Positions 1-64,000 of a DNA stretch of 64,000 nt are shown here, piece by piece. Position 1 is the stretch's first letter. Each line of letters opens with the position of its first letter. Under the pieces are notes generated by a model, which was not told where the DNA came from, did no database searches, and saw nothing but the letters and a program-made list of their open reading frames with translations. This stretch comes from Pseudomonas sp. GOM7. GTDB taxonomy: Bacteria > Pseudomonadota > Gammaproteobacteria > Pseudomonadales > Pseudomonadaceae. A program made the position numbers and the translations under genes. The DNA lies in contig NZ_CP113519.1 of the NCBI RefSeq assembly GCF_026723825.1, positions 1,178,001 through 1,242,000 on the forward strand. Reading direction: 5' to 3'.

Positions 1-1
1 G

Positions 2-2137
2 CGCCGCCCGGTGCTGGGGCTGTACTGCCGCCAGTACCGTCAGTTGCTGCAGTTGGAGAAGAAGCTGCGCCAGGTCGGCGTCGACGTCTTTGAGGCCGAT
101 ATCCGCCCGCCGGATCGCTACCTGATGGAGCGTTTCATCACCGCAACGGTGGCCTTCGAGGGCGTCGAACAGCAGGACGGCAGCCTGTCATGCAAGTCGC
201 TCAAACCCGCCGCCGATTACCGCCCGGTGCTGCGCCTGGTGTCGCTGGATATCGAGACCAGCGCCCGTGGCGAGCTGTATTCCATCGCCCTGGAGGGCTG
301 CGGCCAGCGCCAGGTGTACATGCTCGGCCCGGCCAATGGTGACGCCAGCGCCGTCGACTTCGACCTGGAGTACTGCGACAGCCGCAAGGCGCTGCTGGAG
401 CGCCTGAATGCCTGGCTGGCTCAGTATGATCCCGATGCCGTCATCGGCTGGAACCTGGTGCAGTTCGACCTGCGCGTGCTGCGCGATCACGCCGAGCAGT
501 TCAAGGTGCCGCTGCTGCTGGGGCGGGGTGGCGACGTGATGGGCTGGCGCCAGCACAACAGCAGCCAGCACTACTTCGCCGAGGCAGCCGGGCGGCTGAT
601 CATCGACGGCATCGAGGCGCTGCGTTCGGCCACCTGGAGTTTCTCCTCGTTCAGCCTCGAATCGGTAGCGCAGACCCTGCTCGGCGAGGGCAAGGCCATC
701 GACACGCCCTATGCACGGATGGACGAGATCCAGCGCATGTTCGATGAGGACAAGCCGGCGCTGGCCCGCTACAACCTCAAGGACTGCGAGCTGGTCACGC
801 GCATCTTCGCCCACACCGATCTGCTCGCCTTCCTCCTGGAGCGCTCCAGCGTCACCGGCCTGGCCGCTGACCGCAGCGGCGGCTCGGTGGCGGCTTTCAC
901 CCACCTGTACCTGCCGCCCATGCACCGCCTGGGCTTCGTCGCGCCCAATCTTGGCGACATTCGTGGCGAGAACAGCCCCGGCGGCTTCGTCATGGATTCG
1001 CGCCCTGGCCTCTACGACTCGGTGCTGGTGCTGGACTACAAGAGCCTGTACCCCTCGATCATCCGCAGCTTTCTGATCGACCCAGTAGGGCTGGTGGAAG
1101 GCTTGCACCAGCCAGATGATGAACACTCGGTGGAAGGTTTTCGCGGCGCACGCTTCTCCCGCACCCAGCATTGCCTGCCGGCCATCGTCGAGCGCGTCTG
1201 GCAGGGGCGCGAGGCGGCCAAGCGTGAAGGCAACCAGCCGCTTTCGCAGGCGTTGAAAATCATCATGAACGCCTTCTACGGCGTGCTCGGCTCCAGCGGC
1301 TGCCGCTTCTTCGACCCGCGCCTGGCCTCGTCCATCACCCTGCGCGGGCACCAGATCATGAAGCGCACCCGCGAGCTGATCGAGGCCGAAGGCCATGCGG
1401 TGATCTATGGCGATACCGATTCCACCTTCGTCTGGCTTGGCCGCGCCCATGACGAGGAGGAGGCGACGCGCATCGGTCGTGCGCTGGTAGCCCGTGTGAA
1501 CGCCTGGTGGCGCGAGCATCTGCAAAGTGAGTACGGCCTGAACAGCGCCCTGGAACTGCAGTTCGAGACTCACTACCGGCGCTTTCTCATGCCCACCATT
1601 CGCGGCACCGAGGAGGGCAGCAAGAAGCGCTATGCCGGCCTGGTACGCACCGTCGATGGCAGCGAGCGCATGGTGTTCAAGGGCCTGGAGACGGTACGCA
1701 CCGACTGGTCGCCACTGGCGCAGCGCTTCCAGCAGGAGCTGTACCGCCTGGTATTTGCCGGCCAGCCCTACGAGGACTATGTGCGCGACTACGTGAAGCG
1801 CACCCTGGCCGGCGAGCTGGACGAACTGCTGGTGTACCGCAAGCGTTTGCGCCGGCGCCTCGACGACTACCAACGCAATGTGCCGCCGCATGTGCGCGCC
1901 GCGCGCCTGGCCGACGAGCACAACCAGCGTCTGGGCCGGCCGCTGCAATACCAGCGCGGCGGCTGGATCAGCTACCTGATCACCACGGCCGGGCCGCAAC
2001 CGCTGGAGCGCCTGCTGTCGCCGCTGGACTACGAGCACTACATCAGCCGCCAGCTCAAGCCGGTGGCCGATGCCATCCTGCCCTTCGTCGGGGGGGATTT
2101 CGAGCGTTTGCTGGATGGGCAGTTGGGGTTGTTCTGA
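2..2137 (+). CDS. polB: DNA polymerase II (family B), 5' end outside window
   Basis: Family-B, SOS-associated DNA polymerase with 3'-5' proofreading, used for replication restart and repair synthesis. The reading frame is already open at base 2, so the N-terminus (roughly 75 residues compared with the 783-residue E. coli Pol II) lies upstream. Numbering from the GTG at 11, the ExoI motif LDIETS is at residues 79-84, polymerase motif A (DYKSLYPSI) starts at about 342, and the metal-binding YGDTDST motif at about 466. The frame runs intact to the stop. It is followed by a structured intergenic repeat and then a convergent gene, so it appears to be the last gene of its transcript. The family call is firm; the true start is not visible. 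Confidence 0.96.
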
Positions 2138-2163
2138 GGGCTTATAGGCACTTCTGAAAGCGT

Positions 2164-2514
2164 GAACAGACTTGATAGCGGAGTGGCAGGTTTATGTTGT
2201 CGTTTCGGATGCTTGTTCCGAATTGCCGCGTTTTTGCTGATGTCTTTGGTTTCGCCCTCCCGGGCGAGTCACTTTTGCAGGGCAAAAGTAACCAAAAACC
2301 TCCGCCCTTTCATCCGGCCCTCGCTGCGCGAGGGTTCGCTCACTCCATCGCCGTTCCAGAGGCCCGCCGCGGTGGGCCATCCCTGGCCCATCGCGGCTCT
2401 CGCGGCATCCATGCCGCTCAACCTCTTCCACGGCGATTCCGTTCGCCCTCCTGGGCGGGCTCTGCACGCGCCTGAACGCGAGGTAACCCAGAATTAGCGT
2501 GGAGTGCTTGAACA
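2164..2514 (+). repeat. Multi-hairpin intergenic element, copy A1
   Basis: About 350 bp between the convergent ends of polB and the DUF2878 gene. It is closely similar to A2 (16414-16769, inverted) and A3 (28819-29184). It holds a chain of short hairpins: CGCCC/GGGCG at 2253-2266, ACTTTTGC/GCAAAAGT at 2271-2289, CCCTCG/CGAGGG at 2318-2334, TGGGCCA/TGGCCCA at 2373-2390, GCGGCAT/ATGCCGC at 2402-2417 and CGCCC/GGGCG at 2444-2457. Other copies carry paired changes in these stems, which argues for structure rather than coding. Open frames exist on both strands but have no ribosome-binding site and look like by-products of GC-rich repeats. No function is known to me. Confidence 0.85.
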
Positions 2515-2543
2515 TTGGGGGTGAGCCCTATTTGTAGGCGCCC

Positions 2544-3071
2544 TCATGCGCCGCGTTGGCGGCGCAACTGGTCTTCGTACTGCGCCCGATACAACCTGGC
2601 AAAACCATGTAGCACCGGCATCACCGCCGCCCAGATCACCGCCAGCAGGGCCAGGGTCGGCCAGGTGCCCAGGGGCAGGCTGACGTCGGCGAGCTGCGCG
2701 CCGCCGTAGTAGGACAGCGGCGCACCGAGGGCGCCGAGCAGGCTGCCGCGCCACCAGGGTTGCGCCGTCCAGGCCAGGCAGTGGTTGAGGGTGGTCGCCA
2801 GCAGCAGCCAGAGCAGGGCCAGCCACAGCGGAATCAACTGGCGTGGCTCACCGAAGTCGAATACCCCGAGGTTGAGCAGAAAGCTGTCCAGCGCGCTGCC
2901 GGCGAGGAACACGCTGAGCAGCAGCTTGCCTTCCGCCGCCCAGCTACTTACCCACAGCAGGTGCACCGCCAACACCCCGGCCACCACCAGCAGCCAGAGG
3001 CCGTCACCGCCCAGCACGCAGGCGAGCCAGCCAAGCTGGAAGAGAAGGGCGTTGGCGATCAGTTTAGGCAT
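2544..3071 (-). CDS. DUF2878 family inner-membrane protein
   Basis: 175-residue, very hydrophobic protein of the DUF2878 family with about five predicted membrane segments and a charged C-terminal tail (YRAQYEDQLRRQRGA). The biochemical function is unknown. It is the last gene of a nine-gene minus-strand operon and overlaps the end of the upstream CFA/UfaM-type methyltransferase by 8 bp, so translational coupling is likely. Genes of this family often follow CFA-synthase-like genes in proteobacteria. A role in handling the modified lipid at the membrane is an inference from position only. The start is taken at the first ATG of the overlap. Confidence 0.85.
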   Translation of the reverse strand: MPKLIANALLFQLGWLACVLGGDGLWLLVVAGVLAVHLLWVSSWAAEGKLLLSVFLAGSALDSFLLNLGVFDFGEPRQLIPLWLALLWLLLATTLNHCLAWTAQPWWRGSLLGALGAPLSYYGGAQLADVSLPLGTWPTLALLAVIWAAVMPVLHGFARLYRAQYEDQLRRQRGA

Positions 3072-4338
3072 CGAGGTTTCCTAGAAGGGGAGCAGGCCGC
3101 GCCGAGGGTTTGGCCAGCAGCAGTTGGGCGGTGCCAATGGTGCGTTCGAGGAAGCCCCCTTCGCAATAGCACAGGTAGAACTCCCACAGCCGGTAGAAAT
3201 AATCGTCGTAACCCAGTTGCTCGAGGCGATGCCGCGCCTGGCGCAGGTTGTCGTGCCAGATACGCAGGGTGCGCGCGTAGTGCAGGCCGAAGTCTTCCAT
3301 GTGGTGCAGGTTGAGGTCGGTATGCCGGCTGACCACGTCGAGCATCTTGTGCATCGACGGCAGCGCGCCGCCGGGGAAGATGTAGCGCTGGATGAAGTCG
3401 ACGCTGCGCCGCGCCTGTTCGTAGCGCTGGTCGCGGATGGTGATGGCCTGCAGCAGCATCAGCCCATCGGGCTTGAGCAAGCGCGCGCACTGGGCGAAGT
3501 AGGTGGGCAGGAAGTGATGGCCGACGGCTTCGATCATTTCGATGGACACCAGTTTGTCGTACTGGCCGCTCAGGTCGCGGTAGTCCTCCAGCAGCAGGGT
3601 GATGCGATCTTCCAGGCCCAGCTCGCGAATGCGCTGCTGGGTATGGGCGTACTGTTCGCGTGACAGGGTGGTGGTGGTCACCCGGCAGCCGTAGCGGGTC
3701 GCGGCGTGGATGGCCATGCTGCCCCAGCCGGTGCCGATCTCCAGCAGGTGGTCGCTGCGCTTGAGATCGAGCTTCTGGCAGATGCGTTCGAGCTTGTTCA
3801 GCTGGGCCTGTAGCAGACTCTCGTCGTCGCTGCGGAACATCGCCGCCGAGTACATCATGGTGGGGTCGAGGAACTGCTCGAACAGCTCGTTGCCCAGGTC
3901 GTAGTGCGCGGCGATGTTGCGCCGCGAGCCGCTGCGGGTATTGCGGTTGAGCCAGTGCAGGCCCTGGATCAGCGGGCGCCCCAGGCGCGCCAGACCGCCC
4001 TCCATGGCATCGAGCACGTCGAGGTTGGCGACGAAGATGCGGATCACCGCGGTCAGATCCGGGGTGCTCCAGTAGCCGTGAATATAGGCCTCGCCCGAGC
4101 CGATCGAGCCGTTGCCGGCCACCAGACCCCAGACGGCCGGGTCGTGCACGTCGATCTCGGCGCGCAGACGCGCCTGCGGGTCGCCGAAGTGCAGGCTGTC
4201 GCCGGCTTCGTGGATGATCAGCAGGCCGTGGCGCAGATTCTGCAACTGGCGCAGTACGGCGCGGCGCAGCAGGCTGGCACCGATGCCGTTGCCGCTGCGC
4301 ACCAGGTTCTTCGCGGAGTTCAGGCTAGAGCTTTTCAT
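3064..4338 (-). CDS. SAM-dependent CFA-synthase-like fatty acid methyltransferase (UfaM/Cfa type)
   Basis: 424-residue member of the cyclopropane-fatty-acyl-phospholipid synthase family, which transfers a methyl(ene) group from SAM to the double bond of membrane phospholipid acyl chains. The SAM-binding motif EIGTGWGS is at 200-207, and the family signature HYDLGN...FLD...MMYS is at about 145-165. The start at 4338 (MKSSSLNS) is preferred over an upstream ATG because it overlaps the DUF1365 stop by 14 bp and has a GGA-type ribosome-binding site. In the company of DUF1365, an FAD oxidoreductase, an SDR, photolyase and a MerR regulator, the better parallel is the light-induced ufaM of P. putida (methylated/furan fatty acids) rather than the stationary-phase Cfa. 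Product specificity cannot be read from sequence. Confidence 0.92.
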   Translation of the reverse strand: MKSSSLNSAKNLVRSGNGIGASLLRRAVLRQLQNLRHGLLIIHEAGDSLHFGDPQARLRAEIDVHDPAVWGLVAGNGSIGSGEAYIHGYWSTPDLTAVIRIFVANLDVLDAMEGGLARLGRPLIQGLHWLNRNTRSGSRRNIAAHYDLGNELFEQFLDPTMMYSAAMFRSDDESLLQAQLNKLERICQKLDLKRSDHLLEIGTGWGSMAIHAATRYGCRVTTTTLSREQYAHTQQRIRELGLEDRITLLLEDYRDLSGQYDKLVSIEMIEAVGHHFLPTYFAQCARLLKPDGLMLLQAITIRDQRYEQARRSVDFIQRYIFPGGALPSMHKMLDVVSRHTDLNLHHMEDFGLHYARTLRIWHDNLRQARHRLEQLGYDDYFYRLWEFYLCYCEGGFLERTIGTAQLLLAKPSARPAPLLGNLDA

Positions 4339-5125
4339 GGGGCATGTCCTTCGCTTGTGGGCGGGCGACGCGGAAGCTGCCTTCTGCGGGCCGGTGGTCA
4401 AAAATCGGGATGCGCTTGAGCAGCAGGCGCAGGGCCTGCCAATAGATGGCCAGCAGGGTCTTGCCGGCCATCCAGGGAAAACTCAGCAGATAGCGATGCA
4501 GGCTGGCGCGGGTCAGGGGTTGACGCTGCAAGGCCAGGTTGGCGTCGAACACCTTGGTGTCGCCCTGCCAGTCGGCCATGTGCACGCCCAGGCGCTCGCC
4601 CACTGGGCTGAGGCTCATGCGGTACTGCAGCTCGCGCGGCAGGAAGGGCGAGACGTGAAAGGCCTTGTCCACGCTGAAGCGCTGGCGCCCTTCGCCACTG
4701 GCCGGCAGCACGTAGTGATAACGCTCGCGCCAGGGCGTGTTGCTGACTTCGCAGAGCACCGCCATCAGCCGTTGTTCGGCGTCGTGGCAGTAGAAGAGGC
4801 TCACCGGGTTGAAGGCCAGGCCCCAGCTACGCGGCTGCGTCAGCACGCAGATGCGCCCCTGCGGGCGGATGCCGAGGGCCGCTTGCACGCGGTCGCGCAC
4901 CGCCTCGTGCAAAGGCGTGCCCTGGCGTGTGGCCTCGGGCAGATAGTCGCTTTCGCGGAAGGCGAAGGGCGCCCAGCGACCGGCGCCGGCCAGACGCGAC
5001 AGGGCGAACAGTTGCGCCTGTTCGCTCAGATCCAGATACAGCAGGCCCATGCGATAGCGGAAGGCATGCTTGCGCGGGGCGAAGCGACGGTGCTGCACCC
5101 AGCCGTTGTACAGGGCGCTGATCAC
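4325..5125 (-). CDS. DUF1365 domain-containing protein
   Basis: 266-residue protein of the DUF1365 family, beginning MISALYNGWVQHRRFAPRKH. The family is recurrently found between an FAD-dependent amine-oxidase-like protein and a CFA-like methyltransferase, as here, so it probably acts in the same lipid-modification pathway; its reaction is not established. It overlaps its upstream neighbour by 4 bp (ATGA) and its downstream neighbour by 14 bp, indicating a polycistronic message. No signal peptide or convincing membrane segment is visible. The family assignment is firm, the role inferred. Confidence 0.93.
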   Translation of the reverse strand: MISALYNGWVQHRRFAPRKHAFRYRMGLLYLDLSEQAQLFALSRLAGAGRWAPFAFRESDYLPEATRQGTPLHEAVRDRVQAALGIRPQGRICVLTQPRSWGLAFNPVSLFYCHDAEQRLMAVLCEVSNTPWRERYHYVLPASGEGRQRFSVDKAFHVSPFLPRELQYRMSLSPVGERLGVHMADWQGDTKVFDANLALQRQPLTRASLHRYLLSFPWMAGKTLLAIYWQALRLLLKRIPIFDHRPAEGSFRVARPQAKDMPHEKL

Positions 5126-6369
5126 CAGCTTTCCCCCAGCTCGCGGGCCACGCGCAGGGCGCTGACCACGCCATCCTCGTGGAAGCCATTGGCCCAGTAG
5201 GCGCCGCAGAAGTAGCTGTGCTGCGCACCGGCCAGTTCCTGCCAGCGTGCCTGCGCGGCGATGCCGGCCAGGCTGTACTGCGGGTGGGCGTACTGGAAGC
5301 GGCCGAGGATCTGGCGCGGGTCGATGGTGGCGGTCTGGTTGAGGCTGACGCAGAAGGTGGTTTCGCTGTCGATGCCCTGCAGGATGTTCATGTCGTAGGT
5401 CACGGCGGCTGGATGTTCGCTGGGGCCGCCGAGGCGATAGTTCCAGCTGGCCCAGGCCAGGGGGCGTTTGGGTAGCAGGCGGGTGTCGGTGTGCAGCACC
5501 ACGTCGTTGTTGGCATAGGGCAGGGCGCCGAGGATGTCCCGTTCGGCCTGGCTGGGCTGGGCCAGCAGGGCCAGGGCCTGGTCGCTGTGGCAGGCGAACA
5601 CCACCTTGTCGAAGCGTTCGCTACCGGCGGCGTTGTGCAGGGTCACACCGTCGGCGTCGCGCTCGACGCGCAGCACCGGGCAGTTGAGGCGGATACGCTC
5701 GGCGAAACTGGCGGTCAGCGGTGCCACGTAGCTGCGCGAGCCCCCTTCGATCACGTGCCATTGCGGGCGATCGCTCACCGACAGCAGGCCGTGGTTCTTG
5801 AAGAAGCGCACGAAGAACTGCAGCGGGAAGGCCAGCATGTCCACCAGCGACATCGACCAGATCGCCGCACCCATGGGCACGATGTAGTGCTCGATGAAGC
5901 GCCGGCCGTAACCGTTGCGGGTTAGGTAGTCACCCAGGGTCATGTCGGCGGCGATGCGGCCCTGGTCGAGGTCGTCCAGGGCCTTGCGGTTGAAGCGCAG
6001 GATGTCACGCACCATGCCCCAGAAGGCCGGCGATAGCAGGTTGCTGCGTTGGGCGAAGAGGGTATTGAGGTCGTGGCCGTTGTATTCCGTGCCGGTCACT
6101 GGGTCGCTGACCGAGAAACTCATCTCGGTGGGCTTGAAGGCCACGCCCAGCTCGTTCAGCAGGCGGATGAAGTTGGGGTAGGTCCAGTCATTGAAGACGA
6201 TGAAGCCGGTGTCGATGGCGTAGGCGCGGCCATTCACCTCCACATCCACGGTATGGGTGTGGCCGCCGATCCAGTCACTGGCCTCGAACACCTGAATGTC
6301 ATGGTTGCGCTGGAGCAGGTAGGCGCAGGTCAGGCCGGCGATGCCGCTGCCGACGATGGCGATTTTCAT
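5122..6369 (-). CDS. FAD-dependent oxidoreductase (amine-oxidase/desaturase-like)
   Basis: 415-residue flavoprotein. The N-terminal Rossmann motif GSGIAGL is at 7-13, followed by the acidic end of strand 2 (FEASDWIGGHTHTV), typical of the NAD(P)-binding_8/flavin amine oxidase family. The C-terminal FAD-contacting segment YFCGAYWANGFHEDG is present. Homologues sit beside CFA-like methyltransferases in light or singlet-oxygen induced operons and are candidates for the flavin-dependent desaturation step of furan fatty acid synthesis; applied here that is inference. It overlaps both neighbours by 4 bp. No missing motifs or frameshifts are seen. Confidence 0.92.
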   Translation of the reverse strand: MKIAIVGSGIAGLTCAYLLQRNHDIQVFEASDWIGGHTHTVDVEVNGRAYAIDTGFIVFNDWTYPNFIRLLNELGVAFKPTEMSFSVSDPVTGTEYNGHDLNTLFAQRSNLLSPAFWGMVRDILRFNRKALDDLDQGRIAADMTLGDYLTRNGYGRRFIEHYIVPMGAAIWSMSLVDMLAFPLQFFVRFFKNHGLLSVSDRPQWHVIEGGSRSYVAPLTASFAERIRLNCPVLRVERDADGVTLHNAAGSERFDKVVFACHSDQALALLAQPSQAERDILGALPYANNDVVLHTDTRLLPKRPLAWASWNYRLGGPSEHPAAVTYDMNILQGIDSETTFCVSLNQTATIDPRQILGRFQYAHPQYSLAGIAAQARWQELAGAQHSYFCGAYWANGFHEDGVVSALRVARELGESW

Positions 6370-7121
6370 TGAGCGTCCTCGTTACGCGCCAGGCGCCGGC
6401 CGATGGCCAGTTGCAGGCGGCTGGGCAGGCTGCCGAGCAGTTTCAGTACGGCGATGAAGGGGGTGGGGAAGGCGATTTCGTGCGGGCGCTTGTCCAGGCG
6501 TTCGGCGATGTAGCGCGCGGCGCGCTCCACCGGCCAGCGCATGGGCATGGGGAAGTCGTTCTTCTGCGTCAGCGGCGTGTCGACGAAACCAGGGCTGACC
6601 AGGGTAACGTCGATGCCTTCGGCGGCCAGGTCTATGCGCAGGCTCTGCAGCAGGTAGCGCATGGCCGCCTTGGAGGCGCCATAGGCTTCGGAGCGCGGCA
6701 ACGGCAGGTAGGTCACCGAGCTGCCAACACCGACCAGATGCGGACGTTGCCCCTCACGCAACAGGGGCAGTGCCGCCTCGATGCAATGGCTGGCGGAGAA
6801 CAGGTTGGCGCTGACCACACGCTCGATCATCGCTGCCTCGAACTGGCGCACCTCGACGTATTCGCAGGTGCCGGCGTTGAGGATGGCGCAGTCCAGCGCA
6901 CCCCAGGCCTGGGCGATGCGCTGGCCGATGGCGCGCACCTGCTCGGCATCGGTGAGATCCCCCGGTGCCACCAGAACCTGCTCGCCATAGCGTGCGGCCA
7001 GGGCCTGCAGCGGGCCGACGCTGCGCGCGCTGAGTGCGACTCGGTGGCCGGCGCGCAGTAGTTCTTCCGCCAGCGCCGCGCCGATGCCACTGCTGGCGCC
7101 GGTGAGCCAGATGCGTTTCAT
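6366..7121 (-). CDS. Short-chain dehydrogenase/reductase
   Basis: 251-residue classical SDR. The NAD(P)-binding TGASSGIG motif is at 7-14, the NAG motif at 82-84, a serine pair near 134-135 and the catalytic Y147-x3-K151 (YGASK), so it should be an active NAD(P)H-dependent oxidoreductase. The substrate is unknown. It sits in the middle of the photolyase-to-DUF2878 operon with 4-bp overlaps on both sides, which suggests a substrate linked to the lipid modification or stress response encoded there. The C-terminus (LQLAIGRRLARNEDAQ) has no membrane anchor. Confidence 0.93.
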   Translation of the reverse strand: MKRIWLTGASSGIGAALAEELLRAGHRVALSARSVGPLQALAARYGEQVLVAPGDLTDAEQVRAIGQRIAQAWGALDCAILNAGTCEYVEVRQFEAAMIERVVSANLFSASHCIEAALPLLREGQRPHLVGVGSSVTYLPLPRSEAYGASKAAMRYLLQSLRIDLAAEGIDVTLVSPGFVDTPLTQKNDFPMPMRWPVERAARYIAERLDKRPHEIAFPTPFIAVLKLLGSLPSRLQLAIGRRLARNEDAQ

Positions 7122-7540
7122 GCCAACCTCCGCTTCAGCCAGGCGATGACCCTGCCCATCAGGGGCAGGTGTTCGTAGAGCAGGGCACCGGCGTCGAAGT
7201 AGTCGCGGTGCTGGTAGACCTTGTCGCGCCAGCGCAGGTGCGAGCAGCCCTCCACGGCGATCTCGGCACCGCCGCGCAGGCGCGGATGGCGGTAGCGCAT
7301 GGTCCAGCGCAGGTAGCCCTCGCCTTCGGCGACCTGATCGAAGCCGTGGAACTCGAACTGCAGGGCCTCGACATTGGCGTACAGCTCGGCGAAGTAGCGG
7401 CGCACGGCGCTCAGCCCATGCACCTCATGCAGTGGGTCGCGAAACGACACGTCATCGCTGTACAGCTCGCCGAGCAGGTCGAGGTTGTCCTTGTTCAGCG
7501 TAGCGAAGCGCTGGCCGAACTGGCGGAGAAAGTCGCTCAT
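7118..7540 (-). CDS. NTF2-like (SnoaL-type) domain protein
   Basis: 140-residue single-domain protein with the NTF2-like/SnoaL fold signature: an N-terminal helix (FLRQFGQRFATLNKDN), then LGELYSDDVSFRDPLHEVHG and a cone-shaped beta-sheet region with YLRWTMRYRH. Such proteins act as small hydrolases, isomerases or binding proteins; the substrate is unknown. It lies between the photolyase and SDR genes with 4-bp overlaps, so it is co-translated with the light-associated operon. It is cytosolic, with no signal peptide. Confidence 0.85.
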   Translation of the reverse strand: MSDFLRQFGQRFATLNKDNLDLLGELYSDDVSFRDPLHEVHGLSAVRRYFAELYANVEALQFEFHGFDQVAEGEGYLRWTMRYRHPRLRGGAEIAVEGCSHLRWRDKVYQHRDYFDAGALLYEHLPLMGRVIAWLKRRLA

Positions 7541-8976
7541 GCCAGGGCCTCTTCGCTGCCGGCCAGGTTCTTGAAGGCCGCCAGGGCGCGTTGCCGTGAG
7601 CGGGCCATGTCGACTATCGGACGCGGGTAGCCGGCCGGAGCGAACAGGCCGCCGAGTGCGGACGGGTCATGGATGTCGCGCTTGTTCAGGCCTGCCAGTT
7701 CCGGCACCCATTGGCGGATGAAGTGACCGTCCGGGTCGAATTTCTGCGACTGGCTGATGGGGTTGAAGATGCGGAAGTAGGGCGCGGCGTCGGTGCCGGT
7801 GGAGGCGCTCCACTGCCAGCCGCCATTGTTCGCCGCCAGGTCGCCGTCGATCAGCTGGCGCATGAAGAAGCGTTCGCCTGCGCGCCAGTCGATCAGCAGG
7901 TTCTTGGTCAGGAACATGGCGACGATCATGCGCAGGCGGTTGTGCATCCAGCCGGTTTCGCGCAACTGGCGCATGGCCGCGTCGATGATCGGCAGGCCGG
8001 TGCGCCCCTCCTGCCAGGCCGCCAGTTCCTCGGGCGCCTGACGCCAGGACACGGCTTCGGTCTCCAGGCGGAAGGCACGATGCATCGACACGCGCGGGTA
8101 GCCCACCAGGATGTGCTTGTAGAACTCGCGCCAGAGCAGCTCGTTGATCCAGGTGACGACGCCGGGGTTGCCGCTGTCGAATTCGCCTTTATTGGCCGCC
8201 AGCGCCGCATGCAGACACTGGCGTGGCGACAGCACGCCAGCGGCCAGGTAGGGAGATAGCTGGCTGGTGCCGGGCTTGGCGGGAAAATCGCGCTCGTCCT
8301 GGTAGTAGGCGACCTGCTCGTCGGCGAAGCGCGCCAGGCGTTGCTGGGCGACCTGTTCGCCGGCTGGCCAGAGGCTGCGTAGCAGATCACTGGGCGTGGC
8401 GAAACCTTCCACGGCAGTGGGCACCGGGTCGGCCGGCAGCGGCAGGGGCGCCTGCGGCCTGGGCGTGGGCTGCACGGCTGGGAGGCTCGCATGCAGGTGC
8501 TCGTAGCAGACCCGGCGGAACTGGCTGTAGACCTGGAAGTAGCCACCCGAGCGGGTCAGCACGCTACCGGGGCGGAAGAAGATCTGGTCGAGGTGGCTGT
8601 ACCAGTCGATGGCCTGCTGGGCGAGATAGGCCGCGACGGTTCGATCACGCTGGCTTTCGTTGACGCCATATTCCTCGTTGACGTGCACGGCGCAGACCTC
8701 GTGCGCATGGCACAGCTCGGCGATTACCGCCGGGGCTGCCTGCCAGTCGTCGCAGCGGCGTATCAGCAGTGGCACGCCGAGGGCCGCCAGTGCCTGGCTT
8801 AGCTGAGCCAGGTTGCGCAGCCAGAAATCCACCTTGCACGGGGCGTCGTCATGGCGCTGCCATTGCCCAGGGGTGATCAGGTATAAGGCGATGCTCGGCC
8901 CGGCGCCCATGGCCTGGTTCAGGGCGCTGTTGTCCTGCACGCGCAGGTCGCTGCGAAACCAGATCAGTCGGCGCAT
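7537..8976 (-). CDS. phrB: Deoxyribodipyrimidine photolyase
   Basis: 479-residue class-I CPD photolyase/cryptochrome family protein, which uses blue or near-UV light and FADH- to split cyclobutane pyrimidine dimers. An N-terminal antenna-cofactor domain (RRLIWFRSDLRVQDNSAL) is followed by the C-terminal FAD domain with ELLWREFYKHIL and, near residue 385, NGGWQWSASTGTD. This length and motif set match E. coli PhrB. The start at 8976 is chosen because AGGAGG lies 7 nt upstream and the protein begins exactly at the conserved domain. It overlaps the MerR gene by 13 bp and is co-transcribed with it. Light-dependent induction is expected from the PplR-type box upstream of the operon. Confidence 0.97.
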   Translation of the reverse strand: MRRLIWFRSDLRVQDNSALNQAMGAGPSIALYLITPGQWQRHDDAPCKVDFWLRNLAQLSQALAALGVPLLIRRCDDWQAAPAVIAELCHAHEVCAVHVNEEYGVNESQRDRTVAAYLAQQAIDWYSHLDQIFFRPGSVLTRSGGYFQVYSQFRRVCYEHLHASLPAVQPTPRPQAPLPLPADPVPTAVEGFATPSDLLRSLWPAGEQVAQQRLARFADEQVAYYQDERDFPAKPGTSQLSPYLAAGVLSPRQCLHAALAANKGEFDSGNPGVVTWINELLWREFYKHILVGYPRVSMHRAFRLETEAVSWRQAPEELAAWQEGRTGLPIIDAAMRQLRETGWMHNRLRMIVAMFLTKNLLIDWRAGERFFMRQLIDGDLAANNGGWQWSASTGTDAAPYFRIFNPISQSQKFDPDGHFIRQWVPELAGLNKRDIHDPSALGGLFAPAGYPRPIVDMARSRQRALAAFKNLAGSEEALA

Positions 8977-9920
8977 GACGGAACCTCCTGAGGGCCTAGC
9001 AGGCCACTGCTGCAAAGCCAGGCGTGGGCCGCCAGCGGGTCGCTGGCCGAATTCAGCGCGACCAGGGCATCGCGATGGATATGGGTAGCGGGGCCGGCAA
9101 TCAGCAGCGGTACTGGAGATTGCTCGGCCAGACGTGGCAACTGACGGTGCACCAGGCTGCCGTCGAGCGCCTGTTCGGCATACAGCAGCAGGGCGCGTGG
9201 AACCATCTGCTCCAGCACGCCGAGCAGCTCGTTGGGCGGCACCGGCCAGTCGAAGACTTCCACCGGGCAATCGCTGGCGCTGATCAGCCAGGCGCTGAGC
9301 CAGAGCCCGGGCTCCATCGGTGCGTCGCCGATGTTGACCAGCAGCAGCGGCGCTCCGTTGGCCTGCCGGTTGCTGTGGTAGACGCGGGTAGCCAGCTTGC
9401 TGCGCAGCCAGGAGAAGAAGAACACCTGTTCGGCGCGGTTGCCGAACTGGCCCTGCCAACGCAGGCGCAAATCCCCCAACAGGGGCCAGAGCAACTGCGC
9501 GGCCAGGGTGGCCGCCGGGTATAACGCCAGGCTGGCATTGAAGCGCTCGTCCAGGCGGCGTTCGTTGAACTGGACGATGCAGGTCAGCAGTTCGTTGCGC
9601 AGGCGCGACCAGTTGTCGGTGTTCGTCGGTTGCGGCACCTGCTCGTGGTCGAGCAGCGACTTGACCTGGCCCACGGCCACGCCTCTGGCCAGCCAGGCGA
9701 GGATGGCCTGGATGCGCGTGACGTTGGCGGGTGAGTAGAGGCGGTGGCCCTTGGGGGTGCGGTAGGGCACGATCAGGCCATAGCGGCGTTCCCAGGCACG
9801 CAGGGTCACGGCATTGACGCCGGTGCTGCGTGCCACTTCGCGAATCGGCAGGTAGCCCTCGTCGAGGGCCTGACGATAGTCGTTGCCGGTTTCGTGATCG
9901 ACCAGGGTATCGGTATTCAT
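8964..9920 (-). CDS. MerR-family light regulator (class II LitR / PplR-like)
   Basis: 318-residue regulator. The N-terminal MerR winged helix is at about 23-90 (YLPIREVARSTGVNAVTLRA), followed by a B12-binding-like helical and Rossmann region. Where B12-dependent CarH/LitR proteins carry a cobalamin-ligating histidine (DxHxxG-like), this protein reads GDAPMEPG at 198-205 with no histidine. That matches the class II LitR proteins PplR1-3 of P. putida, which work with separate LOV photoreceptors instead of B12. It lies directly upstream of, and overlaps, the photolyase gene. The start at 9920 leaves a 4-bp gap to the preceding gene. The LOV partner is not in this window. The orthology is an inference; the domain architecture is clear. 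Confidence 0.88.
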   Translation of the reverse strand: MNTDTLVDHETGNDYRQALDEGYLPIREVARSTGVNAVTLRAWERRYGLIVPYRTPKGHRLYSPANVTRIQAILAWLARGVAVGQVKSLLDHEQVPQPTNTDNWSRLRNELLTCIVQFNERRLDERFNASLALYPAATLAAQLLWPLLGDLRLRWQGQFGNRAEQVFFFSWLRSKLATRVYHSNRQANGAPLLLVNIGDAPMEPGLWLSAWLISASDCPVEVFDWPVPPNELLGVLEQMVPRALLLYAEQALDGSLVHRQLPRLAEQSPVPLLIAGPATHIHRDALVALNSASDPLAAHAWLCSSGLLGPQEVPSCAD

Positions 9921-9924
9921 CGGG

Positions 9925-10875
9925 TCACAACGCATTGCGCAGGCTGAGGGGTTCCGGGTGCGGTTGCAGGTAGGCCTGCTCCGCGATGTAGCGATCCGGA
10001 TGGCGGCGGAAGTGGTGCTTGAGCAGGGTCAGCGGCACCACCAGCGGCACGATACCGTCGCGGTACTGGCCGATCAGTTGCTGCATTTCCTGTTTCTCGT
10101 CGGCGCTCAGGGCGCGTTTGAGGTAGCCGCTCAGATGCTGCAGCACGTTGCTGTGGGTGCCGCGGGTGGCGCACTTTTGCAACGCCTTCATCAGTTCGCT
10201 GAAGTATTGCGGCGCCAGGCTGTCGAGCTCGTGCTGGGCGAGGTTACCGAGCAGGCGGCCAAGGGATTTGTAGCGCAGCGGGTCGGTGGCCATCAGCAGG
10301 TACTTGTAGCGCGAGTGGAAGGCGATCAGCGCGCCACGGCTGAGCCCCTCACGCAGCAGTCGTCGCCATTCGGCATGGGCATAGACGCGGGTGATGAAGT
10401 TTTCGCGCAGCACCGGATCCATCAGCCGGCCGGCTTCTTCCACGGGCAGATCGGGGTGACGGGCGCAGAAGTGGGCGGCGAAGATTCCGCGTCCCGGTTC
10501 GCTGGGGCGACCGCCTTGCTGATACACCTTGACCCGATGCAGCCCGCAGGACGGGGACTGCTGCATGAAGATGAAGCCATCGATGTCGTTCAGCTCGTCG
10601 GCCATGCGCTCGCCGTAGGCGGCCAGTGCGTCGGTGACGTCCCGCGAAGGGTCGACCGTGCCGACCGCGCGTGGCGCTTGCGGATCACCCACCAGGCGAA
10701 TGGGTTCGCGCGGCACGCTCATGCCGATGCCCACTTCCGGGCAGGTCTTGATGAAGTCGAAATGCCGATTCAGTTCGCGGCTGCACAGTTGCGAAAGCTT
10801 GTGCCCACCGTTGTAGCGCACTTCGTCGCCCATGAGGCAGGCGCTGATACCCAGCTTGGGTCTGCTCGCTTGCAT
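9925..10875 (-). CDS. DUF523-DUF1722 (YbgA-like) fusion protein
   Basis: 316-residue protein with an N-terminal DUF523 domain (ISACLMGDEVRYNGGHK, a conserved CPEVGIGM segment and the cysteine-bearing QSPSCG) and a C-terminal DUF1722 (YbgA) domain of about 120 residues. YbgA is adjacent to phr in E. coli as well, so an association with photorepair or light stress is conserved, but the activity is unknown. It is the first gene of the nine-gene operon. The palindromic PplR-type box ends 20 bp before its ATG, implying a very short leader. The ribosome-binding site is GGGGAG, 6 nt upstream. Confidence 0.92.
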   Translation of the reverse strand: MQASRPKLGISACLMGDEVRYNGGHKLSQLCSRELNRHFDFIKTCPEVGIGMSVPREPIRLVGDPQAPRAVGTVDPSRDVTDALAAYGERMADELNDIDGFIFMQQSPSCGLHRVKVYQQGGRPSEPGRGIFAAHFCARHPDLPVEEAGRLMDPVLRENFITRVYAHAEWRRLLREGLSRGALIAFHSRYKYLLMATDPLRYKSLGRLLGNLAQHELDSLAPQYFSELMKALQKCATRGTHSNVLQHLSGYLKRALSADEKQEMQQLIGQYRDGIVPLVVPLTLLKHHFRRHPDRYIAEQAYLQPHPEPLSLRNAL

Positions 10876-10893
10876 CGATACTCCCCTCTGATC

Positions 10894-10919
10894 TTGTACA
10901 TGGCTATTGCCATGTACAA
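10894..10919. promoter_or_regulatory. PplR/LitR-type operator (TGTACA-N12-TGTACA) before the photolyase operon
   Basis: Perfect inverted repeat with 11-bp arms TTGTACATGGC and GCCATGTACAA around a TATT centre. Seen as a direct repeat it is TGTACA (10895-10900), 12 bases, TGTACA (10913-10918). This fits exactly the PplR1 footprint consensus I recall for P. putida light-inducible promoters, T(G/A)TACA-N12-TGTA(C/T)A. Further half-site-like motifs follow: TTGTACGTGCACAA at 10945-10958 and TTGTACA at 10964-10970. It is 20 bp from the start codon of the DUF523/DUF1722 gene, so it probably overlaps the core promoter in the usual MerR fashion. Confidence 0.75.
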
Positions 10920-11001
10920 CTTAGGGGGAATCATAGGCACAGAATTGTACGTGCACAATGTTTTTGTACAGCTTCTGTATTGCTTTTTGTGAGGGTCTTA
11001 G

Positions 11002-11141
11002 CAGGCCGTTGAAAAACGTAGGCGAGGCAGGCAAGGCAAGGCAAAAACAGCCGAAAAAGCGCAGTTTACGTGTTGTAAATGAGCATTTTGAGGCTGTTTT
11101 TAACGCAGTATTGCCAACGCAGGTAGTTTTTCAACGGCCTG
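11002..11141 (-). repeat. 140-bp nested palindromic element, copy 1
   Basis: Bounded by 16-bp perfect inverted ends (CAGGCCGTTGAAAAAC at 11002-11017 and its complement at 11126-11141). Inside are a second inverted pair (AAAAACAGCC/GGCTGTTTTT) and a central TTTAC-5-GTAAA hairpin. The core is nearly the same as copy 2 (12378-12519) in the opposite orientation, but the terminal arms are a different sequence. It ends one base before the stop codon of the Trp-rich protein gene, so it may double as the 3' hairpin of that transcript. No transposase gene is present. The MITE or structured-RNA nature is unresolved. Confidence 0.85.
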
Positions 11142-12352
<1,211 letters not shown>

Positions 12353-12377
12353 TTACCTCTTCAGCGCTGAATGCTTT

Positions 12378-12519
12378 AGGGCACCTCTAAAAACTACCTG
12401 CGTTGCCATCGCGTCGTTAAAAACAGTCTCAAAATGCTCATTTACAGCACGTAAACTGCGCTTTTTCGCCTGTTTTTGCCTTGCGCTGGCTGCCTCGCCT
12501 ACGTTTTTAGAGGTGCCCT
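12378..12519 (+). repeat. 140-bp nested palindromic element, copy 2
   Basis: 142 bp with 17-bp perfect inverted ends (AGGGCACCTCTAAAAAC at 12378-12394, complement at 12503-12519). The internal sequence closely matches copy 1 at 11002-11141 read on the other strand, including CTCAAAATGCTCATTTACA and CACGTAAACTGCGC. Only the outer arms are replaced (CACCTCT here, CCGTTG in copy 1), and each arm pair stays fully complementary. It lies in the divergent region between the renalase-like gene and the TIGR01777 epimerase. Confidence 0.85.
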
Positions 12520-12545
12520 TTACAGGCTAAGACTTGGACAAAAGC

Positions 12546-12569
12546 TATACAGGGATGTTTTCATGTACA
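12546..12569. promoter_or_regulatory. Second PplR/LitR-type box (TATACA-N12-TGTACA)
   Basis: TATACA at 12546-12551 is separated by exactly 12 bases from TGTACA at 12564-12569, again an exact fit to the recalled PplR1 consensus. It lies 123 bp upstream of the TIGR01777 epimerase ATG and 196 bp upstream of the renalase-like gene on the other strand. A possible -10 (TATTCT, 12589-12594) follows on the plus strand, favouring control of the epimerase-hemH pair. Confidence 0.65.
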
Positions 12570-12692
12570 TGGCCTCGTACTTTGCTCCTATTCTAGGTTT
12601 AGGACAAACCTGGCAATGAATAAAGGCACCTGTCGCTTTGTCTGGGCAGGTGCTAGCGGCACACTCGAGTTTTGCCCAGCGAGGAGCAGACC

Positions 12693-13592
12693 ATGCATAT
12701 CCTGTTGACCGGCGGCACCGGCCTGATTGGCCGCAGTCTCTGTGCGTATTGGCACGAGCAGGGCCATCGTCTCACTGTCTGGAGCCGTGATCCAGCCAAG
12801 GTTGCGCGCCTGTGTGGCGAGGCGGTACGGGGTATCGCTGCGCTCGAAGAACTCGACGGCGAACCGCTCGATGCGGTGGTCAATCTGGCTGGCGCGCCCA
12901 TTGCCGACCGGCCCTGGAGCCGCAAGCGCAAGGCGTTGCTGTGGGCCAGCCGCATCGACCTCACCGAGCAGTTGGTGACCTGGCTGGAGCGCCGTGAACA
13001 ACGTCCGGCGGTGCTGCTCTCCGGCTCCGCCGTGGGCTGGTACGGCGACGGCGGGGATCAGGAACTGCGCGAGGACATGCAGCCGCTGGGCGATGACTTC
13101 GCCGCGCAGCTCTGTGGCGCCTGGGAGCAGGCCGCGCTGCGTGCGCAGAGCCTGGGCATGCGGGTGGTGCTGCTGCGCACGGGGCTGGTGCTGGCGCGCG
13201 ATGGTGGCCTGCTGGCGCGGCTACGCCTGCCGTTTCGTCTGGGCCTGGGCGGTCGTCTCGGCGATGGGCGGCAGTGGATGCCGTGGATTCATATTGCCGA
13301 TCAAATCGAGCTGATCGATTTTCTCTTGCAGCGGCCCGAGGCGCAGGGTCCTTATAATGCCTGCGCGCCGCTGCCGGTGCGCAATGCCGAATTCACCCAG
13401 GCGCTGGGGCAGGCACTGAGCCGGCCGACCTGGGTGCCGGTACCGGCCTTCGCCTTGCGTGCCGGCCTGGGTGAGATGGCCGAGCTGCTGCTCGGCGGTC
13501 AGCGTGCCTTGCCGAGTCGCTTGCTCGATGCCGGTTTCAGTTTTCGTTTCACCCATCTGGATGTCGCCCTGACGGATGTGCTGGGCCATTGA
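12693..13592 (+). CDS. TIGR01777 family NAD-dependent epimerase-like protein
   Basis: 299-residue protein of the extended-SDR TIGR01777 family (YfcH-like). The nucleotide-binding motif TGGTGLIG is at 6-13, followed by VVNLAGAPIADRPW and SGSAVGWYGD, the usual family signatures. The substrate is unknown. The ATG at 12693 has GAGGAG 7 nt upstream and is chosen over an in-frame TTG. It is followed after 21 bp by hemH, so the two are probably co-transcribed. A PplR-type box lies upstream, suggesting light induction. Confidence 0.92.
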   Translation: MHILLTGGTGLIGRSLCAYWHEQGHRLTVWSRDPAKVARLCGEAVRGIAALEELDGEPLDAVVNLAGAPIADRPWSRKRKALLWASRIDLTEQLVTWLERREQRPAVLLSGSAVGWYGDGGDQELREDMQPLGDDFAAQLCGAWEQAALRAQSLGMRVVLLRTGLVLARDGGLLARLRLPFRLGLGGRLGDGRQWMPWIHIADQIELIDFLLQRPEAQGPYNACAPLPVRNAEFTQALGQALSRPTWVPVPAFALRAGLGEMAELLLGGQRALPSRLLDAGFSFRFTHLDVALTDVLGH

Positions 13593-13613
13593 CCTTTATC
13601 ACTAGGATTTCGC

Positions 13614-14636
13614 ATGACCGATCACGCATTGCTGCTGGTTAATCTGGGTTCGCCGGCGTCCACCGAGGTGGCCGATGTGCGCCGTTATCTCAACCAGTTC
13701 CTCATGGATCCTTATGTGGTCGACCTGCCCTGGCCGCTGCGCCGGTTGCTGGTGTCGCTGATTCTGATCAAGCGCCCGGCCGCCTCGGCGCACGCCTATG
13801 CGTCGATCTGGTGGGAGGAGGGCTCGCCGCTGATCGTGCTCAGCCGCCGTTTGCAGGAATCGATGAAGGCACACTGGACGCGCGGCCCGGTGGAGCTGGC
13901 CATGCGTTATGGCCAGCCGTCCATCGAGTCGACCCTGCTGCGCCTGGCCGAGCAGGGAATTACTGAGGTCACCCTGGCGCCGCTCTACCCGCAGTTCGCC
14001 GACAGCACCACCACCACGGTGATCGAGGAAGCCAAGCGGGTGGTGCGTGAGCATGGCCTGAAGATGCGTTTCTCCATCCTGCCGCCATTCTTCGAGCAAC
14101 CCGAGTACCTCGACGCCCTGGTGGCCAGCGCCAAACCCTATCTGGATCAGGGCTTCGACCATCTGCTGCTGAGCTTCCATGGTCTGCCGGAGCGCCACCT
14201 GCGCAAGCTCGACCCCAGCGGCCACTGCTTGAAGGGAGCGGACTGCTGCCGCACGGCTTCGCCCGAAGTGTTAGCCAAGTGTTATCGCGCGCAATGCATG
14301 CGCAGCGCCGAGTTGTTCGCCGAGCGCATGGGGTTGGCGCCGGGGCAGTGGTCGGTGAGCTTCCAGTCGCGCCTGGGGCGTGACAAGTGGATCGAGCCCT
14401 ACACCGAGAACCGCCTCGACGAACTGGCCGCGCAGGGGGTGAAGAAACTCCTGGTGATGTGCCCGGCTTTCGTCGCCGACTGCATCGAGACGCTGGAGGA
14501 AATCGGCGACCGTGGCCGCGAGCAGTTCGTCGAGGCCGGCGGTGAAAGCCTGCAACTGGTGCCTTGTCTGAACGATCATCCGCAGTGGGCCGCGGCGCTG
14601 CAGATCCTGTGCGAGCGGGCTCCGCAGGCCGTGTGA
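13614..14636 (+). CDS. hemH: Ferrochelatase
   Basis: 340-residue ferrochelatase that inserts Fe2+ into protoporphyrin IX, the last step of protohaem synthesis. It begins [11 protein letters not shown], carries the catalytic histidine in the [10 protein letters not shown] motif at about residue 189, and has [13 protein letters not shown] and [15 protein letters not shown] toward the C-terminus. The length is normal for the family. It is tightly downstream of the TIGR01777 gene. Because free protoporphyrin is a photosensitiser, placing hemH behind a light-responsive box makes physiological sense (inference). Confidence 0.97.
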
Positions 14637-14671
14637 GGGTTTTGGCTGCAGGGGGGGCGGGAATGCTTGGG

Positions 14672-15076
14672 TGAGACCGGACTGGCAAGTTTGTGTGTTG
14701 GTTTCGGTTGTTTTCGGTGTTCAAGCTGCTTATCGGCGTTTAGCTGATATCTCCTATTTCGCCCCCCGGCGACCTTCTTTTGTCAAACGCCACAAAAGAA
14801 GGCAAAAAGGCTTGGCCCCGCCATCCGGCCCCGGCTTCGCCGGGGTTCGTTCGCTCCATCGCTGCTCCGAGGGTCGGCTTACAAGGGCCGTCCCTGGCCC
14901 TTTAAGCCTCTCGCGGCATCCATGCCGCTCGCCCCTCTGCGCAACGATTCCACTCACCCTCCTGAAGGGGCCATTCGCGCGCCTGAACGAGCTGGCATGC
15001 CATGGGCTGCCCGGCGTGTTCTGATAGCAGTGAAGTCGCGATGGGGCTATCGAGTTAAACCAAAACTTTCATTCGC
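14672..15076 (+). repeat. Multi-hairpin intergenic element, copy B1
   Basis: About 400 bp downstream of hemH with the same architecture as the A copies but diverged sequence. It starts with GGACTGGCAAGTTTGTGT. Stems include CCTTCTTTTGT/ACAAAAGAAGG at 14773-14802, CCCCGG/CCGGGG at 14829-14845, AAGGGCC/GGCCCTT near 14884-14902 and GCGGCAT/ATGCCGC near 14913-14928. It ends with GTTAAACCAAAACTTTCATTCGC, which recurs inverted at the start of copy B2 (29253). IS110 begins immediately after. Confidence 0.8.
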
Positions 15077-15095
15077 GTAGATACCGTCTTACCCG

Positions 15096-16070
15096 TCATC
15101 TCGCAATGGCTAGCTGCGGGTCAAAGGGTTTGCCGGATTTGAGTACGCCGTAAGCGATGCAAAGCAGCTTGCGCATGGCCGCGCAGACGATCTGTTTGCC
15201 GGCCTTGCCTCGTGCCTTTAGCCGCTTGGCCATCGCTCGGATCGCGGCGTTGTGGGTCAGGGAGACTACTGCTGGCAGGTAAAGCCCTGCACGTAACACT
15301 GAAGAGCCCATCCGCGATATGCGCACATGCCCTTTGTGCTTCCCCGAGTCCTGCAGCTTAGGGTTCAAACCTGCAAAAGCCGTAACATCGCGACTGTCAC
15401 CGAAACGTTGCATGTCGCCCAGCTCTGCCAGCAGCAACGTAGCGGTTCTGTCGGCAATGCCATCGATGCTTTTAAGCAAGTCGCGCTGGCCTCGTAGGTC
15501 ATCGTTGTCATCGAAGTGCTGCTTGATCGCTTTCAGCGTCTCAGCGATCTGCTGGCGAATATGCTCAAGTACCGACCGAATCGACGCAGCGACTTTGACA
15601 TCGCTGGTCACGTCCAGACGGTTCTGTTCCATGCGCTCCAACTCCTGAAGATCCTTCAGACGATGATTCAGGGCTTTGAGGCGCTTGATCTCCGGTTGCT
15701 CGGGCTTCCAGGCACGCAACTTATGCTGATGCAGATGGCCATAATCGGCAATCAGCTTGGCGTCCACCTTGTCGGTCTTCACGCGCTGCAACTGGCTGCG
15801 GGCATAAAGCGCAATCTGCGTCGGATTCAATACGCAGATCTTATAGTCATGCTCGTACAACCATTCAGCCAGCGCTTCGTGATAGATGCCGGTCGCCTCC
15901 ATCACGATCCAAGCCTGCGGTTCAGCATGCTTGCCCAACCATTGCAGCAGAACTTTAAAGCCCTTCGGGTCGTTGCTCAGCTTGGCCTTGGTGCGATGCT
16001 TGCCATTGGCCTGAAGGGTCGCGATGTCGAAGGTGTGCTTGGCGATGTCGATACCCACAACTGTGCTCAT
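15096..16070 (-). CDS. IS110 family transposase (DEDD recombinase)
   Basis: 324-residue transposase. The N-terminal DEDD (RuvC-like) domain starts GIDIAKHTFD with D8 as the first acidic residue. The C-terminal Transposase_20 (IS116/IS110/IS902) domain includes LLKSIDGIADRTATLLLAEL and FAGLNPKLQDSGKHKG, containing the conserved serine-bearing region. The start at 16070 follows a strong AAAGGAGGAGG; an upstream ATG at 16100 is less likely. The frame is intact, so the element may be active. In this family a bridge RNA from the non-coding end guides target choice. Confidence 0.95.
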   Translation of the reverse strand: MSTVVGIDIAKHTFDIATLQANGKHRTKAKLSNDPKGFKVLLQWLGKHAEPQAWIVMEATGIYHEALAEWLYEHDYKICVLNPTQIALYARSQLQRVKTDKVDAKLIADYGHLHQHKLRAWKPEQPEIKRLKALNHRLKDLQELERMEQNRLDVTSDVKVAASIRSVLEHIRQQIAETLKAIKQHFDDNDDLRGQRDLLKSIDGIADRTATLLLAELGDMQRFGDSRDVTAFAGLNPKLQDSGKHKGHVRISRMGSSVLRAGLYLPAVVSLTHNAAIRAMAKRLKARGKAGKQIVCAAMRKLLCIAYGVLKSGKPFDPQLAIAR

Positions 16071-16413
16071 CTCCTCCTCCTTTGGGTAGCTGATCGTCAC
16101 TGCATCCGTCCAACCTTGTTTATGCGAGCTCGAGGCTCTGGATACCGTTCGGACTTACTGGATGAGTGCGGAGGAGCGCAGCGCAATCTACGTTACAGGC
16201 TCAAGGCTTCAGGGCGTACTCGGCTTGCAACTCCTCCCCCGATGATCAGTCGGGAACCATAGCCTCACTGAAAGGCTTTGGTCGAGATACAAGGGCGTAC
16301 TCGCGAAGCAGTACGCCGTTGGTGGGAGTATTAGGCGTGAGCCTTGGTGCCGAACTTGGCATGGCCCGGCGGACTGTTCGCTTAGGCTCCTGAGTCCGCC
16401 CTACGGCTGCCCC
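16071..16413 (-). ncRNA. Possible bridge-RNA region of the IS110 element
   Basis: Non-coding stretch 5' of the transposase, the position where IS110-group elements encode their bridge RNA. It contains a perfect hairpin GGCGTACT/AGTACGCC with an 8-nt loop (16294-16317) and a direct repeat GGGCGTACTCG at 16212 and 16293, compatible with a multi-stem RNA. The strand is assumed to be that of the transposase. No RNA boundaries can be fixed from sequence alone. Confidence 0.35.
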
Positions 16414-16769
16414 CATCAAGCACTCCGCGCTGCTCTGGGTTACCTCGGGTTCAGGCGCGTGCAGAGCCCGCCCAGGAGGGCGAACGGAATCGTCGTGGAA
16501 GAGGTTGAGCGACATGGATGTCGCGAAAGCCACGATGGGCCATGGATGGCCCACCGTGGCGGGCCTCTGGAGCGGCGATGGAGTGAGCGAACCCTCGCGA
16601 AGCGAGGGCCGGATGACCGGGCGGAGGGTTTTGGTTACTTTTGCCCGTCAAAAGTGACTCGCCTGGGAAGGCGAAACCAAGAACATCAGCCAAAACGCGG
16701 CAATTCGGAACAAGCACCCAAAACACCCTGTCGCCAGTCCGCTATCAAGACAGATTTCCCGAGATTCCA
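16414..16769 (-). repeat. Multi-hairpin intergenic element, copy A2 (inverted)
   Basis: Inverted copy of the A-type element. On the minus strand it reads from GGAATCTCGGGAAA (near 16769) to GAGTGCTTGA (near 16414). Stem 1 is CGCCT/AGGCG here instead of CGCCC/GGGCG, stem 3 is CCCTCG/CGAGGG, and stem 5 is GCGACAT/ATGTCGC instead of GCGGCAT/ATGCCGC; all these changes preserve pairing. It lies between the IS110 element and the convergent exported-protein gene. Confidence 0.85.
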
Positions 16770-16821
16770 CGAAAAACCCAAGAAAGACCAGTATCCACGA
16801 TACGGGCCTTTCGCATGCGTA

Positions 16822-17172
16822 CTACCAGCGCCTGTCGCGCCGCCAGTAGGGTTCACGATAAGGGGGCGGTGGGTAAGGCCGGTAAGCCGGCACGACGACC
16901 ACCCGCGTCGGCGGGTAGTAGTAACCCGGAGGCGGTGCATAGTAGGCCCGTGGTGCGTAATGCACCGGCTGCGCCGGGTAGTAATAGACCCGTGGCGGTG
17001 GCGGGCAATGAATCGGGGCGGGGCGGCTGGACGCGATCACGCCGCCGATGACCGCACCCGCCACCACACCGGCGATGGCAGCGTCACTGCGGCTCGACGC
17101 CTGGGCATTGCCCAGGCCGGCCAGCGTCAGGCTGGCAGCGATGGCGGCGATGAGTGGGACACGAGCTTGCAT
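16822..17172 (-). CDS. Small exported Pro/Tyr-rich protein with glycine-zipper segment
   Basis: 116-residue protein with a signal peptide (MQARVPLIAAIAASLTLAGL, cleavage near NAQA-SS), then a glycine-zipper-like stretch (AAIAGVVAGAVIGGVIAS), then a low-complexity tail dominated by Pro, Tyr and Arg ending YWRRDRRW. AGGAGG lies 8 nt before the ATG. The function is unknown; similar proteins are annotated as hypothetical exported or glycine-zipper proteins and may associate with the outer membrane or peptidoglycan. It is divergent from the lipoprotein gene at 17385. Confidence 0.75.
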   Translation of the reverse strand: MQARVPLIAAIAASLTLAGLGNAQASSRSDAAIAGVVAGAVIGGVIASSRPAPIHCPPPPRVYYYPAQPVHYAPRAYYAPPPGYYYPPTRVVVVPAYRPYPPPPYREPYWRRDRRW

Positions 17173-17384
17173 GGTGGCGACCTCCTGAGAATGCGCAGTG
17201 TCTTCGCGCAATGAATCAGACTGTCGCCGTTCGGCTTCGTTGTTCGGGCTTGTGTAAGGCTTGGGTAAAGGTGACGCGTTCGGCGAATCGCAGCGGCAAG
17301 ACCCGGACGAGGGAATTTTACGCTTTACTGGATATCTGAACGGTGCCGCCTGTTGGCGGGATCGAGGCTGCTGGGGGCGGCGCG

Positions 17385-18137
17385 ATGCGTTCGGAACGAG
17401 ACCAGAGACGGGTACCTGCAAGCTGGCGGCGAGTGCTGCCGACACTGCTGTGCCTGGCATTGCTCGGTGGTTGCAGCGGGCGTCTGGACAACGACTCGAT
17501 CATTCACAAGCGTAGCCCGGTCAAGCCCGCCGAGCTGTTGCAAACCGACGTCGACCGCATGGCGACCCTGGCCATGCGCAACAACCTCAACAGCCTGTAC
17601 CGGCTGATGCACAAGCTCTACCAGCGCAACCCGCGAGAATGGCGCAAGAATGCCATGCCTGACAGTGCGAGCATGGAGCGGCAGATCCAGTACGCCATCG
17701 AGTACAATCAGGACTGGCCAAGCCTGGGTGGTCTGCGTGATGTGGCGGCCCTGGATTACGCCTTGAGTCCGGCGTTCCAGGGCGACCGGGTGGCTGCTTT
17801 CACCTATGCCATCGGCAGCATGCTGGTCACCGCGCACGGTGGTCGTACCGAGTTCTACCTGACCGACAGCTTCAATGCGCGGTTCATCTACAACGCCGCG
17901 CGCAACCTGGAGAAGGCCGCCTGGATGCTGGGCCAGCGCCGTGATGCCAGTGGTCGCCCCTTGCTGTTGTCCAACGAGGTGTCCGCGCAGGGCAGCAACC
18001 TCAGCTTCGCCGTGGAGTTCGGCAAGATGGTGGCGCGCCTCGATCTGTTGACGCACGTGCTGGAAGAACGCTACCGACGCATGGGCGCCAACTATGCACA
18101 GAGCCTGTTCCTGTTGAACTTCCTGCCCGTGCAGTAA
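17385..18137 (+). CDS. Putative lipoprotein of unknown function
   Basis: 250-residue protein with a basic N-region, a hydrophobic core and a lipobox ending LGGC at residue 30, so it should be lipid-modified after signal peptidase II cleavage. The mature part is mostly helical (TDVDRMATLAMRNNLNSLYR, AIEYNQDWPSLGG) and carries no motif I recognise beyond a conserved Pseudomonas hypothetical. GGGGGCGG lies just upstream of the ATG; a GTG at 17343 would add 14 residues but spoil the signal peptide. Confidence 0.82.
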   Translation: MRSERDQRRVPASWRRVLPTLLCLALLGGCSGRLDNDSIIHKRSPVKPAELLQTDVDRMATLAMRNNLNSLYRLMHKLYQRNPREWRKNAMPDSASMERQIQYAIEYNQDWPSLGGLRDVAALDYALSPAFQGDRVAAFTYAIGSMLVTAHGGRTEFYLTDSFNARFIYNAARNLEKAAWMLGQRRDASGRPLLLSNEVSAQGSNLSFAVEFGKMVARLDLLTHVLEERYRRMGANYAQSLFLLNFLPVQ

Positions 18138-18140
18138 GTG

Positions 18141-18866
18141 TCACTGCGTCCAGCGCTGCTCGATGCGCTGCAGCGTGCCATTTTCTCGCAATTTCACCAG
18201 CGCCTGAGAGAACTGCCGGGCGTGCTCGATATCGCCTTTGGCGAAGGCGACGAAGCGTGGCATCCGCACCAGCGGCCTGGGCAGAATGCGCACACGCTCC
18301 AGAGCATGCTGTTCACGCACGAAATACAGTAGCTGAGTGCGGTCGCCAACGATGAGGTCGATGCGCCCGGCCAGCAGCATCGACACCAGTTGACGCGGAT
18401 TCTGCGCAGAGAGGTCGCGCATCAGAGCGGCCTGATCGAAGTCTTCCTCGTAGGCATAACCACGCACCTGGCCGATCACGTAGGGGCTCAGATCCTCCAG
18501 CGTCTGCCAGTCGTCGATGGCCGTCGTGGTTCGGGTCATGAAGACGGTGGTGCCACTGCGCAGTGGCCCGACCAGTTGGTATTGCGCCTGACGCTGCGCG
18601 GTTCCGGCGAACTGGAAGGCCATGTGTGCTTCGCCGCGGTCGAGCATGCGCTTGACCCGTTCCCAGGGATACAGACGGATGGCGTAGCTCACCTTGGCTT
18701 CCTGCAACACGGCGTCGACCAGTTCCACGTCCAGGCCAAGTGGCGTATCGCTTTCGCCAGTGATGAAGCTGTAGGGGGCGAATTGCTCGTCGCCCACCAC
18801 GCGCCAGGTTTGCGCATGCAGCACGGGGCTGAGCAGAGCCAGCAGAAGTGGCAGCAGGTGGCGCAT
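18141..18866 (-). CDS. Periplasmic substrate-binding protein (SBP_bac_3 type)
   Basis: 241-residue protein with a signal peptide (MRHLLPLLLALLSPVLHA) and a type-2 periplasmic binding fold related to amino-acid ABC-transporter binding proteins: FAPYSFITGESDTPLGLDVELVDAV near the N-terminus and IGQVRGYAYEEDF in the second lobe. No permease or ATPase gene is adjacent, so it may be an orphan receptor-type binding protein, as is common in Pseudomonas. The stop lies 3 bp from the convergent lipoprotein stop. The start at 18866 is chosen because it gives a proper signal peptide. Confidence 0.85.
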   Translation of the reverse strand: MRHLLPLLLALLSPVLHAQTWRVVGDEQFAPYSFITGESDTPLGLDVELVDAVLQEAKVSYAIRLYPWERVKRMLDRGEAHMAFQFAGTAQRQAQYQLVGPLRSGTTVFMTRTTTAIDDWQTLEDLSPYVIGQVRGYAYEEDFDQAALMRDLSAQNPRQLVSMLLAGRIDLIVGDRTQLLYFVREQHALERVRILPRPLVRMPRFVAFAKGDIEHARQFSQALVKLRENGTLQRIEQRWTQ

Positions 18867-18958
18867 GGAGCGGTAATTCCGAGACTGTTCTGCCCTTGAG
18901 GCTAGCACCTGCTGGTGCCGCCTGCTGGGCAGAAGGTCACAGCGTCGAAGACGCGGCG

Positions 18959-19300
18959 TCAGACCTTGCGCACGAACTCGGACTTGAGTTTCATCGCGCC
19001 GATGCCGTCGATCTTGCAGTCGATGTCGTGATCGCCGTCGACCAGACGGATGTTCTTCACCTTGGTGCCGACCTTGACCACCAGCGACGAGCCCTTGACC
19101 TTGAGATCCTTGATCACGGTGATGGTGTCGCCGTCCTGCAGCAGGTTGCCCACCGAGTCCTTGATCACCCGCGCGTCGTCCTCGCTGGCGCTGGTTTCGC
19201 CAGCTTTCCACTCATGGGCGCACTCGGGGCAGACCAGTTGCTCACCGTCTTCGTAGGTGTATTCGGAGTTGCATTTGGGGCAGGGCGGCAGGGTGCTCAA
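18959..19300 (-). CDS. yjdM: PhnA/YjdM-type zinc-ribbon protein
   Basis: 113-residue cytosolic protein of the PhnA (YjdM) family. An N-terminal zinc ribbon with CPKC at 7-10 and CPEC at 24-27 is followed by the compact PhnA domain ([38 protein letters not shown]). Despite the historic 'alkylphosphonate' name, no C-P lyase genes are nearby and the function is unresolved. It is a stand-alone gene. Confidence 0.93.
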
Positions 19301-19745
19301 GGGGCGTCCTCGGAGGTGGTTATAAACCGCATAGTGTATAGGGAATTAGCGCCCGATGCCCGCCTGGTAAGGCCGCGATGACACAGTATGTCAAAAATAT
19401 TGGACTTCCAACATGACGCCTGAAGGCTTCCCTGATGTCCTGAGCAGCCTGTTTTTCTCCGCTATAGGTCAATCGCCTGATGTGGCGGCAAGAAAATAGA
19501 TCGGTTAGATGTTTGACATATTTTACGGCTCGGGCACACTGGCGGCAGATTCCGCTACTGGTTCGGGTATCGGTTGCCGCATTGGGCAATCCTTTTCATG
19601 GAGCGAAAAGGCCTGGGTCATGTCGCCGTCGGAAGGTGGCCAGCGTGCAGGACGCTCGGTTGCGTGCGGAGTTAGCCAACCAGGTCGCGAGCATTTCGCC
19701 GGACCTGTACAGCAACGACAGGCCCGGCCTGTCCCAAGGTGACGT
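19301..19745. other. Intergenic region upstream of the glutamine amidotransferase
   Basis: About 445 bp without a convincing gene. It contains a TTGACA-like hexamer at 19512 and a 7-bp hairpin CCTTTTC/GAAAAGG at 19591-19611 that may belong to the leader of the downstream gene. Short open frames on both strands lack ribosome-binding sites and protein-like composition. Confidence 0.5.
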
Positions 19746-20546
19746 ATGTCCGACAACAAGATCCGCAATACCCCGCGCAAACCCGTCGTGTTGATGTCTA
19801 TGGGCGCTCAGGAGCGCAAGGGCCACGCCTATCAGGTCATGACCCACAAGTACATTCAGCCCCTGGTCGAGTTCTCTGGCTGCGTGCCGCTGTTGGTGCC
19901 CACCTGCTGTGGCAGCGACGATATCGAACAGTATCTGGACATGGCCGATGGTGTGTACCTGACCGGGGCCGGCAGCAACATCGACCCGGCGCTCTACGGC
20001 CAGGAAAACCAGACCCCGGAAAAGACCCAGGATCGCGATCGCGACCTGTTCGACCTGCCGCTGATCAAGGCAGCCATCGCCCGTGGCCTGCCGATCTTCG
20101 GCATCTGTCGTGGCATGCAGGAAATCAACGTGGCGTTGGGTGGCGACATCTACCAGAAGGTCTATGCCGAGCCCGGCTTCAACGATCACCGCGAGAACCC
20201 CGAGGATCCGGTCGATGTGCAGTACGCGCCGAGCCACGGCGTGAAGCCGGTGGCCGGTAGCTGGTTCGCCAAGTTGATGGGGCAGGAAGAGATTCGCGTC
20301 AACTCCCTGCACGGCCAGGCCATCCGTACCCTGGGCAAGGGGCTGGAAGTGCTGGCCACCGCCGAGGATGGCCTGATAGAGGCGATCCATGGGCCGAGCC
20401 TGTCGCCCTTCCTGTTCGCCGTGCAATGGCATCCGGAATGGCAGGCAGCGCAGAATCCGGACTCGGTGAAGATCTTCCAGGCCTTTGGTGAGGCCTGCCG
20501 CCAGCAGGTGGCGAGGCGTCGTGGCCAGCCGGCCTGCGCAGCCTGA
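19746..20546 (+). CDS. Gamma-glutamyl-gamma-aminobutyrate hydrolase family (PuuD/SpuA-like)
   Basis: 266-residue class-I glutamine amidotransferase (peptidase C26). The nucleophile elbow FGICRGMQE places the catalytic Cys at 121; the other triad members are H229 and E231 in VQWHPEW. The family hydrolyses gamma-glutamyl-GABA in the putrescine/polyamine pathway. No puuABC/spuBC genes are adjacent, so the substrate is inferred from family only. It begins MSDNKIRNTPRKPVVLMSMG with no signal peptide. Confidence 0.9.
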   Translation: MSDNKIRNTPRKPVVLMSMGAQERKGHAYQVMTHKYIQPLVEFSGCVPLLVPTCCGSDDIEQYLDMADGVYLTGAGSNIDPALYGQENQTPEKTQDRDRDLFDLPLIKAAIARGLPIFGICRGMQEINVALGGDIYQKVYAEPGFNDHRENPEDPVDVQYAPSHGVKPVAGSWFAKLMGQEEIRVNSLHGQAIRTLGKGLEVLATAEDGLIEAIHGPSLSPFLFAVQWHPEWQAAQNPDSVKIFQAFGEACRQQVARRRGQPACAA

Positions 20547-20572
20547 GGCAGATCCGGCCGCCAGTTCCTGCT

Positions 20573-21046
20573 TCAGTAGGGGTTTGGCGGCTGCGGCCAG
20601 CTCAGGGTGCCGCTGTCGCTGAAGCGGCGCGTGCCGAACAGGCCGTCGGCCAGCTTGCCGCGCAGCTCATAAGACAGTTCCTGGCCGGGGTGATAACCGG
20701 CGGCGCCCCAGGCCTGGCGCACCATCGAAAATGCAGAAATGCTCAGCGGCACGCTGATCAGCGTCTCGCCGAAGCGCGGCACGTCGCCATGCTGGTCGCT
20801 CACGCCACTGGCCAGCGGCTGCCCGTTGACATCCAGATCCAGCGCCATGCCATTGAAGCTCACCGCACTGTCATTGGGGTTCTGCACCCGCAGCTTGGCG
20901 GCGAAGCGCACTTCCAGGCCCTGGCTGGGCAATGGCTCCAGGCCAACCAGGTCGACCCGTAGCGGATCGCGATTGCTCAGGCTGGCACAGGCGGCGAGGC
21001 TGGCCGCAAGCAGCGTGAGCAGGCAGAGGCGAAGCAGGCGAGGCAT
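20573..21046 (-). CDS. LEA type 2 (WHy-domain) lipoprotein
   Basis: 157-residue lipoprotein with signal sequence and lipobox LAAC (Cys 20), followed by a WHy/LEA14-like beta-sandwich: RVDLVGLEPLPSQGLEVRF, LRVQNPNDSAVSFNGM. Pseudomonas homologues are annotated as LEA type 2 family or water-stress/hypersensitive-response domain proteins; the role in the envelope is unknown. It is 52 bp from the next minus-strand gene and may be co-transcribed with it. Confidence 0.88.
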   Translation of the reverse strand: MPRLLRLCLLTLLAASLAACASLSNRDPLRVDLVGLEPLPSQGLEVRFAAKLRVQNPNDSAVSFNGMALDLDVNGQPLASGVSDQHGDVPRFGETLISVPLSISAFSMVRQAWGAAGYHPGQELSYELRGKLADGLFGTRRFSDSGTLSWPQPPNPY

Positions 21047-21098
21047 GGCGATTTCCCCAGGCGTTGTGGGCTCATGTAGAAGACCGCTGCCAGGGCCA

Positions 21099-21944
21099 TT
21101 AGCTCCCGGCGCGTTGTCGACTGCCCAATACCAGAGCGATTCCGCCGAGGACCGCCGCGGCGCTGAGCAGCAAGCGCAGGCTCAGGGCTTCGCCAAGCAG
21201 CAGACTGCCGCCCAGTGCCGCGAGGATTGGCACGCTGAGTTGCACGGTGGCGGCCTGGCTGGCGCGCAGACCGGGCAAAGCGCTGTACCAGATGGCATAG
21301 CCGATGCCCGAGGTCAGTGCGCCGGAAAGCAACGCATAGAGCAGACCAGGCCCATCCCATTGCAACTGGTTCGATAGCGCCACGGCGAGCAGCACCGCCA
21401 GCGGCGTGGCACGCAGAAAGTTGCCGGCCGTTACCGCGAGCGGATCCCCTTGGCCGCGCCCCAGTAACGAATAGGCGCCCCAGGCGATGCCGGCGAGCAG
21501 CATCAGCAGCGCGGCGGAGAATGGTGGCGCGCTGGTGCCCGGCAACAGCAAGGCCAGCAGGCCGGCGCTGGCCAGCAGGGTGCCGAGCGTGGCGAGGGGG
21601 CTAAGGCGCTCACCGCGCAGTAGGCCCCAGAGCAGCATGCTCAGTTGCACGGCGCCGAACAGCAGCAGGGCACCGACACCGGCGTCCAGTTGCAGATAGG
21701 CGAAGGAGAAGGCGGCGGCGTAGAGGAACAGCGCCAATGCCCCCGGCCAGTTGCCGGCCATGGGCTGCCGGGTGTGCCGCAGTTGCAACAGTACCCACAG
21801 GGTGAGGGCGCCGCTGAGCAGACGTATGAAGGTGAAGCTGGCCGCGTCGATTTCGGTTTCCCGCAGCGCCAGGCGGCACAGCAGCGAGTTGCCGGCAAAG
21901 GCCAGCATGGCGAGAGCGGTGAGCAGCAGGGTGCGCGCTGACAT
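21099..21944 (-). CDS. DMT-family (EamA) transporter
   Basis: 281-residue inner-membrane protein with about ten hydrophobic segments arranged as two EamA repeats (LLLTALAMLAFAGNSLLCRL at the start; YALLSGALTSGIGYAIWYSA in the second half). The drug/metabolite transporter superfamily exports metabolites or amino acids; the substrate is not predictable. It is a monocistronic or two-gene unit with the WHy lipoprotein. Confidence 0.9.
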   Translation of the reverse strand: MSARTLLLTALAMLAFAGNSLLCRLALRETEIDAASFTFIRLLSGALTLWVLLQLRHTRQPMAGNWPGALALFLYAAAFSFAYLQLDAGVGALLLFGAVQLSMLLWGLLRGERLSPLATLGTLLASAGLLALLLPGTSAPPFSAALLMLLAGIAWGAYSLLGRGQGDPLAVTAGNFLRATPLAVLLAVALSNQLQWDGPGLLYALLSGALTSGIGYAIWYSALPGLRASQAATVQLSVPILAALGGSLLLGEALSLRLLLSAAAVLGGIALVLGSRQRAGS

Positions 21945-22052
21945 CGTCCATCCTTGATGAAATCTGGTGATGTCCGGCAGCTAAGCACGTCAGGCTGGGC
22001 GAGGGCATTGGCAGAAGGTCGCAAATCCCTGCGACCCTGGTTCGTGCTGAGC

Positions 22053-22859
22053 TTAGAAGTGCACCTTGACCAGCAGACTGGCAGTGTTCTGGTTGGTGGG
22101 GCCGACGAAGTTGTCGCTGACGAAACCACCATCCCTGATGCCGTACTTGTGCTTCCAGTAGTCGTACTCGATGCCCACGTAGAGCTGCTTCTCGCCCCAC
22201 TTCATGGCCTTGCCCAGGTCGTACTTGATCTGCGGGTTGAAGTGCAGGTTGGCGTGGTAGTCGCCACGGTGGTTCTCGTCGTTGTCCACCACCCAGTCCA
22301 TGAAACCGTCAATGAGGATGTCCGAATCACCCACGGGAAGGGTGTAGCTCCATACCGGGGTGATCTGCCAGACGTTCTTGCCGGGGCGGTTGCTGTTGGG
22401 TTTGCGCAGATAGGTGTTGAGCTGGAAGTAGTCGAAGCCTGGGATGTCTAGGTCGACCGCCGGGCCGAGCAGGAAGGCGTCGACGTCCTTCTCGCCGAAC
22501 TCGTAGGTGAAGGCCAGCAGCACGTCCTTGATCGGGCCGAAGGACAGGTCGGTACCGCTGATCTTGCCGAACGACAGGCGTGGGCTGAACTCGCCGTAGT
22601 AGGTGTGGCCGTCACCGTTGCCGTTCTGCGCCTCGCCGTTGTATTTGATCAGGTCGGTGAAGAAGAACAGGTCACCGAAGCTCCAGCCGCTGGCGTGCTC
22701 GAAGGTGATGGTCTGCTGGATTTCCGGGTCGACCTTGAAGTCGTGGCCATAGAGGTAGGTGAGGCTGTTGTTCTGCCACTGCAGCAGACCGCCGGCAACG
22801 GCCTGGCCGCCTGCCAGCAGACCGCTGGCGAGCACCAGCGAAGAAAGGGTGCGATTCAT
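22053..22859 (-). CDS. OmpK/Tsx-like nucleoside-channel outer-membrane protein
   Basis: 268-residue outer-membrane beta-barrel. The signal peptide (MNRTLSSLVLASGLLAGGQAVA) is followed by alternating beta strands rich in aromatic residues (LLQWQNNSLTYLYG, FTYEFGEKDVDAF) and a C-terminal strand ending LLVKVHF with terminal Phe, as required for BAM insertion. The length and N-terminal signature match the OmpK/nucleoside-specific Tsx-like family. The start at 22859 was chosen for the signal peptide and GGAG upstream. Confidence 0.9.
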   Translation of the reverse strand: MNRTLSSLVLASGLLAGGQAVAGGLLQWQNNSLTYLYGHDFKVDPEIQQTITFEHASGWSFGDLFFFTDLIKYNGEAQNGNGDGHTYYGEFSPRLSFGKISGTDLSFGPIKDVLLAFTYEFGEKDVDAFLLGPAVDLDIPGFDYFQLNTYLRKPNSNRPGKNVWQITPVWSYTLPVGDSDILIDGFMDWVVDNDENHRGDYHANLHFNPQIKYDLGKAMKWGEKQLYVGIEYDYWKHKYGIRDGGFVSDNFVGPTNQNTASLLVKVHF

Positions 22860-23173
22860 GGAGGCTCCTGAATGGTGTCGTGTCGTTATGGTTATGAACC
22901 TGTCCGAGTGGTCAGGATTCTGCTGCCATAGCAAAAACGGCGCCAATTCTCGTGATTGTGCTTATCCGTGGCAAATCAATTGGATAGCTGCCGTTTAGGA
23001 TTTTTCAGGAGGGATGTTTTGCACTATTTTCTGACCAAAAGGACAAGGTTGGCCGTAAGTTGGTGCGCTGCCGCCTGGGGCGCGCGGCGCACCCTACGGA
23101 TCAGGACTCTTCGTAAGCCATGTAGCCCGGATGCAATCCGGGGAAAGCGCCCCCGGATTGCATTCGAGCCAAG
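22860..23173. repeat. Intergenic region with REP-like repeats
   Basis: It holds a GTGCGC...GCGCACCCTACGGAT motif (23069-23098) and, at 23122-23168, an inverted pair built from TAGCCCGGATGCAATCCGGGG and CCCCGGATTGCATTCGAGC. The same units recur at 24598, 40335, 42465, 51467 and 60580. No gene is seen. Confidence 0.75.
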
Positions 23174-23539
23174 TCAGAGCACGTGATCGAGATTGACCGG
23201 CTCCCCCGGTTTGGCATGCAGCTTGGCGCGGATATCGGCGAAGACCCTGTCGTACTCGTCGTGCCCGCGCATCACCGGGCTGGCGCTGACGGGCAGACCA
23301 TGGCGTGCGGCCACGCGGGTGGCCACGCTGGCGAAGTTGTAGGCGACATCGCGGTGCAGCTCGAACTCTTCCGCGAAGGGCCTGCCGTTCACCTCGCCGG
23401 CCAGGCGCATGTGCAGCATGGCGCCGTGCGCGGGATCCTGGCGCACCTCGTAGTAGAAGTCGACCGAGTAGGGCGGTGCGCGGCGCATGCCCTCGGGACG
23501 GCCGAGGTTGTCACGGTGCAGATGACCGGGGGTGAACAT
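23174..23539 (-). CDS. DUF5064 family protein
   Basis: 121-residue protein of the Pseudomonas DUF5064 family: MFTPGHLHRDNLGRPEGMRR, HGAMLHMRLAGEVNGRPFAE. No function is known. It begins 13 bp after the arcC stop and is therefore probably the last gene of the arcDABC transcript. There is no signal peptide or membrane segment. Confidence 0.85.
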   Translation of the reverse strand: MFTPGHLHRDNLGRPEGMRRAPPYSVDFYYEVRQDPAHGAMLHMRLAGEVNGRPFAEEFELHRDVAYNFASVATRVAARHGLPVSASPVMRGHDEYDRVFADIRAKLHAKPGEPVNLDHVL

Positions 23540-23552
23540 GAATGTTGCCCTC

Positions 23553-24479
23553 TCAGCGATAGACGATGCCGTTGCTTCCCAGGCTGATGCGTGTGCCGGA
23601 ACGGCCCTGGACGATGGCCTCGATGTTCTCCAGCGAACCGATCACCGCGGTATTGCCGGTATTGCGCGCGAACTCGCAGGCAGCCTGCACCTTGGGCCCC
23701 ATGGAGCCAGCGGCGAAGCCGAGCGCTTCGATCGCGTCGGGGTGGGCTTCGGCGATGCTCTTCTGGGTCGGCTGGCCCCAATCCACATAGGCGGCCTCGA
23801 CATCGGTGGCGATCACCAGCAGGTCGGCGTTGAGCTGCTCGGCCAGCAGCGCCGAGCACAGATCCTTGTCGATCACTGCCTCGACGCCTTTCAACTGCTT
23901 GCCGTCGTACATGGTCGGGATGCCACCACCACCGGCGCAGATCACCACGCTGCCCTTTTCCAGTAGCCACTTGATCGGGCGGATCTCGAAGATGCGCTGT
24001 GGGCGCGGGCTGGCAACCACGCGGCGGAACTTGTCGCCGTCGGCAGCGATGCTCCAGCCTTTTTCGGTGGCCAGGCGTTCGGCCTCTTCCTTTGTATAGA
24101 CTGGGCCGATGGGCTTGCTGGGGTGCTTGAAGGCCGGGTCGGCGCCATCCACTTCCACCTGAGTGAGGATGGTGGCGAAGGGCACCTCGAAGGGCAGCAG
24201 GTTGCCCAGCTCCTGCTCGATCATGTAGCCGATCATGCCTTCGGTCTCGGCGCCGAGCACGTCCAGCGGGTAGGGGTTGGCGGCATCATAGGCGTTGCCC
24301 TGCAGGGCCAGCAGGCCGACCTGCGGGCCATTGCCATGAGCGATCACCAGCTCGTTGCCGGGCGCCACCTTGGCGATCTGCTGGCAGGCGATACGCACGT
24401 TGTCACGCTGGTTTTCCGCGGTCATGGCTTCGCCGCGACGAAGCAGGGCGTTGCCGCCCAGGGCGATGACGAGTCGCAT
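23553..24479 (-). CDS. arcC: Carbamate kinase
   Basis: 308-residue carbamate kinase, the last step of the arginine deiminase pathway: carbamoyl phosphate + ADP gives ATP + carbamate. The N-terminus [13 protein letters not shown], then [11 protein letters not shown] and [10 protein letters not shown], are family hallmarks, and the length equals that of P. aeruginosa ArcC. The start at 24479 follows GGAGAAC; the upstream extension of the frame is non-coding. It provides substrate-level ATP during anaerobic arginine catabolism. Confidence 0.97.
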
Positions 24480-24529
24480 GGTGTTCTCCTTGGCGTTCGG
24501 ATTGAATCCGGGGGCTGTGGTTTGGGGCT

Positions 24530-24625
24530 CGGCGTCGCCGGCCAGACCCTCTCCCCCGGCCCCTCTCCCATCAATGGGAGAGGGGAGACAAGCCCATCCC
24601 CGGATGACATCCGGGCTACGTGAAC
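24530..24625. repeat. Hairpin and REP-like sequence in the arcB-arcC spacer
   Basis: Between arcB and arcC lie a long inverted repeat (CCCCTCTCCC-ATCAAT-GGGAGAGGGG within 24562-24587) and a REP-like CCCCGGATGACATCCGGGCTACG (24598-24620). Such structures inside an operon may act as mRNA processing or stability signals and could lower arcC expression relative to arcA/arcB (inference). Confidence 0.7.
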
Positions 24626-25636
24626 CTAGATATCCGCCAGGGTCGAAACCAAAATCGCCTTGATCGTGTGCATGCGGTTTTCCGCCTGCTCGAAGGCGAT
24701 GTTCCACGGCGACTCGAACACCTCTTCGGTGACTTCGATGCCGTTGGCCAACTGTGGATACTGCTCGGCGATCTGCTTGCCCACCTTGGTTTCGCTGTTG
24801 TGGAAGGCTGGCAGGCAATGCATGAACTTCACCCTTGGGTTGCCGGCGGCCCGCATGATCTCGGCGTTGACCTGGTAGGGCAGCAGTTCCTGGATGCGTT
24901 CGCCCCAGGCTTCCACCGGCTCGCCCATGGACACCCAGACGTCGGTATGGACAAAGTCGACTCCTTTGACCGCTTCCTTGGCGTCTTCGGTGAGGGTGAT
25001 GCGCGCGCCACTTTCCTCGGCGAATTGTTTGCAGGCGGTGATGTGTTCCTCGCTGGGCCACAGCGCCTTGGGCGCGGCGATGCGCACGTCCATGCCTAGC
25101 TTGGCGCCGATCAGCAGCAGCGAATTGCCCATGTTGTTGCGCGCGTCACCCAGGTAGGCATAGGCGATGTCATGCAACGGCTTGTCGCTGTGCTCGCGCA
25201 TGGTCAGCACGTCGGCGAGCATCTGCGTCGGGTGGTATTCGTCGGTCAGGCCGTTGAACACCGGCACGCCGGCGTAGGTGGCCAGTTCCTCGACGATTTC
25301 CTGCTTGAAGCCACGGTATTCGATGGCGTCGTACATGCGCCCGAGCACGCGGGCGGTGTCCTTCATCGATTCCTTGTGGCCGATCTGCGACGAGTTGGGG
25401 TCGATGTAGGTGACGTTGGCGCCCTGGTCGTAGGCCGCCACCTCGAAGGCGCAGCGGGTGCGGGTGGAGGTCTTCTCGAAGATCAGCGCGATGTTCTTGC
25501 GCTTGAGGTGCTGTTGCTCGGTGCCGGTGTACTTGGCGCGTTTGAGGTCGCGCGACAGGTCGAGCAGGTAACGCAGCTCGCGGGTGCTGTGGTGCATCAG
25601 GCTGAGCAGGTTGCGGTTGTGCATGTTGAAGGCCAT
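24626..25636 (-). CDS. arcB: Catabolic ornithine carbamoyltransferase
   Basis: 336-residue enzyme that phosphorolyses citrulline to ornithine and carbamoyl phosphate. The carbamoyl-phosphate-binding STRTR motif is at 57-61 and the ornithine-side HCLP motif is in [11 protein letters not shown]. The length and N-terminus ([20 protein letters not shown]) match P. aeruginosa ArcB, the allosteric catabolic type, rather than ArgF. The start at 25636 has GAGAGAG upstream. Second enzyme of the arc operon. Confidence 0.97.
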
Positions 25637-25699
25637 GGTTCTCTCTCCTCGTGGGCAGTGAAACACCCCGACGGCGGGTGGCCGACGGGGCTGGCTGAA

Positions 25700-26950
25700 T
25701 CAGTAGTCGATGGGGTCGCGGATGATCGGGCAGGTCATGCAGTGGCCACCGCCACGACCGCGCCCCAGTTCGCTGGCGCTGATGGTGATGACCTCGACGC
25801 CGGCCTTGCGCAGCAGGGTGTTGGTGTAGGTGTTGCGGTCGTAGCCGATCACCACGCCCGGCTCCAGGCAGATCACGTTGTTGCCGTCATCCCATTGCTC
25901 GCGCTCGGCCTCGTAGGCGTCGCCGCCGGTTTCCACCACGCGCAGCTTCGGCAGGCCGAGCGCTTCGGCGACCACGTCGACGAAGGGTTTGTTTTCCTGG
26001 CGCACGTCGATGCCACCGGGGCGGCTCTCGTCCGGGCGCAGGGTGAAGGGCACGATGGAGTTGGCCACTTCCGGGAAGATGGTCACCAGGTCGCGGTCGC
26101 AGAAGCTGAACACCGTATCCAGATGCATGGCCGCGCGGGAACGATCGAGGCCGGCGACTATGATCTTCTCCGCCGCGCCCTTGGCGAACAGCGCGCGCGC
26201 CACCTGGCCGATGGCCTGGTGCGAGGTGCGTTCGCCCATACCGATCAGCACGGTGCCGTTGCCGATGGGCATGACGTCGCCACCCTCCAGGGTGGCCGCG
26301 CCGTGATCCTTGTCCGGGTCGCCGTACCAGATCTCGAAGGGCTCATTGGCAAAGTCCGGGTGGAACTTGTAAATGGCGCTGGCCAACAGGGTTTCCTGGC
26401 GGCGTGCCGGCCAGTACATGGGGTTCAAGGTGACACCACCGTAGATCCAGCAGGTGGTGTCGCGGGTGAACTGGGTGTTGGGCAGCGGCGGGAAGATGAA
26501 GCTGGCTTCGCCCAGGTAGGCGTTGAACATCTTTGCCGCCTCGGAGTCCTTGTGCCGCGCCAGGTCGGCGCCGGACACACCACCGATGAGAAACTCGGCG
26601 ATGCGCCGGGGCTCCAGTCCCTCGACGAAATCGCGCACCTCCGTCAGCAGGCCAAGGCCGACGCTGTTGGCGGTGATCTTGCGGTCGAGGATCCACTTGA
26701 GGGCTTGCGGATCGCGCACCGTTTCTTCGAGCAGGTTATGCATCTCCACCACCTCGATGCCGCGCTCGCGCATCTTGGTCATGAAGTCGAAGTGGTCGCG
26801 TTTGGCCTGCGACACCCAGATCACGTCGTCGAACAGCAGTTCGTCGCAGTTGGCGGGGGTCAGGCGCAGGTGCGCCAGGCCCGGCGAGCAGACCATTACC
26901 TTGTGCAGTTTGCCGGCTTCGGAATGAACGCCGAGGGCTTTCTTGCTCAT
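25700..26950 (-). CDS. arcA: Arginine deiminase
   Basis: 416-residue arginine deiminase (arginine to citrulline + NH3), first step of the pathway. The catalytic cysteine is in the C-terminal [14 protein letters not shown] motif (Cys 404), with ELARH-type active-site segments ([20 protein letters not shown]) upstream. Size and motifs match P. aeruginosa ArcA. It lies 16 bp after arcD and is co-transcribed. Confidence 0.98.
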
Positions 26951-26966
26951 GAAAGAACTCCTTCTC

Positions 26967-28394
26967 CTAGAGACTCAGGAAACCGTCATACAGCCCGTAG
27001 GCCGCGATGGCGGCGCCTATCAGCACGGCCGCGAAAATCAGTTTTTCGATGCCGGTGAAAATGGTTTGCCCCAGCTCGTGCTTGGCCTTGGCGAAGAGGA
27101 TCGCGCCAGGGGCATAGAGCAGCGCGGAGAGCAGCAGGTACTGGATGCCGGCGGCATAGACCAGCCAGACCGCGTAGAGAGTGGAAACCAGTGCGATCAG
27201 CAGATCCTTGTTGCGCTCGCCGGCGGCGTTCTCGTAGGTCTCGCCGCGCGCGGCCAGCAGCACCGCATAGGCGCTGGACCAGAAGTACGGCACCAGGATC
27301 ATCGAGGTGGCCAGGTACAGCAGGCTCAGGTAAGTGGAGGCGTTGAACAGGGTGATGATCAGAAATAGCTGGATCAGCCCATTGGACAGCCACAGCGCGT
27401 TGGCTGGAACGTGATTGGCGTTCTCCTTGCGCAGGAACTCCGGCATGGTGTGGTCGCGGGCGCTGGCGAAGAGAATCTCGGCGCACAGCAGCGTCCACGA
27501 CAGCAAGGCGCCGGCCAGCGAGACGATCAGGCCGATGGAGATGAGCTGCGCGCCCCAGGGGCCGACCACCTGCTCCAGCACACCGGCCATGGAAGGGTTC
27601 TTCAACCCGGCCAGTTCGGCCTGGGCGAGAATGCCCTGGCTGAGCACGTTGACCAGTACCAGCAGCAGGAGCACGCCGACGAAACCGATCACCGTGGCCT
27701 TGCCGACGTCGCTGCGTTTCTCGGCGCGAGCGGAGAAGATGCTCGCCCCCTCGATGCCGATGAACACCCAGACGGTAACCAGCATCATGTTGCGCACCTG
27801 ATCCAGCACGCTGCCCAGTTCGGGGTTGCCAGCGCCCCAGAAGTCGCGGGTGAACACGTCGAGCTTGAAGGCGATGGCGGCGATGACGATGAACAGCGCC
27901 AGCGGCAGCATCTTAGCCACCGTGGTCACCGTGTTGATAAAGGCCGCCTCCTTGATCCCGCGCAGTACCAGAAAGTGCAGCAGCCACAGCAGGATCGAGG
28001 CGCCGATCACCGCTGGCAAGGTATTGCCTTCGCCGAATACCGGGAAGAAATAACCCAGGGTGGAGAACAGCAGCACCATGTAACTGACGTTGCCGATCCA
28101 GGCGCTGATCCAGTAACCCCAGGCCGAGGAAAAGCCCATGTAATCGCCGAAACCGGCCTTGGCATAGGCGTACACCCCGCCGTCGAGTTCGGGTTTGCGG
28201 TTGGCCAGGGTCTGGAACACGAAGGCCAGGGTCAGCATGCCGACGCCGGTGATCAGCCAGCCGATCAGGGTGGCTCCGGCGCTGGCGCTGGCCGCGATGT
28301 TCTGGGGAAGGGAGAAGATACCGCCGCCGACCATGGAGCCGACGACCAGCGCGACGAGCGCGCCGAGGTGGAGTTTTTGCGTCGAGTCAGACAT
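26967..28394 (-). CDS. arcD: Arginine/ornithine antiporter
   Basis: 475-residue APC-superfamily transporter with about 12-13 membrane segments, beginning [20 protein letters not shown], the conserved first helix of ArcD-type exchangers. It exchanges external arginine for ornithine, an energy-neutral step of the deiminase pathway. It is the first gene of arcDABC. The start at 28394 is used because the upstream 19 codons overlap the promoter/ANR region. An ANR box lies 64 bp upstream. Confidence 0.96.
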
Positions 28395-28457
28395 CTCAAT
28401 TACCTCTGTGTCACCAGGGGGACATGGGTATTGAGCGCGTTTGGCGAGCACTGCATC

Positions 28458-28471
28458 CTGACTTGAATCAA
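28458..28471 (-). promoter_or_regulatory. ANR/FNR box of the arcDABC promoter
   Basis: On the minus strand the site reads TTGAT-TCAA-GTCAG, fitting the ANR consensus TTGA(T/C)-N4-(A/G)TCA(A/G). A -10-like CAATAC (28434-28429) lies about 30 bp downstream, consistent with class-II activation near -41.5. This matches known oxygen-limited induction of arc operons by ANR. Confidence 0.8.
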
Positions 28472-28818
28472 TGGTCAGGTTTCGTCAACGCACATCCAGG
28501 TTGCAGGCGTTGTCGAGCACCTGAGAAGCATCAGGACTGCTGCTCTGGCTGGCGTATGGTACGTCAGTGCCAATACCATAGCCCTGAATTTCCGGGATGC
28601 AATGGTGGCTTTTTGCGATGGGGCGGGAGCGGGCGGGGCGGTTGGCCCCGCTCGACGCGCTGGCCGGGTAGGCTGGCGCAGACCCGAAGGTCAAAGGAAG
28701 GAGCACGACGCCGGGCGGGTAACCCCTGCAGGCAGTTGCGTCATGTGGGTACAGCATGCCGTGGGAAACTTTCAGCCAGCTTTCCGCGGCATGACAGTCC
28801 CTTTAAAAAGGTTCTGCG
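28472..28818. other. Intergenic region upstream of arcD
   Basis: About 350 bp with no convincing gene. Near its end GACAGTCCCTTTAAAAAGG (28793-28811) recurs in inverted, slightly diverged form at 29670-29689, bracketing the A3/B2 repeat pair. Binding sites for ArgR could lie here but none is obvious by eye. Confidence 0.5.
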
Positions 28819-29184
28819 CGGAATCTCGGGAAAGTCAGTCTTGAGGCCGGACTGGCAATACGGTGTGAGTTGTTCTTGTGCCTGTTCCGAATTGCCGCGT
28901 TTTTGTTGATGTCTCTGGTTTCGCCCTCCCGGGCGAGTCACTTTTGACGGGCAAAAGTAACCAAAACCCTCCGCCCGGTCATCCGGCCCTGGCTTCGCCA
29001 GGGTTCGCTCACTCCATCGCCGCTCCAGAGGCCCGCCGCGGTGGGCCATCCATGGCCCATCGTGGCTTTCGCGACATCCATGTCGCTCAACCTCTTCCAC
29101 GACGATTCCGTTCGCCCTCCTGGGCGGGCTCTGCGCGCGCCTGGAACTGCGGTAACCCAGAACTAGCGTGGAGTGCTTGAACAT
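28819..29184 (+). repeat. Multi-hairpin intergenic element, copy A3
   Basis: A-type element on the plus strand. Stem 3 is CCCTGG/CCAGGG here (CCCTCG/CGAGGG in A1), and stem 5 is GCGACAT/ATGTCGC (GCGGCAT/ATGCCGC in A1). Stem 2 has lost one pair (ACTTTTG/CAAAAGT). It is followed by two extra hairpins at 29186-29229 and then by inverted copy B2. Confidence 0.85.
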
Positions 29185-29185
29185 G

Positions 29186-29229
29186 AGGTCAGCCGTATGG
29201 CTGACCTGAATGCCGGCTGAAAGCCGGCA
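29186..29229. repeat. Two tandem strong hairpins between A3 and B2
   Basis: AGGTCAGCC-GTAT-GGCTGACCT (29186-29207) and TGCCGGCT-GAA-AGCCGGCA (29211-29229), both perfect. The corresponding place in the other A/B locus is occupied by IS110, and a degenerate half of the first hairpin remains at its right end. They may form a bidirectional terminator or the IS target. Confidence 0.75.
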
Positions 29230-29252
29230 AGCTGTTCAACGCATGAAACTGA

Positions 29253-29657
29253 GCGAATGAAAGTTTTGGTTTAACTCGAGATTTCACAACCACTAGAACA
29301 CGCCGAGCAACCTATGGAGTGCCCGTTCGTTCAGGCGCGCGAATGCCCCCTTCAGGAGGCCGAACGTAGGCATTGCGCAGGGGGACGAGTGGCCTGGACG
29401 GCCACGAGAGGCTTGATGGGCCATGGATGGCCCATGCAAGCCGGCCCCCGGAGCGATGCCGGAGTGAGGGGAGTCGAGCGCAGCGAGACCCGGATGGCGG
29501 GGGTGCGTTTCTTTTGCTTACTTTTCTTTGCGCACTTCAAAGAAAAGTGAGTCGCCCGAGGGGGCGAAACCCGGAATATCTGAAAACACCCAAAGCGGCG
29601 CCCAGAACACCAACGCAAGACGACAAGATCACACAAACTTGCCAGTCCGGTATCAAC
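29253..29657 (-). repeat. Multi-hairpin intergenic element, copy B2 (inverted)
   Basis: Inverted B-type element. Stems include ACTTTTCTTTG/CAAAGAAAAGT (29520-29548; CCTTCTTTTGT/ACAAAAGAAGG in B1), TCGCCC/GGGCGA just downstream, a TGGGCCA/TGGCCCA stem near 29417-29434, and GTGGCC/GGCCAC near 29389-29405 in place of GCGGCAT/ATGCCGC. Its outer end GCGAATGAAAGTTTTGG matches the end of B1 next to IS110. Confidence 0.8.
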
Positions 29658-29707
29658 CAAACATCCTCCCCTTTTAAACGGACTGTCCTTGTTGATGACC
29701 CTGGCGC

Positions 29708-32700
29708 TTAACCAATGGTCATCAAACTGGCGTTACCACCAGCGGCTGCGGTATTGACGCTCAGGGCATGCTCGACCAGCAGGCGCTCCAGCGGGATATC
29801 GGTCTCGCCCTTGTTCAGACCGTGCACGCCGACGATGGCGCCCTTGCGTTGCGCCGCCTGCTCGCTGACCGCGCGCAACTGGTCGGAATCGCCGTGGTGC
29901 AGGATGGCGTCCAGCTCCACGTCGACGCCCTTCCAGTCGGCCACCAACTTGACGTGCTTCTGCACCTCTTTCGGCATCTCGCTGTACAGCGCGCGCTGGC
30001 TTTCCAGCCAGATCGCCTGGCTGCCGACGGCCAGGGTGGCGGCCAGTTGCGCCAGCAGGTCGCTGCGTTCGTCGGCCAGGTTCAGTACGTGCTCGCGCGG
30101 CAGCAGGGTGTAGCTGTTGCGCTCGCCAGTGGGGCCGGTGAGGCTGTGGCTGCTGTAGCTCTGCGACAGCGCGCGGTACTGCTCGAACAGCGCGGCGATG
30201 GCCGGCTCCTGCTTGCTCGCCCACTCGGCGAAGGCGCTGCGCACCTTGTCCAGCTCGCTCGGTACCGGCAGGGCCTGCACCTCGGCCTGTTGCAGGTGTT
30301 GAGCAACGGCTTCCTGCGGGCGGGTCGACAGCAGGCGATAGAGGTACAGCGGGCCACCGGCTTTCGGGCCGGTGCCGGACAGGCCTTCACCACCGAAGGG
30401 CTGCACGCCGACCACGGCGCCGACCATGTTGCGGTTCACATACAGGTTGCCGACCTTGGCGGTGCCAACCACCTGGGCGATGGTCTCGTCGATACGGGTG
30501 TGCACGCCGAGGGTCAGGCCGTAGCCGCTGTCGTTGATCTGTTGCAGCAACTTGCCCAGATTCGCGCGCTGGTAGCGCACCACGTGCAGCACTGGGCCGA
30601 AGATCTCGCGCTTCATCTCGTCGAAGCTGTCCAGCTCGATCAAAGTCGGTACGACGAAGGTGCCGCGCTTGATGTCGTCAGCGTTGACGCGCGCCAGTTG
30701 GGTGACCTTGCGGCCTTTTTCGCGCAGCTTGGCGATATGGGTTTCGATACCGGCCTTGGCTTCGGCGTCGATCACCGGGCCGATGTCGGTATTCAGGCGC
30801 TCCGGGTTGCCGAGGGTGTATTCGGCCATGGCGCCCTTGAGCATGGTCAGCACGCGGTCAGCCACGTCGTCCTGCACGCACAGCACGCGCAGCGCCGAGC
30901 AACGCTGGCCGGCGCTGTCGAAGGCGGAGGCGACCACGTCCATCACCACTTGCTCGGTCAGCGCCGAGGAGTCGACGATCATGGCGTTGAGGCCGCCGGT
31001 TTCGGCGATCAGCGGAATGGTGCGGCCCTGGGCGTCGAGGCGGCCGGCGATGTTGCGTTGGAGGATGCCGGCCACTTCGGTGGAACCGGTGAACATCACG
31101 CCACGCACGCGCTCGTCACCCACCAGGCGTGCGCCGACGGTTTCGCCACGGCCCGGCAGCAGTTGCACGGCGCCAGCGGGAACGCCGGCTTCGAGGAGGA
31201 TGCGCACGCCTTGCGCGGCGATCAGCGGGGTCTGCTCGGCCGGCTTGGCCAGCACGGTGTTGCCAGCGGCCAGTGCGGCGGCGACCTGGCCGGTGAAGAT
31301 CGCCAGGGGGAAGTTCCACGGGCTGATGCACACCACCGGGCCCAGCGGGCGGTGGCTGTCGTTGCCGAAGCTGCGCGCCTGGATCGCGTAATAGCGGAGG
31401 AAGTCCACCGCCTCGCGCACTTCGGCGATGGCATTGGCGAAGGTCTTGCCGGATTCGCGCACCAGCAGGCCCATCAGTTGTTGCAGCTCGGCTTCCATCA
31501 GGTCGGCAGCGCGTTCCAGCACGGCGGCGCGCTCGGCCGGCAGGGTGGATTGCCAGATCTGCCCGCTGGCCAGGGCGCAGAGGATGGCGCTGTCGACGTC
31601 GGCAATGCTGGCTTCGCGCACATGGCCGACCAGGTCGCGGTGATCGGCCGGGTTGCGCACCGGCTCCGGCTCGCCCGGATGGGCGCCCTCGCAACCGAGC
31701 ATCGGCTCGGCCAGGTAGCTCTGGTTGACGCTCGACAGCAACGCCGAGGACAGCGAGCCGAGGCGATGTTCGTTGGCCAGATCCAGACCGGAAGAGTTGA
31801 CCCGCTCCTGACCATAAAGGTCGCGCGGCAGCGGGATGCGCGGATGCGGCAGGCCGATGGCACCCTCCAGCGCAGCCATCTGCTCGACCTGCACGACCGG
31901 GTCGAGCACCAGATCCTTGAGCGAGATGCTGTGGTCGGCGATGCGGTTGACGAAGCTGGTGTTGGCGCCGTTCTCCAGCAGGCGGCGTACCAGGTAGGCC
32001 AGCAGGGTTTCGTGGCTGCCCACCGGCGCGTAGATGCGGCACGGACGGTTCAGCTTGCCATCCTTGAGCGCGCCCACCACCTGCTCGTACAGCGGTTCGC
32101 CCATGCCGTGCAGGCACTGGAACTCGTACTGACCCGGGTAGTAGTTCTGCCCGGCCAGGTGGTAAATGGCCGACAGCGAATGGGCGTTGTGGGTGGCGAA
32201 CTGCGGGTAGATGGCTTCCGGCGCGGCCAGCAGCTTGCGCGCGCAGGCGATGTAGGCCACGTCGGTGTACGGCTTGCGGGTGTACACCGGGTAGCCTTCC
32301 AGGCCGTTCACCTGGGCCAGCTTGATCTCGCTGTCCCAGTAGGCGCCCTTGACCAGACGGATCATCAGGCGGTGGCGGCTGCGCTTGGCCAGGTCGATGA
32401 CGTAGTCGATCACGTAGGGGCAACGCTTCTGGTAGGCCTGGATGACGAAGCCGATGCCGTTCCAGCCGGCCAGCGATGGCTCGAAGCACAGCCGCTCGAG
32501 CAGATCCAGCGACAGCTCCAGGCGGTCGGCTTCCTCGGCGTCGATGTTGATGCCGATGTCGTACTGCTTGGCCAGTTGGGTCAGGCTCAGCAGAGTCGGG
32601 TACAGCTCGTCCATCACCCGCTCGTACTGGGCGCGGCTATAGCGCGGGTGCAGGGCGGAGAGCTTGATGGAGATGCCCGGGCCTTCGTAGATGCCGCGGC

Positions 32701-33643
32701 CATGGGAGGCCTTGCCGATGGCATGGATGGCCTGCTGGTAGGAGGCCAGGTAGCGCTTGGCGTCTTCCTCGGTCAGTGCGGCCTCGCCGAGCATGTCGTA
32801 GGAATAGCGGAAGCCTTTGCTTTCCAGGGTGGCGACGTTGGCCAGGGCTTCGGCGATGGTTTCGCCGGTGACGAACTGCTCACCCATCAAGCGCATGGCC
32901 ATGTCCACGCCCTTGCGGATCACCGGCTCGCCGCTCTTGCCGATGATGCGGTTGAGCGCCGAGGTCATGCCGGCCTCGGTGTGGGTGGACACCAGCTTGC
33001 CGGTGATCAGCAGGCCCCAGCTCGCCGCGTTGACGAACATCGACGGGCTCTGGCCGAGGTGCTGGCTCCAGTTGCCGTTGGCGATCTTGTCACGGATCAG
33101 CGCGTCGCGGGTGGCCTTGTCAGGGATGCGCAGCAGGGCTTCTGCCAGGCACATCAGCGCCACGCCTTCCTGCGATGACAGCGAGAATTCCTGCAGCAGG
33201 CCCTGCACCAGGCCCTGACGGCCGCTGGCGTTCTTCTGCTTGCGCAGCTTCTCGGCAATGCCCAGGGCCAGCTTTTGCGAGGCTTCGGCCTGCTCCGGGC
33301 TCAGGCGCGCCTGCTCCAGCAGCATCGGCACCACTTCGGTTTCCGGGCGGCGGTAGGCGCTGGTGATGGCGGCGCGCAGCACCGACTGCGGGAGGATGCT
33401 CTCGGCGAAGTCGAGGAACACCTGCAGACCCTGTTCGGTCAGCGATTCCAGGGCTTCCTCACCGGCGGCTGCGGCCAGGCCGGCATGCTCGGCGGGCGTC
33501 AGGCCACTCTCGACTTGCTCCAGATAATTGAAGATCGCCTGCTTGATCATCCAGTGCGGCGTGCGGTCGATCTGTGCAGCGGCCTTCTTCAAACGCTCGC
33601 GGGTGGCATCGTCGAGCTTTACGCCAAGAGTGGTGGTAGCCAT
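29708..33643 (-). CDS. putA: Trifunctional proline dehydrogenase / P5C dehydrogenase / put repressor
   Basis: 1311-residue PutA. A ribbon-helix-helix DNA-binding domain (MATTTLGVKLDDATRERLKK) is followed by the FAD-dependent proline dehydrogenase barrel (roughly 260-560; NIDAEEADRLELSLDLLERL) and the aldehyde dehydrogenase domain (roughly 650-1110) with the catalytic cysteine in AGQRCSALRV (Cys 915) and ETGGLNA. It oxidises proline to glutamate at the membrane. It represses its own transcription in enterobacteria; in Pseudomonas a separate activator is also known. No putP transporter is adjacent. Length is normal for the trifunctional type. Confidence 0.97.
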   Translation of the reverse strand: MATTTLGVKLDDATRERLKKAAAQIDRTPHWMIKQAIFNYLEQVESGLTPAEHAGLAAAAGEEALESLTEQGLQVFLDFAESILPQSVLRAAITSAYRRPETEVVPMLLEQARLSPEQAEASQKLALGIAEKLRKQKNASGRQGLVQGLLQEFSLSSQEGVALMCLAEALLRIPDKATRDALIRDKIANGNWSQHLGQSPSMFVNAASWGLLITGKLVSTHTEAGMTSALNRIIGKSGEPVIRKGVDMAMRLMGEQFVTGETIAEALANVATLESKGFRYSYDMLGEAALTEEDAKRYLASYQQAIHAIGKASHGRGIYEGPGISIKLSALHPRYSRAQYERVMDELYPTLLSLTQLAKQYDIGINIDAEEADRLELSLDLLERLCFEPSLAGWNGIGFVIQAYQKRCPYVIDYVIDLAKRSRHRLMIRLVKGAYWDSEIKLAQVNGLEGYPVYTRKPYTDVAYIACARKLLAAPEAIYPQFATHNAHSLSAIYHLAGQNYYPGQYEFQCLHGMGEPLYEQVVGALKDGKLNRPCRIYAPVGSHETLLAYLVRRLLENGANTSFVNRIADHSISLKDLVLDPVVQVEQMAALEGAIGLPHPRIPLPRDLYGQERVNSSGLDLANEHRLGSLSSALLSSVNQSYLAEPMLGCEGAHPGEPEPVRNPADHRDLVGHVREASIADVDSAILCALASGQIWQSTLPAERAAVLERAADLMEAELQQLMGLLVRESGKTFANAIAEVREAVDFLRYYAIQARSFGNDSHRPLGPVVCISPWNFPLAIFTGQVAAALAAGNTVLAKPAEQTPLIAAQGVRILLEAGVPAGAVQLLPGRGETVGARLVGDERVRGVMFTGSTEVAGILQRNIAGRLDAQGRTIPLIAETGGLNAMIVDSSALTEQVVMDVVASAFDSAGQRCSALRVLCVQDDVADRVLTMLKGAMAEYTLGNPERLNTDIGPVIDAEAKAGIETHIAKLREKGRKVTQLARVNADDIKRGTFVVPTLIELDSFDEMKREIFGPVLHVVRYQRANLGKLLQQINDSGYGLTLGVHTRIDETIAQVVGTAKVGNLYVNRNMVGAVVGVQPFGGEGLSGTGPKAGGPLYLYRLLSTRPQEAVAQHLQQAEVQALPVPSELDKVRSAFAEWASKQEPAIAALFEQYRALSQSYSSHSLTGPTGERNSYTLLPREHVLNLADERSDLLAQLAATLAVGSQAIWLESQRALYSEMPKEVQKHVKLVADWKGVDVELDAILHHGDSDQLRAVSEQAAQRKGAIVGVHGLNKGETDIPLERLLVEHALSVNTAAAGGNASLMTIG

Positions 33644-34137
33644 GGGGGAGTCCTACTTATTGTCAGGTTATGCACGGTAAAAATTGCCTGGGCAATTTTA
33701 TGTCGCTTGCGACGGCCCGAAGGGCTGCCGGCTTGGATGGCCGGCAGCAAAAGCTGCGGGAGAGTAAACCCGAGAATACGCAAGGTGCAACCAGGTGCAA
33801 CCAATATTTTCTGCGCCCCGACGGATGTCCGGCTGATCCGATCTGTTGGCCTGATAGCGCCGGTTGCAGAGGAGTGGCAAGGCATTAGTCATGTCCGGTC
33901 GTTTGCCCGTGGGTGAAGTAGGCACTTTCGCGCCATCCGCTGCAGCGCCAGGCTGCGACAGCATGGTGCAACCCAGGCGCGTTGGGCTGCACTAGGCCTG
34001 TCGTTTCGACGCGACCATGCGCGAAACGACAACAGACCCTAAGCGGCGTGCCCCGTGCCGAGCGTTGGTGCGATTGCGGCGTACTTTTGCAGAATAGACC
34101 GGGCCAGTGAGCAGGCCTGGGTCTTCATCCGCCGGGA
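33644..34137. promoter_or_regulatory. Upstream region of putA with repeated AGGTGCAACC motif
   Basis: Nearly 500 bp between divergently oriented control regions. A perfect tandem pair AGGTGCAACC-AGGTGCAACC occupies 33783-33802, and a third copy TGGTGCAACCC is at 33964-33974. The spacing of one helical turn (10 bp) suggests a protein-binding array, perhaps for PutA or an activator of putA. No gene is seen. Confidence 0.5.
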
Positions 34138-35028
34138 TTAGGTGTTTTCACGGATGACGGCAATGAAGGCCTGCAGAGGCGCGGGAACATGGCGATAGCA
34201 GGAGTAGTAGAGGCACAGACCTGCCGAGGGTGGCGTCCAGTCTTCCAGCAGCAGGGTCAGCTTGCCGGCTTTCAGTGCCTTGCTGGCAAATGCCTGCGGA
34301 ACGTAGGCGATCCCCAGAGCGGAGCAGGCCGCTTCGACCAACAGGTCGTTATCGTCCAGGCTCAGTGCACCCGGTACGTCGAGCGCGAGCTGTTGCGTGC
34401 CTCGCTGGAACTCCCAGCGATAGCGCTTGCCGCTGGGCAGGCGCTGGCGTATGCAACGGTGGGCGCGCAGATCGTCAGGCGTAGCGGGCCGGCCGAAGGT
34501 GGCGATGTAAGCCGGCGAGGCCACGGTGACGAAGCGCACGTCACCGCCGAAGGGCACGGCCACCATGTCCTTGGGCACCGACTCGGCCAGACGCACGCCG
34601 GCATCGAAGCCCTCGGCGACGATATCCACCAGCCTGCCCTCGCTGACCAGGTCGAGCTCCACATGTCGATGGCGCTGCAGGAAGGTCGGCACCACATGTT
34701 CGAGCAACCAGCGTGCGCCGCCCTTGTTGGCGTTGATGCGCAGCGTACCGGCGAGTTCCTCGGGGCCATGGCTGACTGCGTCCAGTGCTGCGTCCAGATC
34801 GCGAAGCAGGGGCGTCAGGTGTTGTAGCAACTGCTCCCCGGCTTGCGTCAAGGCCACGCTGCGGGTGGTGCGGTGCAGCAGGCGTACCCCCAGGCGTCGC
34901 TCTAGCCCCTTGAGCGCATGACTGACGGAGGAGCGCGAGATGCCCAGGGAGTCGGCGGCCTTCTGGAAGCTGCGCTGCTGGGCGACCAGGGTGAAAGCCT
35001 TGAGATCGGAGAGGTTGGCGTGGCTCAT
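34138..35028 (-). CDS. LysR-family transcriptional regulator
   Basis: 296-residue LysR regulator: an N-terminal winged helix (LSDLKAFTLVAQQRSFQKAA ... SRSSVSHALKGLERRLGVRL) and a C-terminal substrate-binding domain with LRINANKGGARWLLEHVVP. It belongs to the group that often controls a divergent gene, here the lipocalin-like protein 97 bp away. The effector is unknown. The start MSHANLSD at 35028 is preferred; the upstream in-frame extension lacks a ribosome-binding site. Confidence 0.92.
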   Translation of the reverse strand: MSHANLSDLKAFTLVAQQRSFQKAADSLGISRSSVSHALKGLERRLGVRLLHRTTRSVALTQAGEQLLQHLTPLLRDLDAALDAVSHGPEELAGTLRINANKGGARWLLEHVVPTFLQRHRHVELDLVSEGRLVDIVAEGFDAGVRLAESVPKDMVAVPFGGDVRFVTVASPAYIATFGRPATPDDLRAHRCIRQRLPSGKRYRWEFQRGTQQLALDVPGALSLDDNDLLVEAACSALGIAYVPQAFASKALKAGKLTLLLEDWTPPSAGLCLYYSCYRHVPAPLQAFIAVIRENT

Positions 35029-35125
35029 ATGGTGAATATTCTTCACGAGGTCATTCGTATTGGTGCGTCTTATCATAGCTCCAACCGTCTCTTACCCTCG
35101 GCATGACCTACACAGGAGATTGCCG

Positions 35126-35689
35126 ATGAAGATTGAGCCGAACGCACGAACCTCATCCAGGCCAGGCCTGATTTACAGAGCCAGCATGCTGTCACGGACG
35201 GCATGGGTGGCCGGCTTGCTGATCCTTTCTCTGACGGCCACGGCCAGCGAACGTGCGGCCGATGCAGGCAATCAGGTGCTGGGCACGTGGCGTATGGTTT
35301 CCGCGACCCTGAAGGAAAATGGCAGGGTCGAGCGCCCATACGGCGAAAACCCCCAGGGCATGCTGGTATTCACCCCCGATATGCATTTCGTCGAAGTGTT
35401 GACCGATGGTGATACGCCGCGCTTTCGATCTGATGCACGCGGTGGTGGTAGTGACGAGGAGAACCGTCGCGCCATGGCTTCGAGCATCGGCTTCTTCGGC
35501 ACTTACAGCGTCGACGAGCAGGGGCGGTTTGCCGGTAACCGTGTTGAGGGCGCCACCTTCCCCAATTGGATCGGCGGCATACGCACGACGAAGGAGCTGC
35601 AGCTCAGAGTCGAAGGCGAGCGGATGTACGAGACCTTTACCCGTCCGGATGGTGGGCGCTTCAGTGCCGAGTTCGTGCGGGTCAGGTAA
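35126..35689 (+). CDS. Lipocalin-like domain protein, exported
   Basis: 187-residue protein whose N-terminal part contains a hydrophobic signal segment (AWVAGLLILSLTATAS) preceded by a long basic n-region; translation from an internal ATG at 35186 would give a more typical signal peptide. The mature domain (VLGTWRMVSATLKENG ... GMLVFTPDMHFVEVL) matches the lipocalin-like family. It is divergent from a LysR gene likely to regulate it. The ligand is unknown. Confidence 0.82.
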   Translation: MKIEPNARTSSRPGLIYRASMLSRTAWVAGLLILSLTATASERAADAGNQVLGTWRMVSATLKENGRVERPYGENPQGMLVFTPDMHFVEVLTDGDTPRFRSDARGGGSDEENRRAMASSIGFFGTYSVDEQGRFAGNRVEGATFPNWIGGIRTTKELQLRVEGERMYETFTRPDGGRFSAEFVRVR

Positions 35690-35698
35690 GGCTAGGGG

Positions 35699-36301
35699 CT
35701 AGTCTGCAGCGAAGATCAACTGCGCTGCCACGGCGAACATCATCACCGCTACCCCCAGATCGATCAGCCGCCAGGTCAGCGGCCGGGCCAGCCAGGGCGC
35801 AAGCCACGCGGCACCGAGCGCCAGGGCGCTGAACCAGAGCAACGAGGCGCTGGCGGCACCTGCGGCATAGGCGCCGGGCTCTGGTTGCTGGGCGCCGAGC
35901 GAGCCGATCAGCAGCACCGTATCCAGATACACATGCGGGTTGAGCAGGGTCACCGCTAGGGCCGCGAGCAGCACCGCGCGCCGTGAGCGTGGCTGGCTTT
36001 CGGTTGCCTGCAAGGCTTGCGGGCGTGTGGCGCGCAGCAGCGCCTGGCTGCCGTACCAGAGCAGAAAAGCGGCGCCGCCCCATCGGGCGATGGCTAGCAG
36101 GGTAGGGCTCTGCGCCAGCAGGTTGGCCAGGCCGAACACGCCCGCGCCCACCAGTAGTGCATCGCAGAGAATGCACAGCGCCGCCACCGGCAGATGATGT
36201 TCGCGGCGCAGGCTCTGCGCCAGAACGAAGGCGTTCTGCGCGCCAATGGCCATGATCAGGCCGATGGCCACCAGCAGGCCGTTGCTGTAGCTCTGCCACA
36301 T
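35699..36301 (-). CDS. LysE/ArgO-family amino-acid exporter
   Basis: 200-residue inner-membrane protein with six hydrophobic segments and the LysE signature GLIMAIGAQNAFVLAQSLRR near the N-terminus. The family exports lysine/arginine. The gene starts in a TGATG overlap with the ACT-domain gene upstream and is near argP, the regulator that in E. coli activates argO, so basic amino-acid export is the best guess. Confidence 0.93.
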   Translation of the reverse strand: MWQSYSNGLLVAIGLIMAIGAQNAFVLAQSLRREHHLPVAALCILCDALLVGAGVFGLANLLAQSPTLLAIARWGGAAFLLWYGSQALLRATRPQALQATESQPRSRRAVLLAALAVTLLNPHVYLDTVLLIGSLGAQQPEPGAYAAGAASASLLWFSALALGAAWLAPWLARPLTWRLIDLGVAVMMFAVAAQLIFAAD

Positions 36302-36714
36302 CACACAGGCTCCGGCATGGACGCTGCCGATAGGGCGCGCAGGGTGGACAGTGCCCGTTCGGCGCGCTCGATGGGCACGAAAATATGGTCGTGATGGAAG
36401 CCGGCAACCACATTGCAACTGACGCCGGCCTGCGCCAGGGCGGCGGAGAAGGAGGCCGTCAGGCCCACGGCGGCCAGCGACGAATGCACCTGCAGGGTGA
36501 TCCAGGCGGCGATGTAGTCGTAACTCAGGCCATGGGCATCGGCGACTTCACGCGCCAGCACCAGGCTCAGACCTTCGCCTTCACGCAGGCTGGCGATGGG
36601 TTGCAGGGCACTGCAGTCCTGCTCGGCGGTGACGCAGCAGAATACGTACTGGCCGGGGTTGAGCTGCGGCGTCATGTTTTGCAGCAGTCGTGCGAGATGG
36701 GTTTCGCCGGACAT
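36301..36714 (-). CDS. ACT-domain (CASTOR-like) protein
   Basis: 137-residue cytosolic protein with two ACT-like units (ending VAGFHHDHIFVPIERAERAL), matching the DUF2241/CASTOR-type family of small amino-acid-binding proteins. It is coupled to the LysE-type exporter by a 1-bp stop/start overlap, suggesting that it senses or tunes the exported amino acid (inference). Confidence 0.87.
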   Translation of the reverse strand: MSGETHLARLLQNMTPQLNPGQYVFCCVTAEQDCSALQPIASLREGEGLSLVLAREVADAHGLSYDYIAAWITLQVHSSLAAVGLTASFSAALAQAGVSCNVVAGFHHDHIFVPIERAERALSTLRALSAASMPEPV

Positions 36715-36808
36715 GGCGGGCTCCTGATGAGGCGGAATGCTGGCGAGTCTGCTGCCTGTGGATGTATAAGAAAAAACAATATTGCTGATGACTCATTAGG
36801 AAAAACGA

Positions 36809-37702
36809 TTGTTCGACTACAAGCTTCTGGCCGCGCTGGCGGCGGTGGTGGAGCAGGCTGGCTTCGAGCGGGCGGCACAGGTGCTGGGGCTGTCACAGTC
36901 GGCGGTGTCGCAGCGCATCAAGCTGCTCGAGGCGCGGGTCGGCCAGCCGGTGCTGGTGCGCGCCACGCCGCCTGCACCTACCGACATAGGCCGGCGCCTG
37001 CTCAACCATGTGCAGCAGGTGCGCTTGCTCGAACGCGACCTGCAGGGGCAGGTGCCGGGGCTGGACGAGCAGGCCGCACCCGAGCGCTTGCGCATCGCCC
37101 TCAACGCCGACAGCCTGGCCACCTGGTGGGCAGCGGCGGTCGCCGGATTCTGCGCCGAGCAACGTTTGCTGCTGGAGCTGGTGGTGGAGGATCAGGAAGT
37201 CGGCCTCAAACGCATGCGTGCTGGCGAGGTGGCCGGTTGCGTGTGCGCCGCCGAGCGTCCGGTGGCGGGGGCGCGCAGCCTGCCACTGGGGGCGATGCGC
37301 TACCTGGCCGTGGCCAGCCCGGCCTTCATCGCTCGGCACTTTGCAGGCGGTGTCACGGCTGAGGCTCTGGCGCGCGCGCCGGCCATCGTCTATGGCCCGG
37401 ACGATCAGTTGCAGCACCGCTACCTGGCCAGCCTGGGGGTGACGGGCAGCTTCGTCCACCACCTGTGCCCGTCTTCGGAAGGCTTCGTGCGCCTGACCGA
37501 AAGCGGCCTGGGCTGGGGGCTGGTGCCGCAGTTGCAGGTGGCGGCGGAGCTGGCCGGCGGTGCGCTGGTGGAGCTGCTGCCTGGACACATCATCGACGTG
37601 CCGCTGTACTGGCATCACTGGCGTAACGGCGGTGAGTTGCTGGCCGGCTTGACCGAGCATCTGCGCCGAGCGAGCGCTGGCGCACTGGTGCCGGTAGCCT
37701 GA
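36809..37702 (+). CDS. argP: LysR-family regulator ArgP
   Basis: 297-residue LysR regulator resembling ArgP/IciA: MFDYKLLAALAAVVEQAGFE, then ERAAQVLGLSQSAVSQRIK as the recognition helix. It uses a TTG start codon with AGGA 8 nt upstream. It is divergent from the ACT-LysE operon with a 94-bp spacer, the classical arrangement for argP controlling a lysine/arginine exporter. The C-terminal effector domain is complete. Confidence 0.92.
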   Translation: MFDYKLLAALAAVVEQAGFERAAQVLGLSQSAVSQRIKLLEARVGQPVLVRATPPAPTDIGRRLLNHVQQVRLLERDLQGQVPGLDEQAAPERLRIALNADSLATWWAAAVAGFCAEQRLLLELVVEDQEVGLKRMRAGEVAGCVCAAERPVAGARSLPLGAMRYLAVASPAFIARHFAGGVTAEALARAPAIVYGPDDQLQHRYLASLGVTGSFVHHLCPSSEGFVRLTESGLGWGLVPQLQVAAELAGGALVELLPGHIIDVPLYWHHWRNGGELLAGLTEHLRRASAGALVPVA

Positions 37703-37737
37703 GCATGGCAGGGGCACAACGAGATACAGGGGGACGG

Positions 37738-38736
37738 ATGAAGATTCTGGTCACCGGCGCGAGCGGCTTCATCGGCGGGCGTTTCGCTCGCTTCGCTCTG
37801 GAGCAGGGCTTCGCGGTGCGCGTCAACGGGCGCCGTGCCGAGGGTGTGCAGCATCTGCTCAGCCGGGGTGCCGAGTTCATCCAGGGCGATCTGGCCGATG
37901 CCGAGCTGGTGCAGCACCTGTGCGAGGGTGTCGAGGCCGTGGTGCATTGCGCCGGCGCAGTCGGGGTGTGGGGCGACTACGCGTATTTTCACCGGGGCAA
38001 CGTCACGCTCACCGAGCATGTGGTCGATGCCTGCCTGAAACAGAAGGTGCGGCGCCTGGTGCATCTGTCGTCGCCGTCGATCTATTTCGACGGGCGTGCC
38101 CATGTCGGTGTGCGGGAGGAGCAACTGCCACGGAGGTTCTCCGATCATTACGGGCGCACCAAGTACCTGGCCGAGCAACGGGTGTTCGCCGCCCAGCGCG
38201 AGGGGCTGGAGGTGATCGCCCTGCGTCCGCGCTTCGTCACCGGGGCGGGGGACACCAGCATCTTTCCACGGCTGATCGCCATGCAGCGCAAGGGGCGCCT
38301 GGCAATCATCGGCAATGGCCTGAACAAGGTCGACTTCACCAGCGTGCACAACCTCAACGCCGCGCTGCTCAGCGCGCTCAGGGTCGAGGGCGCCGCGCTG
38401 GGCAAACCCTACAACATCAGCAACGGCGAGCCGGTGCCGCTGTGGGACGTGGTCAATTACGTGCTGCGCCGGCTCGAGCTGCCGCCGGTCACCCGGCACC
38501 TGCCATTCGGCCTGGCCTACGGCGTGGCGGCAATCAACGAGAGTATCTGTCGCGTGCTACCCGGTAGGCCGGAACCGAGCCTGTTTCGCCTGGGCGTGGC
38601 GGTGATGGCGAGGGATTTTTCCCTCGACATCGGCCGCGCTCGCGAGTACCTCGACTACCAGCCGCAGGTGAGCCTGTGGCAGGCCCTGGATGAGTTCTGC
38701 GCCTGGTGGCAAGCGCAAACGCGGGCTCAGGCGTAG
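37738..38736 (+). CDS. NAD-dependent epimerase/3-beta-HSD-like dehydrogenase
   Basis: 332-residue extended SDR with TGASGFIG at 6-13, catalytic Y138-x3-K142 (YGRTK) and the substrate-loop LRPRFVTGAGDTSIFPRL typical of 3-beta-hydroxysteroid dehydrogenase/isomerase-like and OleD-like enzymes. The real substrate in Pseudomonas is unknown. It follows argP by 35 bp, with GGGGGACGG as ribosome-binding site, and may be co-transcribed with it, though a functional link is not obvious. Confidence 0.9.
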   Translation: MKILVTGASGFIGGRFARFALEQGFAVRVNGRRAEGVQHLLSRGAEFIQGDLADAELVQHLCEGVEAVVHCAGAVGVWGDYAYFHRGNVTLTEHVVDACLKQKVRRLVHLSSPSIYFDGRAHVGVREEQLPRRFSDHYGRTKYLAEQRVFAAQREGLEVIALRPRFVTGAGDTSIFPRLIAMQRKGRLAIIGNGLNKVDFTSVHNLNAALLSALRVEGAALGKPYNISNGEPVPLWDVVNYVLRRLELPPVTRHLPFGLAYGVAAINESICRVLPGRPEPSLFRLGVAVMARDFSLDIGRAREYLDYQPQVSLWQALDEFCAWWQAQTRAQA

Positions 38737-39014
38737 ATACGCTGGCCGCGATAGATGCGTACCGAACCGCTGGGGCTGTCGGCTACGAGTTGCACTACCT
38801 GTTCGGGCTTGGGCGCCAGGTACTGTGGCTGATCGGAGAGTTGCGCCAGGCGTTGGCCCAGGCTGCGGATTTCTTCGTCGGTGGATTTCAAGCTGCCGTC
38901 GAGCAGGGCGTTGATCGCATCGACCTGGCTCAGGCGGATATCGATGGCCTGCTCCTCGCGCAAGCGGCGACGCAGGGTTTTCATGCAGTCGAGAATTTCC
39001 TTGTTCAGTTCCAT
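38727..39014 (-). CDS. Conserved hypothetical protein (coiled-coil)
   Basis: 95-residue cytosolic protein, MELNKEILDCMKTLRRRLRE, with heptad-like charged helices followed by a short beta-rich tail (SVRIYRGQRIYA). I recognise it only as a conserved Pseudomonas hypothetical. The start at 39014 is preferred because GGGGGT precedes it; the frame upstream lacks coding character. It overlaps the end of the epimerase gene by 10 bp tail to tail. Confidence 0.7.
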   Translation of the reverse strand: MELNKEILDCMKTLRRRLREEQAIDIRLSQVDAINALLDGSLKSTDEEIRSLGQRLAQLSDQPQYLAPKPEQVVQLVADSPSGSVRIYRGQRIYA

Positions 39015-39362
39015 TACCACTACCCCCTTTGCTTGAAGGGTCACGGGGCAGGCGTCCGTCGCCTTCCGTAACCGAACCAGCCTGGCGTCCAGCGGCTGGG
39101 AATGCATCTGTGTGCAATGCAGAACTCTCGTGCCGTCTGCTGGCTGTTTGCGACGCGCCCATGGCGCGTTCACGACAACTCAAAAAGCAAAGTGCGTACC
39201 AGTTCAAATTTTGCGGAACTGCTGGCCTGCAGCCAGGGTCGATGGCCGTGTCGCGCCCTTCGTCGGTGCGTTGCGCACCTGCTTGGCGCGACGCTGAAGG
39301 CATGATGGCGAATCGGTATACTGCGCGGCATTTCCTTACCCGTTCCAACCATAGGTTCAACC
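39015..39362. other. Divergent intergenic region
   Basis: About 350 bp separating the small coiled-coil gene (minus) from the membrane coiled-coil gene (plus). No gene is seen; the only structure noted is a short CGCGCC-ATG-GCGCG palindrome near 39155. Both promoters must lie here. Confidence 0.4.
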
Positions 39363-40211
39363 ATGCGCAACGATGCCAACGATGAGCTCGACAACCTGCC
39401 CAGCCTGACACCTGAGCGCCGTGAGGAATTCGCCGAACCCGTGGACGAACCTGCACCGCGCCCGCTGCGTGCCGCCAGCGGCAAGGCTCCGGTGGCCAAA
39501 GGGGCCAGCACTGGCCCGCTGTGGGCTCTGGTTGGCGCGCTGAGCATCGCCCTGGCCGGTCTGGGCTGGTGGAGCCTGCAACAGATCACCCTGATGGAGC
39601 AGCGTCTGGTGGCCACTCAGGAGAGCTTCGCGCGCATCAGCGAAGAGGCTGCTGGGCGTATTCAGGACATCTCCGGCAAGGTGGTGGCCACCGAGTCGAA
39701 CGTCACCAGTGACAGCGAGGCGCTCAAGCTGCAGGTCAAGCAACTGCAGGGGCAACTGGCCGAGCTGAACAAGCAGCAGCAACAGGGCGCCACGGCCCAG
39801 GCTGCGCTGGACAAGCGCGTCGAGCAACTGGGCGCGGAACTCAAGAGCGGTGTCGGTGCCAGCGCCGAACTGGACAAGCGCTTGCAGGCCCTGAGTAGCG
39901 AGCAGGCGGCGCTCAAGGCCGCGCAGAGCGACGCCAAGGCGACCCAGGCCGAGCTGGCCAAGCTCGATACGCGCATCAAGAGCCTCAGTGGTGATATCGA
40001 CAAGCTGAAGAAGCAGGGCGATCAGAGCCAGGCCATTCGCAGCCTGGAGCAGGATCTGCTGGTGCTGCGCAGCGAACTGGACAACCGCCCGGCTGCCAAC
40101 GCAGGCCCGGACACCGCCGAGTTCGATGCCTTCCGCGCGCAGGTCACGCGCAACATCAACACCCTGCAGAGCCAGGTGCGGAATCTGCAGCAACAGATCG
40201 ACGCGCGCTGA
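39363..40211 (+). CDS. Membrane-anchored coiled-coil protein
   Basis: 282-residue protein with an acidic, Pro-rich cytosolic N-terminus, a single membrane segment at about 51-71 (ALVGALSIALAGLGWW) and a long periplasmic coiled coil (about 75-282) rich in Gln, Leu, Ala and Lys with KLDTRIKSLSGDIDKLKKQ. Homologues are annotated vaguely, sometimes as ATPase, but no nucleotide-binding motif is present. It may be a structural envelope protein. An intrinsic terminator follows. Confidence 0.85.
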   Translation: MRNDANDELDNLPSLTPERREEFAEPVDEPAPRPLRAASGKAPVAKGASTGPLWALVGALSIALAGLGWWSLQQITLMEQRLVATQESFARISEEAAGRIQDISGKVVATESNVTSDSEALKLQVKQLQGQLAELNKQQQQGATAQAALDKRVEQLGAELKSGVGASAELDKRLQALSSEQAALKAAQSDAKATQAELAKLDTRIKSLSGDIDKLKKQGDQSQAIRSLEQDLLVLRSELDNRPAANAGPDTAEFDAFRAQVTRNINTLQSQVRNLQQQIDAR

Positions 40212-40230
40212 GCCAGACGTCGGATGAACG

Positions 40231-40258
40231 AACGCCCCGCATTGCGGGGCGTTCTTTT
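40231..40258 (+). terminator. Rho-independent terminator
   Basis: Perfect 10-bp stem AACGCCCCGC-ATT-GCGGGGCGTT followed by CTTTTA, 20 bp after the stop of the coiled-coil gene. Classic intrinsic terminator. Confidence 0.93.
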
Positions 40259-40369
40259 ATGGGGCGCGGCTAAAGTCCCTTCCACAGGCTGAGGCGTAGG
40301 GGGCGCTGGCGCACAGACATTGCTCGTCTCGCCCGGTTGGTGCGCGCAGCGCACCCTACGTCAGTTCCA

Positions 40370-41419
40370 TCACAGGCGCGGGTAGTCGATATAGCCGACC
40401 GGGCCGGAACCATAGAAGGTTTCCGGGTGCGGCTCGTTCAGCGCAGCGTCCTGCTCCAGGCGTGCCGGCAGATCCGGGTTGGCGATGAAGGGGATGCCGA
40501 AGGCCACGGCATCGGCCTTGCCCTCGGCCAGCCAGGCATTGGCCTGATCCTTGGTGAAGCGCTCGTTGGCGATGAACACGCCACCGAACTCCTTCTTCAG
40601 TTGCGGTACCAGGCTGTCGTCGCCGGCCTTCTCGCGGGCGCAGATGAAGGCGATGCCACGCTTGCCCAGTTCGCGAGCCACGTAGCCGAAGGTCTCGGCG
40701 CGGTTGGCATCGCCCATGTCATGGGCATCGGCGCGTGGCGCCAGGTGCACGCCGACGCGGCCGGCACCCCAGACCGAGATGGCCGCATCGGTGACCTCCA
40801 GCAGCAGACGAGCGCGGTTCTCGACGCTGCCACCATATTGGTCGGTGCGCTGGTTGGTGCTGCTCTGCAGGAACTGGTCGAGCAGGTAGCCGTTGGCGCC
40901 GTGGATTTCCACGCCGTCGAAACCGGCAGCCTTGGCGTTCTCGGCGCCCTGGCGGTAGGCCTCGACGATCTCGGCGATCTCTTCGGTTTCCAGCGCGCGC
41001 GGGGTGACGAATTCCTTCATCGGGCGCACCAGGCTGACGTGGCCGGCTGGCTGGATGGCGCTCGGCGCCACCGGCAGTTCACCGTTGAGGTAGATGGGGT
41101 CGGAGATGCGCCCGACGTGCCAGAGCTGCAGGACGATCTTGCCGCCATTGGCATGCACGGCCTGGGTGACGTTGCTCCAGCCACGGATCTGCTCGTCCGA
41201 CCAGATGCCGGGGGTATTCGGGTAGCCAACGCCCATCGGCGTGACGGCGGTGGCCTCGCTGATGATCAGGCCGGCCGAGGCGCGCTGCACGTAGTACTCG
41301 GCCATCAGCGCGTTGGGCACGCGGCCTTCGTCGGCGCGGCAGCGGGTCAGCGGCGCCATGATGATGCGGTTGTTCAGTTGCAGATCGCCGATCTGAATAG
41401 GGTCGAACAGGGTAGGCAT
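40370..41419 (-). CDS. Old-yellow-enzyme family alkene reductase (XenB-like)
   Basis: 349-residue FMN-dependent ene-reductase that reduces activated alkenes, nitro compounds or N-ethylmaleimide with NAD(P)H. Conserved features are IIMAPLTRCRAD, QLWHVGRIS and the active-site HGANGY (H173, N176, Y178). Length and motifs resemble Pseudomonas XenB/NemA. It lies 28 bp after an ArsR-type regulator gene and is probably controlled by it, suggesting induction by an electrophile. Confidence 0.95.
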   Translation of the reverse strand: MPTLFDPIQIGDLQLNNRIIMAPLTRCRADEGRVPNALMAEYYVQRASAGLIISEATAVTPMGVGYPNTPGIWSDEQIRGWSNVTQAVHANGGKIVLQLWHVGRISDPIYLNGELPVAPSAIQPAGHVSLVRPMKEFVTPRALETEEIAEIVEAYRQGAENAKAAGFDGVEIHGANGYLLDQFLQSSTNQRTDQYGGSVENRARLLLEVTDAAISVWGAGRVGVHLAPRADAHDMGDANRAETFGYVARELGKRGIAFICAREKAGDDSLVPQLKKEFGGVFIANERFTKDQANAWLAEGKADAVAFGIPFIANPDLPARLEQDAALNEPHPETFYGSGPVGYIDYPRL

Positions 41420-41447
41420 GGTGAATCCTCCGGTTGTAGCTTCAGGT

Positions 41448-41774
41448 TCAGAGTTGCTGGCCGAGACGCTCGACGAAGGCCTGGATCAAGTCGTCGTTGC
41501 GTTTGAAGAAGTGCCACTGACCGACCTTGCGGCTGGTCACCAGGCCGGCGCGTTGCAGAGTCGTCAAATGGGCGGAAACGGTGGACTGCGACAGCCCGGT
41601 GCGCTGGTAGATCTTGCCGGCGCACACGCCGATCTCCAGCGGATGATCCTGCTCGGGGAAGTTGCGCTCGGGCTCCTTCAACCAGTCGAGGATGTCGCGG
41701 CGTACCGGGTGGGCGAGTGCCTTGATGATGGCGTCGAGGTCGATATCCATGGTGCGTTCGTCGTGTTTCGTCAT
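41448..41774 (-). CDS. ArsR-family transcriptional repressor
   Basis: 108-residue winged-helix repressor: IIKALAHPVRRDILDWLKEP, then a recognition helix in LSQSTVSAHLTTLQRAGLV (61-79). A cysteine (C51) lies in GVCAGKIYQ just before it, a possible sensor residue. The start is uncertain: ATGs at 41786, 41774 and 41750 all lack a strong ribosome-binding site. 41786 lies inside the inverted repeat judged to be the operator, so 41774 was chosen. It is co-transcribed with the ene-reductase. Confidence 0.85.
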   Translation of the reverse strand: MTKHDERTMDIDLDAIIKALAHPVRRDILDWLKEPERNFPEQDHPLEIGVCAGKIYQRTGLSQSTVSAHLTTLQRAGLVTSRKVGQWHFFKRNDDLIQAFVERLGQQL

Positions 41775-41785
41775 GGGGCGAACCA

Positions 41786-41807
41786 TATATCGTCTCTGAG
41801 CGATATA
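41786..41807. promoter_or_regulatory. Candidate ArsR operator
   Basis: Perfect 7-bp inverted repeat TATATCG-TCTCTGAG-CGATATA immediately upstream of the ArsR-type repressor gene and 70 bp from the divergent acpH start. AT-rich palindromes of this size are typical ArsR binding sites; autoregulation is likely. Confidence 0.6.
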
Positions 41808-41876
41808 CAGATCGTTTGTTCCGATACTCGTCATCAACGATTTCGATTCCAGCCCTGCTGCGAGTAAGCTCGACGC

Positions 41877-42464
41877 ATGAACTATCTGGCTCATCTGCAC
41901 CTGGGCGGTGACGCCCGGGCACAACTGCTCGGCAGCCTGTATGGCGACTTCGTCAAGGGGCCGCTGGACGGGCGTTGGCCGAGGGACATCGAAGCGGCCA
42001 TCCGTCTGCATCGGCGTATCGATGCCTTTACCGACAGTCACCCCTTGCAGGCCCGTGCGCGGGCGCGTTTTCCCCTTGAGCGGCGGCGCATGGCCGGCAT
42101 GCTGCTGGATCTGTTCTTCGACCATTGCCTGGCCCGCGACTGGGCCGCCTATGCCGCGCAGCCGCTGGAGCATTTCACCGATCGGGTGTACCGGGTGCTG
42201 GCCGCCGAGCCGGCCTTGCCGGGGCGCCTGGCGCTGATGGCGCCACGCATGGCAGCGCAGGATTGGCTGGGCAGTTATCGCGAGTTCGCGGTGCTGGAAC
42301 AGGTGATTGCCGGCATGCAGCGGCGCCTGTCGCGGCCGCACCTGCTCGACGGCAGCCTGGCCGAGCTGGAGCGCTTGTACGCGCCGCTCAGCGAGGATTT
42401 CCGCGCCTTCTATCCCGAACTGATGGCCTTCGCCGAGGCCCAGCTAGCTGGTATGAAACCGTAG
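41877..42464 (+). CDS. acpH: Acyl carrier protein phosphodiesterase
   Basis: 195-residue AcpH-type protein of the HD-like family that removes 4'-phosphopantetheine from ACP. It begins MNYLAHLHLGGDARAQLLGS, with GDFVKGPLDG and the metal-binding IRLHRRIDAFTDSHP motif. Length matches E. coli AcpH (193 residues). A single gene followed by REP-like repeats. Confidence 0.93.
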   Translation: MNYLAHLHLGGDARAQLLGSLYGDFVKGPLDGRWPRDIEAAIRLHRRIDAFTDSHPLQARARARFPLERRRMAGMLLDLFFDHCLARDWAAYAAQPLEHFTDRVYRVLAAEPALPGRLALMAPRMAAQDWLGSYREFAVLEQVIAGMQRRLSRPHLLDGSLAELERLYAPLSEDFRAFYPELMAFAEAQLAGMKP

Positions 42465-42570
42465 CCCGGATGCAATCCGGGAATGCCTGAGTGGTGGTGC
42501 GCGTGGCGCACCCTACGGGTGTTTCCCTGCATCCGTAGGGTGCGCTGTGCGCACCAGGAATATCGCCGCT
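42465..42570. repeat. REP-like and GTGCGC/GCGCAC inverted repeats
   Basis: Downstream of acpH are TAGCCCGGATGCAATCCGGG (42464-42483) and an inverted pair of GTGCGC-GGCGCACCCTACGG and CGTAGGGTGCGCTGTGCGCACC (42498-42557) that could form a large hairpin between convergent genes. Members of the same repeat families as at 23122 and 60580. Confidence 0.75.
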
Positions 42571-42652
42571 GAAGTGCCTCCCACAGGGGGGCGGGCACCG
42601 TGGGAGGGGCTTTAGCTGCGACGACCACCGCTGCAGCCTTCCCACCCCTGTT

Positions 42653-45370
42653 TCAGGCCGCCTGCGGATGTAATCGATAACGCCGTACCAGCCATTTCTC
42701 CAGTTCTATCGTGCAGAACATCACCAGGCCTGCCAGCAACACCCGTAGCCATTCTTCCAGCGTCATGCCAACCGAGCCGAACACGCGCTGCAACGGCGCC
42801 GCATAGGTGAACAACAGTTGCAGCAGCATGCAGATGACGATGGTCAGCAGCACGGCGCGATTGCCCAGCAGGCCGTCGCGGCTGATTACCGAAGCGAACA
42901 GGCTGCGGCTGTTGAACAGGAAGAAGATTTCGCACATCACCACGGCGTTGACCGCGATGGTACGGGCGCTTTCCAGGCTGTTGCCGTGTTGCAGTTCCCA
43001 GAGAAACAGGCCGATACCGGCGCCGGCGATCAGCACCGAAACCATCGCGATGCGCCAGACGAAGAAGGCCGACAGCAAGGGCTCGCTCGGCGCCCGCGGG
43101 GTGCGCTTCATCAACCCGCGTTCGCTGGGCTCGAAGGCCAGCGCCAGGCCCAGGGTGCTGGAGGTGACCATATTGATCCACAGCACCTGCGCTGGGGTCA
43201 GCGGCAGCACCACTTGAAACAGGATGGCGAAGATCACGATCAACGCCTGGCCGCCGTTGGTAGGCAGGGCGAAAAGGATGAATTTCTTCAGGTTGTCGTA
43301 GATCGCCCGACCTTCGCGCACGGCGCCGGTGATGGTGGCGAAGTTGTCGTCGGCCAGCACCACTTCGGCGGCTTCCTTGGCCGCCTCGGTGCCCTTCAGG
43401 CCCATGGCCACGCCGACGTCGGCGCGCTTCAACGCTGGCGCGTCGTTGACCCCGTCGCCAGTCATCGCCACTACCTCGCCGCTGCACTGCATGGCCTGTA
43501 CCAGGCGCAACTTGTGTTCGGGGCTGGCGCGGGCGAATACCTCGACGCCGGGCAGTACTTCGCGCAGACGGCGGTCGTCTAGCAGCTCCAGTTCGGCGCC
43601 GGTCAGCGCCGGCAGGTCGATGCCGATGCCCAGTTGCGCACCGATGGCGCGGGCGGTTTCGGCATGGTCGCCGGTGATCATCTTCACCCGGATGCCGGCA
43701 CGTTGGCATTCGGCCACGGCGGCGATGGCCTCTGCACGTGGCGGATCGATGATGCCGACCAGTGCCAGCAGGGTCAGGCCGCTTTCCACGTCAGCGAAGT
43801 TGAGGTTGCGTTGCTCGGCTGCTGCCGGTTTGCTTGCCAGGGCCAGCAGACGCAGGCCTCGGGCAGCCAGGTCGGTGCTCTGGCGCCGCCAGTAGTCGGC
43901 ATCCAGCGCCGTGCTGCCGCCATCGGCGCTGCGCTGGCTGGTGCACATCTCCAGCACCCGCTCGGGCGCGCCCTTGAGCAGAATCAGACCGTGCCCGGCG
44001 TGGTCGTGGTGCAGGGTGGCCATGAAACGATGTTCGGACTCGAACGGAATCGCGTCGCTGCGCGGCAACTGGGCCTGCAGGGATTGGATATCGACACCAC
44101 TTTTCAGCGCCAGGGTCAGCAGTGCGCCTTCGGTCGGGTCGCCATGCAGCAGCCAGTGGCCGGCGTCGTCCTGTTGCAGGCGAGCGTCGTTGCACAGTTG
44201 CGCGGCGCGGGCGATCTCCAGCAGTTCGGCATCAGGTTCGCGCAACTGGCCATTCTCGTGGAAGGCGCCTTCGGGGGCGTAGCCAACGCCCGAGACATCG
44301 AGGATGCGGCTGGCGCTAACCACGCGCTGCACGGTCATTTCGTTACGGGTCAGGGTGCCGGTCTTGTCCGAGCAGATCACCGTCACCGAGCCTAGGGTTT
44401 CCACTGCGGGCAGGCGCCGCACGATGGCGTTCTGGCCAGCCATGCGGCGCACGCCGAGGGCGAGAATCACCGTCATGATCGCCGGCAACCCTTCGGGAAT
44501 GGCCGAGGCGGTCAGCGCCACCACCATCATGAACATCTCGGCCGGATCCTGGCCGTGCCAGAGGATGCCGAGGACGAAGGTGGCCAGCGCCAGGATCAGG
44601 ATGATCACCGCCAACCAGCGGCTGAACTGTTCGATCTGCCGCAGTAGCGGCGTGGACAGCGCCTGCACCTGCTGCAGCATGGCGCCGATGCGACCCAGTT
44701 CGGTGTTCGCGCCGGTGGCCACCACCAGGCCGGTGGCCTGGCCGCTGCTGACCAGGGTGCCGGAGTAGGCCATGCAGCGGCGGTCGCCGAGCGCCGCGTC
44801 GGGCTGACAGTGGGCTACGGATTTTTCCACCAGCAGCGATTCGCCGGTCAGCGCCGCTTCTTCGATCAGCAGGTTCTTCACGCTGAGCAGACGCAGGTCG
44901 GCCGGCACCTTGTCGCCGGACACCAGCAGCACCACGTCGCCGGGCACCAGCCGTTCGGCATCGATTTCGCGACGCTCGCCGCCGCGCAGCACCATGGCGT
45001 GGGGCGAGAGCAGATCACGGATGGCGTCGAGCGCGTTTTCCGCCTTGCCTTCCTGGACGAAGCCGATGATCACGTTGATCAGTACGGCGGCGAGGATCAC
45101 CGAGGTGTCGACCCAATGGCCGAGCAGCGCAGTGATCATGGCAGCCGCCAGCATCAGGTACAGCAGCACGTTGTGGAACTGGTAGAGCAGGCGCAGCAGC
45201 GGGCCGCGACGGGGTGGCGCTGGCAGGCGGTTGCGACCGTGCCGGTGCAGGCGGTTCTCGGCCTCGTCGTCACCGAGGCCGCTCGCGTCACTGTGCTGGG
45301 CATCGAGTGCCTGTCGTGCAGTCAATCCGTGCCAGGTGTGGTCACTATGTACAGAGGGTGAACCGGGCAT
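42653..45370 (-). CDS. P-type (P2A-like) cation-transporting ATPase
   Basis: 905-residue P-type ATPase with an N-terminal cation-ATPase domain, actuator TGES (ALTGESLLVEK), ion-site PEGL in M4 (SAIPEGLPAI), phosphorylation motif DKTGT with Asp 335, hinge TGDGVNDAPAL, and six C-terminal membrane segments. The PEGL and overall order match Ca2+/Na+-type P2 pumps rather than heavy-metal pumps (no CPC). The start at 45370 follows AGGAGATG. It is divergent from a universal stress protein gene with an ANR-like site between. Confidence 0.93.
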   Translation of the reverse strand: MPGSPSVHSDHTWHGLTARQALDAQHSDASGLGDDEAENRLHRHGRNRLPAPPRRGPLLRLLYQFHNVLLYLMLAAAMITALLGHWVDTSVILAAVLINVIIGFVQEGKAENALDAIRDLLSPHAMVLRGGERREIDAERLVPGDVVLLVSGDKVPADLRLLSVKNLLIEEAALTGESLLVEKSVAHCQPDAALGDRRCMAYSGTLVSSGQATGLVVATGANTELGRIGAMLQQVQALSTPLLRQIEQFSRWLAVIILILALATFVLGILWHGQDPAEMFMMVVALTASAIPEGLPAIMTVILALGVRRMAGQNAIVRRLPAVETLGSVTVICSDKTGTLTRNEMTVQRVVSASRILDVSGVGYAPEGAFHENGQLREPDAELLEIARAAQLCNDARLQQDDAGHWLLHGDPTEGALLTLALKSGVDIQSLQAQLPRSDAIPFESEHRFMATLHHDHAGHGLILLKGAPERVLEMCTSQRSADGGSTALDADYWRRQSTDLAARGLRLLALASKPAAAEQRNLNFADVESGLTLLALVGIIDPPRAEAIAAVAECQRAGIRVKMITGDHAETARAIGAQLGIGIDLPALTGAELELLDDRRLREVLPGVEVFARASPEHKLRLVQAMQCSGEVVAMTGDGVNDAPALKRADVGVAMGLKGTEAAKEAAEVVLADDNFATITGAVREGRAIYDNLKKFILFALPTNGGQALIVIFAILFQVVLPLTPAQVLWINMVTSSTLGLALAFEPSERGLMKRTPRAPSEPLLSAFFVWRIAMVSVLIAGAGIGLFLWELQHGNSLESARTIAVNAVVMCEIFFLFNSRSLFASVISRDGLLGNRAVLLTIVICMLLQLLFTYAAPLQRVFGSVGMTLEEWLRVLLAGLVMFCTIELEKWLVRRYRLHPQAA

Positions 45371-45441
45371 GGACGCATCTCCTTCGGCGAGCCGGGGCAC
45401 GGGATTTCCCGACAACCCTAGAGCGCTTTGCGACGCTGTGC

Positions 45442-45455
45442 CTGACCTGCATCAA
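45442..45455. promoter_or_regulatory. ANR/FNR-like box between P-type ATPase and Usp genes
   Basis: Plus strand reads CTGAC-CTGC-ATCAA; minus strand reads TTGAT-GCAG-GTCAG, the same half-site pattern as the arcD box. The centre is 69 bp from the usp ATG and 78 bp from the ATPase ATG, so it could serve either divergent promoter. Known ANR regulons contain both gene types. Confidence 0.65.
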
Positions 45456-45516
45456 GGAGTGAACCGGCAGGAGGGGCTTGAATGTAACTCGGTGTGAATC
45501 CTATGGAGGAAACGAG

Positions 45517-46365
45517 ATGATCAAGATTCTGGTGGCGACCGATCTGTCCGAGCGCTCAGCGCACGCCGTGCAGCGCGCCGTGCAATTGATCCGGCGCCAG
45601 GGTGGTGGCGAGTGGTGCTTGCTGCACGTGATCGATGATGACGCCCCTACCGAACATGTGCAGCGCCAGGTGCAGCAGGCCGAGACGCTGTTGCAGGCCC
45701 AGGCCGAGCGCCTGGCCGAGCAGGCTGGTAGCCGTCCGCGCGTGCTGGTCAATACTGGCGAGGTGCCGTCCATGGTGGTCGAGGCCGCCCAGGGCATGGG
45801 CGCCGATCTGCTGGTGGTGGGCGCGCACCGCAAATCCGCGCTGCGTGATTTCTTCGTCGGCACCACGCTCGAGCGGGTGGTGCGCAGCAGCCATCTGCCG
45901 GTGCTGCGGGTCAATGGGCCGGTCACTCATGAGTACCGTGAAGCGCTGCTGGCTGCCGACCTGTCGCGCACGTCGCAACAGGCCTGGGCCCAGGCCCGTG
46001 ACCTGGGCTTGCTGGACGAGCAGCGTTGCGCCTTGGCCAGCGCCGTCGAGCCGCTGGCCAGTGGCATGGTGATGGATGCGGGGATCAGCGCCGAGGTGCT
46101 GGAGAACCAGTGCGAGCTGCTGAGCAAGCAGTTGACCGAGCGCTTCGCCGAGGTGGGCGTGCAGTTGACGCCTGAGCGCCTGTGGGTGCGGGTGGGGTCG
46201 CCGGAGGCAGTGGTCGGTGATGCCCTGCAACGCTTCAATGCCGACTTGCTGGTGCTCGGCACCCATGCCCGCGAGGGGTTGTCGCGCTTCGTGCTGGGCA
46301 GCGTGGCCATCCGCCTGCTGGCGTCGGTGGAGGTCGATGCGCTGATCGTGCCGCCAGCTGACTGA
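45517..46365 (+). CDS. Tandem-domain universal stress protein
   Basis: 282-residue protein of two Usp domains (about 1-145 and 146-282). The first begins MIKILVATDLSERSAHAVQR. Each ends with an ATP-binding-type loop: VVGAHRKSALRDFFVG and VLGTHAREGLSRFVLG. The ribosome-binding site GGAGG lies 7 nt upstream. Tandem Usps of Pseudomonas support survival under low oxygen, and the ANR-like box upstream fits this. Confidence 0.95.
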   Translation: MIKILVATDLSERSAHAVQRAVQLIRRQGGGEWCLLHVIDDDAPTEHVQRQVQQAETLLQAQAERLAEQAGSRPRVLVNTGEVPSMVVEAAQGMGADLLVVGAHRKSALRDFFVGTTLERVVRSSHLPVLRVNGPVTHEYREALLAADLSRTSQQAWAQARDLGLLDEQRCALASAVEPLASGMVMDAGISAEVLENQCELLSKQLTERFAEVGVQLTPERLWVRVGSPEAVVGDALQRFNADLLVLGTHAREGLSRFVLGSVAIRLLASVEVDALIVPPAD

Positions 46366-46429
46366 ACGGCTACGAGCTATAGACTGGAGGCTATCCAGGG
46401 ATCCCTGGCAAGCCCCCGTACGCTGTGGA

Positions 46430-47212
46430 TCAGGCGGCTTCGGCTTCGGGCACAACCACTACTGGCGTTTCGAGCTGCAGGGCGCGGGCGATCATGGCCT
46501 GGCTGTGACGGGCCAGTTCGTTACGGCTGCGTGCCTCACAGGGAACCGGTTGCAGCAGGCGGATCTCCACCTCGCAGGCCGGGCTGGAAAGCAGGCGCAG
46601 CAGGTGCGAGAGCATGTCGTCGTCGCCGATGAAGGGTGATATCGGGCAGAGCTGGCCGTCGCGCAGATAACGAATGGCCACCGGCTGCAGGGGCACGTTG
46701 CTGTCGATGGCGCTGCTCAGCAGGCGGCCATGGAAGGTGCGCAGGGCGCGGCCGTCGGTGGTGGTGCCTTCGGGGAAGATCAGCAGGTGGCGGCCTTGCT
46801 GCAGATGACGGGTGAGCTGCTGACCGACCAGGTTGCTGTCGCCCGAACCACGGCGGATGAACAGGGTGCCGGCCTTGTGCGCCAGCCAGCCGGCCACCGG
46901 CCAGGTACGCACCTCGGCCTTGGACAGGAAGGAAATCGGCTGCAGGGCGCCGAGCAGTGGGATGTCCGTCCAGGACACGTGATTGGCGACCCACAGCATC
47001 GGCCGCTCGGGCAGTTCGCCTTCGACTCGCACGCGAAACGGCAGGGCGCCACCCAGGCGGGCCAGAAACCAGCGCGTGAGACGCTGACGCAAGGGCATCA
47101 GATCGTGCCGGACGACACGTTCGCAGAGGCTGACGATGCCAGCCAGCAGCGTGCCGAAGAGGATCACCAGGGCCAGGTGGGTGAGGCGCAGGGAAAGGCG
47201 CAGTTTGGCCAT
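46430..47212 (-). CDS. olsA: Lyso-ornithine lipid O-acyltransferase
   Basis: 260-residue membrane-associated PlsC-family acyltransferase with an N-terminal hydrophobic anchor, catalytic HX4D (HVSWTD, H78-D83) and FPEGT (146-150). It probably adds the second acyl chain to lyso-ornithine lipid because the ornithine N-acyltransferase olsB lies directly upstream. The start at 47212 has GGAG at good spacing; upstream ATGs would overlap olsB's end. A CCAGGG/CCCTGG palindrome (46395-46408) separates it from the convergent usp gene. Confidence 0.9.
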   Translation of the reverse strand: MAKLRLSLRLTHLALVILFGTLLAGIVSLCERVVRHDLMPLRQRLTRWFLARLGGALPFRVRVEGELPERPMLWVANHVSWTDIPLLGALQPISFLSKAEVRTWPVAGWLAHKAGTLFIRRGSGDSNLVGQQLTRHLQQGRHLLIFPEGTTTDGRALRTFHGRLLSSAIDSNVPLQPVAIRYLRDGQLCPISPFIGDDDMLSHLLRLLSSPACEVEIRLLQPVPCEARSRNELARHSQAMIARALQLETPVVVVPEAEAA

Positions 47213-47294
47213 CGAGGTCTCCGCTTGAGGATGAGTGACGGCATTATCCATGGATAGCGTCGTTTGGCCATTATCGGGAATATGCCGTCTGGTC

Positions 47295-48026
47295 TCAGAC
47301 TGCGGCCTTGAAGTGGCGGGCATAGCGCGGGCAGAGTTCGTCGCGCTTGAGCAGGATGAACACGTCGGCTACCTGGAAATCCTTGTCCCAGCAGGGCTCG
47401 CCGCAGATCTTCGCGCCCAGGCGCATGTAGGCCTTGAGCAGCGGCGGCATCTCGGCGATGACGTTGCCCGGCACATCGAGCTTGGGCAGCGGGTGCTTGG
47501 GCTCGGCGCGCAGGTGTTCGGTGCACAGGTAGCGTTCGCGCAGGCGCTGCATGATGGCCTGGGCCTGGATGCCGCCGTCCTGCATGGAGATGCTGGCGCA
47601 GCCCATCAGGTAGCGGTAACCGCCTTCGTTGAGCACCTCGGCCAGTTCGCCCCAGAGCACGGCGATGGTGGCGCCATTGCGGTAGGCGGGGTCGACGCAG
47701 GTGCGGCCGATTTCCAGTACCGGCCCTTCCAGCTTGGCCAGGCCATGCAGAGCGAATTCCTCTTCGCTGTAATAGCGGCCGAGGCCGGCAGCGGCCTGGT
47801 GGTCGAGCAGGCGAGTGGTGGCGACCAGCACGCCGCTGTTCATGTCGCGCACACCGATATGGCTGCAGTGAATGTCGTAATCGTCCATGTCCAGACCCAG
47901 TTCGGCGCCGTTGAGCTTGGCGTCGAACTCCGCGCTGAATACGCGATAGCGCAATGCCTGGGCTTCCTGTAGGGCAGCGGGGCCGTGCAAGCGTTCGGCC
48001 TGCAGTCTACGAGCGGTTTGAGTCAT
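47295..48026 (-). CDS. olsB: Ornithine N-acyltransferase (acyl-ACP dependent)
   Basis: 243-residue GNAT-fold Ols[41 protein letters not shown] and [20 protein letters not shown] are the family hallmarks. It attaches a 3-hydroxyacyl chain to ornithine, the first step of ornithine lipid synthesis. It forms an operon with olsA. Ornithine lipids replace phospholipids under phosphate limitation, but no clear Pho box was seen upstream. Confidence 0.94.
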
Positions 48027-48144
48027 GCCGGATCCTCCGTGTGCCGGCTGGATACTTGCAGCCGGTCGATCTTGTTGGGCAAGCTCAGGCTAGGTCGAGG
48101 CAATGTCATCACTGTGACGATTATTTGATGCTTATATGACGGTG

Positions 48145-48163
48145 GCCCGGATGGGCACCTCTG
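48145..48163. repeat. Solo arm resembling the ends of palindromic element 2
   Basis: GGGCACCTCTGAAAAA matches the end of the 12378-12519 element with one change, but no partner arm or core follows. Possibly a remnant or an unoccupied site. Confidence 0.4.
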
Positions 48164-48188
48164 AAAAATCTAGGTGAGGAGGTCTGCG

Positions 48189-49079
48189 ATGCCCTGGTCG
48201 AGCCTGTATCAGCCCAGCGAACGCCTGTCGGCCGAGCACGGCCTGGAAGACTGGTACGCCCGCCTGCTGGCGCATCTGGGCGGCACGCCGCCGCCTTTCG
48301 AGCTGGCGCTGGCGGGCGGTTTACAGGCCGCGACGCCGGGGCTGGCCTTCCTCGCCGGTTACCAGGCCGCTTTGCGCATGTTGTGGCCGGCGGCGCCGTG
48401 GACGGCCGGTGCCCTGTGCGTGACGGAAAACCGCAGCACCCGTCCGGCGGACATGAGCACGCGCATCTACGGCTTGTACATCAGCGGTCGCAAGGATTTC
48501 GTCACCGCCGCCGAATGCGCTGACTGGCTGCTGGTGGCGGCGCGCGAGGAGCAGGCCGACGAAGCGCCGCGGCTGGCCCTGGGGGTGGTGCGCCAGGGGG
48601 CGCCAGGCGTTTGCATCGAGCCGCTGCCGGCACTGCCCTTGATGCCGGATATCGGCCATGCCCGACTGCATCTGGAACAGGCGCAGAGCGAGCGTCTGGC
48701 CGGTGACGGCTGGGACGACTACGTCAAACCCTTCCGCACCCTGGAAGACGTGCACGTGCTCACAGCGGTCTGTGCCTGGTTGTTCGGTATCGGCCGCGAA
48801 AGCGGCTGGCCGGAGTCCCTGCTGCTGCGCCTGCAGGGGCTACTCGCCGGTTGCGCCGAGGTGGCGCGGCAGGCGCCCAATGCGCCCACCACCCACCTGT
48901 TGCTGGCTGGGCTGTTCGCCCAGCAGCAGGCCCTGGCCGACGAGCTGGAGGCCGCCATGGCTGCGGGGCCGGCGCATTGGGCCGAATTGTGGCAGCGCGA
49001 TCAGGGCCTGCTACGCATTGCCGAGGCGGCGCGCGGCAAACGCCTGGAGAAAGCGCGGCAGATTGTCGCCGCGCGTTGA
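48189..49079 (+). CDS. Acyl-CoA-dehydrogenase-like protein, shortened
   Basis: 296-residue protein with features of the acyl-CoA dehydrogenase fold: an N-terminal helical part, a middle beta region (LCVTENRSTRPADMSTRIYG resembling the TEPxxGSD flavin loop) and C-terminal helices. It is shorter than the usual 380-600 residues. The catalytic glutamate is not obvious, so activity is doubtful. GAGGAGG lies 7 nt upstream of the ATG at 48189. Function unknown; adjacent to the MBL-fold gene. Confidence 0.7.
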   Translation: MPWSSLYQPSERLSAEHGLEDWYARLLAHLGGTPPPFELALAGGLQAATPGLAFLAGYQAALRMLWPAAPWTAGALCVTENRSTRPADMSTRIYGLYISGRKDFVTAAECADWLLVAAREEQADEAPRLALGVVRQGAPGVCIEPLPALPLMPDIGHARLHLEQAQSERLAGDGWDDYVKPFRTLEDVHVLTAVCAWLFGIGRESGWPESLLLRLQGLLAGCAEVARQAPNAPTTHLLLAGLFAQQQALADELEAAMAAGPAHWAELWQRDQGLLRIAEAARGKRLEKARQIVAAR

Positions 49080-49145
49080 CCCATATCAGTACTGGCTGGC
49101 CCTCGTGCGCATAAGGTTGCCTGGCGATTCACCTGTGAGGTTTCC

Positions 49146-49931
49146 ATGCGCCGCGAGCCCATCGTGCTGTTCGATAACGGCAGCCACCAATGCCTGATGT
49201 TCGATGACCTGGTCAGCGGCGAGGGCGTGCAATCCAACCAGTTCCTGATCACCGACAACGAGCAGTACCTGCTGCTCGATCCAGGTGGTGACCTGACCTA
49301 TACGCCGCTGTCGCTGGAGCTGTCCAAGCACATCCCGGTGCAGGATCTGACCTACATCTTCGCCTCGCACCAGGATCCGGACATCATCGCCTCGCTGGAC
49401 AAATGGCTGCTGCACACCCGCGCGCGGGTGATCTGTTCCAAATTATGGGCGCGCTTTCTGCCGCACCTGACCGCCAATTACCTGGCCCTGAGCCGGGGCA
49501 TCAACACCTTCGACCGCATCATCGCCCTGCCGGATCGCGGCCAGAGCGTGCCGCTGGGCAAGTGCAACCTCAAGGCGGTGCCGGCGCATTTCCTGCATTC
49601 GGTGGGCAACTTCCAGCTCTATGACCCGGTGAGCAAGATCCTCTTCTCCGGCGACATGGGCGCGTCCATGGTCGATGACGCCACGCCGGTGCGCGACTTC
49701 GTCAACCATGTGCCGAACATGGAGGGCTTCCATCGCCGTTACATGGCCGGCAACAAGGCCTGTCGCCTGTGGGCGGCGATGGTGCGGCAGATGGACGTGG
49801 CGATGATCGTGCCGCAGCATGGCCGGCCCTTCGTCGGCGGCGAGATGATCAGCGCTTTCCTGCACTGGATCGAGAACCTCGAGTGCGGTCTCGACCTGAT
49901 GGGCCCCGAGGATTACTGCCTGCCCAAATGA
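49146..49931 (+). CDS. Metallo-beta-lactamase-fold (ODP-type) protein
   Basis: 261-residue protein with the flavodiiron-like MBL fold. Metal ligands are in SHQDPD (74-79, replacing HxHxDH), AHFLHSVGNF, FSGDMGASM and PQHGRPF. The SHQDPD form is typical of ODP (oxygen-binding diiron protein) domains, which bind O2 or NO rather than hydrolyse beta-lactams. It has no flavodoxin domain. It may act as a redox or oxygen sensor; partner unknown. Confidence 0.85.
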   Translation: MRREPIVLFDNGSHQCLMFDDLVSGEGVQSNQFLITDNEQYLLLDPGGDLTYTPLSLELSKHIPVQDLTYIFASHQDPDIIASLDKWLLHTRARVICSKLWARFLPHLTANYLALSRGINTFDRIIALPDRGQSVPLGKCNLKAVPAHFLHSVGNFQLYDPVSKILFSGDMGASMVDDATPVRDFVNHVPNMEGFHRRYMAGNKACRLWAAMVRQMDVAMIVPQHGRPFVGGEMISAFLHWIENLECGLDLMGPEDYCLPK

Positions 49932-50005
49932 GTGTCGCGGCCGGCGCTTCAAGTCGTCATCGTCGGCATGCTAGGGTGCGCCTCGATTCCCCATCGAGGC
50001 CGCCC

Positions 50006-51124
50006 ATGCCCACCTTCTCCCTTCGTCGTCTGAGCCTGACGCTCGGCCTCTGCCTGCTGTCCGGGTTCGTTCAGGCAGAAAATTGGCCGCAACCTGACTG
50101 GCAGAGCCAGGCTGCGCCACCGTCCGCCGCCATCGCCGAGCTGGAGGCTTATGCCTTCGCCCCGCGCGACGATGCCGAGCGCAAGGGCGTGCGCACTGAC
50201 GCGCTGTTGGTGGTGCGCGATGGGCAGATCGTCTACGAGCGCTATGCCGCGCCGACCACGGCGCAGACGCCGCACCTGACCTGGTCGATGGCCAAGAGCC
50301 TGTTCGCCAGCGTGCTTGGCGTGGCCTATGGCGAAGGGCGCTTCAAGCTCGATGCACCGGTGGCGCAGTACTACCCGGCGATGGCCGAGCACCCGCAGAT
50401 CAAGATGGGCCACCTGCTCAACTGGGCCTCGGGCCTGGACTGGCAGGAGGACTACGAATACGCCCCGCTGAAATCCTCGGTGATCGCCATGCTCTACACC
50501 CGTGGCCGGGGCGACATGGCCGCCTTTACCGCCGCGCACCCGGCCGATGCCGCGCCGGGCACGCGCTTTCGTTATTCCAGTGGCGACAGCAACCTGCTGG
50601 CGGCTGCGCTGCGTGGCATGGTCGGCGAGCAGGCCTACGCCGACTACCCCTGGACGGCGCTGTTCGAGCCGCTGGGCATCCACAGCGCGGTGTGGGAGCG
50701 TGACGCCAGCGGCACCTTCATCGCCTCGTCCTACGCCTACCTCAGTGCGCGCGATCTGGCCCGTGTCGGCCTGCTGATGCAGCGCGGCGGGCGCTGGGGC
50801 GAGCGGCAGTTGCTGCCGACCGCCTGGGTCGACTTCGTCTCCACACCCTTCGCCGCCTATCAGCCGCAGACTGCCAAGCCGGGCGATGCGGTACCAGGCG
50901 GGCAGTGGTGGCTCAATGCCGAACTGCCCGGCAGTTCGCGGCCCTGGCCGGATGCCCCGGCCGACACCATCGCCGCGTTGGGCCACTGGGGCCAGGGCCT
51001 GTATGTGATGCCGAAGGAGAAACTGGTGGTGGTGCGTTACGCCGATGACCGCGATGGCAGCTTCCAGCACAACGAACTGCTCAAGCGCGTGCAGGCGGCC
51101 TTCGCCCAGGAGGTGCAGCCATGA
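50006..51124 (+). CDS. Periplasmic serine hydrolase (class C beta-lactamase-like)
   Basis: 372-residue protein with a signal peptide (LTLGLCLLSGFVQA) and a serine beta-lactamase-like fold. The catalytic S94-x2-K97 (SMAK) and the tyrosine in RYSSGDSN are present; the C-terminus has GHWGQGLYV as the KTG-like element. It resembles 6-aminohexanoate-dimer hydrolase/EstB-type proteins; the substrate is unknown. It overlaps the next gene by 4 bp (ATGA). Confidence 0.9.
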   Translation: MPTFSLRRLSLTLGLCLLSGFVQAENWPQPDWQSQAAPPSAAIAELEAYAFAPRDDAERKGVRTDALLVVRDGQIVYERYAAPTTAQTPHLTWSMAKSLFASVLGVAYGEGRFKLDAPVAQYYPAMAEHPQIKMGHLLNWASGLDWQEDYEYAPLKSSVIAMLYTRGRGDMAAFTAAHPADAAPGTRFRYSSGDSNLLAAALRGMVGEQAYADYPWTALFEPLGIHSAVWERDASGTFIASSYAYLSARDLARVGLLMQRGGRWGERQLLPTAWVDFVSTPFAAYQPQTAKPGDAVPGGQWWLNAELPGSSRPWPDAPADTIAALGHWGQGLYVMPKEKLVVVRYADDRDGSFQHNELLKRVQAAFAQEVQP

Positions 51125-51441
51125 TCCGCCGTCATCCGATTCTCAGCGTGCTGGTGGTGCTGCTCGTTGTGCTGCTGGCCTGGGCCTGGCCGAATCGTGT
51201 CTACCTGCAGGCCTTCCCCGACATCATCGGCGCCTACACGGCCAAGGAGTATTGCTCCTGCCGTTACGTCAGCGGTAATCCTGCGCCCTATTGCGCCGGC
51301 TACGTGAAGCAGTACGTGCCAATCAGCAGCCTGATCGACGACGAGAGCAGCAAACGCGTGACCGCCAGTGGCCTCGGTCGTACCCACAGCGCGGCCTGGC
51401 TGGGCGAGCGCCAGGGCTGTCAGTTGTTGCCCAACGAATAG
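51121..51441 (+). CDS. Small membrane-anchored cysteine-containing protein
   Basis: 106-residue protein with an N-terminal membrane anchor or uncleaved signal (ILSVLVVLLVVLLAWAWP) and an exported domain with CSC, a further Cys (PAPYCAGY) and a fourth near the end (ERQGCQLL), so disulfides are likely. It is translationally coupled to the serine hydrolase and may form a complex with it. I recognise no named family. Confidence 0.75.
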   Translation: MIRRHPILSVLVVLLVVLLAWAWPNRVYLQAFPDIIGAYTAKEYCSCRYVSGNPAPYCAGYVKQYVPISSLIDDESSKRVTASGLGRTHSAAWLGERQGCQLLPNE

Positions 51442-51466
51442 CGCGAATCCGTGGCTGCTTGGTAAA

Positions 51467-51492
51467 ACGCTCCCGGATTGCATCCGGGTTAC
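51467..51492. repeat. REP-like hairpin
   Basis: CTCCCGGATTGCATCCGGGTTAC is another copy of the TAGCCCGGATGCAATCCGGG repeat family, here 25 bp after the small cysteine protein gene. Confidence 0.7.
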
Positions 51493-51643
51493 TTCTTTCC
51501 GGGAGCGCCTGCCAGGCTTTGCAAGGCCGGGCTTGGGGGCTATTGTTGCCGGCTGGACAGGTCGTTCGCCGAGCCCTTATGCATCCTTCGCCTTTCGCAC
51601 CGCTGCTGACTGCCGCCTTGCCCATCGTGATGGCGTGTTGAGC

Positions 51644-52798
51644 ATGGCCGTGCGCGGCAGCATCTTCCCCTGGCGCGGTGGCAACCGCTTCGAGCTGCTG
51701 CTCGATGGGCCGGTATTCTTTCCGCGCATGCTGGCGGCCATCGAGGCGGCGCAGCACCAGGTGGAGCTGGAGTTGTACCTGATCGAGGATGGCCGCTGCA
51801 GCGAACGTCTGGTGCAGGCCCTGTGCCGTGCCGCTGCACGCGGGGTGAGCGTGCGTGGGTTGTTCGATGCCTATGGCGCAGCCGGTCTGGGCGCTGCCTT
51901 GCGCCAGCGGCTACTGGTGGCGGGCGTGCAACTGCGTTGGTACAACCCGGTGCGCTGGCGTCGGGGTATGCGCAACTTCCATCGCGATCACCGCAAGCTG
52001 CTGCTGGTGGACCGGCGCCTGGCCTATGTCGGCGGCACCGGTTCCACCGACGAATTCTGGCTGCCGGATGCGCCGCAGAGCGCCTGGCACGAGGCCATGG
52101 TGGAAATCGAAGGGCCGCTGGTGGACGACTGGCAGCAACTGTTCGAGCACCAGTGGCGCACGCGCTTCTCCTGGCGACCAAACCACACGCCCGAGCCTCT
52201 GCGTTTGCCGGAGCGCCCGGCGGCCGGGCTTGGTCTGGGGCGGGTGGCCTATGCCGATGCGGCGCAGCACCGTGACATCCTGCTGTCGCTGTTGCGCGCC
52301 CTGCGTGGCGCCAAGCAGCGTGTCTGGCTGGCCACGCCTTATTTCTTGCCCACCTGGAAGGTACGCCGCGCCCTGCGCCGCGCTGCCGCCCGTGGCGTGG
52401 AAGTGCGCCTGCTGCTGGCCGGGCGCCATACCGATCATCCGCCGGTACGCTTCGCCGGCCAGCGCTATTACCCCCGCCTGCTCAAGGCCGGGGTGCGCAT
52501 CTTCGAGTATCAACCGCGCTTTCTGCACCTGAAGATGGTGCTGGTGGACGACTGGGTCAGCGTCGGCTCGTGCAACTTCGACCACTGGAACCTGCGCTTC
52601 AACCTCGACGCCAACGTCGAGGCACTCGACCCCGCGTTCACCCAGGCGGTGGCGAGCAGCTTCATCGCCGACTTCACCGCCAGCCGCGAGATCACCCTCG
52701 ACGACTGGCGCCAGCGCCCCTGGTGGCGCCGCGTGCAGCAAAGGCTCTGGGGCTGGCTGGATCGTTTGGCGGTGAATCTGCTGGATCGCTGGCGCTAG
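51644..52798 (+). CDS. Phospholipase-D superfamily cardiolipin synthase-like protein
   Basis: 384-residue protein with two HKD motifs: HRKLLLVD (H116, K118, D123) and HLKMVLVD (H295, K297), the arrangement of ClsB-type cardiolipin synthases that join two phospholipid head groups. It has no N-terminal membrane segments, so it is more like ClsB/YbhO than ClsA. The ATG at 51644 lacks a strong ribosome-binding site; a 20-codon open frame (51579-51641) ends 2 nt before it, and translational coupling is possible. Confidence 0.9.
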   Translation: MAVRGSIFPWRGGNRFELLLDGPVFFPRMLAAIEAAQHQVELELYLIEDGRCSERLVQALCRAAARGVSVRGLFDAYGAAGLGAALRQRLLVAGVQLRWYNPVRWRRGMRNFHRDHRKLLLVDRRLAYVGGTGSTDEFWLPDAPQSAWHEAMVEIEGPLVDDWQQLFEHQWRTRFSWRPNHTPEPLRLPERPAAGLGLGRVAYADAAQHRDILLSLLRALRGAKQRVWLATPYFLPTWKVRRALRRAAARGVEVRLLLAGRHTDHPPVRFAGQRYYPRLLKAGVRIFEYQPRFLHLKMVLVDDWVSVGSCNFDHWNLRFNLDANVEALDPAFTQAVASSFIADFTASREITLDDWRQRPWWRRVQQRLWGWLDRLAVNLLDRWR

Positions 52799-53067
52799 GA
52801 ACCGTCGCCGTTTCGCTGCGCCGGATTGCGGCAGGGCCGGGCGGTGATCCGCACGGTGATCCGCGCCCCCTACTGCCTGTGCTCCGATAGTTCCCCGCAG
52901 CCTTGATGACCCATCATTCAGCAAGCTGAGGTCGGCCCGTTTGCGCCCGTGTCAGGGCGCCATTCATCCTTTCGGGCGACAGGCGAAATCCCTCCTTGGT
53001 GCGCTTATCCGTCGTCTTCTGCCCGCCTAGGGTTGGCGTTGCCGTACCCAACACCTAGGAGACCCGC

Positions 53068-54861
53068 ATGACAAGAACAACAGGGCCCGGACTATTCCAG
53101 CCACGCACCTTGGCTTTGGCTGTCACCGTCGGTTGCGCCGCGCCGGCGCAGGCCGTCACCTTCAACATCGGCGAGCTCGAAGGGCAGTTCGACAGCTCGC
53201 TGTCGGTCGGCGCCAGTTGGTCGACGCGCAGCCCGGATCGCGACCTGATCGGCCCCAACAACGGTGGTCAGGGCCAGGCGCAGACTGGTGACGACGGCCG
53301 CCTGAACTTCAAGAAGGGCGAGACCTTCTCGAAGATCTTCAAAGGCATCCACGACCTGGAGCTGCGCTACCGCGATACCGGCGTCTTCGTGCGCGGCAAG
53401 TACTGGTACGACTTCGAGCTCAAGGACGAAGGCCGCCGCTTCAAGGATATCGATGACCACAATCGCAAGGAGGGCGCCAAGTCATCGGGAGGGGAGATCC
53501 TCGATGCCTTCGTCTACCACAATTACGCCATCGGCGATCTGCCCGGTACGGTGCGGGTCGGCAAGCAGGTGGTGAGCTGGGGCGAGAGCACCTTCATCGG
53601 CAACAGCATCAACTCCATCAATCCCATCGACGTGGCTGCCTTCCGCCGCCCCGGTGCGGAGATCAAGGAGGGCCTGATTCCGGTGAACATGCTCTACCTG
53701 TCGCAGAGCCTCAGCGACCGTCTGAGCATGGAGGCCTTCTACCAACTGGAGTGGGATCAGACCATCCTCGACAACTGCGGCACCTTCTTCTCCACTGCCG
53801 ATGTGGCCGCTGACGGCTGTGACGACGGCTATCACATCGGCTCGCCGGCCATCGCGCCGCTGCAGCCGGTCGCTGCCGCATTCGGCCAGGGCTTCCGGGT
53901 CGACCGCGAAGGGGTGATCCTGCCGCGTGGCGGTGATCGCGATGCCCGTGACAGCGGCCAGTGGGGCCTGGCCCTGCGCTGGCTGGGGGACGAAACCGAG
54001 TACGGTGCGTACTTCATGAACTATCACAGCCGCACGCCCATCGTCAGTACGCGCAACGCCGGCCTAGCGACCCTGGCCGCGCTGCCGGGAATCATCGGCA
54101 CGGCCAATGGCATCGCCCCGGGTAGCGGCGCCGGCCTGGCGCAGAGTGTGATGCTCGGCAACGGCCGCTACTACCTGGATTACCCCGAAGACATCCGCCT
54201 CTACGGCCTGAGCTTTTCCACCACGCTGCCCACCGGCACTGCCTGGGCGGGGGAGATCAGCTATCGACCGAACCTGCCGCTGCAGATCAACACCACCGAC
54301 ATGACCCTGAGCCTGCTCAACCCCATCGCTCCCGGCACCGCGCCGGTCTCGGCAGGGCCAGGGCAGGACAACGTCGGTTACCGGCGCAAGGAAGTCACCC
54401 AGGTGCAGACCACCTTCACCCACTTCTTCGACCAGGTGATGGGGGCCGGGCGCTTCACCCTGGTGGGCGAGATCGGCATGGCCCATGTCGGCGGGCTGGA
54501 GAGCCGCGAGGATCTGCGTTACGGCCGTGACTCGTTGTTCGGTGCCTACGGTTTCCGTGGCGACACCCACGGCTTCGTTACCAGCACCTCCTGGGGTTAC
54601 CGCGTGCGCGGCATCTGGGAGTACAGCAACGTGTTCGCCGGGGTGAACCTCAAGCCGAACCTCTCCTGGTCGCACGACGTCGACGGCTACGGCCCCAACG
54701 GCCTGTTCAACGAAGGCACCAAGGCCGTGAGCTTCGGCATCGATGCCGACTACCGCAATACCTACACAGCCAGCCTGTCTTACACCGATTTCTTCGGTGG
54801 CGACTACAACACCGCGGTCGACCGCGACTTCCTCGCGCTCAGCTTCGGCGTGAGCTTCTAA
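53068..54861 (+). CDS. DUF1302 family outer-membrane protein
   Basis: 597-residue protein with a signal peptide (ending APAQAVTF) and a long beta-barrel-like sequence ending LALSFGVSF with C-terminal Phe, as expected for an outer-membrane protein. DUF1302 proteins occur with DUF1329 proteins near genes for hydrophobic-compound metabolism and are thought to be transport channels; the cargo is unknown. TAGGAG lies 6 nt upstream. Operon with the next gene. Confidence 0.92.
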   Translation: MTRTTGPGLFQPRTLALAVTVGCAAPAQAVTFNIGELEGQFDSSLSVGASWSTRSPDRDLIGPNNGGQGQAQTGDDGRLNFKKGETFSKIFKGIHDLELRYRDTGVFVRGKYWYDFELKDEGRRFKDIDDHNRKEGAKSSGGEILDAFVYHNYAIGDLPGTVRVGKQVVSWGESTFIGNSINSINPIDVAAFRRPGAEIKEGLIPVNMLYLSQSLSDRLSMEAFYQLEWDQTILDNCGTFFSTADVAADGCDDGYHIGSPAIAPLQPVAAAFGQGFRVDREGVILPRGGDRDARDSGQWGLALRWLGDETEYGAYFMNYHSRTPIVSTRNAGLATLAALPGIIGTANGIAPGSGAGLAQSVMLGNGRYYLDYPEDIRLYGLSFSTTLPTGTAWAGEISYRPNLPLQINTTDMTLSLLNPIAPGTAPVSAGPGQDNVGYRRKEVTQVQTTFTHFFDQVMGAGRFTLVGEIGMAHVGGLESREDLRYGRDSLFGAYGFRGDTHGFVTSTSWGYRVRGIWEYSNVFAGVNLKPNLSWSHDVDGYGPNGLFNEGTKAVSFGIDADYRNTYTASLSYTDFFGGDYNTAVDRDFLALSFGVSF

Positions 54862-54886
54862 GACGTACAGGATCAGAGGCATGCAG

Positions 54887-56254
54887 ATGAACACCACCCT
54901 GAAAATGATCGGCGCGCTTTCCCTCGGCCTGCTGGCCTTGAGTGTGCAGGCCGCAGTGAGCCCCGAGGAAGCGGCCAAGCTCGGTACCAGCCTGACCCCG
55001 CTGGGCGCCGAGATGGCCGGCAACGCCGCTGGCAGCATCCCGGCCTGGACCGGCGGCCTGCCGGTCGACGCCGGCGCCGTGGACGAGCGCGGCTTCCTGG
55101 CCGACCCCTACGCCAACGAACAGCCGCTGTTCACCATTACCGCGCAGAACCTGGAGCAATACCGCGAGCACCTCACCGCCGGGCAACTGGCCATGTTCAA
55201 GCGCTACCCGGACAGCTACCGCATGGCGATCTACCCGACTCACCGCAGCACAGCGGTGCCGGACGCGATCTACGCAGCGGCCAAGACCAGCGCCCTGAAG
55301 ACCGGCTTGCGCGACGGTGGCAACGGCCTGACCGATTTCACCGAAAGCCGCTACTACGCCTTCCCGATTCCGCACAACGGCCTGGAAGTGGTATGGAACC
55401 ACATCACCCGCTATCGCGGCGGCAACCTCAAGCGCAGCATCGTGCAGGCCTCGCCGCAGACCAACGGTGCCTATACTCTGGTGCATTTCGAGGACGAAGT
55501 GGCCTTCCCTGACAACGTGCCGGATCTCGACCCGGCCAAGGCCGAGAACACCCTGCTGCTGTTCAAGCAGCGGGTCACCGCGCCGTCGCGTCTGGCCGGC
55601 AACGTGCTGCTGGTGCACGACTCGCTCGACCAGGTCAAGGAGCCGCGCATGGCCTGGCTCTACAACGCCGGCCAGCGTCGTGTGCGTCGTGCTCCGCAGG
55701 TGGCCTACGATGGCCCAGGCACCGCCGCCGACGGCCTGCGCACTTCGGACAACTTCGACATGTTCAACGGCGCCCCGGATCGTTATGACTGGAAGCTGGT
55801 GGGCAAGCGCGAGGCCTTCATTCCCTACAACAACTTCCGCCTGGCCTCGCCGCAGGTGAAGTACAGCGACATCCTCAAGGCCGGCCACATCAACCAGGAT
55901 CTGGCACGCTACGAACTGCACCGGGTCTGGGAGGTGGAGGCCACGCTCAAGGAGGGCGAGCGCAACATCTACGCCAAGCGTCGCTTCTTCGTCGACGAGG
56001 ACTCCTGGCAGATCGCCCTGTCCGAGCACTACGACGGGCGTGGTCAGCTATGGCGAGTCGGTGAGGCCATGTTGTTCCAGCAGTACGACAAAGAGGTGCC
56101 GGTATACGCCCTGGAGGCGCTCTACGACATCATTGCCGGGCGTTATCTGGCCATCGGCATGGCCAACGAGGAGCGCAGCGCGATTCAGTACGGCACAGAG
56201 GCCTCGGCCAAGGACTTCACGCCAGCGGCCCTGCGGAACGCGGGCGTGCGCTGA
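54887..56254 (+). CDS. DUF1329 family exported protein
   Basis: 455-residue exported protein with a signal peptide (MNTTLKMIGALSLGLLALSVQA) and a LolA/LolB-like antiparallel sheet region typical of DUF1329: GSIPAWTGGLP, GLEVVWNHITRYRGG, DRYDWKLVGKREAFIPYNNF. It is the partner of the DUF1302 barrel. The ATG at 54887 is preferred over 54881 because AGAGG is then correctly spaced. An intrinsic terminator follows. Confidence 0.92.
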   Translation: MNTTLKMIGALSLGLLALSVQAAVSPEEAAKLGTSLTPLGAEMAGNAAGSIPAWTGGLPVDAGAVDERGFLADPYANEQPLFTITAQNLEQYREHLTAGQLAMFKRYPDSYRMAIYPTHRSTAVPDAIYAAAKTSALKTGLRDGGNGLTDFTESRYYAFPIPHNGLEVVWNHITRYRGGNLKRSIVQASPQTNGAYTLVHFEDEVAFPDNVPDLDPAKAENTLLLFKQRVTAPSRLAGNVLLVHDSLDQVKEPRMAWLYNAGQRRVRRAPQVAYDGPGTAADGLRTSDNFDMFNGAPDRYDWKLVGKREAFIPYNNFRLASPQVKYSDILKAGHINQDLARYELHRVWEVEATLKEGERNIYAKRRFFVDEDSWQIALSEHYDGRGQLWRVGEAMLFQQYDKEVPVYALEALYDIIAGRYLAIGMANEERSAIQYGTEASAKDFTPAALRNAGVR

Positions 56255-56273
56255 ACACTCAACAGCCTAAAGC

Positions 56274-56308
56274 AAGCCGGTACCGCCCTGTGCGTCGCCG
56301 GCTTTTTT
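56274..56308 (+). terminator. Rho-independent terminator after DUF1329 gene
   Basis: AAGCCGG and CCGGCTT stem with a 17-nt loop followed by a run of six T, 20 bp downstream of the stop. It separates the DUF1302-DUF1329 pair from the LuxR-type regulator. Confidence 0.85.
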
Positions 56309-56424
56309 GTGCGCACCTCGCTCGCGTGAATCTCACACCATAAGCACCAAGGGGTGGTGGTGCGAGGTGAGCGGGGTACCATCGCCAGGTGGTTCAACAA
56401 TGACAAGCAGAGAGAACCGCTGCC

Positions 56425-59031
56425 ATGCCGACCCTTGCCATCGCTCGCCCGAGTGCGCAGCAGGTGCAACCTGCCGACCTGCCACGGCTGCCGCCGTGCG
56501 TCGTTTCCCGCTCCACCTTGCTACAGCGCCTGCTCTGCAGCGAGTCGCGCCTGCGTTTGCTCTGTGCACCGGCCGGTACCGGCAAGAGTGTGTTGCTCGG
56601 TCAGTGCGCCCGGCAGACGCCCACGGCCATCGAGCGGGTCTGGCTCGACCTCGGCGGGCGTAGCCTGACGCCGCTGCAATTCTGCAAGCGACTGGCCAAG
56701 GCGCTGCAGGTGTCGCTGGACGACGCCGACGAAACGGCGCTGCTGGAGCGGCTGCATGAGCGCGCCGGGCGCCTGTGGATTTTCATCGACGACTACCCGC
56801 GCCAGGCCGATGACGCACTCGATGCCTGCTTCGACCGGCTGTTCGCCGCTGCGCCGGCAAGTGTCACCTGGTGGGTCGCCAGCCGCCGCACACCCGCCTG
56901 GAACCTGCCGCGCCTGTTGTTGCAGGGCGATCTGCTGGAGATCGAGGGCGGGGAACTGGCGTTGGACGAAGACAGGTTGAGCGAACTGCTGGCCGAGTTG
57001 CACATCGAGCTGGCCGATGACTGTCGACAACTGCTGCTGCAGCGCAGCGAGGGCTGGCTGGCGGCCATTCGCCTGCTGTTGCTCGATGCCGACGAGGCAG
57101 CACTGCGCCAGCGTCTGCAGGACGGTTGTCCGTTGCTGCGTGACTACGTGCAGCACGAAGTGCTGGCCGAGCTGGACGACGAACTGCGTAGCCACCTGCA
57201 CGCCCTGGCCTTGCTACCACGTTTCTCCGCGGCGCTCTGCGAACATCTGTTGGAAGGAAGCGGCAATGACTTGCTGGCCAAGTTGCAACGACGCCAGTTG
57301 TTCGTACGCAGCCTCGACAGCAGCGGTACCTGGTTCCGTCTGTGGCGGCCGCTGGCCGAGGTGCTGCGGCGCTTGCCGGGGGCGCCGCTGCCCGCTGCGA
57401 TCCATGTGCGCGCCTGCCAGTGGTTCGCCCAGCGGGGCGATATTCGTGAGGCCGTCGAACATGCCCTGCAGGCCGGGCAGGTGGAAGTCGCGGTCAACTA
57501 CCTGCAGCGTTTCGATCAGGAGCAACTGCTGCAGGGGCATTCGGTCGCGCAACTGCTGCAATGGCGCGAAGAACTGCCGGCCTGGCTGTTCGGCAGTTCG
57601 CCACGGCTGATCGTGTTGCAGGCCTGGGCGCTGATCATCTGTGCCCGTTTCGACGAGGCTCGCACCTGCATGCAGGGGCTGGCGCACTTCATGCCGCAAC
57701 CCGATGCCCGCCGCCAGCGCAAGCTGATCGCCCACTGGCAGGCCTTGATGGGGGTGCTGGCGCGCCAGTGCGGACGTCGCGATGCACGGCTGCATTGCCA
57801 GGAGGCGTTGCCAATGCTGGACGAGAGCAGTTGGTCGCAGCGTGTGCTCTGCTACCAGGCCCTGGCGCAGCAGCACATGGCCGAGCAGGCTTTGAGCCAG
57901 GCCAAGCAGGCGCTGGATCAGGGGCTGCATCTGGCGCGCCGTCATGGCAGCCTGATTTTCGAGGCATTGCTCAACACCGATCATTGCCTGCTGCTGCAGA
58001 TGCTTGGCGAGACCGAGCGAGCCGCCGAGCTGGCCGAGCAGTCCCTGGCCTTTCTCCGCGAGCACTGCAACCACAGCCCGGTGCTCGGCCGTCTGCTCCT
58101 GCTGCGAGCCAGCCTGCTCGCCCGCCAGGGGCTGGACGAGGCGGCGCAGCAGGCCTATCGCCAAGGCCTGCAGGAAGCCGAACGTTGCGAGGACGCCTAC
58201 ACCATTTCCGGCTACCTGGGCCTGCTGGAACTGGCCGAGGTACGCGGCGATCTCGACGAGGCCCACCAGTGGCTGCAGAAGGCCGAGCGGGTCATGCAGT
58301 GGTCGCACGTGCCGGAGGTGCGTTACCGCGGCGTGCTGCAACTGCACGCCGGGCGTCTGCTGCTGCGCCAGGGGCAGAACGAACGGGCGCGCGAGCTGTT
58401 CGCCCAGACCCTGCAGCAATTGCAACAGCGCCAGCAACTGGCACCTTCGGAGTTCTACGACCTGCTGCCACGGCTGCGCCGCTATCTGGCGATCAGCGAT
58501 CTGCTGCTCGGTCACCATGCGGCGGGCGAGCACGCGCTGCAGTTATTGCTGGAGGAGTGCCAGTTGGCCGGGCATCGCAGCATGGCGTGCGAGTGCCGCT
58601 TCGCGCTGGCCGAGGGGTTGTTGCTGCAGGGGCGACAGGAGCAGGCCGATGCCTTGCTGCAGCAGGCCCTGGGAGAGGCGCGGCAACTGCGCTTGCTGCG
58701 CCCCGTGGAAGAGCTGCGGCAACGCCAGGAGCACTGGCTCAAGCGCCTGCTGCCGGGCGAGGCTGCGCATGATTTGCATCGACGCCTGTTGCAGCCGGCG
58801 CCGGCGCTGGATGAGCCGGCCAGTGCCGGGACGGCGCTGCTCAGCTCGCGGGAGCTGGTGGTGCTGCAGTTGATCGCCCAGGGCTGCTCCAATCAGGAGA
58901 TCGCCGATCGCCTGTTCATTTCGCTGCACACGGTCAAGACCCATGCACGGCGGATCAACGTCAAGCTCGGTGTGCAGCGGCGCACCCAGGCGGTGGCCAT
59001 GGCCAAGGCGCAGGGGCTGATGGGGGGCTGA
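56425..59031 (+). CDS. MalT-like large LuxR-family ATP-binding regulator
   Basis: 868-residue LAL/STAND-type regulator with a Walker A motif at 48-55 (APAGTGKS), the Walker-B-like WIFIDDYP, long tetratricopeptide-like helical repeats in the middle, and a C-terminal LuxR helix-turn-helix at about 803-868 (LLSSRELVVLQLIAQGCSNQ, then EIADRLFISLHTVKTHARR). It senses a small inducer and activates genes. It follows the DUF1302-DUF1329 pair, which it probably controls; the inducer is unknown. Confidence 0.95.
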   Translation: MPTLAIARPSAQQVQPADLPRLPPCVVSRSTLLQRLLCSESRLRLLCAPAGTGKSVLLGQCARQTPTAIERVWLDLGGRSLTPLQFCKRLAKALQVSLDDADETALLERLHERAGRLWIFIDDYPRQADDALDACFDRLFAAAPASVTWWVASRRTPAWNLPRLLLQGDLLEIEGGELALDEDRLSELLAELHIELADDCRQLLLQRSEGWLAAIRLLLLDADEAALRQRLQDGCPLLRDYVQHEVLAELDDELRSHLHALALLPRFSAALCEHLLEGSGNDLLAKLQRRQLFVRSLDSSGTWFRLWRPLAEVLRRLPGAPLPAAIHVRACQWFAQRGDIREAVEHALQAGQVEVAVNYLQRFDQEQLLQGHSVAQLLQWREELPAWLFGSSPRLIVLQAWALIICARFDEARTCMQGLAHFMPQPDARRQRKLIAHWQALMGVLARQCGRRDARLHCQEALPMLDESSWSQRVLCYQALAQQHMAEQALSQAKQALDQGLHLARRHGSLIFEALLNTDHCLLLQMLGETERAAELAEQSLAFLREHCNHSPVLGRLLLLRASLLARQGLDEAAQQAYRQGLQEAERCEDAYTISGYLGLLELAEVRGDLDEAHQWLQKAERVMQWSHVPEVRYRGVLQLHAGRLLLRQGQNERARELFAQTLQQLQQRQQLAPSEFYDLLPRLRRYLAISDLLLGHHAAGEHALQLLLEECQLAGHRSMACECRFALAEGLLLQGRQEQADALLQQALGEARQLRLLRPVEELRQRQEHWLKRLLPGEAAHDLHRRLLQPAPALDEPASAGTALLSSRELVVLQLIAQGCSNQEIADRLFISLHTVKTHARRINVKLGVQRRTQAVAMAKAQGLMGG

Positions 59032-59127
59032 GTTCGGCCTGCTGCGCGTCGGCGCTGCTGCGTTAGAAGCAGGCTCGTATCGCTCTCGCTCGCGAGCCCT
59101 CCCGGTGCGTTGATCACGAGCGGGGAT

Positions 59128-60471
59128 TCAGCCGAGCAAGTAGAACGCGCCGCAGATCACCACGCCCGAGTACAGCAGCATGATCAGGCAGTAGCCCATG
59201 ATGTCGCGGGCGCCGAGGCCGACGATGCCGAGCAGTGGCAGCGCCCAGAATGGCTGGATCATGTTGGTCCAGGCGTCGCCCCAGGCAATCGCCATGGCGG
59301 TGACGGTGGGCGAGACGCCCAGTGCCTGAGCAGCCGGCAGCATGATCGGGCCTTGCACGGCCCACTGGCCGCCACCGGACGGCACGAACACGTTGACCAC
59401 GCCTGCGCTGAGGAAGGCCAGCAGCGGGAAGGTGTCGGCCGACGACCAGGAAATGAACGCCTCGGTGATCTGCCGGCCGAGGGAGATGCCGTCGGCGTTG
59501 GCGCCCATCATCATGCCCATGATCCCGGCATAGAAGGGGAACAGCAGGACGATGCCGCCGATGCCGCGCACGCTTTCGTCCACCGCCCGCATATAGCGTT
59601 CCGGGGTGCCGTGCATCAGCAGGCCGCTGAACAGGAAGATGGCGATGACCACGTCCAGTCCGAGGACGAAGCCCTTGCTGGCGAAGTGGTTGAACAGGTA
59701 GATGCCGGCCATGGCCACCAGCGCCAGGCCGAGGATGCGGCTATCGTCCAGGCGCTGCGCCGGGGTATCACGGGCCGGCAGTTCGGCGCGTGATTCCACC
59801 AGCTTGGCGGCATCGGCCACCTTGGCGTGCTGCCGCGGGTGCATGGCGCGGTTGAGCAGCGGCAGGCCGATGGCCAGCAGGGCGACGATGGTCAGGTTGA
59901 GCGGGCTGAACAGGGTTTCGCTGATGCTCACCGGATCGGTCAGCACGCCTGCGGTGATGCGTGCCAGATCCGGGCCACCGGTGGCCATCGACAGCGGAAT
60001 CGAGCCGGCCAGGCCGCCGTGCCAGACCAGAAAACCGGAGTAGGCCGAGGCTACCAGCAGCGGGTAGTCGACCCCATCGACCTTGCGCGCCAGAGCGCGG
60101 GCGAATACGGCGCCGATCACTAGGCCGAAGCCCCAGTTGACCCAGCAACCGACCAGCGCTACCAGGGTGACCATGATGATCGCCTGGCCCGGTGTGCGCG
60201 CCAGGCTGGCCAGACGGTCGAGTTGACGGTTGATGATCGGTGCGCTGGCCAGGGCGTGGCCGGTGACGAAGATCAGCGCCATCTGCATGGCGAAGCCGAG
60301 CAGCGTCCAGAAACCGCCGCTCCAGTGCTGCACCATGGCCGGCAGCGACTGGCCGGTAGAGAAGATACCGGCGAGCAGCACGCCCAGGGTGAGCAAGGCG
60401 GAGAAAACGAAGGGCGAGGGCAGGTACTTCTGTACCAGGCTCACGCTCATGCGGGTGAGGGTGTTGAACAT
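59128..60471 (-). CDS. atoE: Short-chain fatty acid transporter
   Basis: 447-residue inner-membrane protein with about ten or more membrane segments, matching the AtoE/TIGR00366 family of short-chain fatty acid permeases (MSVSLVQKYLPSPFVFSALL; VFVPSGGGQWAVQGPIMLPA). It takes up butyrate, acetoacetate and similar acids. It is located after atoB and the CoA-transferase genes on the same strand, though REP-like sequences separate them. Confidence 0.93.
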   Translation of the reverse strand: MFNTLTRMSVSLVQKYLPSPFVFSALLTLGVLLAGIFSTGQSLPAMVQHWSGGFWTLLGFAMQMALIFVTGHALASAPIINRQLDRLASLARTPGQAIIMVTLVALVGCWVNWGFGLVIGAVFARALARKVDGVDYPLLVASAYSGFLVWHGGLAGSIPLSMATGGPDLARITAGVLTDPVSISETLFSPLNLTIVALLAIGLPLLNRAMHPRQHAKVADAAKLVESRAELPARDTPAQRLDDSRILGLALVAMAGIYLFNHFASKGFVLGLDVVIAIFLFSGLLMHGTPERYMRAVDESVRGIGGIVLLFPFYAGIMGMMMGANADGISLGRQITEAFISWSSADTFPLLAFLSAGVVNVFVPSGGGQWAVQGPIMLPAAQALGVSPTVTAMAIAWGDAWTNMIQPFWALPLLGIVGLGARDIMGYCLIMLLYSGVVICGAFYLLG

Positions 60472-60710
60472 GGGGGACGCCTCTTTCTTATGGTTGTGTG
60501 GCTTTGACCAGGCATTCTAGGTTGGCTGCGCCTGGCTGGTTGAAATGACAACGCCCGGCACCAGGCCGAGCGGTTCGACGTAGCCCGGATGCAATCCGGG
60601 AATTCCTTGCCAGGTTTCCCCGGATTGCATCCAGGCTACGGCAGTAGGGTGGATGTCGCTGTTTACATCCACCCAAGCGGTGGATCGATGAAGCGCGATC
60701 CACCCTACGG
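60472..60710. repeat. REP-like repeat cluster between atoE and atoB
   Basis: A hairpin-forming pair TAGCCCGGATGCAATCCGGG (60581-60600) / CCCCGGATTGCATCCAGGCTACG (60618-60640) is followed by a second inverted pair GTAGGGTGGAT (60645-60655) ... ATCCACCCTACG (60698-60709), with a GTGGAT-type inner stem. Likely transcript-end or stability structures. Confidence 0.75.
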
Positions 60711-61889
60711 TCAACGCTCGATGGCCAGCGCCACGCCTTGGCCACCGCCGATGCACAGGGTGGCCAGACCCTTCCTGGCGTCGCGGCGGATCATCTCGTG
60801 CAGCAGGCTCACCAGCACGCGGCAGCCCGAGGCGCCGATGGGATGGCCCAAGGCGATGGCGCCGCCGTTGACGTTGACCTTGTCGGCATCCCAGCCCAGT
60901 TCCTGGCCCACGGCCAGCGCCTGGGCGGCGAAGGCTTCGTTGGCCTCGATCAGATCCAGTTCATCTAGGCTCCAGCCAGCCTTGTTCAGGCAGCGACGGG
61001 TGGCCGAGACAGGGCCGATGCCCATGATCGCCGGGTCGACACCGGCATTGGCGTAGCCGGCAATCCTGGCCAGCACCGGCAGACCGAGCGCTTGTGCCTT
61101 GGCTGCGCTCATCAGCAGTACGGCGGCGGCGCCGTCGTTGAGGCTGGAGGCGTTGCCGGCGGTGACGCTGCCGTCCTTCTTGAACGCCGGCTTGAGTTTG
61201 GCCAGGGATTCGGCAGTGGTGCCGGCACGCGGTTGCTCGTCACGGGCGAAGGCGATGGGGTCGCCCTTGCGCTGCGGGATCAACACCGGGGTGATCTCGG
61301 CGTCGAAGCGACCGGCCTCGATGGCCGTCACAGCCTTCTGCTGCGAGGCGGCGGCGAAGGCGTCCTGGGCTTCGCGGGAGATCCCATACTTCTCGACGAG
61401 ATTCTCCGCCGTGATGCCCATATGGTAGTCATTGAAGGCGTCCCACAGGCCGTCGACGATCATGCTGTCGAGCATCTGCGCGTGGCCCATGCGCAGGCCG
61501 GTGCGGGCTTTCGGCAGCACGTAGGGCGACAGGCTCATATTCTCCATGCCGCCAGCGATCACCACCTCGGCATCGCCGCAGCGAATGGCCTGGGCCGCCA
61601 GGTGCAGGGCTTTCAAACCCGAGCCGCAGACCTTGTTCAGGGTCATGGCCGGCACGGCATGCGGCAGGCCGGCGCGGATAGCGGCCTGGCGTGCGGGGTT
61701 CTGACCACTGCCTGCGGTGAGCACCTGGCCGAGGAGCACTTCATCGACCTGGACGGCGTCGAGGCCGGTCTGCTCCAGCAGGCGCTTGATGACGATGGCG
61801 CCGAGTTCGGGCGCGGGAATCTCCGCCAGGCTGCCCTGGAAGCTGCCGATGGCGGTGCGGGTGGCGGCGACGATAACGACGTCTTGCAT
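60711..61889 (-). CDS. atoB: Acetyl-CoA C-acetyltransferase
   Basis: 392-residue thiolase with nucleophile Cys 88 in [11 protein letters not shown], His in [10 protein letters not shown] and the second cysteine near the C-terminus in LCIGGGQG. It converts acetoacetyl-CoA to two acetyl-CoA, completing ketoacid breakdown. The start at 61889 gives the canonical thiolase N-terminus ([17 protein letters not shown]). An intrinsic terminator lies upstream between it and scoB. Confidence 0.95.
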
Positions 61890-61961
61890 GGGGAATCCTC
61901 TTGGCTCGAAAGGCGGAAAAGCTTCGCGAATGAATTCGCTCCTACAGGGCAAGTGACCGAT

Positions 61962-62006
61962 ATAAAAACACCCCGCAAAACGCCAGGCGTGGTGGCGTTT
62001 GCGGGG
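61962..62006 (-). terminator. Intrinsic terminator between scoB and atoB
   Basis: Read on the minus strand, CCCCGCAAACGCCA pairs with TGGCGTTTTGCGGGG (one bulged base) and is followed by TGTTTTTATA. It begins 12 bp after the scoB stop. It should reduce read-through into atoB. Confidence 0.85.
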
Positions 62007-62017
62007 CGGTAGGCAAC

Positions 62018-62674
62018 TTAGAAGCTCATTTCCGGCACATGCTCCGGGACGATCAGCTTGCCGGCGGTCTTGGCGACGATCTCCTCTACGCTTACGCCCG
62101 GCGCGCGTTCGCGCAGGATGAAGGCGTTGTTCTCGATCTCCAGATAAGCCAGGTCGGTCAGCACCTTGCGGATGCAGCCGCAGCCGGTCAGCGGCAGGCT
62201 GCAATGCTCCAGCAGCTTGGATTCGCCGTCTTTCGAGGCGTGGGTCATGGTGACGATGATGTTGTCGGCACCGGCCACCAGATCCATGGCGCCGCCCATG
62301 CCCTTGACCAGCTTGCCGGGGATCATCCAGGAAGCGATGTTGCCGCGCACATCCACCTCGAAGGCGCCGAGCACGGTGAGGTCGACATGGCCGCCACGGA
62401 TCATGGCGAAGGACTGCGACGAGTCGAAGATCGCCGCGCCCTTGATCGCGGTGACGGTCTGTTTGCCGGCGTTGATCATGTCGGCATCGACTTCTTCCTC
62501 GGTAGGGAAGGCGCCCATGCCGAGCAGGCCGTTCTCCGACTGCAGCATCACCTGCATGCCCTCGGGTACGTAGTTGGCCACCAGGGTCGGGATGCCGATA
62601 CCGAGGTTGACGTAGAAGCCGTCCTGCAGTTCGCGGGCGACGCGCTGGGCCATTTGTTCACGGGTCAGTGCCAT
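62018..62674 (-). CDS. scoB: 3-oxoacid CoA-transferase subunit B
   Basis: 218-residue beta subunit of a class-I CoA transferase. The catalytic glutamate is E47 in [25 protein letters not shown] precedes it. With subunit A it moves CoA from succinyl- or acetyl-CoA to acetoacetate or a related ketoacid. The arrangement with LysR, atoB and atoE resembles the P. aeruginosa dehydrocarnitine/ketoacid locus (dhcAB), so dhcB is an alternative name. Confidence 0.92.
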
Positions 62675-62685
62675 TCCGGTTTCTC

Positions 62686-63384
62686 CTAGGCGCGCAGGAT
62701 GCGTTTTTCGATGCGTTTCTCGAAGCTGCCGCAGATCAGCCGGTCGACGTAGATGCCCGGGGTGTGAATCTGCGTGGGGTCGAGTTCACCGGGCTCGACG
62801 ATCTCTTCGACCTCGACCACGGTGATGCGCCCGGCAGTAGCGACCACCGGGTTGAAGTTCTGCGCGGTGTGGCGGTAGACCACGTTGCCGAAGTGGTCGG
62901 CCTTCCAGCCTTTGACGATGGCGAAGTCGCCGGTGATGGCCGGTTCGAGGATGTAGTGGCGGCCATTGATCTCGCGCGCCTCCTTGCCTTCGGCAACCGG
63001 GGTGCCGTAGCCGGTGGCGGTGAAGAAGGCGGGGATGCCGGCACCGCCCGCGCGCAGCTTCTCGGCCAGGGTGCCTTGCGGGGTGAGTTCGACCTCTAGT
63101 TCGCCGGAGAGCAGTTGCTGCTCGAACAGGGCGTTCTCGCCGACGTAGGAGGCAATCATCTTGCGGATCTGCCGGTCTTCCAGCAGCACGCCGAGGCCGA
63201 AACCGTCGACGCCGCAGTTGTTGGACACCACGGTCAGGTCGCGCACGCCACGGCGGCGGATCTCATTGATCAGGTTCTCGGGGATGCCGCACAGGCCGAA
63301 ACCGCCGGCCAGCACGGTCATGCCGTCCTGCAGGCCGTCCAGGGCTTCTGCGTAGCTGCCGACGCGTTTGTCGAGTCCGCTCAT
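62686..63384 (-). CDS. scoA: 3-oxoacid CoA-transferase subunit A
   Basis: 232-residue alpha subunit with the CoA-binding [13 protein letters not shown] motif and [20 protein letters not shown]. The start [15 protein letters not shown] at 63384 is preferred over an in-frame upstream ATG that would add 13 residues into the promoter region. It is 11 bp upstream of scoB. Alternative name dhcA, by analogy with P. aeruginosa. Confidence 0.92.
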
Positions 63385-63489
63385 TCGAGGCTGCCTCTTT
63401 GTTGTTATCGGGTGTGAGGCCAAGCTTCTGCGCTGTGAGCTTATTTGTTAAGTTTGTTTTTCCTCTTGATTGATCAGGTAAATAAATCA

Positions 63490-64000
63490 ATGACCGTCAA
63501 GCAGCTACGCGCCTTTCTCGCCGTGGCGCAGAGCCTGAGCTTCGCCCAGGCCTGCGAACGGCTGCATCTGTCGCAGCCGGCGCTGAGCCTGGCGATCAAG
63601 AACCTGGAGCAAGCGCTCGGTGGCCAGTTGCTGGTGCGCACCACCCGCAGCGTGGCGCTGACCCCCGAGGGCGAGACGCTGCTGCCGATTGCCGTGCGCC
63701 TGCTGGCCGACTGGGACAACGCCGAGGATCTGCTGCGCCAGCACTTCACCCTGCAGTTGGGCAAGGTAGCGGTGGCGGCCATGCCGTCGTTCGCCGGCAA
63801 CCGTCTGCCGGCGGCGCTGCGCGCCTTTCGCGACGCCTACCCACGGGTCAATGTGGCGGTGCATGACGTGATCAACGAACAGGTGATGGAAATGGTGCGT
63901 GACGGTCGCGTCGAGCTGGGCATTGCCTTCGAGCCGGCGACCCTAGACGGGCTGCAATTCACACCGTTGTACGAGGACCGTTTCGTCGCCGTGGTGCCGG
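63490..64000 (+). CDS. LysR-family regulator, 3' end outside window
   Basis: The first 170 residues of a LysR regulator: MTVKQLRAFLAVAQSLSFAQ, recognition helix in LSQPALSLAIKNLEQALGG, and the start of the effector domain (AVAAMPSFAGNRLPAALRAF). It is divergent from scoAB with a 105-bp spacer and very probably controls that operon in response to the ketoacid, like DhcR in P. aeruginosa (inference). No stop within the window. Confidence 0.92.
   Translation, partial: MTVKQLRAFLAVAQSLSFAQACERLHLSQPALSLAIKNLEQALGGQLLVRTTRSVALTPEGETLLPIAVRLLADWDNAEDLLRQHFTLQLGKVAVAAMPSFAGNRLPAALRAFRDAYPRVNVAVHDVINEQVMEMVRDGRVELGIAFEPATLDGLQFTPLYEDRFVAVVP

What the first reader, a model, noticed from the sequence alone, without database searches (positions are those of the whole stretch)
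2164..29657. Five intergenic multi-hairpin elements with compensatory base changes
Copies A1 (2164), A2 (16414), A3 (28819), B1 (14672) and B2 (29253) share a series of five or six short stems. Stem sequences differ between copies yet still pair: CGCCC/GGGCG vs CGCCT/AGGCG; CCCTCG/CGAGGG vs CCCTGG/CCAGGG vs CCCCGG/CCGGGG; GCGGCAT/ATGCCGC vs GCGACAT/ATGTCGC vs GTGGCC/GGCCAC; ACTTTTGC/GCAAAAGT vs CCTTCTTTTGT/ACAAAAGAAGG vs ACTTTTCTTTG/CAAAGAAAAGT. Such covariation points to selection on structure, i.e. a structured RNA or DNA element of about 350-400 nt whose role is unknown to me. In many genomes the spurious frames inside may be annotated as hypothetical proteins.
Basis: seen in the sequence. 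Interest (0 to 1): 0.8.

Follow-up and report, generated by a model that had tools for sequence, protein, structure and literature searches.

The report
Mobile element carrying RsmA-decoy RNAs
In this likely Pseudomonas genome at least 68 copies of one inserted repeat element each hold two back-to-back copies of a conserved RNA fold whose loops are predicted to bind the global regulator RsmA (CsrA), so the element would be spreading decoys for a master switch.

Summary
A and B are the two inverted arms of one ~880-bp element (A3+B2 is one copy; B1+A2 is one copy split by an IS110; A1 is a lone arm). The genome holds at least 149 arms; 68 of 91 fetched loci have two RNA units, all 68 facing outwards. 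On that outward strand each arm folds into an outer stem holding two hairpins with CAnGGAnG loops. Two of five window arms match Rfam TwoAYGGAY (RF01731) above its cut-off; Rfam puts it in the clan of CsrB. Covariation exceeds a tree-based null (7 significant pairs, all in the structure), and G-U pairs outnumber A-C 79:19, so the selected fold is RNA on that strand. The element has ISL3-type ends and 8-bp target duplications (12 of 27 copies); two relatives show the empty site; ISL3 insertion sequences with the same ends exist in other genomes. I read it as a non-autonomous ISL3 element carrying an orientation-independent pair of RsmA/CsrA decoy RNAs. Structure, family and past insertion are shown by sequence; transcription and RsmA binding are untested. 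CsrA binding by TwoAYGGAY was predicted before (PMC4333381); I found no report of the mobile, high-copy form.

The parts
28810..29671 (.). Composite element I (A3 + spacer + B2): ISL3-type end at 28810, A arm, ~60-bp spacer with two hairpins, B arm inverted, decayed right end (set by eye)
   Evidence: arms and ends; absent from the same site in two relatives, window 28796-29687 (L362) and 28796-29703 (L363) missing
28810..28830 (+). ISL3-type terminal inverted repeat (end type a) of composite I
   Evidence: 1 mismatch to the end shared by genome copies; same kind of end flanks ISL3 transposase genes elsewhere
29012..29113 (-). TwoAYGGAY-type RNA unit of arm A3 (outer stem, two GGA hairpins)
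   Evidence: model R1 108.8 bits; folds into the same shape, z -4.0
29362..29464 (+). TwoAYGGAY-type RNA unit of arm B2
   Evidence: R1 94.9 bits; RF01731 43.7 bits, above cut-off 43, at 29382-29448; fold z -5.2
29639..29652 (-). Inner terminal repeat, right side of composite I
14675..16778 (.). Composite element II (B1 ... A2), interrupted in its spacer by an IS110-family insertion sequence
14854..14955 (-). TwoAYGGAY-type RNA unit of arm B1
   Evidence: R1 102.7 bits; fold z -4.5
16482..16583 (+). TwoAYGGAY-type RNA unit of arm A2
   Evidence: R1 112.1 bits; RF01731 44.4 bits, above cut-off, at 16502-16566; fold z -4.9
16758..16778 (-). ISL3-type terminal inverted repeat (end type a) of composite II
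   Evidence: 2 mismatches (locus L075); position
15096..16100 (-). IS110-family transposase gene inside composite II (insert about 15077-16303)
   Evidence: Pfam PF01548 and PF02371; 7 near-identical copies in the genome, 4 of 7 inside composites
2164..2515 (.). Lone A arm (A1), no B arm found beside it
   Evidence: L073
2343..2444 (-). TwoAYGGAY-type RNA unit of arm A1
   Evidence: R1 115.7 bits; fold z -5.7

Best explanation
The five copies are arms of an ISL3-type miniature transposable element, each arm carrying one predicted TwoAYGGAY RNA (Rfam RF01731), and the element likely works as a mobile decoy that would titrate the RsmA/CsrA protein once its arms are transcribed. Shown by sequence: intact elements have ISL3-type ends and 8-bp target duplications, have no transposase frame, and hold two RNA units pointing outwards from the centre; each unit is an outer stem enclosing two hairpins with CAnGGAnG loops, kept by compensatory change, on that strand only. 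Inferred: because the two units point in opposite directions, transcription through the element from either side yields one GGA-exposing RNA (43 of 74 classified copies lie between two gene ends, where read-through is expected). Inferred: such RNAs bind RsmA dimers as RsmY/RsmZ/CsrB do and lower free RsmA. Inferred: an ISL3 transposase acting in trans moved the element.
For: Structure: 29 pairs, 92.3% paired, 23 of 29 with double changes, 212 double-change cells vs 52.8 shuffled; tree-null on the same 48 arms: 7 significant pairs, 7 of 7 in the structure, 16 of 29 structure pairs at p<0.01 against 0.9% of all column pairs; 225 arms: 6 significant, 5 of them at least 97% standard pairs; 212 arms: 4 significant, 3 of them at least 96% standard. 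RNA and strand: G-U vs A-C 79:19 (sequence-only alignment), 226:29 and 110:16 (model-fitted). GGA loops: 72 of 73 A arms and 48 of 51 B arms carry two or more CANGGANG on the RNA strand, 0 and 0 on the other; flank rate 0.32 per kb per strand. In 15 A arms GGA fully unpaired 6.5 vs 1.5 in shuffles, 15 B arms 3.3 vs 1.5, other strand 0.07. The second loop varies at n (T, G, A) while GGA stays. Arrangement: 68 of 68 two-unit own loci face outwards. Family: 104 RF01731 matches at E<=1e-3, 34 above cut-off; CsrB and RF01731 share clan CL00106; PMC4333381 proposed CsrA binding for TwoAYGGAY. Mobility: 12 of 27 copies with both ends have >=7/8 target duplication vs 1.0 in re-paired flanks, max 5; empty sites; same ends on insertion sequences of 1278-1308 bp with ISL3 transposases; two 766-803-bp elements in another genome with these ends and an outward RNA pair. 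One CsrA-family gene in the genome.
Against: No transcript, binding or phenotype data exist here. The promoter scan of composite I found 0 sigma-70-like sites, I saw no shared promoter in 17 printed spacers (by eye), and no exact GacA-type box lies in the 91 loci, so independent expression is doubtful. The GGA gain in B arms is modest. RF01731 scores sit near its cut-off and 70 of 104 matches fall below it. No ISL3 transposase was found in the genome: its one PF01610 match is a longer protein that I read as a fatty-acid desaturase. Outside the genome two of 30 distinct two-unit loci face inwards. The CsrA role of TwoAYGGAY is itself an untested prediction. With ~150 arms, many may be silent relics.
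Confidence: 0.58

Rival explanations
1. The RNA works in cis, not as a trans decoy: as part of the 3' end of read-through transcripts it binds RsmA or simply blocks exonucleases, and so sets the stability of the neighbouring mRNA or insulates genes from read-through.
For: 43 of 74 classified copies lie between two gene ends and only 5 between two gene starts; no own promoter seen; strong folds, z -4.0 to -5.7 for the five window units.
Against: Does not by itself explain why two CAnGGAnG loops are kept with a variable n and why the GGA sense is on one strand only. Tail-to-tail bias is common to intergenic repeats (PMC2718517, passages) and may only mean least harm.
Confidence: 0.22
2. The structure is a DNA-level feature (cruciform or single-stranded hairpins) needed for transposition or target recognition, with no role as RNA.
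For: It sits in a mobile element with inverted arms; other mobile elements use folded DNA ends (recalled).
Against: G-U pairs exceed A-C pairs 4- to 8-fold on one strand, which DNA pairing does not predict. Elements with the same ISL3-type ends but without the arms exist (L389, L393) and L393 has a perfect 8-bp duplication, so the arms seem not to be needed to move.
Confidence: 0.07
3. The pairing is a mutational by-product (template switching or gene conversion that perfects hairpins), with no selection.
For: Quasi-palindrome correction can create matched double changes in short hairpins (recalled).
Against: The covarying outer stem encloses two other hairpins and spans about 90 nt (pairs 9-101 and 20-88); GGA loops are kept; a mutational process should be blind to strand, yet G-U far exceeds A-C.
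Confidence: 0.05
4. Decayed junk: a once functional RNA now amplified only as passenger of an extinct ISL3 transposon.
For: No transposase found in this genome; some arms are truncated or interrupted; only 27 copies keep two recognisable ends; 17 of 91 loci have one RNA unit and 6 have none.
Against: A arms of this genome that differ by up to 21% still match the structure model, and copies in other genomes stay paired.
Confidence: 0.08

Closest known systems
TwoAYGGAY RNA motif (Rfam RF01731; Weinberg et al. 2010, PMC2864571)
   Same: Two hairpins with AYGGAY loops enclosed by an outer stem; matches above the Rfam cut-off. Pantoea loci also match RF01731 above cut-off, one of them with two outward R1 units (L216).
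   Different: Here the units come as an inverted pair in an ISL3-type mobile element at about 150 units per genome; the source table lists human gut, gamma-Proteobacteria and Clostridiales (passage read).
CsrB/CsrC and RsmX/RsmY/RsmZ decoy RNAs
   Same: GGA in exposed hairpin loops; CsrB is in the same Rfam clan; number of GGA comparable (about 11 per A arm; RsmY and RsmZ of one strain have eight each, three in loops, PMC4353343, passage read).
   Different: Mobile and multicopy; GGA density is lower, since an arm is about three times as long as RsmY or RsmZ; no exact GacA-type box in 91 loci; no known expression.
MITEs of ISL3-family insertion sequences
   Same: ISL3-type inverted ends, 8-bp target duplication, no transposase.
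   Different: Longer than usual (recalled) and carrying conserved structured RNA. MITE-derived small RNAs are reported from Coxiella QMITEs with unknown role (PMC10969869, passage read).
Plasmid RsmQ (PMC9928087, passages)
   Same: A mobile element acting on the host Rsm system.
   Different: RsmQ is an Rsm protein; here the proposed agent is a decoy RNA.
P. fluorescens intergenic repeat families R0-R200 (PMC2718517, passages)
   Same: Large intergenic repeat families with tail-to-tail bias; R200 is 320 bp, 47 copies in SBW25, near the size of one arm.
   Different: Consensus sequences are in a supplement I could not read, so identity with R200 or R26 is untested.

Membership tests
TwoAYGGAY RNA (RF01731) | Score at or above the Rfam gathering score | tested here: met
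   2 of 5 window arms; 34 of 104 genome matches; Pantoea L215, L216, 2 of 9 Enterobacterales loci. The other 3 window arms are below it.
TwoAYGGAY RNA (RF01731) | Two hairpins with AYGGAY-type loops | tested here: met
   Loops tallied in 48, 130 and 75 unique arms: CATGGATG commonest in the first, CAnGGAyG in the second; 22 of 130 own arms carry an insert in the first loop region
TwoAYGGAY RNA (RF01731) | Outer stem enclosing both hairpins | tested here: met
   Helices 1 and 2 (96.1% and 92.4% paired); pairs 9-101 and 20-88 significant
TwoAYGGAY RNA (RF01731) | Tandem G-A pairs in one stem (stated in PMC4333381) | tested here: inconclusive
   Visible by eye below hairpin 1 in many rows; not counted
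CsrA/RsmA decoy RNA | GGA repeatedly exposed in loops | tested here: met
CsrA/RsmA decoy RNA | Binds CsrA/RsmA and relieves repression in trans | not testable with these tools
   needs binding and reporter assays
Gac-controlled RsmX/Y/Z | Upstream GacA box (motif recalled) | tested here: not met
   no exact match in the 91 own-genome loci (the motif is its own reverse complement, so both strands are covered)
ISL3-family MITE | Ends match those of an ISL3 insertion sequence | tested here: met
   L385, L390, L391, L396, L398 share the ends and hold a transposase-like frame; 3 of these 5 proteins tested, DDE_Tnp_ISL3 E 2.4e-67 or lower
ISL3-family MITE | 8-bp target duplication | tested here: met
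   12 of 27 copies >=7/8, 7 of 27 8/8; re-paired control mean 1.0 and 0.43
ISL3-family MITE | No transposase inside | tested here: met
   no conserved open frame in the arms
ISL3-family MITE | Autonomous partner in the same genome | tested here: not met
   only PF01610 match is not a transposase as I read it

The most novel reading that the evidence does not exclude
A transposable element hijacks the host's global post-transcriptional switch: each insertion adds two outward-facing RsmA/CsrA decoy RNAs, so any transcription across it, in either direction, makes a decoy, and the ~150 units together set the free RsmA level and rewire the Gac-Rsm network as copy number drifts between strains.
Probability: 0.4. 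Interest if true: 0.88.

Novelty: new variant of a known kind. Interest (0 to 1): 0.76.

Why it matters
TwoAYGGAY was listed without a function in 2010 and has since only been predicted to bind CsrA. Its residence here in a high-copy ISL3-type element, as an inverted pair, gives it a biology and a test system. If the arms bind RsmA, regulator titration by a mobile element would be a new way for transposons to shape bacterial behaviour, and it would explain a class of repeats whose chance open frames may be annotated as hypothetical proteins.

Tried and rejected
Protein-coding repeats: rejected. Phage or plasmid origin: A3 gave no match in the phage or plasmid collections; 5 viral contigs hold an exact hairpin-1 pattern and 3 of those 5 match model R1, not followed further. 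DNA-only structure and mutational artefact: see rivals. ISL3 transposase in the own genome: none found. Transposase mRNA as an RsmA target: five IS 5' ends were printed; no claim made. Covariation within this genome alone was too weak, so copies from other genomes were added. Identity with SBW25 repeat R200 could not be tested. Gene orientation rests on a simple codon-position score: 80 of 91 loci entered, 6 of those 80 stayed unclear.
Full report
What is there. The window is bases 1178001-1242000 of a 5.42-Mb single-contig genome. The genus is likely Pseudomonas: the relative G008 has a contig of 922,526 bases, the length of a contig titled Pseudomonas sp. 8Z. Searching the genome with A3 and B2 gave 46 and 77 matches, with 40 candidates scored each of 148 and 132. 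I clustered the hits into 91 loci, fetched them and mapped arms: 79 of 91 loci have the convergent arm order, 9 have a single arm, 1 has another order, 2 have none. Some singles are halves of one composite split by an insertion, as with B1 and A2. So A3+B2 is one element, B1+A2 is one element with an IS110 in its spacer, and A1 is a lone arm.

The RNA. Rfam matches TwoAYGGAY (RF01731) at A2 and B2 above its cut-off and at 104 places in the genome, 34 above the cut-off (150 of 430 candidates scored), with 0 of 14 control genomes. I aligned 48 diverse arms by sequence only, wrote the structure by hand from that alignment, counted pairs and built model R1. In the 91 loci it finds 153 units: 68 loci have two, all 68 facing outwards, 17 have one, 6 have none. 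It finds 77 in 41 loci of other genomes: of 30 distinct loci with exactly two units, 28 face outwards and 2 inwards (L173, L201; my count from the list). It finds 98 in 85 named or viral loci, among them Pantoea, Pectobacterium, Leclercia, Samsonia and Serratia at 31.7-50.2 bits. All five window units fold by energy into this shape with z from -4.0 to -5.7; the two opposite strands that I folded as a check also fold well (-4.65, -5.13), so energy alone does not choose the strand.

Is it selected, and as what?: 92.3% of cells paired against 76.3% shuffled and 34-54% when slid; 212 double-change cells against 52.8. The structure was written from these sequences, which favours it over the slid versions. 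A tree-based null of my own (substitutions re-dealt along the tree) on the same alignment gives 7 significant pairs at E<=0.05, all 7 in the structure, and 16 of 29 structure pairs at p<0.01 against 0.9% of all pairs; one of the 7 (53-77) is standard in only 71% of rows. On 225 longer arms 6 pairs were significant, 5 of them at least 97% standard, including three in a further hairpin downstream; the sixth was 67% standard. On 212 trimmed arms 4 were significant, 3 of them standard. Within A or B arms of this genome alone the test was nearly empty. Strand: G-U cells exceed A-C cells 79:19 in the sequence-only alignment and 226:29 and 110:16 in model-fitted ones, which lean towards the model. 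This points to RNA on the outward strand and against DNA pairing or a strand-blind mutational process.

Why RsmA/CsrA. Hairpins exposing ANGGA are the target stated for CsrA proteins in PMC7366521 (passages read); the longer consensus A/UCANGGANGU/A is recalled. 72 of 73 A arms and 48 of 51 B arms have at least two CANGGANG on the RNA strand, none on the other (arms there are the near-full-length ones). In folds of 15 A and 15 B arms, unpaired GGA number 6.5 and 3.3 against 1.5 in shuffles. RF01731 and E. coli CsrB carry the same clan. PMC4333381 (passages read) had already proposed TwoAYGGAY as a CsrA-binding RNA. The genome has one CsrA-family gene.

The element moves, or moved. Outside the arms lie 21-bp ends of two kinds, a and b. 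In 27 copies both ends could be recognised; 23 of 27 have one a and one b, in either order relative to the arms (13 and 10), 2 have aa and 2 bb, which suggests that the interior flips. Twelve of 27 have target duplications of at least 7/8, 7 of them perfect; re-paired flanks give 1.0 on average, 5 at most. The left flanking 8-mers are 81% A+T. In genomes G008 and G012 the site of composite I is empty; its own duplication cannot be read because its right end is decayed. The a end occurs (up to 3 mismatches) in 67 of 298 genomes of the genus, own included. One search took 16 regions, 14 of them at such places. Five hold insertion sequences of 1278-1308 bp with these ends; three of their proteins were tested and are ISL3 transposases. 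Two of those five (L396, L398) have one a-like and one b-like end, as the own elements do, and L391 and L398 have perfect 8-bp duplications, L385, L390 and L396 do not. Two regions (L387, L395; 803 and 766 bp) hold the outward RNA pair inside such ends; two others (L389, L393) are 448-449-bp elements without arms; L388 and L394 have only weak arm similarity and no R1 match; L386, L392 and L397 gave nothing usable. The other two of the 16 are L399, a G008 copy, and L400, ten bases.

Distribution. 101 of 149 genomes of the genus, own included, match A3 at E<=1e-5 with only 4 candidates scored each. In the class 11 of 369, own included, match R1 under strict filters with 10 candidates scored. Outside close relatives mainly the RNA core is matched, often as an outward pair around a spacer of about 100-325 bases in the 17 printed. 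In Pantoea L216 the two R1 units also face outwards.

How it most likely works (inferred). The element lands in A+T-rich sites, mostly between two gene ends (43 of 74 classified; 5 between two gene starts). I found no promoter consensus in composite I. Read-through from either neighbour would transcribe the far arm in GGA sense, so the inverted pair makes a decoy whatever the direction. A cis effect on the host transcript is the main rival.

Literature. Searches showed no paper that joins TwoAYGGAY or CsrA decoys with a mobile repeat; I saw listings (12 of 44 papers, 10 of 18, 10 of 15) and passages, and the library holds open-licence papers only. PMC10969869 names small RNAs from Coxiella MITEs of unknown role (passages); PMC12594629 names CsrA among possible partners of an IS200-derived RNA in Salmonella, untested there (passages).

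Noticed in passing
window 15077-16303; L350-L356: An IS110-family element present in 7 near-identical copies; 4 of 7 sit in the spacer of these composites, the other 3 elsewhere; by eye a REP-like hairpin follows the insert in the printed flanks.
   Followed up: partly
L061-L151 ends: Outer ends a and b occur in either order relative to arms A and B (13 vs 10 of 27 copies), as if the interior inverts between the inner repeats.
   Followed up: partly
L182, L184 (other genomes): A DUF6124 gene (PF19619, tested in L182) and a similar small frame in L184 lie between two inverted arms; the arms may also bracket cargo genes.
   Followed up: partly
L389, L393 (G662): 448-449-bp elements with the same ISL3-type ends but a different interior: a second kind of miniature element of the same transposon.
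   Followed up: no
L062, L106: 241- and 259-bp deletion forms that keep only the outer parts of both arms and the inner terminal repeats; L147 looks similar but lacks a clear left repeat.
   Followed up: no
own-genome arms with match length 114-163 (e.g. L064, L078, L117): Some units carry inserts of about 12-60 nt in or near the hairpin loops.
   Followed up: no
L203, L204, L206 (viral contigs): Three viral contigs carry R1 matches, L203 an outward pair; prophage edges or host DNA not distinguished.
   Followed up: no
L152 (G000:C1:336632-336985): PF01610 (ISL3 transposase) rings above its cut-off inside a long frame that I read as a fatty-acid desaturase: a misleading family hit.
   Followed up: partly
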